From Alphaproteobacteria bacterium (GTDB lineage: Bacteria; Pseudomonadota; Alphaproteobacteria; UBA9219): a stretch of 40,766 bases of DNA. Every line of letters starts with the position of its first letter. Position 1 is the first letter of the stretch. Made by a program: the position numbers and the translations under genes. Positions 1-40,766 of this stretch are shown here, piece after piece. The stretch is from assembly GCA_031291435.1 (NCBI GenBank), contig JARLJC010000284.1, positions 1-40,766 of the forward strand, written 5' to 3'. The notes beneath the pieces were generated by a model. The model searched no databases and was not told the DNA's origin. It saw nothing but the letters and a program-made list of their open reading frames with translations.

Positions 1-453
1 GCCTCGGCGGCGGTTGGCAATCTGTTCGCGGCGGCCAGCACTCTCTGGTCGTTCGGCGCTTCGGCTTCGGAAATGCTGATTGATTTCGGCGCCCGTGACG
101 CCGCCAGCGACGAAGCCCGCGCCACTTACGACAAAGCAGTTGCCTTCTATCGTCAGACCACGCTGACGGCATTCCAGAATGTCGAAGATAATCTGGCGGC
201 GCAGCGCATCCTGATGGATCAGGAGAAGGCGCAGAATCTCGCCACCGCCGACGCGCGCAAATCGGAACAGGTCACGCTCAACCAGTATAAAGAAGGCATC
301 GTGCCTTATAACAATGTGCTGACCGCGCAGATCACGCGCCTGCAGGCCGAACAGGCTTCGCTTACGGTGCTGAGCGACCGGCTGGCCGCCAGCGTGGCCC
401 TGATCGAGGCGCTGGGCGGCGGCTGGGACGCGGCGCAATTGCCCAACCCCTGA
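1..453 (+). CDS. Outer-membrane efflux channel protein, C-terminal part (NodT/OprM type)
   Basis: The frame is open from base 1, so the gene starts upstream and only about the last 150 residues are present. The product resembles the second repeat of TolC/OprM-family channels, the outer-membrane ducts of RND efflux pumps. It shows the 'LIDFGARDAA' segment, a long Gln/Ala-rich helical stretch (AFQNVEDNLAAQRIL), then 'QYKEGIVPYNNVLTAQ' and the usual ending 'ALIEALGGGW'. The lipoprotein signal expected at the N terminus lies outside the window. A small unknown gene follows after 8 bases and is probably co-transcribed. The family call is firm; the substrate is unknown. Confidence 0.9.
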   Translation, partial: ASAAVGNLFAAASTLWSFGASASEMLIDFGARDAASDEARATYDKAVAFYRQTTLTAFQNVEDNLAAQRILMDQEKAQNLATADARKSEQVTLNQYKEGIVPYNNVLTAQITRLQAEQASLTVLSDRLAASVALIEALGGGWDAAQLPNP

Positions 454-461
454 GGTGTGTT

Positions 462-833
462 ATGGACGGCCTGCATTTTCAGGTGAGCGCGGATAAACTT
501 ACGCTCACCATCACTTCTCCCGGCGCGCCGGACATCACCTGCGACGCGACGCAGGTCGATGAGATGATCCGGGGCCTTGGCATCCTGCGCGCCGCGATGC
601 TGCCGGAGCCGCCCCGCCAATTCGCCCTCGGCCAACGCGTCGCCTGCGTCACCGATCCCAGTTATGCCACCGAGCCGGAAGCGTTGCAGGGCGACAGCCT
701 CGTTCATCTGCGCCATCCCGGATTCGGCTGGCTGTCTTTCCTGTTTCCGCGCGGCGAGGCCGCCAAACTGGCCGGATTCCTGCACAATCAGGCCGCGCAA
801 GAACCTGTATTATCAGGAAAAACAGTCAATTAG
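462..833 (+). CDS. Hypothetical protein, 123 aa
   Basis: I do not recognise this protein. It has no signal peptide or membrane segment and looks cytoplasmic, with an alternating beta-strand pattern at the start (LHFQVSADKLTLTITS) and a hydrophobic 'GFGWLSFLFP' stretch near the end. The ATG lies 8 bases after the efflux-channel stop with GAGG just upstream, which suggests translation from the same transcript. About 70 bases separate it from accA. Codon use matches the neighbours, so it is probably a real gene. No function is proposed. Confidence 0.7.
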   Translation: MDGLHFQVSADKLTLTITSPGAPDITCDATQVDEMIRGLGILRAAMLPEPPRQFALGQRVACVTDPSYATEPEALQGDSLVHLRHPGFGWLSFLFPRGEAAKLAGFLHNQAAQEPVLSGKTVN

Positions 834-902
834 CCGGGAGTTTGCGTATCCCCCGCCTGTCGTGATACCCCTAGCGCCTTGTGCAACGGATAAAAGTTAA
901 CA

Positions 903-1853
903 ATGCAAACGCTGGATTTTGAAAAACCCGTCACCGACCTCGAAACCAAGATCGAGGAGCTGCGCCATCTGTCCGACGGCGGCCGCGTCAATATCGCGTC
1001 GGAAATCGGCAAGCTGCAGGACAAGGTCAACAAGCAACTGCAGGGCATTTACGCCAAAATCACGCCCGCGCAAAAAGTGCAGGTGGCGCGCCATGCAGAC
1101 CGTCCGCATTGCCTCGACTACATCCGTACCCTGATCGAAGAATTCACGCCTCTGGCGGGCGACCGCAATTTCGCCGAGGATCAGGCGATCATCGGCGGCC
1201 TCGGCCGTTTCCGTGGTCAGGCGGTCGTCGTCATCGGGCAGGAACGCGGCCACGATACCGAAAGCCGCATCAAGCATAATTTCGGCATGGCCAAGCCCGA
1301 AGGCTACCGCAAGGCGCAGCGTCTGATGAAACTCGCGGACCGGTTCGGTCTGCCTATTCTGACCCTGGTCGATACCGCGGGCGCGTTCCCCGGCGTCGAT
1401 GCCGAAGCGCGCGGCCAGGCCGAAGCGATTCCCCGTTCCATCGAAGTGTGCCTTGAAGTGGGCGTGCCCGTGATCGCCACCATCATCGGCGAAGGCGGTT
1501 CGGGCGGTGCGATTGCCATTGCCGCCGGTGATCGCGTTCTGATGCTCGAACACGCGATTTATTCGGTGATTTCGCCGGAAGGCTGCGCGTCGATTTTGTG
1601 GCGCAGCGCCGCCAACGCCGCCGATGCCGCAGCCGCCTTGCGCCTGACCGCGCAGGATCTGCTGCAGCTCGGCATCATCGACCGCATCATTCCGGAGCCC
1701 CTGGGCGGCGCACATCGCGACGCCGAAGAAACCATCAGCCGGGTCGGCGACGCGATTGCCAAGGCTTTAAGCGAAGTTTCCTCGCTCGACCGCAAGGCGT
1801 TGATCGCCAGCCGCCATGAGAAGTTCCTGTCGATGGGGCAGAAGTCTCTTTAA
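903..1853 (+). CDS. accA: Acetyl-CoA carboxylase carboxyltransferase subunit alpha
   Basis: AccA pairs with AccD to transfer the carboxyl group from carboxybiotin to acetyl-CoA, giving malonyl-CoA in the first committed step of fatty-acid synthesis in the cytoplasm. At 316 residues it has the family's usual length. It shows the N-terminal helical region ([17 protein letters not shown]), the crotonase-fold core ([51 protein letters not shown]) and '[11 protein letters not shown]...[15 protein letters not shown]'. The start gives the standard AccA N terminus, although no strong ribosome site precedes it. The gene ends 4 bases before a convergent response-regulator gene. Confidence 0.98.
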
Positions 1854-1857
1854 CAAA

Positions 1858-2277
1858 TCAGGCGCGCTGCTTGTTGACCCACGACACCACTTCGTCGAAT
1901 TTTTTGCCGATGGCGCTTTGCGAGACCGGCTTGATCATATAGCCGGTCGCGCCCGATTTGACCGCTTCCAGCACATTGGCCTGGGTCGACATCGCCGTCA
2001 CCATAACGAAAGCGGTGCCGACAAATTGCGGCTGCGAACGGAAATGCTTGAGGACGTTGATGCCGGTCATCACCGGCATATCCCAGTCGAGAAACACGAC
2101 ATCGTAGGGCTTGCCGGACAGGTGCGCTTCATCGATCATGTCGCGCGTCTGCTTGCCGTCGGCGGCGGCATCGACGATGGTGACGCTTTTTTCACGCAAA
2201 GCCGAAGTGATCATCTGCCGCACGGCGAAATGATCCTCGGCAATAAGAACCTTGAGATCGGTCGCAGGAGGAGCCAT
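1858..2277 (-). CDS. CheY-like single-domain response regulator
   Basis: This 139-residue protein is a lone receiver domain with no output domain. The acidic pocket (E14, D15), the phospho-acceptor D64 in 'FLDWDMP', T94 and K116 in 'MIKP' are all present, so it should be phosphorylated by a histidine kinase. It would act through protein contact, as CheY does, or as a phosphorelay shuttle. AAGGAT lies 5 bases before the ATG. It is convergent with accA and divergent from rdgB. No kinase is in the window, so its pathway is unknown; a link to the nearby exopolysaccharide genes would be speculation. Confidence 0.92.
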   Translation of the reverse strand: MAPPATDLKVLIAEDHFAVRQMITSALREKSVTIVDAAADGKQTRDMIDEAHLSGKPYDVVFLDWDMPVMTGINVLKHFRSQPQFVGTAFVMVTAMSTQANVLEAVKSGATGYMIKPVSQSAIGKKFDEVVSWVNKQRA

Positions 2278-2358
2278 AATTTATCCTTGGTGGAGGAGAG
2301 TACATCAGAGATGCAATGCGATAGGTTTTAAACTTAAAAATCCTAAAAAACGTTAATC

Positions 2359-2955
2359 ATGCCCAAACCCTTCAGCCGCCTTGTTATTGCCACCCATAAT
2401 GCCGGGAAGTTGCGGGAATTCGCCGGGCTACTGGGGCATTTGATTCCCGAAATCACCTCGGCGGGCAGCCTCGGCCTGCCGGTGCCCGAGGAAACCGGCA
2501 CGACTTTTATCGAGAATGCCACCCTCAAGGCGCGCGCGGCGGCGGAAGCCACCGGCTCCCTCGCGCTGGCCGACGATAGCGGTTTATGCATCCACACCCT
2601 GAACGGCGATCCCGGCGTTTATTCCGCCGACTGGGCCGAGCCGGGCAAGAATTTTCAGGCCGCCATCGCCCGCATTCAAAAAGAAATGGGGGACGCGCCC
2701 GACCGTTCGGCGCATTTCACCTGCGTGCTGGTTCTATGCTGGCCCGACGGGCGCACCGAAAGCGTCGAAGGTCGCGTCGAGGGCAGCATTGCCAGAGAAA
2801 TGCGCGGTACGGGTGGCCACGGCTACGATCCGATTTTCATACCCGACGGAGACACGCGCACTTTCGCCGAAATGGGTGAGACCGAGAAAAACCGCATCAG
2901 CCATCGCGGCAACGCCACTAAGCTGCTTCTGGAAAAATTCGCGGCGCTTCTGTAG
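2359..2955 (+). CDS. rdgB: RdgB/HAM1 non-canonical purine NTP pyrophosphatase
   Basis: RdgB hydrolyses dITP, ITP and XTP to monophosphates and keeps deaminated purines out of DNA. The 198-residue protein has the family motifs: substrate-loop 'ATHNAGKLREF' near the N terminus, 'LADDSGLCIHTLNGDPGVYSADWA' in the middle with the catalytic Asp pair, and 'GTGGHGYDPIFIP' followed by 'SHRGNA' near the end. Length is normal. No Shine-Dalgarno sequence is visible before the ATG, but this start gives the family's N terminus. It converges on the Cys-rich protein gene with a 4-base gap. Confidence 0.97.
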   Translation: MPKPFSRLVIATHNAGKLREFAGLLGHLIPEITSAGSLGLPVPEETGTTFIENATLKARAAAEATGSLALADDSGLCIHTLNGDPGVYSADWAEPGKNFQAAIARIQKEMGDAPDRSAHFTCVLVLCWPDGRTESVEGRVEGSIAREMRGTGGHGYDPIFIPDGDTRTFAEMGETEKNRISHRGNATKLLLEKFAALL

Positions 2956-2959
2956 CGCT

Positions 2960-3424
2960 TCAGGGCCGGGAGGGCGGCGGCGGATAAGGCGAGAAAGGCG
3001 CGGTCGGCGCCGGAGCGGCTTGCGCGGCGGCCGCTGCGTTAGGCGCAACGCTCGTTACGTCGGTTTTAGGGCAATGCTCCACGCAAAGATCGTAAGGCTG
3101 ATGCGCCTGCAGACATTGGTTGAAGCAGGCATAATCTTTTTCGGGCGGCTTCGCCGCGACGCGCGGCGTGGACATAACGCCGTTCCCCACCGGTATCGGC
3201 GTAGTGACGGTGTTGTGAGGGGAAAGGGTTTTGCTATCCAGCAATCCCTGTTTCGGTGCGACCGGCGCGGCTGCGACGTCATAACTGCATTGTGTCAGAC
3301 AGGCTGCGTGCGAAGCGCCGGCGGCGTTGATACATTGCTTGAGGCACAGCTGGTCAATATCGGCATAAGCGGGCACCGCCAGAAAGACGAACAGGAACGC
3401 CATGCCGCGCAGAAATGCCGCCAT
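2960..3424 (-). CDS. Exported Cys-rich protein with two twin-CX3C hairpin motifs
   Basis: I do not recognise this 154-residue protein as a named family. It begins with a signal peptide (AFLFVFLAVPAYA, likely cleavage after A21). The mature part has eight cysteines in two equal modules: C27/C31 and C42/C46 (CX3C-X10-CX3C), then C100/C104 and C114/C118 (CX3C-X9-CX3C). A Pro/Thr-rich linker joins them and the C-terminal tail is Ala/Pro-rich. Such spacing suits two helical hairpins each held by two disulfides, which fits the oxidising periplasm. The start codon shares one base with the upstream ATPase stop (TGATG), indicating translational coupling and a linked role. The start was chosen for this overlap and the signal peptide. 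Confidence 0.75.
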   Translation of the reverse strand: MAAFLRGMAFLFVFLAVPAYADIDQLCLKQCINAAGASHAACLTQCSYDVAAAPVAPKQGLLDSKTLSPHNTVTTPIPVGNGVMSTPRVAAKPPEKDYACFNQCLQAHQPYDLCVEHCPKTDVTSVAPNAAAAAQAAPAPTAPFSPYPPPPSRP

Positions 3425-4338
3425 CAATCCTCCCCCATACCGCGCTGAATATGATCGAAGGTCGGACGCACTTCGTCGCGCAGCGCCGGGGGATAAAGCA
3501 TTTCCGGCACATTGCGGAAAGCGCTGAGCCCGTATTTGGCGCGATCGATGGCGACCTCGGCCACGGTTTCGAACGTGACCTGCTGCCGGTCTTCGGAATA
3601 AGCGTAAACCATCGACTGGTCGCACAGAAGGTTGATGAGGCGCGGCGTGCCGCCGGTGAAATGATGCACCACGGCGCAGGCCATATCGTCAAAAATTTCC
3701 GGTTTGCCGCCCACCACACCTAAACGATGACGGATATAGGCGGCGGTTTCAGGCGGCGTCAGCGGCCCCAGATGGCAATGCACCGAAATACGCTGCACGA
3801 ACTGGCGCAGGCCCGGGCGTTTCAGCGTTTCGAGCAGTTCCGGCTGCCCGACCAGAACGATCTGCAGCAGCAGATCGCGTTCATTGTTGATATTGGACAG
3901 CATGCGCAGTTCTTCCAGCATTTCGACGCGCAGATTCTGCGCTTCGTCGATCAGCAAAGTGGTGCGGCGGCCCTTGCCGTATTGCGCGAGAACATGCTCG
4001 ACCAACGCATTATAAAGCGTGGCGTCGCTGACATTGGTGCCGCGTTCCTTGAGGTCGAAAGCCATCGCGATCCAGTCGAGCAGGCGGCCGATCGAGGTGC
4101 TGGGATTGGTGATGACGCCGACATTGTGGTTGGGGCCGGTATTTTTCAGAAAGCGGCGCACGATGGTAGTCTTGCCGGTGCCGACTTCGCCGGTGACGAC
4201 GATGAAGCCCGCTTCGCTTTCCACCCCGTAATCGAGGAGATTGCTGACGCGTTTGTGAATCCTGCTGGGGTAGAGAAAATCGCCGTCGGGCAACAGCGAG
4301 AAAGGCTTGGCGGAAAGGCCGTAAAAACGTTCGTACAT
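3424..4338 (-). CDS. Exosortase-system-associated AAA ATPase (ExeA-like, TIGR03015 type)
   Basis: This 304-residue protein is an ExeA/GspA-like ATPase of the kind found beside XrtA exosortase and exopolysaccharide genes. It opens with the typical 'MYERFYGLSAKPFSLLPD', has Walker A at about 50-58 (GEVGTGKTT) and Walker B at about 127-132 (TLLIDEA), followed by a C-terminal AAA lid region (FTGGTPRLINLLCD). ExeA relatives remodel secretion or envelope structures; the exact job in exosortase loci is not established. It is translationally coupled to the downstream Cys-rich protein. A substrate-protein gene lies about 35 bases upstream on the same strand, so the three probably form one operon. Confidence 0.9.
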   Translation of the reverse strand: MYERFYGLSAKPFSLLPDGDFLYPSRIHKRVSNLLDYGVESEAGFIVVTGEVGTGKTTIVRRFLKNTGPNHNVGVITNPSTSIGRLLDWIAMAFDLKERGTNVSDATLYNALVEHVLAQYGKGRRTTLLIDEAQNLRVEMLEELRMLSNINNERDLLLQIVLVGQPELLETLKRPGLRQFVQRISVHCHLGPLTPPETAAYIRHRLGVVGGKPEIFDDMACAVVHHFTGGTPRLINLLCDQSMVYAYSEDRQQVTFETVAEVAIDRAKYGLSAFRNVPEMLYPPALRDEVRPTFDHIQRGMGED

Positions 4339-4372
4339 ACCTGGACCCTGTTTCGCCGGGGCGTGTGCCCCT

Positions 4373-5050
4373 TCAGCCGACGCGGCTGCCTTGCGCCTTG
4401 CGTCTATAGGCCATGACGGCCATCGCCGTCAGCCCCAAAAGGAACAGGGGCAGCGTTGCAGGCAACGGAATGGCCGAGACGACGTAGGTTACAAAAACCC
4501 TCCCGAAGTCGTCGCCGAAATCGAGCGCGCTGAGGAAATAGACATCCGACGCCGAGTTGTTGACGATGGTGGTGGTGCCCTGCTTGGCCCCAAGGATATC
4601 GGCCGTCGCCAGAGTCAGCGGCGCCGAAGAACTGCCGTTAACGGTGCCATAGCTCCACGCCACACCGCCCAAGTTATTATGAGCCGGTTCGATATCGCCC
4701 GCCTCACCCCTGTAATGCGCGCCCGCTTGCGAATAATCATAGATACCGTAGGAAATCAGCTGCGTCTCGCCGAAATGCGCGCCGGGCGACAGCAGCGTAT
4801 AGGTAAAAGTAATTTTACTGTCGGGCGGCAGAAACCCATACCCCAGACCGAGGCCGTTGCCGCTGATGCTGGGATCGAGAAAATTCAAGGAGATGGGACT
4901 GGTATTGATGACGCCGGTTTGGCCGACGACAACCGTGCCCATGTCGTAATTTGTGCCGTTGAAATTAACGGTAACGGCGCCTGCGGGGCTGGAAACGACG
5001 CCTGCAGCAAGCAGCGAAACGATCAACGCTAAAGCGGGGACGGGTTTCAT
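4373..5050 (-). CDS. Secreted protein with PEP-CTERM-like (IPLPA) sorting tail
   Basis: This 225-residue protein has an N-terminal signal peptide (ALALIVSLLAAGVVSSPAGA) and a beta-rich body. It ends with a tripartite sorting signal: 'SAIPLPA', a hydrophobic helix 'TLPLFLLGLTAMAVMAY' and a basic end 'RRKAQGSR'. This matches VPLPA/PEP-CTERM signals recognised by exosortases, so it is a likely substrate of the exosortase at 9535. It is a paralogue of the protein at 23998: both have 'TVNF-G-N', 'GTV-(V/A)-(V/I)-GQ', 'LGYGF', 'SKITFTY' and 'VTY-VSAIPLP'. GAGG lies 7 bases before the ATG. It heads a minus-strand operon with the ATPase. The role is probably surface or matrix-associated; the ligand is unknown. 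Confidence 0.85.
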   Translation of the reverse strand: MKPVPALALIVSLLAAGVVSSPAGAVTVNFNGTNYDMGTVVVGQTGVINTSPISLNFLDPSISGNGLGLGYGFLPPDSKITFTYTLLSPGAHFGETQLISYGIYDYSQAGAHYRGEAGDIEPAHNNLGGVAWSYGTVNGSSSAPLTLATADILGAKQGTTTIVNNSASDVYFLSALDFGDDFGRVFVTYVVSAIPLPATLPLFLLGLTAMAVMAYRRKAQGSRVG

Positions 5051-5225
5051 AACAACCTCATTTTCATAAGAAAACTGACTTCGCCTTTATGTCTATAGGC
5101 GTATCAGAAGGAAGCCATGTGATCAATAAATAAGCTATGCGGATGATTATAATTCTTCCCCGGTATGGAAAACTTACTTATACTCCGGCTCTCTTTACGG
5201 GCATCAAGCTTCACATGAGGATGGC
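5051..5225. promoter_or_regulatory. Divergent intergenic region between substrate gene and export operon
   Basis: This 175-base, comparatively AT-rich gap separates two outward-facing operons of the exosortase locus and must hold both promoters. A plus-strand -10-like TATACT occurs at 5179-5184 and a TATAAT at 5148-5153, but neither has a good -35 at the right distance. TGAGG at 5216-5220 is the ribosome site for the downstream lipoprotein. No clear operator palindrome is seen. Confidence 0.4.
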
Positions 5226-5819
5226 ATGAAAAAGGCATTGAACTTGTTGGCTTTGTTGGCGGCGCTCGCCGGTTGCGCCCCGTCTACGTCCGTCACCTCC
5301 ACCGCAGCATCGCCGCCCGAAGCGCCCTTTACCATCATCGCCGGCGACGTTCTGCAGATCACCGTATGGAAGGAAGACGGGCTCGACCGCGAAGTTCTGG
5401 TCCTGCCCGACGGCAGCATTACCTTCCCCCTTATCGGCACGATTGAGGCGCAGGGCCAGACCCCCGCCGAGGTACGCGATACCGTCAAACTGAAACTCAA
5501 GAAACTGATTCCCGACGCCTCGGTCACGGTCACGGTCAAGGCCGCCCTCGGCCATACCGTCAATGTCATTGGGCAGGTCGGCAAACCCGGCGAAATCGTC
5601 ATCAGCCACCGCATGACCGCCATGCAGGCGCTAAGCCAGGCCGGCGGCCTTACCCCCTATGCCAGCGAAGGCAATATCATCGTCATCCGTCATGAAGACG
5701 GCAAGCAGACATCGATCCCGATCCCCTATGACGATATCATCGACGGCGACGATCTGGATAAAGACGTCATCCTTCAGCCCGGCGATGTCGTGGTCGTTCC
5801 CACCGCCGGTATCCTGTAA
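5226..5819 (+). CDS. Wza-like polysaccharide export lipoprotein (exosortase-associated)
   Basis: This outer-membrane polysaccharide export protein forms or contributes to the channel for exopolysaccharide. It is a lipoprotein, with lipobox 'LAGC' at C17 after a short hydrophobic signal. The polysaccharide-export domain spans about residues 35-108 (FTIIAGDVLQITVWKEDGL, LPDGSITFPLIG), followed by one SLBB domain at about 112-160 (VNVIGQVGKPGEI, ALSQAGGLTPYA). At 197 residues it is the short form typical of exosortase loci rather than the roughly 380-residue Wza. TGAGG precedes the ATG by 5 bases. It leads a run of five plus-strand genes ending with the exosortase. Confidence 0.93.
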   Translation: MKKALNLLALLAALAGCAPSTSVTSTAASPPEAPFTIIAGDVLQITVWKEDGLDREVLVLPDGSITFPLIGTIEAQGQTPAEVRDTVKLKLKKLIPDASVTVTVKAALGHTVNVIGQVGKPGEIVISHRMTAMQALSQAGGLTPYASEGNIIVIRHEDGKQTSIPIPYDDIIDGDDLDKDVILQPGDVVVVPTAGIL

Positions 5820-5822
5820 GCG

Positions 5823-7007
5823 ATGAGCATCCCCGCCGCTCTTCGCGCGTCGCGCACCAAACGTTCCGTCACCGCAGGGCTGGCCCTGTGCGCCCTCGCG
5901 GCCTCGCATGCGCATGCCGCCAATCTGACGCTGCAGGCGACCGGCACCGAGACTGGCTCATGGGCGTCCAATCCTTTAATGGCGATCTCTGGCGCCAGGC
6001 CTTTATGGGGTTCGACGACATCGCCGAGCCTGATCCTGCAGGATACCGCGCCCGATATGCAGCTGGGATTCAATGGCCGCATCGATGAGAATATTTTCAA
6101 TCAGGCGGCGTTCGATTCCACCGATGTGCATGCCCATGCCAGCCTCGCCAAAAAATCGGAACGCTGGGGCCTCAATCTCGGCGGCGGCACCGATTACGAC
6201 ACCACCCGCACCAGCGAATTGTCGAATTTCGGCTTGCCCGCGACCGTCGTCACCCGCCATCTGGGCCTCTCGCTGGCGCCGCAGGTTTCCTATGCCCCCA
6301 ATGCGCGCGATTCTCTGCGAATTTCGGGGTCGGCTTATTCCTCGCAATATGAAAGCAACCAGTTCGTCAATTACGATCTCTATACCCTGACGCCTTCTTT
6401 CAGCCGCCGCCTCGATCCTCTCAACTCCGCCGTCGTCTCGCTCGAAGCTCAACGTTACACAACCACCCGCAACACCCATGCGCGCGTCGACAGCCTCGGC
6501 CCCAGTATCGGCTGGCAGGGCAGCCTTTCGCCGCGCTTTAGCGCCAACGCTGCGATCGGCGCGCAGACCAGCCGCCAATATACCGACGACGTCGCCGTTG
6601 GCCCCTGGCAATGGTCGGCGATTTTCGACGCCGGATTAAACTATAAAGATGAACAGGATAGCGTCTCGTTAACCGCCCGGCGCGACCAGTCGCCTTACGG
6701 CAACGGCACCGACGGCTTACAAACGAATTTCGCCCTTACGGAGACCCACGCTTTAAATCCCCTGGTATCGCTTAATGTGGGGGCTCAATACCTGACCGCC
6801 GGCTATCAGGCATCGACGCTTTACAGTATCGAATCGCGCAGCGGAGGCAATGCGGGCGTGACGTGGCATGCCACCGAGACGCTCGATGTGACCGCTGGCT
6901 ATCAGTACAGTTATGAAGCGCTGACGGGCACCTCGCAGACCGTACAGGATCACACAGTCACGCTGGGTCTGGCTCTCCATCCCGGAACCTGGACCCTGTT
7001 GCAGTAA
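5823..7007 (+). CDS. Outer-membrane beta-barrel protein of the exopolysaccharide system
   Basis: This 394-residue exported protein has a signal peptide ending near 'SHAHA' (cleavage about residue 33). The rest is a series of alternating amphipathic strands rich in Tyr, Ser and Thr, for example 'LSLAPQVSYAPNARDSLRISGSAY' cut by short turns, which is the pattern of a large outer-membrane barrel. Exosortase-type export clusters often carry such a barrel next to the Wza-like lipoprotein (TIGR03016/EpsL-like). The likely role is an outer-membrane pore for the polymer. It starts 3 bases after the preceding stop. The barrel call is good; the family name is inference. Confidence 0.82.
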   Translation: MSIPAALRASRTKRSVTAGLALCALAASHAHAANLTLQATGTETGSWASNPLMAISGARPLWGSTTSPSLILQDTAPDMQLGFNGRIDENIFNQAAFDSTDVHAHASLAKKSERWGLNLGGGTDYDTTRTSELSNFGLPATVVTRHLGLSLAPQVSYAPNARDSLRISGSAYSSQYESNQFVNYDLYTLTPSFSRRLDPLNSAVVSLEAQRYTTTRNTHARVDSLGPSIGWQGSLSPRFSANAAIGAQTSRQYTDDVAVGPWQWSAIFDAGLNYKDEQDSVSLTARRDQSPYGNGTDGLQTNFALTETHALNPLVSLNVGAQYLTAGYQASTLYSIESRSGGNAGVTWHATETLDVTAGYQYSYEALTGTSQTVQDHTVTLGLALHPGTWTLLQ

Positions 7008-7020
7008 GATCGAGGAAAAA

Positions 7021-8694
7021 ATGGAAGAACTCGGCCTCCGCGATTACGTCACCGTCCTGCGGCGCTGGCACAAATTGTTCGCCTTTACGGTGCTGGTCAT
7101 TCTGGCCGCCTCGCTGACGGTGGCGTTGCGCTGGTCGAATTACCGTTCGACCGCGACGGTGCAGATCGAGCAGCCGGAAATTTCCAGCAATGTCACCGCG
7201 CCCGCGGGCGGCGATGGCGATGCCGCGCGGGCCGCCGCCGACCAGCATCTCGGCGAATTGCAGCAGAAGGTGGAATCGACATCCTCATTGATCGATCTCA
7301 TCACCAAGCTCGATCTTTACCCGGGCGCCCGCAAACACAGGCCCATCGCCGACGTCGCCGGCGGCATGCGCAAAAAGATCAAAGTCGAATTCATCGACAA
7401 CCCGCTTAAATCGACCGCCACCAGCCCGGCCATCGCCTTCAGCATCAGTTTCGATTACAACGACCCGTTGCTGGCCCAGCAGGCGACCGACGAGCTGGTG
7501 ACGCGCTTCCTCGACGAGGATTTAAAGGAACGCCACGCCCAGGCCCAGACCACTTCCGATTTCCTCGCGGCCCAGATCACGGCGATGGAAGAATCGATGT
7601 CGGAACAGGAAAAGAAAATCGCCGATTTTGAGAAACAGCACGGCGTCACCCGTCCCGACGAACTCGCCTTCAACCAGCAGGCCGCCGCCAATATCGGCCT
7701 CAACCTGCAGAACCTGTCGAGCCAGATATCCGGCAACGAAGGCACCATCGGCTCGCTGCGCGGCCAGATGGCCAGCATCGACCCCTATGCCCGCGTGATG
7801 GCCGACGGACAGATTCTGACCACCCCGGCGGTGCAGCTGAAAGCCCTGCAATCGCAATATGCGACGCTGACCGCCCAGTACGGCGCCGATTATCCCGACG
7901 TCATCAAGGTCAAACATCAGATCGAGGCGCTGCAGGCGCAAACCGGCGCGCGTTCGGGCACCGCCGATCTGCATGCGCAGATCACCGATACGCGCACCAA
8001 TCTGGCCGCCGCCGAAAAAACCTATGGCCCCGAACATCCCGATGTCGTGGCGCTGAAGGACAAATTGCAGAAACTGGAAGACGCCATGGTGCGCCATCCC
8101 AGCGGCCGCCTGCCGGGCACAAACGGCGTGGTCGGCGACGCCGACAATCCCGCTTATCTGCAGGTCGCCTCGCAATTGCAGGCGGCGGAAGACCAGCACA
8201 AAATCCTCCTCGATCAGCAGGGCGAGCTGCAGAAGCAGCAGCAGATTTATCAGAACGCCATCATCGCCAATCCCGAAGCCGAAAAGGAAATGGCTTCCCT
8301 GTCGCGCGATTATGACAATGCCCAACTGCGTTATCGCGAACTGAAGGAAAAAAAGATGGCCGCCGACATGGATTTGCAGATGCAGCAGGACCGCAAGGGC
8401 CAGCGCCTGTCGGTCATCAACCCGCCCGAATTGCCGGGCGGCACCCATCCGGCGCGCCTGATTCTGGCGCTGGGCGGAATGCTGTTTTCCCTGCTGGGCG
8501 GATTGACCGCCGTGGCCGCCGCCCAGATGTGGCACCAGAGCGTGATCGGATCGCGCCAGCTGGCGATGATCGCGGGCGCGGCGCCGCTGGTCTGCATTCC
8601 CTATATCATGACCGAACAAGAGCGTTCGCGCGCCCTGATCCGCAATCCTTTGATGCTATGGAACGCTTTCGTGCAGCGTTTGGGCCTGACATAA
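7021..8694 (+). CDS. Wzz/GumC-like polysaccharide co-polymerase (chain-length determinant)
   Basis: This 557-residue inner-membrane protein sets polymer length and couples polymerase to export. It has an N-terminal Wzz domain with transmembrane helix 1 at about 17-37, a long periplasmic coiled-coil region (residues 170-440, rich in Gln and Glu) and helix 2 at about 478-500, preceded by a Pro-rich 'NPPELPGGTHP'. Two copies of a motif, 'YGADYPDVIKVKHQIEAL' and 'YGPEHPDVVALKDKLQKL', mark an internal repeat in the coiled coil. CGAGGA lies upstream of the ATG. The tyrosine kinase domain is supplied by the next gene, 13 bases downstream. Confidence 0.93.
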   Translation: MEELGLRDYVTVLRRWHKLFAFTVLVILAASLTVALRWSNYRSTATVQIEQPEISSNVTAPAGGDGDAARAAADQHLGELQQKVESTSSLIDLITKLDLYPGARKHRPIADVAGGMRKKIKVEFIDNPLKSTATSPAIAFSISFDYNDPLLAQQATDELVTRFLDEDLKERHAQAQTTSDFLAAQITAMEESMSEQEKKIADFEKQHGVTRPDELAFNQQAAANIGLNLQNLSSQISGNEGTIGSLRGQMASIDPYARVMADGQILTTPAVQLKALQSQYATLTAQYGADYPDVIKVKHQIEALQAQTGARSGTADLHAQITDTRTNLAAAEKTYGPEHPDVVALKDKLQKLEDAMVRHPSGRLPGTNGVVGDADNPAYLQVASQLQAAEDQHKILLDQQGELQKQQQIYQNAIIANPEAEKEMASLSRDYDNAQLRYRELKEKKMAADMDLQMQQDRKGQRLSVINPPELPGGTHPARLILALGGMLFSLLGGLTAVAAAQMWHQSVIGSRQLAMIAGAAPLVCIPYIMTEQERSRALIRNPLMLWNAFVQRLGLT

Positions 8695-8707
8695 CCGGAG
8701 CGACCTA

Positions 8708-9526
8708 ATGGACAGACTTGAAAAAGCCATCGAGAAAGCCCGGGCCGAGCGCGCCACGGTTAATCCGTCGCTGATGAACCCGTCGCTTTCAGGCGCCGCC
8801 GCCCTTGCGCGCGGCGCGGCGCCCGCCTTCAACGGCAGATCGACGCCGGTTTTCGCGCCGCCCTCGCCGTCGGGAGACGAGCCCGATGAAGCGCAGATGG
8901 AACGGAACCGCGTCGTCGCCCATCATACCCGCAGCCCCGAAGCCGATATTTACCGCCAGCTCCGCACGCAGGTTCTGCACATCATGAACAAGGAGGGCTG
9001 GCGTTCGCTCGCCATCACCAGCCCCAATTACGGCGACGGCAAAACCACGGTGGCGCTCAATCTCGGCATCAGCATCGCGCTCGACCTGAAACAGACCGTG
9101 ATGCTGGTCGATCTCGATCTCCGCAAGCCGGCGATGCATCGCTATCTGGGACTGAATCCCACCGTCGGCCTCACCGATTATCTGGTCAAGGGCGTGCCTT
9201 TGACCGATTGCCTGACGCGGCCGCCTTTCGAACGGCTCAACACCCTGCCCGCCGGTTCGGCGCTCGACAATTCCTCGGAACTGCTGGCCTCGCCGCGCAT
9301 GATCGCTTTGGCGCATGAGCTGAAAACACGTTACCCCGACCGCCTCATCATTTACGACATGCCGCCGGTTCTCAATCAGGACGATCCCATCGCCTTCCTG
9401 CCGCAGGTCGATGCCGTGCTGGTAGTGGTGCGCGACGGCGTAACGCGCAGCGACGATCTCAAACGCTGCCTCGCCAATCTTGCCGCGGCCAACGTCATCG
9501 GCACCGTGCTGAATGTCTGCCAATAG
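8708..9526 (+). CDS. CpsD/CapB-like tyrosine autokinase (exosortase-associated)
   Basis: This cytoplasmic BY-kinase partners the Wzz-like protein and controls polymer assembly by phosphorylation. The 272-residue protein starts with 'MDRLEKAIEKARAER', typical of the exosortase-linked subgroup. It has Walker A near 105-114 (SPNYGDGKTT, K112), Walker A' 'LVDLDLRKP' near 134-141 and Walker B 'IIYDMPP' near 214-220. BY-kinases usually end in a tyrosine cluster; this one ends 'ANVIGTVLNVCQ' with no C-terminal tyrosine, so autophosphorylation, if any, must occur elsewhere. It sits between the co-polymerase and the exosortase in one operon. Confidence 0.9.
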   Translation: MDRLEKAIEKARAERATVNPSLMNPSLSGAAALARGAAPAFNGRSTPVFAPPSPSGDEPDEAQMERNRVVAHHTRSPEADIYRQLRTQVLHIMNKEGWRSLAITSPNYGDGKTTVALNLGISIALDLKQTVMLVDLDLRKPAMHRYLGLNPTVGLTDYLVKGVPLTDCLTRPPFERLNTLPAGSALDNSSELLASPRMIALAHELKTRYPDRLIIYDMPPVLNQDDPIAFLPQVDAVLVVVRDGVTRSDDLKRCLANLAAANVIGTVLNVCQ

Positions 9527-9534
9527 GCCTTGGC

Positions 9535-11073
9535 ATGCGTGACCTTCGCGGTTCCGCTCTCTTCTTCGATATGACAATGGGTGCCGCGCTGGCGGCGCTC
9601 ACGGTCTGGCTCTTTGCGGCGACCTTCGCCAGCCTGTTCGCGGCATGGCAAACCCCGGAATACAGCTATGGCTATCTTGTGCCGCTGGTTTGCCTGGGCT
9701 GGGGCTGTGCCCTCTATCGCGAGAGGAAACCCGCTTTACGCCCCGCCCTCAGCGGCCTCGCGCTGGTAGGTTTCGCGGTCGGCATGCATCTCTTCGGCGA
9801 TCTCGCCGCCAATAACTGGCTCGATGAATATGCCATCGTTGTTGCGGCCGCGGGTTTTGTCGCCACATTGATGGGGTGGCAGGCATTGGGCGCGCTCTTC
9901 CCGGCGGTGTTTTTTCTGTCCTTCGCGGTGCCGCTGCCGCCCATGACGCAGGCCAGCCTCACCGCCGGCATGCAGCTTCTTTCCTCGACCCTCAGCGTGG
10001 CGGGGTTACATCTGCTCGGCGTGCCGGTGTTTCAGGAAGGCAACATCATCGATCTAGGATCCTATAAACTGCAGGTGGCCGAGGCCTGCAGCGGGTTGCG
10101 CTATTTGTTCCCTTTCATGGGCTTCGGCTATCTGTTCGCGTTTCTGTTCGAAAAAAACAATCTGAAGCGTGTTCTTCTTATGCTTGCCACCATTCCCATC
10201 GCCATCGTCATGAACGCGCTGCGCATCGTCATTATCGGCGTCAGCGTCGATATGTGGGGAATCGCAATGGCCGAAGGCCTGGTGCATCAGATCGAAGGCT
10301 GGGTGGTGTTTGTCGGCTGCATCGGTTTTCTATTCGCGGTGTGGTGGGCATTGTCGTTCGTCCAGACGCGCGTGACAGCATCGGAAAAAATAACTTCGGC
10401 CGCCTCCATATCCGCGCCGCATATCACCCGCGCCCTTGTCCTGCTTGTGGTTCTTATGGCGCTGGCTTGCGGTGGCGCGAAATTGTTGCTGGCCGACCGT
10501 GCCGCCGCCGTTCCCGACCGCAGCCCGCTGATCGATTTTCCGCTCCGTCTCGGCGACTGGCGCGGACAGATCGGCGATCTGCCGTCCGACCAGCTCGCCG
10601 CGCTCAAGCTCAGCGATTATTTCATGGGCGATTACCGCAGGGATAACGACGCCGAAGCGATTAATTTCTATATCGCTTATTACGCCAATCAGCGCCGCGA
10701 TGCCGCCCCCCATTCACCTCTGGTATGCATACCGGGAGCGGGCTGGGAAATCACCGCGCTGCGATCCGATTATAGAGTCAGGGATGCGAGCGGTAAAATC
10801 CTGCTCACGGTCAACCGCGCGCTGATCAAAAACGGCGACAGGCAGGCTCTGGTCTATTTCTGGTATGACGAACGCGGACGCGATCTGACAACGGCGGCGC
10901 AGCGGAAATGGTATCTGGCCAGGGATTCGCTGGTGCGCGGACGCAGCGACGGCGCTCTGGTCCGCGTGGTGATCGGTATCGGCAACGGCCTGTCGCTGGG
11001 TGACGCGGACCGCAAACTGGCCGAATTCCTCAGTTTCGCTCTGCCGGAACTCGGGCGTTACGTTCCCGATTAA
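9535..11073 (+). CDS. Exosortase with fused C-terminal EpsI domain
   Basis: Exosortases are integral-membrane cysteine transpeptidase-like enzymes that recognise PEP-CTERM-type tails. The first about 275 residues form the multi-spanning exosortase domain with the catalytic set: C185 in 'EACSGLR', R230 in 'NALR' and H251 in 'GLVHQIEGW'. After a further membrane helix (about 296-313) comes an EpsI domain (PLIDFPLRLGDW, HSPLVCIPGAGWEI, YFWYDERGR) to residue 512. The neighbours are those of XrtA systems, but the IPLPA-type tails of the two local substrates resemble the VPLPA signals assigned to XrtD. I therefore leave the subtype open. It is the last gene of the export operon. Confidence 0.95.
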   Translation: MRDLRGSALFFDMTMGAALAALTVWLFAATFASLFAAWQTPEYSYGYLVPLVCLGWGCALYRERKPALRPALSGLALVGFAVGMHLFGDLAANNWLDEYAIVVAAAGFVATLMGWQALGALFPAVFFLSFAVPLPPMTQASLTAGMQLLSSTLSVAGLHLLGVPVFQEGNIIDLGSYKLQVAEACSGLRYLFPFMGFGYLFAFLFEKNNLKRVLLMLATIPIAIVMNALRIVIIGVSVDMWGIAMAEGLVHQIEGWVVFVGCIGFLFAVWWALSFVQTRVTASEKITSAASISAPHITRALVLLVVLMALACGGAKLLLADRAAAVPDRSPLIDFPLRLGDWRGQIGDLPSDQLAALKLSDYFMGDYRRDNDAEAINFYIAYYANQRRDAAPHSPLVCIPGAGWEITALRSDYRVRDASGKILLTVNRALIKNGDRQALVYFWYDERGRDLTTAAQRKWYLARDSLVRGRSDGALVRVVIGIGNGLSLGDADRKLAEFLSFALPELGRYVPD

Positions 11074-11082
11074 GGCCCCCAA

Positions 11083-12579
11083 CTAACGCTTACGCCACGG
11101 CCCCGGAATTTTGGCCAGCACTTCACCGAAAAGCTCGGGCGTTACAAGACGCACCGCCAGCAGATAAAGCGGGCCGCCGAGGGCAAGCGGAATCGCTATA
11201 TGCACAAGCTCCATCCCGTCGAAAACCGGCAGACGCCCCACAAGATAGGAACCGCCGATAGTCGGCCCCGCCAGCCCCAGCGGCACATAAAAACAGGACA
11301 GGATGCGCCGCCAGCCCACTCCCGCTTTGCGAAAGACGATCGTCGTCAGAAACACGGGATGCGAAAGATAATAGGCCGCGACGCCCAGCGCCACGCCGGT
11401 CGCCGAGGCCAGCAGCCCGCCCGCGCCGACAAAGATGAAAAAGAAGGGCATGGTGATAAGCTGATAGGTGAAAGATTTACTGAACTGGCCGCGCGATTCA
11501 AGAAACGCGCCTGCCGCCCATGCGACGGAATCGATCGAAAGCCCGAGGCTGAGAATTTGCACGAGCGGTATCGACGCGTTCCAGCGTTCGCCGAACAGCA
11601 GATGCAAAAGGGGCTCCGCCACGGCGGCCTGCATGAGGCAGAGCGGCGCCGTCAAGAGCCCGAGCAATTTGCCGGTCTTGAGCGCGGCGTTGCATTGGCG
11701 CGTGGGGTCGCCGCTCATCGCCACCAAAGCGGGCCGCAGCACCCCCATGAAATTTCCGGCCAGCAGCATCACCGGCTGCGCCGCCAGTTTAAAGGCGAAG
11801 TAATAGATGCCGACCACGGGCGCCGGCGCGATCAGCCCCAGCGTCACATAATCGCCTTGTCCAATGGACGTATTGACGATGCTGACGCCAAACGCCGCGA
11901 CGCCGCGCGACATCATCCGCCGCCATCCCCTGGCGCGGCGGCGCGGGCGCAGATGCATCGGCGCGACGCGCCAGAAAACAATTGCGCGGATCAGGGCCGC
12001 CAGCGGCAAAGGCAGCACGAAACTGAGCGCGCCCATGCCATAGAGGGCCAGCGCCACCGTCAATGTCTGGCTGGCGATCAGCTCGATCGAACTGTAAACC
12101 GCGAGGAATTTGAACCGCAGCAGCGATTTCAGCTGCGCCGTTGGCACGGTGCCAAGCGCGCTGAGCGGCAAACTCAGCGCAACTACCCACACCAGTTTCG
12201 TCACTTCGGGATTGTGATAAAGCCGCGCGCCGATCGGCGCATAGACCGCCATCGCCACCGCCACCGTGGTAGCGAGGCCGAGGCTGAGGGCGAAAGCCTG
12301 GGTTGCCCACATATGCATGCGCGGGCGGCGTTGCTGAAAAACCTGTTCGATGCCGAAGCCGGTCAGGACCGAGAAAAACCCGGATATCGTATAGGCAAGC
12401 CCGACCACGCCGAAATCCTCGGGCAGCAGAACGCGCGCCAGCACCAGCTGCGAAATAAGGTTCGACAAAGCCCGTCCGCCGATATTAAGCGCCGTCGTCC
12501 ACATAATGCCCGACGCCGATTTCTTGCCGATGGAATCCACCGGCAGATCGCTCTCTAAAGGGGGCTGGGCCTCGGCCAT
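11083..12579 (-). CDS. Wzx-like oligosaccharide flippase
   Basis: This 498-residue protein of the polysaccharide-transport (MATE-like) family would move lipid-linked repeat units across the inner membrane. It is almost entirely hydrophobic helices, about 12-14, beginning after a short cytoplasmic tail with 'GIMWTTALNIGGRALSNLISQLVLARVLLPEDFGVVGLAYTI' split across the first two helices; the segment before 'LLPEDFG' is characteristic of this family. AAGGA lies before the ATG. It is transcribed alone on the minus strand, convergent with the exosortase gene (9-base gap) and divergent from the glycosyltransferase pair. The substrate is inferred to be the local exopolysaccharide unit. Confidence 0.93.
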   Translation of the reverse strand: MAEAQPPLESDLPVDSIGKKSASGIMWTTALNIGGRALSNLISQLVLARVLLPEDFGVVGLAYTISGFFSVLTGFGIEQVFQQRRPRMHMWATQAFALSLGLATTVAVAMAVYAPIGARLYHNPEVTKLVWVVALSLPLSALGTVPTAQLKSLLRFKFLAVYSSIELIASQTLTVALALYGMGALSFVLPLPLAALIRAIVFWRVAPMHLRPRRRARGWRRMMSRGVAAFGVSIVNTSIGQGDYVTLGLIAPAPVVGIYYFAFKLAAQPVMLLAGNFMGVLRPALVAMSGDPTRQCNAALKTGKLLGLLTAPLCLMQAAVAEPLLHLLFGERWNASIPLVQILSLGLSIDSVAWAAGAFLESRGQFSKSFTYQLITMPFFFIFVGAGGLLASATGVALGVAAYYLSHPVFLTTIVFRKAGVGWRRILSCFYVPLGLAGPTIGGSYLVGRLPVFDGMELVHIAIPLALGGPLYLLAVRLVTPELFGEVLAKIPGPWRKR

Positions 12580-12758
12580 GTCATCCTTGTTGAATTTTTA
12601 TGGGCAAACACGGCGTTATCCGCACCAACGCCGCCGGGGTGCGGCGAGTTATAACATGCGGTTCGTAAAGGCAAAACAAGTTCCACCCAGATTAATCTTG
12701 TACCAAATCGGACATTTGCTAAGAACCTAGTCGGAATGCATAAAAGAGGAGCCCGCCG
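12580..12758. promoter_or_regulatory. Divergent promoter region between flippase and glycosyltransferases
   Basis: This 179-base spacer separates the flippase gene from the outward-facing glycosyltransferase pair. On the minus strand a candidate TTGTTT then, 17 bases on, TGTTAT lies around 12651-12680. A 7-base inverted repeat (CCGCACC/GGTGCGG, 12620-12644) lies between it and the flippase start and could form a small leader hairpin. AGGAG before 12759 is the ribosome site of the plus-strand gene. The promoter call is weak. Confidence 0.35.
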
Positions 12759-13664
12759 ATGACAGAGCCCGCCCCGGCCACAGATAAGGCCCTCCGCCTC
12801 TCCGTCATCATCCCGACTTTCAACCGCGCGCAGATCCTCGCTTCCAGCGTCAAAGACGTGCTGAACCAGAATTATCGCGATTACGAGCTCTGGGTCATCG
12901 ACCAGTCCGCCCCCGATCAGGCCGCCGCCAACCGCGCCTTCATCGATCAGACCGCCGACCCGCGCCTGCATTACCTGCATCTCGACAAAACCGGTTTGCC
13001 CAACGCCCGCAACGAAGGGCTGCGCCGCGCCAAAGGCGAGATCGTCCTGTTTCTCGATGACGATGTCATTTTGCTGACCCCCGATTTCCTTACCGCGCAT
13101 CTGGCCGCCTATGACGATCCCAAAGTCGGCGGCGTCACCGGGCGGCATGTCGAGCGCACGCTGCATATGAATTCGAAACGCACCGCCTGCCATGTGGCGT
13201 GGAGCGGGCGCACGATTTTCAATCTGTTCGGCACCGAGCGGCAGGAAATCGGCACCTGCAAAGGGTCGAATATGAGTTTCCGTAAATCCGTCACCGCCAG
13301 CGTCGGCGGTTTCGACCGCAAGACGAATATGCTGGAAGACGCCGATTTTTCGGTGCGCGTCGCCGACGCCGGATGGATTCTGATGTATGAACCCGCCGCC
13401 GAGCTGGTGCATCTTTCGGTGGCCGCCGGCGGCGTGCGCGAGAAAAGCGCCGTCGAAACCGAATATAGACGTTTTTCCTCGACCGCTTATTACATCCTCA
13501 AACATCGCGGTTTCTGGGGCTGCGTGCCTTTCGTCGCCACTTTTATGGTGATCGCCGCGACGCGCCTGTGGCGTTACCGCTCCCTTACGATTTTCCCCGG
13601 ATACATCAAGGCTCTGCGCGGCGGCTTCGCGCTGGCCCGCACCGGCGCCGATCAGGTTATCTGA
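12759..13664 (+). CDS. Family 2 glycosyltransferase
   Basis: This 301-residue GT2 enzyme probably adds one sugar to the growing lipid-linked repeat unit on the cytoplasmic face of the membrane. The GT-A fold opens with 'RLSVIIPTFNRAQIL' and has the metal-binding triad D100-D102 (LFLDDDV). A catalytic-base region occurs near E193-D194 (MLEDADFSVR) and a hydrophobic, basic C-terminal tail (FWGCVPFVATFMVIAATRLWR) may attach it to the membrane. AGGAG precedes the ATG. The second glycosyltransferase starts directly after its stop codon, so the two are co-translated. Sugar specificity cannot be read from sequence. Confidence 0.93.
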   Translation: MTEPAPATDKALRLSVIIPTFNRAQILASSVKDVLNQNYRDYELWVIDQSAPDQAAANRAFIDQTADPRLHYLHLDKTGLPNARNEGLRRAKGEIVLFLDDDVILLTPDFLTAHLAAYDDPKVGGVTGRHVERTLHMNSKRTACHVAWSGRTIFNLFGTERQEIGTCKGSNMSFRKSVTASVGGFDRKTNMLEDADFSVRVADAGWILMYEPAAELVHLSVAAGGVREKSAVETEYRRFSSTAYYILKHRGFWGCVPFVATFMVIAATRLWRYRSLTIFPGYIKALRGGFALARTGADQVI

Positions 13665-14588
13665 ATGGACATCTCGGTCATCGTCTGCACGAGAAACCGG
13701 GCTAAACAGCTGCCCACCCTTCTCGAGTCGATGACCAAACTCGTCATTCCTTCTGGCCTGGAATGGGAACTCATCATCGTCGATAACGGCAGCACCGACG
13801 GCACCACACAGGTGATTGACTCATTCAAGGACCGCCTGCCCGTCAAACGCGTGTTCCAGCCGTTGGCCGGATTATCGAACGCCCGCAATGCCGGGGTGGA
13901 CGCCGCATCCGGAAACTACATCGTCTGGACCGACGACGATGTCGGTCTCGATCCGCAATGGCTGGCCGCTTATGGGGAAGCTTTTCAGCGCTGGCCCAAC
14001 GCCGCCCTCTTCGCCGGCAAAATCACGCCCCATCTCGAGCCTCCGACGCCGGATTGGCTTATTGGCAATGCCGATGCCATTGGCTCGCTTCTCGCCAAAA
14101 GCGACTGTGGCGACGTTCCCGTCGCTCTTTCGACAGACAAAAGAATCCTGCCCTTTGGCGCCAATTTCGCCATTCGCACAGCGGTGCAGAAACAGTTCCG
14201 TTACAACCCCGATCTCGGCGTGGCGCCGGGCCGCCGCATGGGCGGCGAAGAAACAGATGTCGCCAAGCGCATCCTTGCCTCGGGCCGGCATGGCTGGTGG
14301 CTGCCCGGGCCGAAGGTCACGCACCATATTCCGGCAGCGCGGCAAACTTTGGCCTATGTGGCCGAGTATTACGAAACTCTTGGCGAATATTTTGTGTATG
14401 AGTCCATCCAGAAAGGCAACACGCCGCTTCTGTTCGGCGTCGAACCCCTGCTCTGGCTCAAACTGCCTTTCTGTTTTTTCAAATATCGCCTGGCTAAAAT
14501 GCTGAACCGCAAAATCTGGGTCAAACATTTTTCTTCTTATCTTCTGCGGCGCGGCCAGATACGGGCGTGGCTGGCAGCCAGAGGATAA
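13665..14588 (+). CDS. Family 2 glycosyltransferase
   Basis: This second GT2 enzyme has 307 residues. It begins with 'MDISVIVCTRNRAKQL', has 'LIIVDNGSTDGT' at about 37-48 and the metal-binding 'TDDDV' at about 89-93, and 'GGEETDVAKRIL' as the acceptor-side acidic motif. A hydrophobic, basic C-terminal segment (LKLPFCFFKYRLAKML) suggests peripheral membrane attachment. The ATG follows the stop of the preceding glycosyltransferase with no gap. The pair ends 24 bases before the convergent GT25 gene. Acceptor and donor are unknown; membership of the exopolysaccharide pathway is inferred from context. Confidence 0.93.
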   Translation: MDISVIVCTRNRAKQLPTLLESMTKLVIPSGLEWELIIVDNGSTDGTTQVIDSFKDRLPVKRVFQPLAGLSNARNAGVDAASGNYIVWTDDDVGLDPQWLAAYGEAFQRWPNAALFAGKITPHLEPPTPDWLIGNADAIGSLLAKSDCGDVPVALSTDKRILPFGANFAIRTAVQKQFRYNPDLGVAPGRRMGGEETDVAKRILASGRHGWWLPGPKVTHHIPAARQTLAYVAEYYETLGEYFVYESIQKGNTPLLFGVEPLLWLKLPFCFFKYRLAKMLNRKIWVKHFSSYLLRRGQIRAWLAARG

Positions 14589-14612
14589 TTTCCTTTCGCG
14601 CCACAAAAACGA

Positions 14613-15383
14613 TTATTCCTCAAAAGGAATATAGCGATAGCCGCGGATCGACCTGAGCAAAGTGGCAACTGTTATCTTGCCAGCCAGTCCCCGGAGGCGT
14701 TCCCACGCGCCGCCCGATTGGACCGGCATATCAATATTGGAAGCAAAGCAAAGCCGTTTGGAGGCATCCCCGATATATTTGTCCTGCGTCGCGAAAGCCG
14801 GAACAAATTGATAGGTGGCGAGTTCCCGCGCAATCGGGCTGCGTTCATGCGCGAAAAGAAACGCATCCGCCGCACAATGCAGTTTCTCAGGCGCGGCCAC
14901 CACGCGCCGCGCCGCATCGCGGCTCATGATATAGGCTCCCGCACACCAGCTTGTGGAAGAGAGCCGGTAAAGCGCCCTTCCCGCCACCGACACAACGGGC
15001 CGCCGCCCCAGCAGCAGCCGGTTGGTCGAATTTTCCAGCCGTACAAGATCGAAATCCGGCGGCAGCCAGCTTTCATCGGCAAATACCTCTTTCAGCGAGG
15101 GCGAAAAATGCATGTCATCCTCGAAAACAGCCGCATAAGGTTCTGTCCCCGTCGCGATTTTCCGCCAGACTCCAAAATGACTGAGGAAACAGCCGACCTG
15201 TCCGGGCGTCCAGAGTCCGTGCAGGGGCCGGGATTCGCGAAAAGCCACTATTTGTTCGGCCGACATTAAACGGGCATCGACCGCATCGACGCGTTCGAAA
15301 TCCAGTCCCAGTTCGTGAAATCGCGCGCTCATGTGGTTCAGGCGGCCGGTATCACGCGCCAGATTGATAACATAGGCTTTCAT
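14613..15383 (-). CDS. Family 25 glycosyltransferase (LPS-type)
   Basis: This 256-residue protein matches the LgtB/Lex1-like GT25 family, often galactosyltransferases of surface glycans. Evidence is the start 'MKAYVINLARDTGRLNHM', the 'FERVDAVDAR' segment, the 'GQVGCFLSHFGVWRKI' motif and the 'YAAVFEDDMHF' acidic site. 'GAYIMSRDAARRV' lies in the second half. The start codon was chosen because it gives this family N terminus and overlaps the stop of the upstream GT4 gene in an ATGA arrangement. It is the last gene of a six-gene minus-strand operon from wecG-like to here. Confidence 0.9.
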   Translation of the reverse strand: MKAYVINLARDTGRLNHMSARFHELGLDFERVDAVDARLMSAEQIVAFRESRPLHGLWTPGQVGCFLSHFGVWRKIATGTEPYAAVFEDDMHFSPSLKEVFADESWLPPDFDLVRLENSTNRLLLGRRPVVSVAGRALYRLSSTSWCAGAYIMSRDAARRVVAAPEKLHCAADAFLFAHERSPIARELATYQFVPAFATQDKYIGDASKRLCFASNIDMPVQSGGAWERLRGLAGKITVATLLRSIRGYRYIPFEE

Positions 15384-16570
15384 CGCGACAGCCCTTTCTC
15401 TAAAATCGGCAAGAGCCGCTCGATATAAAGTTGCGTCGACATCGGCGCGGCCCAATAGGATTTATAAGCTTCCTGCGACATCCGCAAAGCCGTTTCCGCA
15501 TTCGACAAAGCCGCGCAAGCCGCGCCCAGTTGGGTCAGATCCGCCATATCGACGACAAACCCGTTAACACCGTTCGCAATCAGGGTGGCGGCGCCTGCCC
15601 GGTCGCTCACGATCACGGGTGTGCCTTGAGACAAAGCCTCCGGAACGACCAGACCAAAGGCCTCGAGATAAATGCTGGGCAGAATGAGGGCCCGCGATTT
15701 TCGGATTTCGACAGCCACCTCTTCCGAATCCGCCCAGCCTTTAAAAATAACTTTCGGATATTTTGCCTGCAGGGAAGAGCGCAGCGGCCCGTCGCCGATC
15801 ACCGTCAGCGGATACCGGTTTCCGGCGGCTTCGAGAAGCTCAACGATGCCTTTTTCTTCCCACAGCCTCCCGACGAATAGAAAAGATCCACCCGCCTCGG
15901 TTCGCGGCCCGTTATCGCGCACGGCGACGGGGTTCGGAACAACATGAATGGGGACGTCCGGCGCGAGGCGCGATTCTATCCTTTCTTTAAGCAACGCGCT
16001 CGGTGCGACAAACGCGCAGGCGCCCTGCTTGAGGCCGGAGTAAAAATCCATGACCCCGCTCTTGGCCAGCTTGAACGCCTTGTGCAGATAGGTCTGCTTG
16101 TCGCAGTTGCAGAGAACGCATGCGGCGGAAAAAGGCTCCAGCCCGCAAGGCTTGCCGGTCTGAAAATTGTAGAAATAGCCCGTCGGGCACGCCCATCCGG
16201 CATCATGCGCGGTGACGACGTAAGACAATCCGCTTTTCCGTAAGACCGGGGCTATCGATGAAGACAGGCCCATAGATAGGGAATGAATGTGAACCACAGT
16301 CTCTTTGCGGTCGAAACGCGCCAGATAGCGGCCCAGCTCCTGCGCGGCTTTCCGGTTCCATATTTCTCCCAGCCGGTCGCGAGGTCTGTCTGGGGGCCAT
16401 ATATAAAAAGCATCTTCGATATAGGCATCGAATTGCGGCGCGGCGGGGCCTGAGGCTGCAAAAAGATGAACTTTGATCCCTGCTGCCGCCAGCCCCGCCG
16501 CCTGGGCGAGAAGAACGGAACTGACGCCGCCGGTATGCCTCGCGCTATCGGCAACAAGAATGCATCTCAT
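15380..16570 (-). CDS. Family 4 glycosyltransferase
   Basis: This 396-residue retaining glycosyltransferase of the GT4/GT-B class has 'RHTGGVSSVLLAQAAGLAAAG' region at the N terminus (shown in part), a nucleotide-sugar half beginning near 'FLFVGRLWEEKGI', and the E-x7-E motif 'EAFGLVVPEALSQGTPV'. An unusual cluster of cysteines (ACVLCNCDKQTY) sits in the N-terminal half and could bind metal. The start at 16570 gives the standard 'MRCILVADS' beginning; an upstream extension would run into the preceding gene. ATGA overlap with the GT25 gene indicates coupling. Confidence 0.92.
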   Translation of the reverse strand: MRCILVADSARHTGGVSSVLLAQAAGLAAAGIKVHLFAASGPAAPQFDAYIEDAFYIWPPDRPRDRLGEIWNRKAAQELGRYLARFDRKETVVHIHSLSMGLSSSIAPVLRKSGLSYVVTAHDAGWACPTGYFYNFQTGKPCGLEPFSAACVLCNCDKQTYLHKAFKLAKSGVMDFYSGLKQGACAFVAPSALLKERIESRLAPDVPIHVVPNPVAVRDNGPRTEAGGSFLFVGRLWEEKGIVELLEAAGNRYPLTVIGDGPLRSSLQAKYPKVIFKGWADSEEVAVEIRKSRALILPSIYLEAFGLVVPEALSQGTPVIVSDRAGAATLIANGVNGFVVDMADLTQLGAACAALSNAETALRMSQEAYKSYWAAPMSTQLYIERLLPILEKGLSR

Positions 16571-16583
16571 GGCAATTCTGCTT

Positions 16584-17822
16584 TCAACATGGGGCACCCT
16601 GAGGCTGTTGCCGTTCAGCGGGCAGGGATTTGTCACGCCCTAACAGCACCCCATACAGAAACCACAAAATCGCCGCCGTTTTCGAACTATAAAACGACGT
16701 GCCGCTGATAAAAAGAATGCTCAGCGCATACACCGCCAGCATCAGGCGGAAACGCCGCGCGCGCGCGTCTTTCAAGACCGGCCGCGCGAACAGTATCCAA
16801 AGAAGGATACAGAGCGGCAGCCCGAAATGCTCGAGCGTATAAGCCACCCCCATATCGGCAAGACCAGCCAGAGTTCCCACGCCCATCACTTGCGCGAACG
16901 ACAGATCCAGCGTCGCCAGCCCGGAGCGCATCAGCCGCCCGGTCAGGTTATCGTCATCGGGATTGCCGAGGCCCAAATGCGTGAACAGCAATAGCCCGCC
17001 CACCGCCACAAGCGGCAGGGCAAAAATGACCCCGCGCCGCGCCGCCACCGGCACGAAGCGCAGGAACAACAGAAAAAACACCAGCAAACTGGCGAATCGC
17101 GAGTCGCACGCCACGATCAGCACAAGAGCGGCAATAAAATGCGCCGCCGCCCTCCACTTTTCCTTGGCGTCGAAGCTGAGCGCCCACAGGCACACGATAA
17201 TGGCGTAATTGCCCATCGATACCGGTTCGAGAAACACCGAGGAAATGCGCCGGTCGCCGAGAAACGGCAAAAGGTTGCGCCCCTGTGGGCGGAATCCGCT
17301 GGTAAAAGTATTATCAGGCACCCAGGTGGTGCCGGAAGACATCAGCCCGCGCGCCGTGTAATAGCGCATGATGTTGACGTAATGCAGATAACTGTCGGAA
17401 AGGAAATATTCCGCCGCCGCGAAAACCATCACGATGCCGGTCGCCAGCCATACCAGTTTATCCGCCGCCTCGCGGTCGGGCTGCATCCGCCCCAGCGCGT
17501 AACAAACCAGAATGATGGCGAGGTTGCGCGGGCCGTCGAGATCGACATCGCCGCGCACCGCACAGGCCGCCATAAAATAGGTCAGCATGAAAAGCGCCAG
17601 CGCCATTTCATGAAACCGGCATGAGGGCGCCGCGCGCAGCGTCGCCCAGCCCAGCAGGCCCGCTTCGCAGACGGCGACTATGGCGTTCGAAACCCCGAAC
17701 GCGTTAGCGTTGACGATACATAAAAAGAATTGATAGCAGAGGAATCCGAGAATAACCGGCGTCGCCGCAGGCCAGCGCACGCGCATCCGCGCCGCGCGTG
17801 GGGACAATGGGCTTGCCGTCAT
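16584..17822 (-). CDS. Wzy/O-antigen-ligase-like membrane protein (putative polymerase)
   Basis: This 412-residue integral membrane protein has about 10-12 predicted helices and a larger periplasmic loop (about 165-200, with 'YTARGLMSSGTTWVPDNTF' and 'GFRPQGRNL'). This is the layout of O-antigen ligase/Wzy polymerases, which join repeat units in the periplasm. Its ATG overlaps the stop of the GH5 gene (ATGA), and the GT4 gene follows 13 bases after its own stop. Sequence motifs in this family are weak, so the call rests on topology and position in the operon next to Wzx, Wzz and glycosyltransferases. Confidence 0.8.
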   Translation of the reverse strand: MTASPLSPRAARMRVRWPAATPVILGFLCYQFFLCIVNANAFGVSNAIVAVCEAGLLGWATLRAAPSCRFHEMALALFMLTYFMAACAVRGDVDLDGPRNLAIILVCYALGRMQPDREAADKLVWLATGIVMVFAAAEYFLSDSYLHYVNIMRYYTARGLMSSGTTWVPDNTFTSGFRPQGRNLLPFLGDRRISSVFLEPVSMGNYAIIVCLWALSFDAKEKWRAAAHFIAALVLIVACDSRFASLLVFFLLFLRFVPVAARRGVIFALPLVAVGGLLLFTHLGLGNPDDDNLTGRLMRSGLATLDLSFAQVMGVGTLAGLADMGVAYTLEHFGLPLCILLWILFARPVLKDARARRFRLMLAVYALSILFISGTSFYSSKTAAILWFLYGVLLGRDKSLPAERQQPQGAPC

Positions 17823-18817
17823 TCCTTGCCGCTCATCGCCTGCTCCAGAATCTCAACCTGCGGATAGCGCGCCGGGTCGGGCGGATAGATATTGAACATA
17901 TAGGTTCCGAACCACGCCCCCGCCGCCCAGTATGTCCAGCCATACCAGACATCCTTGTTGGCCGCCATATAGGCCAGCGTCCCGCGCAGGGCTTCAAGGC
18001 AAACCGGGTCTTTTGACGCGCCGAATTCGCCGAGGAACGCGCGGTTTCCCGTTTTATGCAGCCACGCCGTGGCGGCGGCCAGCGCTTTTTCACCGACATC
18101 CGCGCTGACGCATTCGGGATGCGTACCCGACGAATCCTTGTCGAAATACTGATGCATCTCGAAAACAAAATTATGCGCGGGGTCTTTGATGGTTTGCAGC
18201 GCGGCGGCGTTGCCGCTGGAAATCCAGCTATGCGCCCCGCTCCAGTCGGTTCCCGGCACGAGGATAAGCTGCTGCGCCCCGGTTTTGCGGATGGCGTCGA
18301 TGCCCGCTTGCGCGATGGCGGCCCATACCGCCGCGTCTATTTTATGCGGCTCGTTCATCAGGCCGAACGCGACATTGGCGTTGCCTTTTTCATGTTCGGC
18401 GAGGCGCGTCCATAAATCTGCGAAAGCGGCGACCGGAACATCCTCCGAACCTATATTCTCGCCGCGATAGCCGCCGTAATTATGAACGTCGAGCAGAATG
18501 GTGACTCCGCGCGACGCCGCCGCGGCCACTACGGCGTCGAGACGCGCCAGTTCATTCGCATCGAGCGGCTGGCCGAGCACCGGCTGCATGCGTTCCCACA
18601 AAAACGGCATGCGCACGATATTGGCGCCGATGGCGGCATAGGCGTCGATGTCGGCGGCGGTCGGCCAGATGTAATTCTTGCCCGCAATGCCGGGAAGGGC
18701 GCCGCTGTTGAATTCCGCGCCCGCAATATTGACCCCGTGAAAATGCGTGGATGCCGCCTGCGCCGGAACGGCAAGGAGCAGACCAAGCAGAGCGGCCCAT
18801 GCGGTGTGCTTTTTCAT
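17819..18817 (-). CDS. Secreted GH5-family glycoside hydrolase (cellulase-like)
   Basis: This 332-residue enzyme has a clear signal peptide (TAWAALLGLLLAVPAQA) and a GH5 catalytic domain. The start 'FHGVNIAGAEF', 'IVRMPFLWERMQP', 'VTILLDVHNYGGY', the acid/base Glu in 'GLMNEPH' and the nucleophile Glu in 'FLGEFGAS' are all present, and 'WYGWTYWAAG' supplies the conserved aromatic near the end. GH5 members of this kind cut beta-1,4-glucans. In an exopolysaccharide operon such an enzyme usually trims or clears polymer in the periplasm, as BcsZ does for cellulose. It overlaps the Wzy-like gene by 4 bases. The location suggests the polymer has beta-glucan-like links. Confidence 0.93.
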   Translation of the reverse strand: MKKHTAWAALLGLLLAVPAQAASTHFHGVNIAGAEFNSGALPGIAGKNYIWPTAADIDAYAAIGANIVRMPFLWERMQPVLGQPLDANELARLDAVVAAAASRGVTILLDVHNYGGYRGENIGSEDVPVAAFADLWTRLAEHEKGNANVAFGLMNEPHKIDAAVWAAIAQAGIDAIRKTGAQQLILVPGTDWSGAHSWISSGNAAALQTIKDPAHNFVFEMHQYFDKDSSGTHPECVSADVGEKALAAATAWLHKTGNRAFLGEFGASKDPVCLEALRGTLAYMAANKDVWYGWTYWAAGAWFGTYMFNIYPPDPARYPQVEILEQAMSGKE

Positions 18818-19939
18818 TTACGCCTCCGGTTGCGCGGCTGTGCGATAGATATCCATGAACCGGTCGGTGACGCCCGGCCAGTCATAGCGGCGGGCCAGTT
18901 TCAGCGCGCCCTCGCGCATCATAGCCGGAGAGGCCGTAAATTCCGCATGCAGTTGTTCGATATTGCGCGCGGATTGATCGAGTCCGGCGGGGTCGATAAT
19001 CGCGCCGAAACCCAGTTCGCGGCGCAATTTGTCGAAAGGCGCCAGAGGGCTGAGCAGCGGCATCAGGCCCGCCGAAAGCCCTTCGACCGCGCTGATACCG
19101 AAACCTTCGTAAGCCGACGCCGAAGCGATATAGGAGGATTGGCCGATCAGGAGGCCGATTTCGGCTTCGCTCGGCCTTGCATGGATATGCACGCGGTCGG
19201 CGACGTCCCTGCCCTCGGCATGCGCCTGCAGGCTGGCGGCGGTTTCATCGCCTTCGATCCCGGCGATGATGAGGCTCCATTCCTGTCCCTGTTTTTTCAA
19301 CGCGGCGACAAGGTCGATGAGTACCGGCACGCGCTTGCTGGCGGCCCAGCGGCCGATGAAAATCATTGCGCGGCGCGGTTCGGCGGACGCACGGTTTTTC
19401 CATTTATCGACATTGACGCCGTTTTCGACGGTAACGATTTTACCGGCGGCGATGCTGCGGAAAGTAGCGGCGTCGTTTTCGCTGGAGGTGCATATCGCCT
19501 TGTATCCACGCGCGGAAAACCGCGTGATGGTTTGAAACCATATTTTCTTGAGGCGGGGCGCGAAGCCGCTATGGAAAAAGCCACCATGGGTCGAAGCCAC
19601 CAGCGGTTTACGGTGGATAAACCGCGTCAGGGAAAGAAAATCGAAGAAGAAATCGATGGCGTGGACATGAACGATATCCGCCGAAGCGATTTCGCGCAAC
19701 ACGGCGGGCGCGATCGGATAACGCGACGAGCCGCGATAAGGCAGCCGCGTTACGGAAATGCCGTCGATCATTTCATGCGCCGGCAAAATATTTTCGGGAT
19801 GGGTGAAGACGCGGTTCAGGGTGACGATGCGGACCGATACGCCTTCGCGCCGCGACAGGGTGAGACACAAGTTGCGCACCGCATCTTCAAGGCCGCCAAC
19901 CGACGGATGATATTGCCGCACGATATGGATGATTTGCAT
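18818..19939 (-). CDS. Family 4 glycosyltransferase
   Basis: This 373-residue GT4/GT-B enzyme starts 'MQIIHIVRQYHPSVGGLEDAV' region (shown in part) with the family's Gly-Gly loop. It has 'AMIFIGRWAASKRVPVLIDL' at the start of the donor half and the E-x7-E motif 'YEGFGISAVEGLSAG'. It probably adds a sugar to the lipid-linked unit from the cytoplasm. The start at 19939 was chosen over an earlier ATG because it gives the canonical beta-strand start and avoids overlap with the wecG-like gene, 13 bases upstream. The GH5 gene starts 1 base after its stop, so the set is one operon. Confidence 0.92.
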   Translation of the reverse strand: MQIIHIVRQYHPSVGGLEDAVRNLCLTLSRREGVSVRIVTLNRVFTHPENILPAHEMIDGISVTRLPYRGSSRYPIAPAVLREIASADIVHVHAIDFFFDFLSLTRFIHRKPLVASTHGGFFHSGFAPRLKKIWFQTITRFSARGYKAICTSSENDAATFRSIAAGKIVTVENGVNVDKWKNRASAEPRRAMIFIGRWAASKRVPVLIDLVAALKKQGQEWSLIIAGIEGDETAASLQAHAEGRDVADRVHIHARPSEAEIGLLIGQSSYIASASAYEGFGISAVEGLSAGLMPLLSPLAPFDKLRRELGFGAIIDPAGLDQSARNIEQLHAEFTASPAMMREGALKLARRYDWPGVTDRFMDIYRTAAQPEA

Positions 19940-19952
19940 GCGGCGGACCCGT

Positions 19953-20717
19953 TCAAGCGTTCTTGAGGCGGTTCCTGAGCATAAACACCATCTGGAAGGT
20001 ATGGGCGATAAAGACGGCGCCGCCAACGACATAACGACGGCCCAGACGGCGCGGTTCCTGAATCATGCGGAACAGCCATTCCATGCGCAGGCGCCGCCAC
20101 ACATAAGGCGCGCGCGGGAAACGTTCGGCGAGGAAATCGAGGATCGCGCCGCCATTGAGAATGAGGCAAGGCCGCTCCAACTTTTCGGCGAGGTAGGAAG
20201 CGACCTGTTCCTGTTTCGGCATGCCCATCGCCAGAATGACGAGATCGGCTTCGACCCCGGCCAGCCTTTCGGCATAAAACGCGGGCGGCTCGAACCCATC
20301 CATGCGCAGCACCACGCGCGCGCCCATTTTCTCGACCGCAGCCGCGGCGCGCGACAGATAAGGTTCCTGCGTTCCCAGCAACGCGACCGATTTACCGGCA
20401 TAAGAGCGGATGATGCGGGGAATGAAATCGGTGCCGTTCATATTGGTTCCGGCCTCCATCCCGAGCAGGCGGAGCAGAATGGAAATGCCGACGCCATCGC
20501 GCAAAAGAATCGACGATTTCAATAAGTTGCCGCGCAATCCGTCATCGCGGTGCGCGATGGTCAGGGCATTGGCGTTGAGCCATGAGACAATGGTCGCGCG
20601 CTCATGTCTCTCGCTCAGCCGCGCCAACAGCCCTTCGGCATGCTCGCTGCTGCGGACAATACGCAAATGATTGATAATGCGGGCTGAATGAGCGAGGTTC
20701 TTTTTGAGAGAAGGCAT
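19953..20717 (-). CDS. WecG/TagA/CpsF-family glycosyltransferase
   Basis: This 254-residue enzyme belongs to GT26, whose members transfer N-acetylmannosamine(-uronate) or related sugars to a lipid-linked acceptor. Motifs are 'LNANALTIAHRD', 'LLRDGVGISILLRLLG', 'NGTDFIPRI', 'VALLGTQEPY', 'LVILAMGMPKQEQV' and 'LNGGAILDFLAE'. The start at 20717 has GGGAGAGA about 5 bases upstream. It is the first gene of the minus-strand sugar-assembly operon (wecG-like, GT4, GH5, Wzy-like, GT4, GT25). A GT26 usually adds the second sugar, so an initiating transferase must be encoded elsewhere. Confidence 0.92.
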   Translation of the reverse strand: MPSLKKNLAHSARIINHLRIVRSSEHAEGLLARLSERHERATIVSWLNANALTIAHRDDGLRGNLLKSSILLRDGVGISILLRLLGMEAGTNMNGTDFIPRIIRSYAGKSVALLGTQEPYLSRAAAAVEKMGARVVLRMDGFEPPAFYAERLAGVEADLVILAMGMPKQEQVASYLAEKLERPCLILNGGAILDFLAERFPRAPYVWRRLRMEWLFRMIQEPRRLGRRYVVGGAVFIAHTFQMVFMLRNRLKNA

Positions 20718-20739
20718 AGGATCTCTCCCTGGGGGTTCC

Positions 20740-20794
20740 TTGACTCTATTGCTGCGCTGCAATACGAAATAGATCGAAATGGCGTCCGAGTCAA
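20740..20794. promoter_or_regulatory. Overlapping opposed promoters with GANTC sites in both -35 boxes
   Basis: In the 185-base spacer between the wecG-like gene and prsT, the plus strand has TTGACT (20740-20745), 17 bases, then TACGAA (20763-20768), pointing to prsT. The minus strand has TTGACT (20794-20789), 17 bases, then TATTTC (20771-20766), pointing to the wecG-like gene. The -10 boxes overlap. Each -35 runs into GACTC/GAGTC, a GANTC site. The -35 boxes are good and the -10 boxes are weak. Confidence 0.45.
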
Positions 20795-20902
20795 GTTAAG
20801 CCCTCATAAAAAGACCATAATGGAAATGCGTATGGGGCCTTTGCAGCCTGTCAGCTATGCTGCGCGGCAAGTTCTCTTTATTGAAGCGAAAGTTTTCGCC
20901 TT

Positions 20903-23302
20903 ATGACCCTGTTACGCAAGCCCCTTTTCCTGCTGATCGCCGCGTCGCTTCTGATGCTGACTGCGGGATGCAGCCCACAACAGAAGGAAGCCTATTACCT
21001 CAAGCGCGGCGCCGCAGCTTTCGACCATGAGGATTACGCCCGCGCCCGCGTCGAATTCAAGAATGCGGCGCAGGCCGTCCCCACCGCCGCTGAGCCGCGC
21101 TATCGGCTCGGCCTGGTCGACGAGGCCGAGGGCGATTTGCGTAACGCCTTCGCCAATTTCACGGCCGCCGAGCAGCAGGATAAAAATTTCCATCCCGCCA
21201 TTCTGAAAGTCGCGCAATATTATATGGCCGCCGAACAATATGACCAGACGCAGCAGCGCATCAATGCGGTGCTGGCGCAGGCCCCCGGCGACGCCGAGGC
21301 GCACGGGTTGCTGGCGGCCCTCTTGCTCCGCGAGAAAAAATATGACGATGCGGAAAAGGAAGCTCTTGCGGCGCTGGCCGCCGATGCGGGCAATGTCACG
21401 GCGGTCTCGGCCCTGACCGGCCTTTATGCGGCCCAGAACCAGTTCGATAAGGCCGAGGCCACCATCGATGACGGCATCGCGCGGCATCCGCGCAATCTGG
21501 GTTTGATGATGGTGCGCGTCATGCTTGCCGAACGCATGGATGATTTGCCCAAAATCGCCGCCGCCTATGAAGCGATCTTCAAACTCAAGCCCGACGAACC
21601 CCAGTTCCGCGTCGATCTTGCCGCCATCTATGCCAAGGCGGGCAAGCTCGACGAAGCCGAAGCGGTGCTGCGCGCAGGCGTGGCAGCCTTGCCGCAGGAT
21701 TGGGACATGAAGCACCGGCTGGTGCTGTTCCTCGGCGACAAACGCGGCGTCGAGCCGGCGGAAAACGAAATTCATGCCCTGCAACAGGCCTATCCCCAAA
21801 ACAACGCCCCTTCTTTCTGGCTGGCCGAACTTTACACGGCGCATGGCGACAGCGACCGGGCGGTGGCGTTGCTGCAGCAGATCGTGGCGCATGACGACGC
21901 CGGCGCCAACGGGCTTGAGGCGCGCACCATGCTGGCGCGCCTCAATATCGCCGAAGGCAACCGCGCGATGGCGCAGAAACTGGCCGCCAGCGTTCTGGAG
22001 CGCGATCCCGGCAATTCTGCGGCCTTATTCGTGCGCGCCAGCCTGGCCTTCGATACCGGCGCCTATCAAAGCGCGGTTTCCGATCTGCGCAGCATTCTGC
22101 GCGACAAGCCGGACGATCAGGACGCGCTCAATCTTCTGGCCGAAACTTTCCTGCGGCAAGGGCATCTCGATCTCGCCATCGATATGATGAAAAAACGCGC
22201 CGATCTCAACCCGACGGATTTCCATGCCCGCGTACGCCTGGCGCAGATGCTGCATGCAAGCGGCGACAACCGGCAGGCGATGGATATCGTCGCCGGGGTA
22301 ACCAAGGCCGCGCCCGATTACGCGCCGGGCTGGGAAAGCGCCGCGCGCATCGCCATCGAAAGCAAGGACTGGCTGCCCGCGCAGGCGGCGGTCGCGGCGC
22401 TGGACAAACTGCCCGATCAGCATTTGACCGCGCTGTTCCTGCGCGGACAGGTTGCGCAGGATAACGGCAAAGACGAAGAAGCCAGCGCCCTGTATAAAGA
22501 AGTCATCGATGCGGATCCCGCTTCGGCGCTGGCCGAGCATGCGCTGGCCGCCTATGTCGACATCGCACATAAACTGAACCGGATGCCGGAGGCGACTTCC
22601 TATATTGCCGGCCTCAAAACCGACAGCCCTTATGTCGCGACGATATTGGGGCGCTGCTATGCCGCCACCGGGCATATCGCCGACAGCACCGCCGCCTTCG
22701 ACAAAGCGATCAAAGCGGGCGCGCCTTTCGCCGAACCCTATCTGGGTCGCGCCCAGCTTTATATCGGCGATCATCGGCCCGACGCGGCGATCGAAGTTCT
22801 GAAAAAATCCGCCGCCGCGGCGCCGGGCGATTTCCGCGCGCCTGTGATGGAGGCGGAACTTCTCAATCGGGCCGGACAAGACGCACAAGCTGTCGCCGTT
22901 TATGAGGATATCCTCGCGCGCGATCCGGGTTTCGACCCCGCCGCCAACAATATGGCCGAGATTATCGCCGACAATCCGGCCAGCGATGCCGCCGATCTCG
23001 ATAAAGCGCGGCAGGCGGTGGAACGTTTCGCGGGCTCGGCCAATCCGCTACTGCTCGACACGCTGGCCTGGGTTTATGCCCGGCAGGGCAAGACCGCGCT
23101 GGCGCAAACGGTAATGGAGCGCGCGCTGGCCCAGGCCAGAAACGGCGCGCAGACTCTGCCGCCGCAGGTGCATTACCATTTCGGCGCGATCCTGATGCAG
23201 GAAGGCAAGACCGAGGCGGCCAGAGCCGAGCTGCGGCAGGCGACGGTCGCGGGATCCTCCTATCCCGGACGCGACGAGGCGCAAAGGATGCTCGCGCCAT
23301 AA
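20903..23302 (+). CDS. prsT: Exosortase-system TPR-repeat lipoprotein PrsT
   Basis: This 799-residue lipoprotein (lipobox 'LTAGC' at C23) is built almost wholly of tetratricopeptide repeats, more than 15 copies of a 34-residue pattern such as 'AEPRYRLGLVDEAEGDLRNAFANF'-like helices and 'FAEPYLGRAQLYIGDHRPDAAIEVL'-like helices. PrsT proteins occur beside XrtA exosortases and exopolysaccharide genes and are thought to scaffold the envelope machinery; a defined activity is not known. The start has no strong ribosome site but gives a textbook lipoprotein signal. Its stop overlaps the PAP2 gene start (TAATG). Confidence 0.92.
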   Translation: MTLLRKPLFLLIAASLLMLTAGCSPQQKEAYYLKRGAAAFDHEDYARARVEFKNAAQAVPTAAEPRYRLGLVDEAEGDLRNAFANFTAAEQQDKNFHPAILKVAQYYMAAEQYDQTQQRINAVLAQAPGDAEAHGLLAALLLREKKYDDAEKEALAALAADAGNVTAVSALTGLYAAQNQFDKAEATIDDGIARHPRNLGLMMVRVMLAERMDDLPKIAAAYEAIFKLKPDEPQFRVDLAAIYAKAGKLDEAEAVLRAGVAALPQDWDMKHRLVLFLGDKRGVEPAENEIHALQQAYPQNNAPSFWLAELYTAHGDSDRAVALLQQIVAHDDAGANGLEARTMLARLNIAEGNRAMAQKLAASVLERDPGNSAALFVRASLAFDTGAYQSAVSDLRSILRDKPDDQDALNLLAETFLRQGHLDLAIDMMKKRADLNPTDFHARVRLAQMLHASGDNRQAMDIVAGVTKAAPDYAPGWESAARIAIESKDWLPAQAAVAALDKLPDQHLTALFLRGQVAQDNGKDEEASALYKEVIDADPASALAEHALAAYVDIAHKLNRMPEATSYIAGLKTDSPYVATILGRCYAATGHIADSTAAFDKAIKAGAPFAEPYLGRAQLYIGDHRPDAAIEVLKKSAAAAPGDFRAPVMEAELLNRAGQDAQAVAVYEDILARDPGFDPAANNMAEIIADNPASDAADLDKARQAVERFAGSANPLLLDTLAWVYARQGKTALAQTVMERALAQARNGAQTLPPQVHYHFGAILMQEGKTEAARAELRQATVAGSSYPGRDEAQRMLAP

Positions 23303-23898
23303 TGATCGGCTTCCTGCTGCGCACGGTTACCGATTTCGGCGACAGCGCCCTTACCGGCACGCTGAGTTTGCTGCTGGCTGCACATCTGCTGGCCGCGAAA
23401 GAGCGGCGCGCGGCGGCGGCGGCGGCGCTGGCCTTTACCCTGACCGGCGGCGTGGTTGCGCTGGGCAAACTGATGATCTACAGCCGCTGCCCGGGAACGG
23501 CTCTCTTTCTCAACCTGCAATCGCCGAGCGGCCATAGCGCGATGTCGGTGGCGGTTTACGGCACCGCCGCCGCGATTATCGCTTCGGATCTCACCGGATG
23601 GCGGCGGGCTTTGCCCTTCGCCGTCGCCTTGCCTCTGGTCGGGCTGATCGCCGTGTCGCGCGTACTGGTGGGCGCGCATACGGTAGTCGATGTCACGGTC
23701 GGAACGTCCATCGGGGCGCTGGCCGGGCTGGGCCTGTGGGCCGTCTTGTTACGGGGGCATGCGGTTCATTTCCGATGGCAAATTTTCACGATTCAGGCTT
23801 TTGTTCTTCTGATGCTTCTGCATGGGTTGCATTTTCCTGCGGAATCAATGCTTCGGCGCTTTTCAATCCTTATTCGCGGGCTTTTACCAGTTTGTTGA
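23302..23898 (+). CDS. PAP2-family membrane phosphatase
   Basis: This 198-residue protein has about five membrane helices and the PAP2 signature in order: a degenerate 'KLMIYSRC', 'SPSGHSAMS' (phosphatase motif 2) and 'SRVLVGAHTVVDV' (motif 3 with catalytic His and Asp). Such enzymes dephosphorylate lipid pyrophosphates; next to exopolysaccharide genes the likely substrate is undecaprenyl pyrophosphate released by polymerisation. The ATG overlaps the prsT stop by one base (TAATG), so they are translated together. Motif 1 has lost its usual Arg-Pro end (YSRC), as in some divergent members. Confidence 0.88.
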   Translation: MIGFLLRTVTDFGDSALTGTLSLLLAAHLLAAKERRAAAAAALAFTLTGGVVALGKLMIYSRCPGTALFLNLQSPSGHSAMSVAVYGTAAAIIASDLTGWRRALPFAVALPLVGLIAVSRVLVGAHTVVDVTVGTSIGALAGLGLWAVLLRGHAVHFRWQIFTIQAFVLLMLLHGLHFPAESMLRRFSILIRGLLPVC

Positions 23899-23997
23899 TT
23901 TCCGCCGCCACCACAGCCGCCCTCTTCCGTATTGCTCCCTTAGCCGCCACCTGTTACGAGTCGCGGTGTCTGCTCCCTTTGTGCCCGTTGTGCTGTC

Positions 23998-24654
23998 ATG
24001 AAAACGCCAACTCTTTCGACGCTTTCCCTCGCTGCGATCGTAACGCTCGCCACCGCCTCTGCGGCGCAGGCGAATACGGTCAACTTCTCAGGCAACAACT
24101 GGGATTTCGGTACCGTGGCTATCGGCCAGAGCGGCACCGTCACCACCAACCCCAACAGCGATTTCGTCGTCGACAGCAGCAACAACCCGATGACTTCATA
24201 CGATCTGGGGTACGGATTCATTCCCGCGGGCAGCAAAATTACTTTTACTTACGTGATCACGCCGCCGCTGACCGGTTCGGTTGAAGCTAACGGCAATTAT
24301 TCGTTCGTCGCGGGCAATTCGCTGTTCACGATCACGAGCTCGAACGGCGCCGCGACGGAATATAAGACCAACCTGATCAATCACGCGACGACGACGATCG
24401 CGCCCCCTGCGGCGCTGCCGGTTCTGACCAGCGCCAATATCTCAAGCGGCATCGGCAAGACCGTGATTACGAATCTCTCGAATTCGGTGGTGGGGTTCAG
24501 CAGCTATTTCCTGTCGCTGATCGCGCCGGGCAGCCATCTGTCGGTGACCTATAACGTCTCGGCGATTCCGCTGCCGGAAAGCGTCGTCCTGTTCGCGTCG
24601 GCCCTTATGGCGCTGGCCGGTTTCTCGCTCTATCGCCGCCGCCATCAAATCTAG
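23998..24654 (+). CDS. Secreted protein with PEP-CTERM-like (IPLPE) sorting tail
   Basis: This 218-residue paralogue of the protein at 4373 has a signal peptide ending 'ASAAQA' and a beta-rich, Asn/Ser/Thr-rich body. It closes with the tripartite sorting tail 'SAIPLPE', hydrophobic 'SVVLFASALMALAGFSLY' and basic 'RRRHQI'. Shared landmarks with the first paralogue are 'TVNFSG', 'GTVAIGQSG', 'LGYGF', 'SKITFTY' and 'VTYNVSAIPLP'. It is therefore a second candidate exosortase substrate. It lies 99 bases after the PAP2 gene with no clear ribosome site, and ends at a strong terminator, closing the exopolysaccharide locus. Confidence 0.85.
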   Translation: MKTPTLSTLSLAAIVTLATASAAQANTVNFSGNNWDFGTVAIGQSGTVTTNPNSDFVVDSSNNPMTSYDLGYGFIPAGSKITFTYVITPPLTGSVEANGNYSFVAGNSLFTITSSNGAATEYKTNLINHATTTIAPPAALPVLTSANISSGIGKTVITNLSNSVVGFSSYFLSLIAPGSHLSVTYNVSAIPLPESVVLFASALMALAGFSLYRRRHQI

Positions 24655-24671
24655 GCGGCCGCGCCTCTTAT

Positions 24672-24700
24672 AAAAAGGCCCGCTTCGGCGGGCCTTTTTT
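24672..24700. terminator. Bidirectional Rho-independent terminator
   Basis: An AAAAAGGCCCGC / GCGGGCCTTTTTT inverted repeat with a TTCG tetraloop gives a strong GC-rich hairpin with a T-run on each strand. It lies between the convergent IPLPE-tail gene (stop at 24654) and the AAA+ protein gene (stop at 24708), so it can end transcripts from both sides and marks the end of the exopolysaccharide locus. Confidence 0.95.
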
Positions 24701-24707
24701 GCTGGAG

Positions 24708-25640
24708 TCAGCCATTGATGACGACGCGGCGCATGGCCAGCTCAAGTATATCCTGACTGATGATCAGTTCGCCGTTTTTGTCGTTCTTGCCGCCTGCGGA
24801 TTTGGAGGCCTGGCGGCGGCGGAAAATCGCCGAGGTCTGACACAGCACGACAACGTCTTCGATCTGCGCCGGGTTGGTGACATTGATCAGGACTCGGGCG
24901 ATGAACCCGTCGCGCGAAATATCGGCGAGGCGATACCCCGCCTTGAGAGCGCGGTCGAGATAAAATTCCGCGACCCCCGCCAGCATGCGGTGCACGTCGC
25001 CCTGCAGGGCCTGGTGCGGCGACATCACCACGGGTGTGCCGGGCAAGGTCAATGTGACGCCGAACAGATGATCGACTTCGCTGCCTTCGACCAGTTTGTT
25101 CGTCGTGCCGACGACAAGGGCGTGACTGAGTTCCGACGTAGCTTCGATCAGCGCGTCGAGTTCAGCCAGGAGTTCTTCATCCTCGCGGTCGTCGATCAGA
25201 TCGAGGCGCGGCAGCAGCAGCATGACTTTCTCGCTGGCGCTCCGCATCGCGATATGCCGCGCGCGCGCCAGCGCATCGACGTTGCGCGGATTATGGACGA
25301 TGACGACTTTGTCGAACGAAGCCTCGGCGGCGATGCGCTTGGCCAGCGCTTTCTTGCCCGACAAAGGCGGCCCCGCGATCAGGATTTCGTTGCCGAGGCG
25401 CAGTTCGCCGTAGGCCTGCGGGGTACGGGCGCGGTCGATCAGGTCGCGGATGTCGAACAGCAATTCGTCGAGTCCGGCGAGGTTGACTTCCATCGCTTTG
25501 ACCTCGAGCACTTCGAGGCTCAGTTCGACGGCATGCTTGCGCTTGCGCCGCTCGATGAGAAATTCCAAAAGGATGGGAGCCAGCACGACCGCTTCGAGAA
25601 TGGCGGCCAGAGACAGGATTTGATCGCCGAGTGCGGCCAT
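24708..25640 (-). CDS. Membrane-anchored AAA+-like protein with degenerate Walker motifs
   Basis: This 310-residue protein has one N-terminal membrane helix (about 10-28) followed by a basic 'IERRKRKH' stop and an AAA+ fold resembling FtsH-type ATPases. The P-loop is '[10 protein letters not shown]' (K96 present, the following Thr replaced by K97). The Walker B Asp-Glu pair is replaced by P144-R145 in '[12 protein letters not shown]'. The sensor-1 Asn is kept (VVGTTNK, N181). It may bind but not hydrolyse nucleotide. AAGGAA lies before the ATG. It faces the exopolysaccharide locus across the shared terminator; no functional link is evident. Confidence 0.75.
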
Positions 25641-25732
25641 GGAATGTTCCTTGCAATACTGCCCGTTGTTTAGCCGGAATGCCGCAATCTTGCCACAGGG
25701 ATTTGGTAAATAAGAGCCTGGAAAGAAGAAAG

Positions 25733-26194
25733 ATGCGCACCCTTACCCTTATAGGCGTTGCGGCGCTGGCCGCTCTTTGCGTGGCTCCTGCGGGGCAGGC
25801 CAGCGAGAATACCGTTTTAGGCACCGGGCTGGGCGCCGCCATCGGCGGCCTGTTCGGCAGCCAGATCGGGCACGGCGGCGGGCAACTGGCCGCTACCGGC
25901 CTCGGTGTGGCGGTGGGAGGCCTTATCGGCAACGGCATCGGGCACCAGATGGATGCCGAACCCTATTATCCGCAAACGCGTTATGTTGCCGCCGAACGGG
26001 CGCCGGTTTTCGTCTACACGCCTTATGCGCCGACTTATGTCGCGCCGCCTTCGCCGCCACCCATTTATATCGACGAAGATAACGGGACTTATTGCCGGGA
26101 ATATTCGCAGACCGTGCGCATCGGCGGACGGGCGCGGGAAAGTTATGGCACCGCCTGCCTGCAACCCGACGGCAGCTGGCGCATTGTAGAATAA
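25733..26194 (+). CDS. Exported glycine-zipper protein (17-kDa surface-antigen-like)
   Basis: This 153-residue protein has a signal peptide ([20 protein letters not shown]) and a glycine-zipper domain at about 28-70, with repeated small-residue patterns '[15 protein letters not shown]' and '[15 protein letters not shown]', as in Rickettsia 17-kDa antigens and other alphaproteobacterial envelope proteins. A Tyr/Pro-rich linker follows, then a C-terminal '[22 protein letters not shown]' region (shown in part) whose two cysteines may pair. The start was chosen for GAAAGAAG just upstream and the clean signal peptide. It probably sits in or near the outer membrane; function is unknown. Confidence 0.85.
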
Positions 26195-26320
26195 CAGAAG
26201 AAAATAGAAACGACTGGCGATAGCCGGCGGAGCCCCAATTCTTCAAGAAGTTCGTATTTCCCCAATAATTCATTGACATAACAAGAGACATTTTATGGGA
26301 CATTAGTAAGGATATCTTAA

Positions 26321-26349
26321 TGGACAAAATATAGAGTATAATCTATATA
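26321..26349 (+). promoter_or_regulatory. Candidate promoter of the Fic gene
   Basis: TGGACA (26321-26326), 17 bases, then TATATA (26344-26349) lies about 40 bases before the Fic start in the AT-rich spacer 26195-26390. An alternative -10, TATAAT, occurs at 26337-26342 but without a -35 at the right distance. A TTGACA at 26273-26278 also has no matched -10. AT-rich DNA often yields chance matches, so this is tentative. Confidence 0.4.
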
Positions 26350-26390
26350 TGTGTTTTATATTAAAGCCTTAGACAACAGCTAATTTGGAC

Positions 26391-27602
26391 ATGGATATGC
26401 GCACCGAAACGACACATCCTTGGATCAGCTTTAGACTAAACTTGCAGAAGGCTTCTCCAAAGTTGTGGCAGCTGTTGGGCGAAGCGAAATCCAAATGCCA
26501 GCATCTGGCAGGTGTGCCACTTAAGCCAGCTATCGCCAAGAACATGCACGCCATTTATTTAGCAAGAGGCGCATTAGCGACTACGGCCATAGAGGGAAAC
26601 ACTCTATCGGAAAAAGAAGCGCTCAAGGTTGTTAAAGGGAAAAGCAATCTTCCTAAATCGCAGAAGTATTTAGCTAAAGAAATTGAAAACATTCTTACCG
26701 TTACCAATGACATTATGGATGAAGTGGAGAAACGAGGAGACAAAGACATCTCTTCCGACGACATAAAAAAATATAATGGATTTATTTTGGATGGACTTGC
26801 AGTTGAAGACCACGTAGTCCCAGGAAAATACCGAGACTGCGGCATCGAAGTTTCAACTTATATCGGCCCCACTCAGGAAGATGTAACTAAGTTGGTCGAA
26901 GATTTTTGCGCGTGGATGAATGGGCAGACATTTAAAGTCACTAGCGACGACCCCCTCATAAATGCCATTATTAAGGCAATCGTCGCCCACATATATATGG
27001 CTTGGATTCACCCTTTTGGTGACGGAAATGGTCGCACTTCAAGAATTTTAGAATTTCGCTTTCTAATGGAAGGCGGAGTCCCTTCGCCCGCCGCTCATTT
27101 ACTTAGCAATCATTACAACAAAACTCGTACTGAATATTATAAACGGCTAGAAGGGGCCTCCAAAAATGGGGGCGATCTTTTACCATTCCTGGGATATGCG
27201 ATTGAAGGATTTGTCGACGAACTCCGGGAGCAGCTTAAAGACGTCAAAAAGCAGCAGTGGGAGGTCGCTTGGCAGAACTATATTCATGAAGTATTAGGCG
27301 ACAAAAAGAATGCATCCATCCAGCGGCAGTTAAGGCTATTACTTGCTCTTCCGCCAAATAATGAATACTATTCGAAAGCAGAGCTTGTTGAACTCAGCCC
27401 CCAGATTGCTCGGTTATATGCAAACAAAACAACGAAAACCTTAAGTCGTGACGTGAACAACCTCAAGAAACTGGGGCTCATTAAAATCGAAGATGGAAAA
27501 ATATCCGCAAAGGCTGAGATCATTCTAAGTTTCTTGCCACGCAGCAAACGGGGCGTTTTGCCCGCCAGCTTTGAGGATGATGCTGAAGAATCCTTCAAAT
27601 GA
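26391..27602 (+). CDS. Fic-family AMP-transferase (class II, self-inhibited)
   Basis: Fic enzymes usually transfer AMP from ATP to target-protein hydroxyls. This roughly 403-residue protein has an N-terminal inhibitory helix motif 'TTAIEGN' near residue 65, the complete Fic motif 'HPFGDGNGRTSR' with catalytic His near 207, and a C-terminal winged-helix-like segment (SKAELVELSP, LSRDVNNLKKLGLIKI). The start is ATG at 26391 or 26397; ribosome sites are weak. Codon and base use are strikingly AT-rich compared with both neighbours (about one third G+C in 26641-26700 by hand count), so it is probably acquired. No antitoxin gene is adjacent, which fits a class II protein carrying its own inhibitor. 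Confidence 0.93.
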   Translation: MDMRTETTHPWISFRLNLQKASPKLWQLLGEAKSKCQHLAGVPLKPAIAKNMHAIYLARGALATTAIEGNTLSEKEALKVVKGKSNLPKSQKYLAKEIENILTVTNDIMDEVEKRGDKDISSDDIKKYNGFILDGLAVEDHVVPGKYRDCGIEVSTYIGPTQEDVTKLVEDFCAWMNGQTFKVTSDDPLINAIIKAIVAHIYMAWIHPFGDGNGRTSRILEFRFLMEGGVPSPAAHLLSNHYNKTRTEYYKRLEGASKNGGDLLPFLGYAIEGFVDELREQLKDVKKQQWEVAWQNYIHEVLGDKKNASIQRQLRLLLALPPNNEYYSKAELVELSPQIARLYANKTTKTLSRDVNNLKKLGLIKIEDGKISAKAEIILSFLPRSKRGVLPASFEDDAEESFK

Positions 27603-27651
27603 ATCTTTGCTAGCGCGATAACAATCTCACCCAAACCTCTACTTTGATTCC

Positions 27652-29346
27652 CTACTGGCTGACGCGCAGATTCGAGAGCGAGTCGCCGATGGCGCTGAAA
27701 ATCGTGCTGAGCTGCGACGTGGTAGGCGAAGCGAAGTAGTAGTTCACCGCCGTGGCGCAGCTTTGCAATTCGGCGGTATTGATGCCGCCGCTGGTGCCAA
27801 GGCCGATGGTATAGATATAGATGCCCTGATTTTTCATTGCCGTGCACAGCGCCAGCGTTTTGCTGTCGAGCTTGCTGACGGCGGTGCTGCTGCTGGTCGA
27901 GCCGGTGAGGCCTGAACCCAGGAACCAGTAGGCGCCATGAGACGTATTATCGATGGTGTTTTCGCCGTCGGTGACCAGCACGATGGCCTTGGCCATGCCC
28001 TGCGTATTGTAATCAAGCGGCAGGCTATTAGCGTCCATCGTGCCGCCCCATTGCCCGCGCCAGCGCGGCGACAGCATGTTCCAGCCCCATTCAAGCCCCT
28101 GATTGATGAGGGTGTCACCCTGCGCCGACATGCTGGTGATGGCGTTCGTAAGTGTGGTCGCATTATTGGTCATCGGGGTGACCTGCTGCGAGCAGAGCAA
28201 ATTCGGCCCCTTGTTGGTGGTATTGAGCGGCGAGGCATAAGTGTAATTCGGCGTGCATTTGGTGGTCGAATTCACGGTGCAGCTCGCTACCGTGGTGCAG
28301 GTATCCGCGATCTGGACGCAGCTGTAGCCGTTGGTGGCCGAGCAGGTCGGTGACACGTTCGAACAGCTCGCCCCCTTGCAGCGTTTATAGGTCGTCACGC
28401 ATTTCTGGTAACTGGCGATCGTTTTCCAGTTGTTATAAGCGGCGTTGCCGATACCGTCGGTATTAAGATTGTCGCTGGTCCAGTAATACTGGCCGAACAA
28501 AGTGCTGGCCGTGGTCTGCGAGGGCGGATCGTCGGTGATGTCTTCGCCATTCTGGCGGGCATCGACACAGCCGCCCCAGCTGCCGCTGGGGCCCCAGTCG
28601 AGCGGCGTGGTGGTGCCGTCGTAAGTATAATTCGCGTTGATCCATGTTGGGTGGCTGGTGCCGATATTGACCGCCTGCGAGAACGGCACGATGCCGACCC
28701 ATAATTTGCCGTTGGTCGAGGTGGTAGCGCCGCCGAACAAAGTATTCACCAATGTCTTCGATGCAGTTTGCAGGGCCTGAATCTTGCTGACGCTGCCGCC
28801 CGCCGATTGCGACATCGAGCCGGTGTTATCGAGAACCATTACCAGTTCAAGCCCCGTCACCGCGCGCGAAATATGCGAATTGGCGGTGACGGTGATCTGC
28901 TTGACCCCCACCACGCCCATGAAAGTGGTCGGCAAGGTGGCGGTCGCCGACAAATTGAAATTGGTATTGGTGCTGTCGGCGGTGACCGAGGAACCGGTCA
29001 GCGTCGCGCCCATATAGCCGTTGAAATTGCTGTTCAGGTATTTCGCGGTTTCGGAATTGAGGCTGGTGGTGCTGACGGTCGACCCGGCGGCGAGCCCGGC
29101 GGCGTCGAGCGAAAACTGCAGTTTCGACTGCACCATCTGCATGCGGGCGGTATCGATGGCGATGCCGGTGAAGCCCAGCATCGCCGTCATCGAAATCACC
29201 AGCAGAGGCAGCGTCATGCCGGATTCGGAACGCAGGAAACGCAGGAAAGGATTGCGGGAACCGCGTTCACGGGGCAGGACGAAATAGCGCCGCGCGCCGC
29301 GCCATGCGGTCTTTGTCCGTTTCGTCAGGGCTCGAAGATTTTTCAT
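27652..29346 (-). CDS. TadG-like pilus-assembly protein with VWA domain
   Basis: This 564-residue protein has a basic N-terminal tail, a TadE/TadG-type segment with one membrane helix at about 45-64 (TLPLLVISMTAMLGFTGIAI) followed by 'DTARMQMVQSKLQFSLDAAGLA', and a von Willebrand A domain from about 166 with an intact MIDAS motif (D173 in LDNTGSMS). Inside the VWA domain is an inserted Cys-rich loop with nine cysteines at 316-385. TadG proteins help assemble Flp/Tad pili or stabilise them at the surface. The start at 29346 has AGGAGA upstream. It ends a minus-strand run with two TadE-like genes; the core tad ATPase and secretin genes are not in the window. Confidence 0.9.
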   Translation of the reverse strand: MKNLRALTKRTKTAWRGARRYFVLPRERGSRNPFLRFLRSESGMTLPLLVISMTAMLGFTGIAIDTARMQMVQSKLQFSLDAAGLAAGSTVSTTSLNSETAKYLNSNFNGYMGATLTGSSVTADSTNTNFNLSATATLPTTFMGVVGVKQITVTANSHISRAVTGLELVMVLDNTGSMSQSAGGSVSKIQALQTASKTLVNTLFGGATTSTNGKLWVGIVPFSQAVNIGTSHPTWINANYTYDGTTTPLDWGPSGSWGGCVDARQNGEDITDDPPSQTTASTLFGQYYWTSDNLNTDGIGNAAYNNWKTIASYQKCVTTYKRCKGASCSNVSPTCSATNGYSCVQIADTCTTVASCTVNSTTKCTPNYTYASPLNTTNKGPNLLCSQQVTPMTNNATTLTNAITSMSAQGDTLINQGLEWGWNMLSPRWRGQWGGTMDANSLPLDYNTQGMAKAIVLVTDGENTIDNTSHGAYWFLGSGLTGSTSSSTAVSKLDSKTLALCTAMKNQGIYIYTIGLGTSGGINTAELQSCATAVNYYFASPTTSQLSTIFSAIGDSLSNLRVSQ

Positions 29347-29362
29347 CTTGTTCTTGTTCTCC

Positions 29363-29977
29363 TCATGTCGGCGGGGTGACAAGCGGGCTGAGCCGCGGCT
29401 TGTAAACCGCCACGCGATACACGGTGTTTTGCGTGAAGATGCCGGCGTTCAGGAACATCGGCGTGAATTTGTAATAAACTTCCGAGATGATGACGTTGTC
29501 GTTGGCGTTAAGCGTGAGGCCGTTCGGCAGTAGGGCTTTGCCGTTGGTGGTGCCGATCTGGCTGGTCGAAACCAGCGACCCGCCGCCGCTATATTGCCAT
29601 TCGACGATGGGATTGCCGGTGGCGGGCTGGAACACCGAACTGATAATGACGACGCCGTTATTGGCGAAGGGCAGCGGCGACATCAACTGCCCCGCCGCCA
29701 GCAGGATATCGTTGAGATTGGCTTTGGTGACGGTCTGGTACTGGGTAACGATGTCGGTCACGCTGTAGGCGATGCGATCGACGCGTTCATTGACCAGCAG
29801 GCAATAGGCGCCATCCGACGCGCCCAGCAGCATCAGGACCCACATCGGCAGCGTCAGCGCGAACTCGACCGCGGCGATGCCGCGCGTGCCGCGGCGAAGC
29901 CGAAGTTTCGCTTCGGCGAAAACGGGGCGCGCGCGATCGCGCAAAGCTCCCCATTTCTGTTTAACCGTACGGTTCAT
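29363..29977 (-). CDS. TadE-like pseudopilin
   Basis: This 204-residue protein has a basic N-terminal leader (LRLRRGTRG) directly before the TadE hydrophobic helix 'IAAVEFALTLPMWVLMLLG', with the pilin-type Glu after 'AAV'. TadE-like pseudopilins are processed by a prepilin peptidase and help assemble Tad pili. The rest is a beta-rich periplasmic domain. The ATG at 29977 overlaps the preceding TadE-like gene by 17 bases, and the TadG-like gene starts 16 bases after its stop, so all three are one operon. Confidence 0.88.
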   Translation of the reverse strand: MNRTVKQKWGALRDRARPVFAEAKLRLRRGTRGIAAVEFALTLPMWVLMLLGASDGAYCLLVNERVDRIAYSVTDIVTQYQTVTKANLNDILLAAGQLMSPLPFANNGVVIISSVFQPATGNPIVEWQYSGGGSLVSTSQIGTTNGKALLPNGLTLNANDNVIISEVYYKFTPMFLNAGIFTQNTVYRVAVYKPRLSPLVTPPT

Positions 29978-30476
29978 TGCGCACCACAATGGTGGAGGTA
30001 AGGTTGACGATGCCGTTGGTGCCCATCACCGCCGACATCATCGGCGTGAAGAGTTTCCACGGATAGGTGATGGTGTAGACGACGATCTGTTCCTGCGTCC
30101 CGTAACCCGAGCCGCCGCCGCCCTGGGCCGCGCCGGAGAAGCTGGTGTAGTCCCGCTCGGTCATTACCACGTTGGTGGTGGTGATAAGCGCGCCGTAGCT
30201 TTGCAGTTCCTTGACCAGAATCTGGCTGACGGTCTGGGCCTGGGTCTGGCCGGTCGCGGTATAGCCGGTCTTGGCGAGGCGCGATGTGTTGAAGGCGGCG
30301 TTTTCCAGCAATTGCTGCGCGCCGATCATCAGGCAGGTTTCGGTCGTGCCCATCACCATCATAAAAAAGATGGGCGCGATCAGCGCCATCTCCACGACGG
30401 TCGAGCCACGACGCAGCGCATCGCGCAGGCGCAGCGATACGCGGGCAAATTTCAAACGTGACAAAACACCGGCCAT
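29961..30476 (-). CDS. TadE-like pseudopilin
   Basis: This 171-residue protein has the same layout: a basic leader (RLRDALRRG), then the TadE helix 'STVVEMALIAPIFFMMVMG' with the conserved Glu, then a periplasmic domain containing a Gly-rich turn (AAQGGGGSGYG). It is the first of the three Tad-type genes. The ribosome site before the ATG is weak. A 77-base gap separates it from the upstream unknown gene, leaving room for a promoter, although read-through from that gene is also possible. Confidence 0.88.
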   Translation of the reverse strand: MAGVLSRLKFARVSLRLRDALRRGSTVVEMALIAPIFFMMVMGTTETCLMIGAQQLLENAAFNTSRLAKTGYTATGQTQAQTVSQILVKELQSYGALITTTNVVMTERDYTSFSGAAQGGGGSGYGTQEQIVVYTITYPWKLFTPMMSAVMGTNGIVNLTSTIVVRNEPYG

Positions 30477-30553
30477 TTCATGCGACCCAAAAATTCCCTA
30501 GAATGTCTGCAAAAGCAGGCGGATTCCCAAGTTTGAGTATCCCACCAAGCCCT

Positions 30554-31255
30554 TTAGAGGCGGTTAAGGAAAGGCGGCATTTTCAGGAGTTTCAGGATGT
30601 TAGAAAACAGATCGGTTTTAGGCGTATCAGCAAAACTGTTCAGTTTCAATGAGTTGCGATCCATTACGGTGAATGCGGTATTGCGAAAGGACGCATAACA
30701 GGCGTCAAGGCCGGGTTTCTTGGCGGTGATATGCAGCCGGGAGGCGGGTTCTGTCACAAAATTGACCCGGGGCACCAGATTGTCGATTCCGGCGGCCTTC
30801 ATCAGCAGGGTGAAATGTTGCAAGAAAGGGTTCGTGAGAACGGGCAGAAGCGCATCGCGCCGCGCGTCGGGCGGCGCCTCATCGGCAACGATCGCGATGC
30901 AGACGCGGGTCTGATCGGGCAGGTCGAAACGAAGACTCGCATTATCGTTGGCGACGCGATCTTCCCTGCGTTTGGCCAGCGGCAAACGGGCATTTCCATC
31001 CGCGGCAATGCTCCATGTGATTTCCGGCAGGGCGAAGAGCATTTCAAGACCCGCGCCGATTTTTTCGGCGATATAATCGGCGCGGGGCTGATCGGGATCG
31101 TCCCGCAAATTTTCCGCGGCCGCCAACAGGCTTTTCAGGGCCATCCATTCCGAACGAATGTCGGGCGCCAGATAACTGCACCCCCTATCGACAAGCGGCA
31201 AGGTCGCTTCCCGCCGGGGGCGTTCGGAAACAGAGCGGTCGCTAAATCTGTCCAT
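30554..31255 (-). CDS. Hypothetical protein, 233 aa
   Basis: I do not recognise this protein. It has no signal peptide or membrane helix. Visible features are a central helical region (ALKSLLAAAENLRDDPDQPRADYIAEKIGAG, shown in part as 'SLLAAAENLRDD') and a basic C terminus (FSNILKLLKMPPFLNRL). The ATG at 31255 has GAGG 7 bases upstream. It lies 30 bases after the HEPN-like gene and before the Tad-type genes on the same strand. Codon use is like that of the neighbours. No function is proposed. Confidence 0.7.
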   Translation of the reverse strand: MDRFSDRSVSERPRREATLPLVDRGCSYLAPDIRSEWMALKSLLAAAENLRDDPDQPRADYIAEKIGAGLEMLFALPEITWSIAADGNARLPLAKRREDRVANDNASLRFDLPDQTRVCIAIVADEAPPDARRDALLPVLTNPFLQHFTLLMKAAGIDNLVPRVNFVTEPASRLHITAKKPGLDACYASFRNTAFTVMDRNSLKLNSFADTPKTDLFSNILKLLKMPPFLNRL

Positions 31256-31285
31256 CAACGACCTCGCCTTTCGGGAGCAACGCGA

Positions 31286-32218
31286 TCAGCCGACTTCCTT
31301 CATGCGGAAGTCGTACAGCGCGTCGTCCTCGCGCGCGGCGGCGAGGGCGGCGCTGGCATTCTCCGCCGGATCGGCGCCCGATTTGCGGCGATGCATGGCA
31401 ACGGCTTCGGCCATCAGCGAGATCAAAGCGCTGGCCATGCCGAACAACTGGGTCGCTTCGTCGACGGTCACGGCGATTTCGGCGGTGACGAGGGGGTTGC
31501 GATAGTGATCCTTGACCTGCGCCAGCATTTGCACCACGCGCTTGTCGGGACGGTCGGTCTTGTCTTCTTCTTCGGAAAGGGCCGCGAGTTTCTTCACATA
31601 AACCGAATAATTGCGTTCCGATTTCGCGGGCGCGGAGCCGACATAGGTTTCGTAATAGCTGCGCAGCATGATTTCGACGGCGCGCAGCGTATGCATGACG
31701 GCGGCCGTGCCCAGACTGAACGCGAGAGCGCGCCCCGCCGAGGCGAATTCCTTCTGCGACGCGACCGGGATCGAGGAACGCAGGCTTTCCGAGAAAATCT
31801 CTTCGGCGTTTTCGGCGAGATCGAAGGTCGAATAAATCCCGCGCTTGCCCGCGACGTAAGTGGGGGCGCGGTTCAGTTCCGCCGCCAGCGCATGTTCGAA
31901 TTTTTCCAGCAGGCCGCGCAGCATGGCGAGCTCATGCATATCGATGTGGTCTTCGCCTTGCTGTTCGCGCAGCTGCTTGGTGGCGGGGTCGATGAAATAG
32001 CGGTTGAAGATGGCGCCGATTTTATTGAGCAGCTTGACCGCGTCGGTCTTCGACGAATTCAGCACGATGGCGTCGCCCTTGATGAAACCGTCAAGCAGGG
32101 TCTGGGCTTCGCTGAGCGGACCGAACATATCGGCGATGCGCGCCCCGCCTTCGGCGGCGAACAAGCCGTGAAGCTTGGCCCCTAATTCATAGAATCGATA
32201 GGCGTTAAGCTGTTTCAT
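31286..32218 (-). CDS. HEPN-like hypothetical protein, 310 aa
   Basis: This helical, soluble protein has a C-terminal half that resembles HEPN-type domains: 'MHTLRAVEIMLRSYYETY' followed by 'VKDHYRNPLVTAE' and 'DEATQLFGMASALISLM'. In HEPN relatives the RNxxxH motif forms a ribonuclease site; here R240-N241 is kept but the His position is Thr, so RNase activity is doubtful. The N-terminal half is helical and not recognised. It is the first gene of the minus-strand run leading to the Tad-type genes. The HEPN link is my inference from the pattern, not a confirmed family match. Confidence 0.65.
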   Translation of the reverse strand: MKQLNAYRFYELGAKLHGLFAAEGGARIADMFGPLSEAQTLLDGFIKGDAIVLNSSKTDAVKLLNKIGAIFNRYFIDPATKQLREQQGEDHIDMHELAMLRGLLEKFEHALAAELNRAPTYVAGKRGIYSTFDLAENAEEIFSESLRSSIPVASQKEFASAGRALAFSLGTAAVMHTLRAVEIMLRSYYETYVGSAPAKSERNYSVYVKKLAALSEEEDKTDRPDKRVVQMLAQVKDHYRNPLVTAEIAVTVDEATQLFGMASALISLMAEAVAMHRRKSGADPAENASAALAAAREDDALYDFRMKEVG

Positions 32219-32551
32219 TGTTAAATCGCTTCCGTAAAAAACCGTCGCTTAAGACACCGCGCGCACGGGTTGCAATATCCGGTAATTTCCTGCCCAACAA
32301 GGCGGGATTTAATTTCGCCTTTTTGAGGCTCTTTTCGTTACGAAACCACATCAGATTCGTCAATGCGTTATTTATAGGCAAGCCCTGCGCTTTGCGCCTT
32401 TATCGTGGCATAAACGCTTCGATAAAGACGATTGCGGACAGTATGGTTAATATTAACTACTTATCGCACGCAAAAAAAACTGGAGAATCGCGGGCACCCG
32501 CCGGTAATGTCATATAAGCTTCTTACGCCCCTCCTCCTTCAGAGAGTTTTC
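32219..32551. other. Divergent intergenic region without a convincing gene
   Basis: This 333-base gap lies between the HEPN-like gene (minus) and the ThyX-like gene (plus) and is less G+C-rich than its surroundings. It holds two GANTC sites (32354, 32485) and a TTAATATTAA palindrome (32447-32456). No good -35/-10 pair stands out. The open frame crossing it on the plus strand has no coding character and I do not call it. Confidence 0.5.
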
Positions 32552-33952
32552 ATGCCGCACGAAATCTTCGTCATCGACGATCAGCATCCCGAAGATCTGG
32601 CCATGCTGCAGGCGCTTTATTCGCGGAGCCCCGCCAGCGTCGTGACCCATCTCGACAAACTGAAAGCGTCAGGCAGCGGCAAGTTCATGGAAAATTACTA
32701 TGTCGGTTACGGCCACGCTTCGATCGGCGACTGCGGCTCGACCACGATTTTTATCGAGCAGGTTTCGATGCTGGTGGCCAAGGCCATTCAGGATAACCCG
32801 CTGTATAACGGACAGGAAGCTTCGACGCGCTATCTCGACTTCTCGAAACAGCGCGTGATCGACCCGTATAACAACCGCGCCGGCGCCGCGATTCAAAATC
32901 GCTGGATGGAAATTTACAACCGCGTGCTGCCTTTGCTGACCGAAGGGCTGAAGCAGCGTTATACTTTTGATCCCGCGGAATATAAGAGCGAAAAAACATG
33001 GACGAACGCGCTCAATGCCCGCGCCTTCGATATTGCGCGCGCCCTGCTGCCGATCGGCACCACGACATTGTTAAGCTGGACGACATCGCTGCGTGCGGCC
33101 CGCGATAATCTGCGCCGCCTTAAATATCATCCGCTGCCCGAAGTGCGCGAATGCGCGAAAGATATTTTCGCGAAATTGCATTCGAAATATCCGCACAGCT
33201 TCAAGGGCAACGAGATGGATGAAGGCGCCGACGGCACCCGCGACGCCTATAACGCCGCCTTTGCCGCGCGCAATCATTTCGTCACCGTCGAGGATGTGAA
33301 GCGCCAGTTCGCGCCCGGCAACGACGAGATGAAGGAAATCGTCAATGGCGAGATTATCGTGCGCGACGCCGCCATCGATATCGAAGGGCTGCGCCGCAAC
33401 GAGGATATGGCGTTATCGACCCGTCCGCCGGGCGCGCATCTGCCCTGGCGCCTCGAATCCTATGGGCGTTACAATTTCATGTTCCTGCTCGATTTCGGCT
33501 CGTTCCGCGATTTGCAGCGCCACAGAAACGGTGTCTGTCAGGTGCCGCTGATCGACGGGCAGTTCGGCATGAATCCGTGGTACATGCAGCAATGCGCCGA
33601 ATTCCTGCCGCAGGGCGAATATGAAATGCTGCTGAGCGACATCAAGGCGCAGTTCAACGCCATCGCTGGCCTGCCCAAGCAGAGCGTTGTTTCCACCCCG
33701 ATGCAGAACCAGTATCTGTATCCGATGGGCGTGCAGGTTCTGGTGCATGCGTCCTACAGCGTGCCCGAAACAGTTTATATCGGCGAATTGCGTTCCGCCA
33801 AAACGGTGCATCCGTCCCTGCGCCCGATCGCGCAGAAGATGCTGGAAATCGTCGAGCATGATCTGCCCGGCATGGCCGTTTATGGCGACCGCGACGCGGA
33901 TAGCTGGAGCGCCAAGCGCGGCGAGCAGACCATCGCCAGTAAAGTTGCGTAA
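32552..33952 (+). CDS. Duplicated ThyX-like (FAD-dependent thymidylate synthase-like) protein
   Basis: This 466-residue protein consists of two ThyX-like halves. ThyX converts dUMP to dTMP using FAD and has the motif RHRxxSxNExSxRY. Here residues 81-94 (DNPLYNGQEASTRY) keep only the second part of the motif, while residues 323-327 (RHRNG) keep only the first. Each half also has the downstream ThyX-like elements 'LLPIGTTTLLSWTTSLRAARDNL' region and 'VPETVYIGELRSAKTVHP'. It is about twice the usual ThyX length. The ATG at 32552 has AGAGAG upstream; another ATG at 32507 is possible. Whether it makes dTMP is unknown. Confidence 0.82.
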   Translation: MPHEIFVIDDQHPEDLAMLQALYSRSPASVVTHLDKLKASGSGKFMENYYVGYGHASIGDCGSTTIFIEQVSMLVAKAIQDNPLYNGQEASTRYLDFSKQRVIDPYNNRAGAAIQNRWMEIYNRVLPLLTEGLKQRYTFDPAEYKSEKTWTNALNARAFDIARALLPIGTTTLLSWTTSLRAARDNLRRLKYHPLPEVRECAKDIFAKLHSKYPHSFKGNEMDEGADGTRDAYNAAFAARNHFVTVEDVKRQFAPGNDEMKEIVNGEIIVRDAAIDIEGLRRNEDMALSTRPPGAHLPWRLESYGRYNFMFLLDFGSFRDLQRHRNGVCQVPLIDGQFGMNPWYMQQCAEFLPQGEYEMLLSDIKAQFNAIAGLPKQSVVSTPMQNQYLYPMGVQVLVHASYSVPETVYIGELRSAKTVHPSLRPIAQKMLEIVEHDLPGMAVYGDRDADSWSAKRGEQTIASKVA

Positions 33953-33970
33953 CGACTAACGGAGGTTTCC

Positions 33971-34207
33971 ATGACGAATTCACAAGCCATTCTGATCGGC
34001 GCGTCGATCATCGCCGCCAGTATTTTCGTGACCCACGGCATCGCCCCGGCGGCCGCGCAGAAATATGGCGGGCCGTTCGAGCTGATGCATCACAGCAATA
34101 CCCTCGCCAACGCGGGCGTGTTCAGGCTCGACACCGGTAGCGGCGAGGTGAGCTATTGCTATATCGGCGGCGACCAGAATCTGACCTGCAGCCGGGCCGT
34201 GAAATAA
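33971..34207 (+). CDS. Small exported or membrane-anchored protein, 78 aa
   Basis: I do not recognise this protein. It starts with a hydrophobic signal (AILIGASIIAASIFV, possible cleavage after 'APAAAQ') and has a short mature part ending 'SYCYIGGDQNLTCSRAVK', where two cysteines may form a disulfide. GGAGG lies 7 bases before the ATG, an unusually good ribosome site for this window. Its stop overlaps the aminopeptidase start (TAATG), so the two are translationally coupled. Confidence 0.75.
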   Translation: MTNSQAILIGASIIAASIFVTHGIAPAAAQKYGGPFELMHHSNTLANAGVFRLDTGSGEVSYCYIGGDQNLTCSRAVK

Positions 34208-35589
34208 TGGCCGATATCCTTCTGACGCGCGCGCCGAAAAACGCGACGCCGCTTTTGCTGCTTACCGAAAAAGCCTTTGGCGCCTGGGCAAAGAAGAAGC
34301 CCAAACGCATCGGGCAATGGATGGCGACGCATGAATTTGCCGCCAAGCCCGGCACTTTCTGGCTGGTGCCCGATGCCGAAGGCAAGGTCGAACGCGTCGT
34401 CGCCGGTATTTCGGAAACACCCAGCCTGTGGGATATCGCCGATTTTTCGACGCGTTTGCCTGCGGGTTCCTATGCGCTCGAAAGCGATGCGCATCTTGCC
34501 TATCAGGAATGGCTGGCGCTGGGCTGGGTGCTGGGCGCGCATAAATTCACGCGTTATAAAAAAGCCGCCGCGCCCAAGGCCAAACTGGTTCTGCCGCCGG
34601 GGGCCGACGCCAAAAAGATTGCACGTTATGCCGCGTCGATCTGCCTCGCCCGCGATCTCATCACCACGCCCGCCGAGGATATGGGGCCCGAGCAGCTGGC
34701 CGATGCCGCCGTCGCCATGGCCAAAAAATACGGCGCGAAGATTTCGCAGATTGTCGGCGACGATCTGCTCAAGAAAAACTTTCCCGCCATTCATCGCGTC
34801 GGGCGCGCCAGTTACCGCGCGCCGCGTCTGGTCGATCTGACATGGGGCAATCCCAAGCATCCGAAGATCACTCTGGTCGGCAAGGGCGTGTGTTTCGATA
34901 CCGGCGGCCTCGATATCAAGCCTTCGTCCGGCATGTATCTGATGAAGAAGGATATGGGCGGGGCGGCCTGCGTGCTTGCCATTGCGCAAATGGTGATGGA
35001 CGCGAAACTGCCGGTGCGCTTGCGCGTGCTTATCCCCGCCGTGGAAAATGCGGTGGCCGGAAACGCCTATCGTCCATCGGACGTCATCACGATGCGCAAC
35101 GGCCTGACGGTCGAAGTCGGCAATACCGATGCCGAAGGCCGTTTGATCCTCGCCGACGCGCTGGCGGAAGCTTCGGCGGAAAAGCCCGAACTCATGATCG
35201 ATTTCGCCACGCTGACAGGTGCGGCGCGCGGGGCCCTCGGCACCGAATTGCCGGCTTTGTTCTGCAATAACGATGCTGTCGCCGATCAGATGCTGGCGGC
35301 GGGCAAGGATATGGAAGACCCGCTGTGGCGCATGCCGCTGCATAAACCATACGCCAAGATGCTGGACAGCGCGATTGCCGATCTCAACAGCGCGCCGGGC
35401 AGCCCCTATGCCGGCGCGATCACGGCGGCGCTGTTCCTGCAACGTTTTGTCGGTGACGGCCTCGCCTGGGCGCATATCGATCTGATGGCCTACAACCTTG
35501 CCGCCAAACCCGGCCGCCCCGAAGGCGGCGAGGCGCAGGCGGTGCGCGCGGTTTACAGGTTGATCGAGCAGCGCGCGGGCATACGGTGA
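34207..35589 (+). CDS. M17-family leucyl aminopeptidase
   Basis: This 460-residue enzyme removes N-terminal residues from peptides in the cytoplasm using two metal ions. The C-terminal catalytic domain carries the M17 landmarks: 'VGKGVCFDTGGLDIKPS' with the Lys and Asp ligands, 'MKKDMGGAACVL', the signature 'NTDAEGRL', and 'DFATLTGAARGALG' in order. The N-terminal domain is the family's variable region. The start at 34207 overlaps the small upstream gene by one base (TAATG). The GT32 gene overlaps its stop at the other end. It is PepB/PepA-like; the exact subtype is not resolved. Confidence 0.95.
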   Translation: MADILLTRAPKNATPLLLLTEKAFGAWAKKKPKRIGQWMATHEFAAKPGTFWLVPDAEGKVERVVAGISETPSLWDIADFSTRLPAGSYALESDAHLAYQEWLALGWVLGAHKFTRYKKAAAPKAKLVLPPGADAKKIARYAASICLARDLITTPAEDMGPEQLADAAVAMAKKYGAKISQIVGDDLLKKNFPAIHRVGRASYRAPRLVDLTWGNPKHPKITLVGKGVCFDTGGLDIKPSSGMYLMKKDMGGAACVLAIAQMVMDAKLPVRLRVLIPAVENAVAGNAYRPSDVITMRNGLTVEVGNTDAEGRLILADALAEASAEKPELMIDFATLTGAARGALGTELPALFCNNDAVADQMLAAGKDMEDPLWRMPLHKPYAKMLDSAIADLNSAPGSPYAGAITAALFLQRFVGDGLAWAHIDLMAYNLAAKPGRPEGGEAQAVRAVYRLIEQRAGIR

Positions 35590-36431
35590 AAGCGGGCGGT
35601 GCGACAGCCGCCCTGCCCTCCTTCGCGCCGGGAACGCAGATTCCCAAAATCATCCATCAGACTTTCAAAACATCCGATCTTCCGCCTATCTTTCGCGACA
35701 ATATCGCGCGGCTGAAAGAAACCAACCCCGGCTGGGAACATCGTTTTTACGACGATGCCGCCGTGCATCATTTCATCCGGGAAAATTACGGCGCGGACAT
35801 TCTGGCGGCGTTCGAGCGCATCAACCCGAAATATGGCGCGGCGCGGGCGGATTTTTTCCGCTATCTGCTGCTGTATAAAGAAGGCGGCGTTTATCTCGAT
35901 ATCAAAAGCACTTTCACCCGGCCCATCGACGAGATTTTAGAGCCGGACGATTGCTATCTGCTGGCCGGATGGCGCAACCGCCCCGGCGAACCCGACGAAG
36001 GGTACGGCATGTGGAAAGATCTGCATATGATGCCCGCCGGCGAATTCCAGCAATGGCATGTGATCGCGGCGCCGGGCCACCCGTTCCTGCGCGCCGTCAT
36101 CGAGCGCGTGCTGAGCAATATCGACCGCTATAAACCGTGGCGGCACGGCGCCAGCAGCATGGGCGTGTGGCGGCTGACCGGCCCCATCGCTTACAGCCTC
36201 GCCATTCTGCCATTGCTGGAAACGCATCCGCACCGCGCGGTGCGCACGCATCCCGAACTGGGGCTGGCTTATTCCGTGATGGAGACGCCGCATTGGCGCC
36301 TGTTCCCGTCGCATTACATGATGCTGACGGATTCCGTAGTGACGATGAAAGGTTTAGACCGCCTGCTGGCGCAGTTATGCAGCCTGGCGCGGCAGGTCAA
36401 GCGCCGCCTGACCGGCTGGCAACCCGACTAG
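35586..36431 (+). CDS. Family 32 (OCH1-like) glycosyltransferase
   Basis: This 281-residue enzyme resembles GT32 capsular/OCH1-like sugar transferases. It has 'IPKIIHQTFKTSDLP' at the start, 'NPGWEHRFYDDA', and the donor site 'ARADFFRYLLLYKEGGVYLDI', ending in Asp-Ile-Lys rather than the more usual Asp-x-Asp. The start is a GTG that overlaps the aminopeptidase stop (GTGA). The TAG stop lies inside the left arm of a long palindrome. It is far from the main exopolysaccharide cluster, so its acceptor is unknown. Confidence 0.85.
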   Translation: MKAGGATAALPSFAPGTQIPKIIHQTFKTSDLPPIFRDNIARLKETNPGWEHRFYDDAAVHHFIRENYGADILAAFERINPKYGAARADFFRYLLLYKEGGVYLDIKSTFTRPIDEILEPDDCYLLAGWRNRPGEPDEGYGMWKDLHMMPAGEFQQWHVIAAPGHPFLRAVIERVLSNIDRYKPWRHGASSMGVWRLTGPIAYSLAILPLLETHPHRAVRTHPELGLAYSVMETPHWRLFPSHYMMLTDSVVTMKGLDRLLAQLCSLARQVKRRLTGWQPD

Positions 36432-36490
36432 AGCATGATTTTTTGCCATTAAATCGCATTGAATCGGTTCGATGAAAAAATCATGCTCTA
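36429..36490. repeat. Long palindromic element, 16-base arms
   Basis: TAGAGCATGATTTTTT (36429-36444) and its exact reverse complement (36475-36490) flank a 30-base spacer. The AGAGCATGAT arms resemble abundant palindromic repeats of Rhizobiales and other alphaproteobacteria (from memory, not checked). The GT32 stop codon is the first three bases of the left arm. It could act as a terminator hairpin, or be a dispersed mobile repeat. Confidence 0.8.
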
Positions 36491-36514
36491 TCTATATGTA
36501 AGTCCAGCGATTCA

Positions 36515-36553
36515 CGTTCCTCATCGAAGCCTCAAGCGCTTCGATGAGGAACG
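36515..36553. repeat. Perfect hairpin, 16-base arms, 7-base loop
   Basis: CGTTCCTCATCGAAGC (36515-36530) pairs exactly with 36538-36553 around the loop CTCAAGC. It lies 24 bases after the preceding palindrome and about 210 bases before the MarR-like gene. No T-run follows, so it is not a standard terminator. It may be part of a compound repeat with its neighbour or a structured leader. Confidence 0.8.
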
Positions 36554-36764
36554 ATCGCGGACTGATCGATTCCTTCGTCCGCGCGGCGGCATCGAGAGTC
36601 AACCCTCTGTTTCGATTCACTTATCGGAATCCGCGTGTCAACCGGGGCTCGCAAAAAAATTCTTATCGGAAAATCGTCCTCAAGACTCTTGCGAATCAAA
36701 CCGCTCTGACTCACACTTGCCGCTTGTGATTCCTGGCTTCCTCTTTCCGTCGTGGGTTTTTTCC
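36554..36764 (+). promoter_or_regulatory. GANTC-rich leader upstream of the MarR-like gene
   Basis: The gene-free stretch 36432-36764 has ten GANTC sites (36461, 36509, 36568, 36596, 36614, 36627, 36684, 36693, 36708, 36728), about one per 33 bases, where chance predicts about one or two. It also has the direct repeat CTTATCGGAA at 36620-36629 and 36662-36671, 42 bases apart. GANTC is the CcrM methylation site in alphaproteobacteria. It is likely regulatory; no classical -35/-10 pair is obvious. Confidence 0.55.
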
Positions 36765-37205
36765 GTGTCAGCACAACTGCAATCTCTCGAATTATGGCGT
36801 CATGCATTAGTGGCAAGCGTTCGCGGCGATGCGCCCGATCTTTCCGCGCGGCAGATGGCGTTGATGCTCTCGGTCTATCTCGGCTCCGGCCCGCATACGG
36901 TGCGCGGCCTCGCCCTCGCGTTGAAAATTTCCAAGCCCGCGGTCAGCCGCGCGCTTGATCGTTTGGGTGAACTCGGCTATATCCGCCGCCAGCGCGACGA
37001 CCTCGACCGCCGCAACGTTCTTGTGCAAAAAACCTCGGGCGGCGGCACTTTCCTGACCCAGTTTGCAAGCATGATCGATGCCGCCAAGCTGCATATCGCG
37101 GGCATCCCGGCGTCGCTGATCGAATTCGCCGTCGAAGCCGAGGCCGAAGCCGCTGAAGCCTTTGCACCCACGGATGAAACATGGGCGCGCGCGACCGCGG
37201 AGTAA
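36765..37205 (+). CDS. MarR-family-like winged-helix regulator
   Basis: This 146-residue protein has a MarR-type winged helix: 'LSARQMALMLSVYLGSGPHTVRGLALAL' (shown in part; helices 1-3), the recognition region 'KISKPAVSRALDRLGELGYI' and the wing 'RRQRDDLDRRNVLVQ'. MarR proteins are usually dimeric repressors that respond to small molecules. The GTG at 36765 gives the natural N terminus; an open frame continues upstream but codes poorly and crosses the palindromic DNA. The gene lies between long palindromes and behind a GANTC-rich leader, and just before an NlpC/P60 peptidase gene it might control. Confidence 0.82.
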   Translation: MSAQLQSLELWRHALVASVRGDAPDLSARQMALMLSVYLGSGPHTVRGLALALKISKPAVSRALDRLGELGYIRRQRDDLDRRNVLVQKTSGGGTFLTQFASMIDAAKLHIAGIPASLIEFAVEAEAEAAEAFAPTDETWARATAE

Positions 37206-37221
37206 GGTGCAGGTGCGTTGG

Positions 37222-37293
37222 GGACACAATAAAACAGGCCTTCTCTATTTGTAAAATAAGGTACAGTTTCCAAAGGCCTGTTTTATTGTGTCC
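37222..37293. repeat. Perfect inverted repeat, 21-base arms, at the NlpC/P60 gene start
   Basis: Positions 37222-37242 (GGACACAATAAAACAGGCC then TT) and 37273-37293 are exact reverse complements around a 30-base AT-rich spacer. It begins 16 bases after the MarR-like stop. The right arm covers a possible GTG start (37288) of the NlpC/P60 gene. It could be a terminator-like or start-masking hairpin in RNA, a regulator site in DNA, or a small mobile repeat. Confidence 0.85.
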
Positions 37294-37311
37294 TCCGCGC
37301 CCTTACTTGAA

Positions 37312-38169
37312 ATGACCCTCGATCCCCGCATCAACGCCTTCCGGCCAGACCTCGCCGATGTCGCTTTGCGCGACAGCGTCGATGCCGCTGTCTATGCCGA
37401 TCCCGTCCTGCGGCAATGCTGGCGCGGCGTGGTGCCGCTCCTCGACCGGCCCGATATCAACGCCCGGCAGATCAGCCAGGTTCGCTACGGCGAATTCGTC
37501 GATGTGTTCGAGGAACGCGACGACGGTTTCGCCTGGGTGCAAAACCGCGCCGATCATTATGTCGGCTATCTGCCCAGCGACGGAACTTTCGGCGATACGG
37601 TCGCCATGCTGTCGAACCGCGTCGTCGCGTTGCGCACCTTTGTCTATCCCGATCCCGATATCAAAACCCCGCCGATCGACGAACTGACGCTCGGCTCCTT
37701 CATCGGCATTGTCGGGCAGCGCGAGAAATTCCTGGAAATGGCGAGCGGCGGTTTCGTCTGCACCGCGCATGTGATGGCGACCGAATATGCCAACACCGAC
37801 GATTATGTTTTTACCGCAGGCCGTCTGCTGCACACGCCCTATCTATGGGGCGGTCGCACGCCCAAGGGCATCGATTGCTCAGGCTTCGTGCAGCTGGTAC
37901 TCGAAATGGCGGGCATCGAATGCCCGCGCGACAGCGATCAGCAATGCGCCGCCTTCGGCGACACGCTTGATGCGCATTGGCGCGACAGGAACTGGCGGCG
38001 CGGCGATATTGTGTTTTTCCCCGGCCATGTCGGCATTATGACCGGCAGCGACCACATCATCCATGCCAATGCGCATTCGATGGATGTGACGGTCGAGCCT
38101 CTGGCCGACCTTGTCGGGCGCGGCAACGAAGTGATCGCAGCGGCGGAAGCCGCGCGGCTTACGGCTTAA
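37312..38169 (+). CDS. SH3-domain NlpC/P60 peptidoglycan peptidase
   Basis: This roughly 285-residue protein is a cell-wall cysteine peptidase of the gamma-D-glutamyl-diamino-acid type. An N-terminal bacterial SH3-like pair (YGEFVDVFEERDDGFAWVQ region, YVGYLPSDG) precedes the NlpC/P60 domain with 'PYLWGGRTPKGIDCSGFVQLV' region (catalytic Cys near 189), 'GHVGIM' (His near 239) and 'IHANAH' (His near 251). The start 'MTLDPRINAFRPDLAD' is typical of alphaproteobacterial members; a GTG eight codons earlier lies in the inverted repeat. No signal peptide is seen, which is common in this subgroup. It overlaps the convergent phosphatase gene by 4 bases. Confidence 0.92.
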   Translation: MTLDPRINAFRPDLADVALRDSVDAAVYADPVLRQCWRGVVPLLDRPDINARQISQVRYGEFVDVFEERDDGFAWVQNRADHYVGYLPSDGTFGDTVAMLSNRVVALRTFVYPDPDIKTPPIDELTLGSFIGIVGQREKFLEMASGGFVCTAHVMATEYANTDDYVFTAGRLLHTPYLWGGRTPKGIDCSGFVQLVLEMAGIECPRDSDQQCAAFGDTLDAHWRDRNWRRGDIVFFPGHVGIMTGSDHIIHANAHSMDVTVEPLADLVGRGNEVIAAAEAARLTA

Positions 38170-38861
38170 CGAACAGCAGCCAACTCCTTGCGCGCAGCGG
38201 CGAGATCGTCGCAGAAATCGTCATTTGCCAGCAACGCCCCGACGATAATGCCCGCCAGATAACGCCCGCCCTCGAGATCGACGGGATAATGCACACCGGC
38301 CCCGACGCGATGCTGGGCAATCGTTTCGGCGCGGACGCGCAACGCCGCCAGTTTCTGCGGCACCAGCATTCCCAGCACTTCGGCCATCACGCGGGACTCG
38401 GCGGTGTGGCCGCTGGGATAGGCCGGGCTGGAATCGATGGGATCGACATAAAGCTTCACATGCTTGTCGGTCAGATAAGGGCGCTTCGTATGCCAGAACT
38501 GCTTGTCGGCTTCGACCACCTGGCCGGCATCGGCCCAGACGCGGTCGAGCAGCGCGAAAGTTTTCGGCAGCCTGTCGCGCGTGAAAGCCGGCCCAATCTC
38601 CGCGGTCAAGAGATCAAGCCGCAGATTCTGTTCGTTGCGCATCGCCGCGATATCGGCCTGCGAGATATCGCGCTGGGCCTTGATGACGGCATCTTCCTGC
38701 GCGCGCCAGTTCTTGCCGCCTTCGCGGGGCGGCGGCGGCAGAAGCTGCGGCGGCAGCATTTGCGGCGAGAGATAGGTTTGCGGATGGTCGAACGCCCGCG
38801 CGGGCCCGGAAATCGCAGTCAGAAGGATTGCAATCAGCAGAAAAAAGCGGGGAAAACGCAT
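38166..38861 (-). CDS. Class A-type (PAP2) acid phosphatase, exported
   Basis: This 231-residue protein has a signal peptide (FFLLIAILLTAISGPARA) and the three phosphatase motifs of class A non-specific acid phosphatases: 'KQFWHTKRP', 'YPSGHTAES' and 'HRVGAGVHYPVD'. Such enzymes release phosphate from organic phosphomonoesters in the periplasm. The mature N terminus has a Pro-rich stretch (LPPQLLPPPP). The ATG at 38861 is used; the codon before it is TTG. It overlaps the NlpC/P60 gene tail-to-tail by 4 bases and is divergent from the antiporter gene. Confidence 0.92.
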   Translation of the reverse strand: MRFPRFFLLIAILLTAISGPARAFDHPQTYLSPQMLPPQLLPPPPREGGKNWRAQEDAVIKAQRDISQADIAAMRNEQNLRLDLLTAEIGPAFTRDRLPKTFALLDRVWADAGQVVEADKQFWHTKRPYLTDKHVKLYVDPIDSSPAYPSGHTAESRVMAEVLGMLVPQKLAALRVRAETIAQHRVGAGVHYPVDLEGGRYLAGIIVGALLANDDFCDDLAAARKELAAVR

Positions 38862-38948
38862 CAATAATGGCTCCGGTCCGGCGAATGCGGGGATGTGATA
38901 AGGGATTATTTAACCTTGGATTGTAATGATGGAGGGTTGCAACATCAA

Positions 38949-38987
38949 GGCGCAAAAGTGGGGCGCAAAAGTGGGGCGCAAAAGCGA
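38949..38987 (+). repeat. Three tandem 13-base repeats before the antiporter gene
   Basis: The unit GGCGCAAAAGTGG occurs at 38949-38961 and 38962-38974, with a third, slightly altered copy (GGCGCAAAAGCGA) at 38975-38987. It ends 10 bases before the antiporter ATG, so copy-number change by slippage could alter the leader. The ribosome site GAAAGG lies at and just past the third unit's end. Confidence 0.85.
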
Positions 38988-38997
38988 AAGGCTCTGC

Positions 38998-40239
38998 ATG
39001 ACGGTTTTTCAGACTATCGCCATTCTGCTCAGCTTCGCGGCGCTGGGTTCCTATATCAATATTCGTTTCCTGCGTTTGCCGACCAGCGTCGGCATGATGC
39101 TGTTCGCGTTCCTGACCTCGCTGGCCGCGATGGGCCTGGAGCGCGTGGGGCTTATCAATATCGACAGCGCCAGCGACTTCGTCGAGCATATCGATTTTTC
39201 CGGCATCCTTTTGCACGGCATGCTGTCGTTCCTGCTGTTCGCCGGAGCGCTGCATGTCGATCTGCACGAATTGCGCAAATACCGCAACGTGGTCGCTTTT
39301 CTCGCCACCATCGGCGTGGTGATTTCGTGCTTCGTCACCGGTTCGCTGATCTGGCTGGCGGCGCGGGCGTTCGGATTTCCGCTGCCTTATCTCTATGCGC
39401 TGCTGTTCGGGGCGCTGATTTCGCCGACAGACCCCGTGGCCGTTCTCGGCATGCTCAAAAATTCCAGCGTCAGTAAAAGCCTGCGCCTGAAAATATCGGC
39501 CGAGAGCCTGCTCAATGACGGGGTGGGCGTGGTAGCGTTCCTTGCGCTTCTGAGCCTGCTGCAGCATCCGCCTCTGCATATGGCGGTGGGACAGATCACC
39601 TTTTTATTGTTGTGGGAGGGTGTCGGCAGCCTGTTGCTGGGCCTGACGCTGGGCTGGCTGGCTTATGCTTTGCTGCACGGCATTGACGATTATAAATCAG
39701 AAGTGCTTATCACGCTGGCGCTGGCGGCGGGCGGTTATTGCTTTGCCGAGGCGGTCAATGTTTCCGCGCCGATTACGATGGTGGTGGCGGGCCTCGTCAT
39801 CGGCACGCATGGGCGGCAATTCGTGATGTCGGAGAAAACAAGGCGGCATCTCGATATGTTCTGGGATCTGCTCGACGATATTCTGAACGCGGTTCTGTTC
39901 GTGCTGATGGGGCTCGAGATTATGGTTATTCCCATCACCGGGCCGTTATTTGCCATCAGCCTGATCGCCATTATCGCCACCTTGGTGGGGCGCTATGTCA
40001 GCGTCCTTATTCCGGTCGGGCTGCTCAGCACACATCTGCGTTTTGAGAAAGGCGCCGTCGCCATCATGACATGGGGAGGATTGCGCGGCGGCATTTCCAT
40101 CGCCATGGCGCTGTCGCTGCCGCCCTCGGATTACAAATATCTCATCCTCGGCATGACTTATCTGACAGTCGTGTTTTCGGTGCTGTTTCAGGGCACAACT
40201 TTCAACGCGATGATCAAGCGCGTGACGAAGAAGGGCTGA
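38998..40239 (+). CDS. CPA1-family Na+/H+ antiporter (NhaP-like)
   Basis: This 413-residue inner-membrane protein has about 12 helices and the CPA1 motifs 'SPTDPVAVLGMLK' and 'AESLLNDGVGVV', the latter with the Asn-Asp pair of electroneutral exchangers. It probably exports sodium (or potassium) for protons and helps pH and salt balance. The ATG at 38998 has GAAAGG 8 bases upstream; a longer frame starts earlier but would translate the 13-base tandem repeats. It is convergent with clpB with no gap (stop at 40239, clpB stop at 40240). Confidence 0.94.
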   Translation: MTVFQTIAILLSFAALGSYINIRFLRLPTSVGMMLFAFLTSLAAMGLERVGLINIDSASDFVEHIDFSGILLHGMLSFLLFAGALHVDLHELRKYRNVVAFLATIGVVISCFVTGSLIWLAARAFGFPLPYLYALLFGALISPTDPVAVLGMLKNSSVSKSLRLKISAESLLNDGVGVVAFLALLSLLQHPPLHMAVGQITFLLLWEGVGSLLLGLTLGWLAYALLHGIDDYKSEVLITLALAAGGYCFAEAVNVSAPITMVVAGLVIGTHGRQFVMSEKTRRHLDMFWDLLDDILNAVLFVLMGLEIMVIPITGPLFAISLIAIIATLVGRYVSVLIPVGLLSTHLRFEKGAVAIMTWGGLRGGISIAMALSLPPSDYKYLILGMTYLTVVFSVLFQGTTFNAMIKRVTKKG

Positions 40240-40766
40240 TTACGCCGCCTTGGCCTTCTTGGCCGACAGAACGAGGCCATCGCGACCCGCGCTGACCACC
40301 ACATGCTGGCCGTCGAGGATTTTGCCCGCGAGGATATCCTGCGCCAGCGGGTTTTGAAGATTGCGCTGGATCACCCGTTTCAAAGGCCGCGCGCCGTAAA
40401 CCGGGTCATAGCCAGCCTCGGCCAGCCATTCGAGCCCGCTTTTATCGACATCGAGCGTGATTTTGCGGTCATCGAGCAGCTTGCGCAGACGCTGCAACTG
40501 CGACGCTACAATCGCCGTCATATTCTCGCGCGATAAACGGCGGAACAACAAAATCTCATCGAGCCGGTTGAGGAATTCGGGGCGGAAATGACCGCGCACG
40601 ACATCCATTACTTTGTCTTTCGTCAAAGGCGACAATTCCGCGCCGTCATCCAAAGCGATTAAATCCGCACCGAGATTGGAGGTCAGGATGATAAGCGTAT
40701 GGCGGAAATCGACCGTGCGACCCTGCCCGTCGGTGAGGCGGCCTTCATCGAGCACCTGCAACAGGA
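40240..40766 (-). CDS. clpB: ClpB disaggregase, C-terminal part
   Basis: The frame is open to the right edge, so only about the last 175 residues are present. They cover the end of the second AAA+ domain of ClpB, the Hsp100 protein that pulls apart aggregates together with DnaK: 'LQVLDEGRLTDGQGRTVDF', 'ILTSNLGADLI' (sensor 1), 'FRPEFLNRLDEILLF' with the arginine-finger region, and sensor 2 'DPVYGARPLKRVIQRN'. It ends in a Lys/Ala-rich tail (SAKKAKAA). The gene starts outside the window. Confidence 0.97.
   Translation of the reverse strand, partial: LLQVLDEGRLTDGQGRTVDFRHTLIILTSNLGADLIALDDGAELSPLTKDKVMDVVRGHFRPEFLNRLDEILLFRRLSRENMTAIVASQLQRLRKLLDDRKITLDVDKSGLEWLAEAGYDPVYGARPLKRVIQRNLQNPLAQDILAGKILDGQHVVVSAGRDGLVLSAKKAKAA

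What the first reader, a model, noticed from the sequence alone, without database searches (positions are those of the whole stretch)
4373..24654. Self-contained exosortase/exopolysaccharide locus with a paralogous pair of substrates near its two ends
Two secreted proteins (4373-5050 and 23998-24654) share body motifs (TVNF-G-N, GTV, GQ-G, LGYGF, SKITFTY) and an almost identical pre-tail 'VTY-VSAIPLP', followed by different hydrophobic helices and basic ends. One lies near each end of the cluster that contains the exosortase, Wza/Wzz/CpsD, Wzx, Wzy-like and PrsT genes. Seen: shared motifs and tails. Known: PEP-CTERM/VPLPA tails are exosortase signals. Inferred: the pair are dedicated clients, perhaps two versions of one anchor linked to the polymer.
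Basis: partly seen in the sequence, partly recalled or inferred. Interest (0 to 1): 0.65.

Follow-up and report, generated by a model that had tools for sequence, protein, structure and literature searches.

The report
Exosortase locus with two dedicated clients
A sugar-polymer (slime) export locus of an uncultured alphaproteobacterium carries its own protein-sorting enzyme (exosortase XrtD) and two related secreted proteins with matching sorting tails; they belong to a small undescribed client family kept at two fixed places in this locus in relatives, which would make the system a simple one in which to find out what exosortases do with their clients.

Summary
The two proteins are true paralogues outside signal and tail (body-only alignment z about 20 against shuffles). 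The locus exosortase (9535-11073) passes the XrtD cut-off (467 vs 400 bits) and is the only exosortase in the genome. A lineage tail profile finds exactly three convincing tails genome-wide: these two, and a third protein elsewhere with an unrelated choice-of-anchor-C body. So the pair are the main clients, not the only ones.

In relatives the same body family sits in the same two slots: between the TIGR03015 ATPase and wza, and downstream of PrsT. A body-only profile found 18 proteins; all 18 carry the tail. Within the taxonomic family, tails occur in all 9 XrtD-positive genomes and in 3 of 13 without XrtD, and match PrsT presence exactly (12 of 12 vs 0 of 10). A congener with the export core but no PrsT or XrtD has no gene in the wza slot. 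One distant genome has XrtD and a single tail protein, adjacent to PrsT.

This is a low-client member of the known exosortase/EPS systems with an undescribed client family. Linkage to the polymer is plausible but untested.

The parts
4373..5050 (-). Client 1 (SUB2): signal peptide, ~165-residue beta-rich body, IPLP tail with TM helix and RRK end; divergent from wza, next to TIGR03015 ATPase
   Evidence: (PF07589 21.0 bits, cut-off 20.7; TIGR03370 19.7, cut-off 25.35)
23998..24654 (+). Client 2 (SUB1): paralogue of client 1, downstream of PrsT-PAP2, followed by a GC stem and T run at about 24676-24698
9535..11073 (+). Exosortase XrtD (EpsH domain plus fused EpsI/DUF3485 domain); Cys, Arg and His motifs ACSGLRY, NALRIV, LVHQIEGW present
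   Evidence: (TIGR04152 467.5 bits, cut-off 400), (only copy in genome)
3424..4338 (-). XrtA/PEP-CTERM-system-type AAA ATPase (TIGR03015-like)
   Evidence: 281.7 bits, cut-off 324.5; neighbour of SUB2 slot in relatives
2960..3532 (-). Small secreted Cys-rich protein, conserved next to the ATPase
   Evidence: no NCBIfam match
5226..5819 (+). Wza-type polysaccharide export protein
   Evidence: TIGR03027 139 bits, cut-off 180
5823..7007 (+). Putative outer-membrane beta-barrel protein, conserved in the export module
7021..8694 (+). Wzz-type chain-length determinant
   Evidence: TIGR03007 187 bits, cut-off 279
8708..9526 (+). CpsD-type tyrosine autokinase
   Evidence: TIGR03018 175 bits, cut-off 231
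11083..12579 (-). Wzx-type flippase
12759..14588 (+). Two GT2 glycosyltransferases (12759-13664 and 13665-14588)
   Evidence: first; second
14613..16636 (-). GT25 and GT4 glycosyltransferases
16584..17822 (-). Wzy-like membrane protein (by position and hydropathy; no significant family match)
17819..18817 (-). GH5 glycoside hydrolase, secreted
   Evidence: PF00150 190 bits
18818..20762 (-). GT4 and WecG/TagA/CpsF glycosyltransferases
20903..23302 (+). PrsT-type TPR lipoprotein
   Evidence: TIGR02917 226 bits, cut-off 312; co-occurs exactly with tails in the family
23302..23898 (+). PAP2 phosphatase between PrsT and client 2
   Evidence: PF01569 46 bits

Best explanation
The two proteins are clients of the locus exosortase XrtD. 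Proposed path: (1) Sec export and signal-peptide removal; (2) the IPLP-TM-basic tail holds the protein in the inner membrane; (3) XrtD recognises the tail, cuts near IPLP with its Cys/Arg/His centre and joins the new C-terminus to an acceptor; (4) the protein leaves with, or becomes attached to, the exopolysaccharide made and exported by the same locus, where its small beta-rich body helps hold polymer to the cell surface. Shown here: paralogy, tail architecture, XrtD identity, genome-wide client count, two conserved slots in the EPS export module, co-occurrence with PrsT and XrtD, and body never found without tail. Inferred from studied exosortase systems: steps 1-4. The acceptor and the outer-membrane route were not settled in the papers read.
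For: XrtD 467.5 bits, over cut-off, single copy in genome. Paralogy in the body. Three tails genome-wide with a wide gap to noise: 2e-14, 3e-14, 2e-11, then 0.06. ATPase/wza slot occupied in the window, G002, G003 (a short 136-aa tail protein) and near the ATPase in G009; PrsT slot occupied in the window, G003 (three in tandem), G009, G010, G020 and G142. 18 of 18 body-only hits carry the tail. In the taxonomic family, tails in 9/9 XrtD-positive and 3/13 XrtD-negative genomes (p 4.6e-4) and in 12/12 PrsT-positive and 0/10 PrsT-negative genomes (p 1.5e-6), not corrected for relatedness. G007 keeps cys-ATPase<>wza-OMP-wzz-kinase but has no PrsT, XrtD, tail or gene in the slot. G142 has XrtD, PrsT and exactly one tail protein in one locus. 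Precedent: pepA next to prsT shifts EPS from soluble to bound form in Aquincola (PMC9850573); CrtB is needed for adhesion to polysaccharide in Nostoc (PMC12188702).
Against: A third tail protein with unrelated body lies elsewhere in the genome. In most congeners XrtD is not in the EPS module. Three genomes with PrsT and tails show no exosortase; one of them (G018) is 96% complete. The tail of client 2 scores poorly with the general VPLPA model (10.2 bits) and is not matched by PF07589. No data on cleavage, export or acceptor.
Confidence: 0.8

Rival explanations
1. The pair are ordinary members of a broad VPLPA-CTERM client set whose position in the locus is incidental; XrtD serves any tail protein and the pair have no special link to this polymer.
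For: Other tail proteins with other bodies exist in this genome and in relatives (16 of the 34 convincing tails counted have no body-family match); in 7 of the 14 tail-bearing genomes no tail gene was found beside the export module, though several of these assemblies are fragmented.
Against: The same body family recurs in the same two slots in several genomes, the slot is empty in a module without XrtD and PrsT, and genomes here have only 1-5 tails, unlike G073 with about 24.
Confidence: 0.2
2. The two proteins are structural or assembly factors of the export machine (periplasmic or outer-membrane parts) that are merely membrane-anchored by their tails, without exosortase cleavage.
For: They sit beside wza, the ATPase and PrsT in several genomes; beta-rich low-confidence model.
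Against: The body was never found without the tail, and the export core exists without them in G007.
Confidence: 0.1
3. The two copies are two versions for two polymers or conditions: an old duplication with each copy tied to its slot (compatible with the best explanation).
For: On the gene tree the slot labels need only one change; window client 1 is nearest to the G002 and G009 copies next to the ATPase.
Against: The split is weakly supported (53/78; 56% of bootstrap trees), several branches are long, and ten rows lie in neither slot.
Confidence: 0.3

Closest known systems
XrtD / VPLPA-CTERM system (NCBIfam TIGR04152 and TIGR03370)
   Same: Exosortase over the curated cut-off; clients end in [VI]PLP, TM helix, basic cluster
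   Different: Only three convincing clients here, two of them one paralogous family placed inside the EPS locus; tails score below the general VPLPA cut-off
XrtA / PEP-CTERM EPS locus (EpsH, PrsT, TIGR03015, TIGR03007, TIGR03018, TIGR03027; PMC1569441)
   Same: Homologous ATPase, Wzz, kinase, Wza and PrsT genes around the exosortase
   Different: All these fall below the XrtA equivalog cut-offs; exosortase is XrtD; no PEP motif; no convincing sigma-54 -24/-12 site upstream of either client
Flocculation protein PepA of Aquincola tertiaricarbonis (NF033554; PMC9850573)
   Same: Secreted exosortase-tail protein encoded next to prsT; floc and EPS binding role
   Different: Body unrelated (profile-profile probability 0.1%); weak PepA matches come mostly from the tail
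Dedicated sorting systems with one target next to the enzyme (rhombosortase/GlyGly-CTERM, PMC3237569)
   Same: Few targets, targets beside the system genes
   Different: Exosortase instead of rhomboid protease; one to five clients; clients tied to the EPS/PrsT module rather than always to the enzyme

Membership tests
Exosortase XrtD (TIGR04152) | Score over curated cut-off 400 bits, fused EpsI domain | tested here: met
   467.5 bits; EpsH and DUF3485/EpsI domains
Exosortase XrtD (TIGR04152) | Conserved Cys, Arg, His | tested here: met
   Motifs ACSGLRY (from residue 184), NALRIV (227), LVHQIEGW (249)
Exosortase XrtD (TIGR04152) | Cleaves and transfers VPLPA-tailed proteins | not testable with these tools
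   Needs biochemistry
VPLPA-CTERM client (TIGR03370) | Score over cut-off 25.35 bits | tested here: not met
   Client 1 19.7 bits; client 2 10.2 bits; 14 of 20 family members match the model at E 0.01 or better, two shown over cut-off
PEP-CTERM motif (PF07589) | Score over gathering cut-off 20.7 | tested here: inconclusive
   Client 1 21.0 bits, met; client 2 no match
Exosortase client (general architecture) | N-terminal signal peptide, short Pro motif, TM helix, basic C-terminus | tested here: met
   Read from sequence and tail profile; the profile was built from these tails among others
XrtA/PEP-CTERM EPS locus | Equivalog scores for XrtA-type accessory genes | tested here: not met
   ATPase 281.7/324.5, Wzz 187/279, kinase 175/231, Wza 139/180, PrsT 226/312 bits
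PepA flocculation protein (NF033554) | Score over 80 bits and homologous body | tested here: not met
   Family members whose scores were shown reach 9.7-22 bits; body-to-body hhalign probability 0.1%
Any described family for the client body | Pfam, NCBIfam or PDB match of the body | tested here: not met
   No reliable match; models are low confidence (pLDDT 52-56)

The most novel reading that the evidence does not exclude
XrtD here serves a private client family whose only role is to be joined to the polymer made by the same locus, so that the exosortase acceptor is the polysaccharide (or its lipid-linked repeat) and the two paralogues are two alternative polymer anchors; in G142 the system is reduced to one enzyme and one client.
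Probability: 0.25. Interest if true: 0.75.

Novelty: new member of a known kind. Interest (0 to 1): 0.42.

Why it matters
Species with exosortases often carry twenty or more clients that share little but the tail (PMC3237569), which makes it hard to find what the enzyme attaches them to. A lineage with one to five clients, many of them beside the polysaccharide export genes, and one genome (G142) with exactly one client in the exosortase locus, gives a small system in which the acceptor and the client role could be worked out. It also adds an undescribed client family and links PrsT presence tightly to the presence of tails.

Tried and rejected
PepA homology: 13 of 20 family members match NF033554 at E 0.01 or better, but body-to-body profile comparison is null, so rejected. 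Recent replacement of XrtD in this genome: congeners' XrtDs are as far from each other (34-42%) as from this one, and the tree does not resolve it, so not claimed. Structure: two AlphaFold jobs with three-sequence alignments reached pLDDT 52-56; Foldseek found nothing at E 0.001. PDB by sequence: no reliable match. Sigma-54 sites upstream of the clients: best 7 of 11 consensus positions, not convincing. Viral contigs: no relatives.

Full report
Observation. The two proteins are real. The one at 4373-5050 lies on the minus strand (225 aa); the one at 23998-24654 on the plus strand (218 aa). BLASTP gives 37% identity over the full length, E 7e-26. Without signal and tail, the body alignment scores 175 against a shuffle mean of 38.6 (sd 6.7, maximum 68 of 2000).

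Exosortase and locus. The gene at 9535-11073 is XrtD: 467.5 bits to TIGR04152 (cut-off 400), with fused EpsI domain. It is the only exosortase over cut-off in the genome (one further 24-bit match on contig C22 is below the Pfam cut-off and was not followed up). The surrounding Wza, Wzz, kinase, ATPase and PrsT genes are homologues of the XrtA/PEP-CTERM set but below those equivalog cut-offs. Wzx, several glycosyltransferases, GH5, PAP2 and a Wzy-like membrane protein complete the locus.

Other clients in the genome. The general VPLPA and PEP-CTERM models find client 1 and, weakly, others. The full-length pair profile and a lineage tail profile both find a third protein at G000:C92, 250 aa, ending ISAVPLPPTFLLFAAGLAGLGFFAFYRRRAM. 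Its body matches choice-of-anchor C (TIGR04362, 99 bits, cut-off 120). The next best tail match has E 0.06. So there are three convincing clients, two of them this pair. The assembly is a 373-contig genome with 6.5% estimated contamination, so the third contig's membership is not certain.

Relatives: slots. Neighbourhoods were fetched and read. The block cys-ATPase<>wza-OMP-wzz-kinase, often followed by PrsT, is conserved (wza, wzz and ATPase 43-73% identical). The first client slot lies between ATPase and wza: window, G002 (the ends of contigs C14 and C27 overlap by about 150 bases, so one gene), G003 (a 136-aa tail protein), and a copy 1.6 kb beyond the ATPase in G009. The second slot lies downstream of PrsT: window (after PAP2), G003 (three tandem copies), G009 (two tail proteins, one with the family body), G010, G020, and G142 (another taxonomic family). 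The G010 and G020 slot proteins were not found by the body-only profile, so they may be other clients or very divergent copies. In seven of fourteen tail-bearing genomes no tail gene was seen beside the module; several of those assemblies are fragmented.

Relatives: co-occurrence. XrtD over cut-off occurs in 13 of the 144 genomes searched, the window's own among them. In the window's taxonomic family (22 genomes compared), convincing tails occur in 9 of 9 XrtD-positive and 3 of 13 XrtD-negative genomes, and in 12 of 12 PrsT-positive and 0 of 10 PrsT-negative genomes (Fisher p 4.6e-4 and 1.5e-6, not corrected for relatedness). G007 has the export core and ATPase but no PrsT, exosortase or tail, and only 168 bases between wza and ATPase. 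A body-only profile found 17 proteins in 10 of 24 family genomes and 1 in G142, and nothing else in the 385 class genomes sampled; all 18 carry the tail. Most of these sequences were also used to build the profile, so the informative part is that no tail-less relative appeared.

How it probably works. From published work on other exosortases, client proteins are exported by Sec, held by the tail, processed by the exosortase and end up outside, stabilising contact between cell and polysaccharide (PMC1569441; PMC9850573; PMC12188702). Everything after 'tail plus exosortase plus EPS locus' is inferred for this genome. The acceptor is not known in the papers read.

Membership and novelty. The exosortase is a member of XrtD. 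The clients have the exosortase-client architecture but fall below the general VPLPA cut-off. They are not PepA: the bodies do not align. The body matches no Pfam, NCBIfam or PDB entry reliably. The 'dedicated system' idea, in which few targets lie beside the sorting genes, was described for rhombosortase (PMC3237569). I therefore call this a new member of a known kind with an undescribed client family.

Two versions of one anchor. On the gene tree the two slot labels need one change, the least possible, but support is weak (53/78; 56% of bootstrap trees). An old duplication with one copy per slot is possible, not shown.

Noticed in passing
G000:C92:29743-30495 (L039:1498-2250, minus): Third tail-bearing protein of the genome: choice-of-anchor-C-like body with VPLP tail, between a fabF-like and an mrp-like gene.
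   Followed up: yes
window 2960-3532 (minus): Small secreted protein with repeated Cys motifs, conserved next to the TIGR03015-type ATPase in G002, G003, G006, G007, G009 and G142; no NCBIfam match.
   Followed up: partly
window 23302-23898 and L072:6085-6690: A PAP2 phosphatase lies between PrsT and client 2 here, and a 43% identical one lies about 1.4 kb from XrtD in G009; it may belong to the system.
   Followed up: no
G018 (L173, L174, L175): A 96% complete relative with PrsT and two tail proteins but no detectable exosortase.
   Followed up: partly
L071:9166-10911 (G003:C6): Three tandem copies of the client family downstream of PrsT, 41-50% identical in the body.
   Followed up: partly
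G000:C22:7350-7691: A 24-bit sub-threshold match to the exosortase domain in a 632-aa frame; probably another membrane protein.
   Followed up: no
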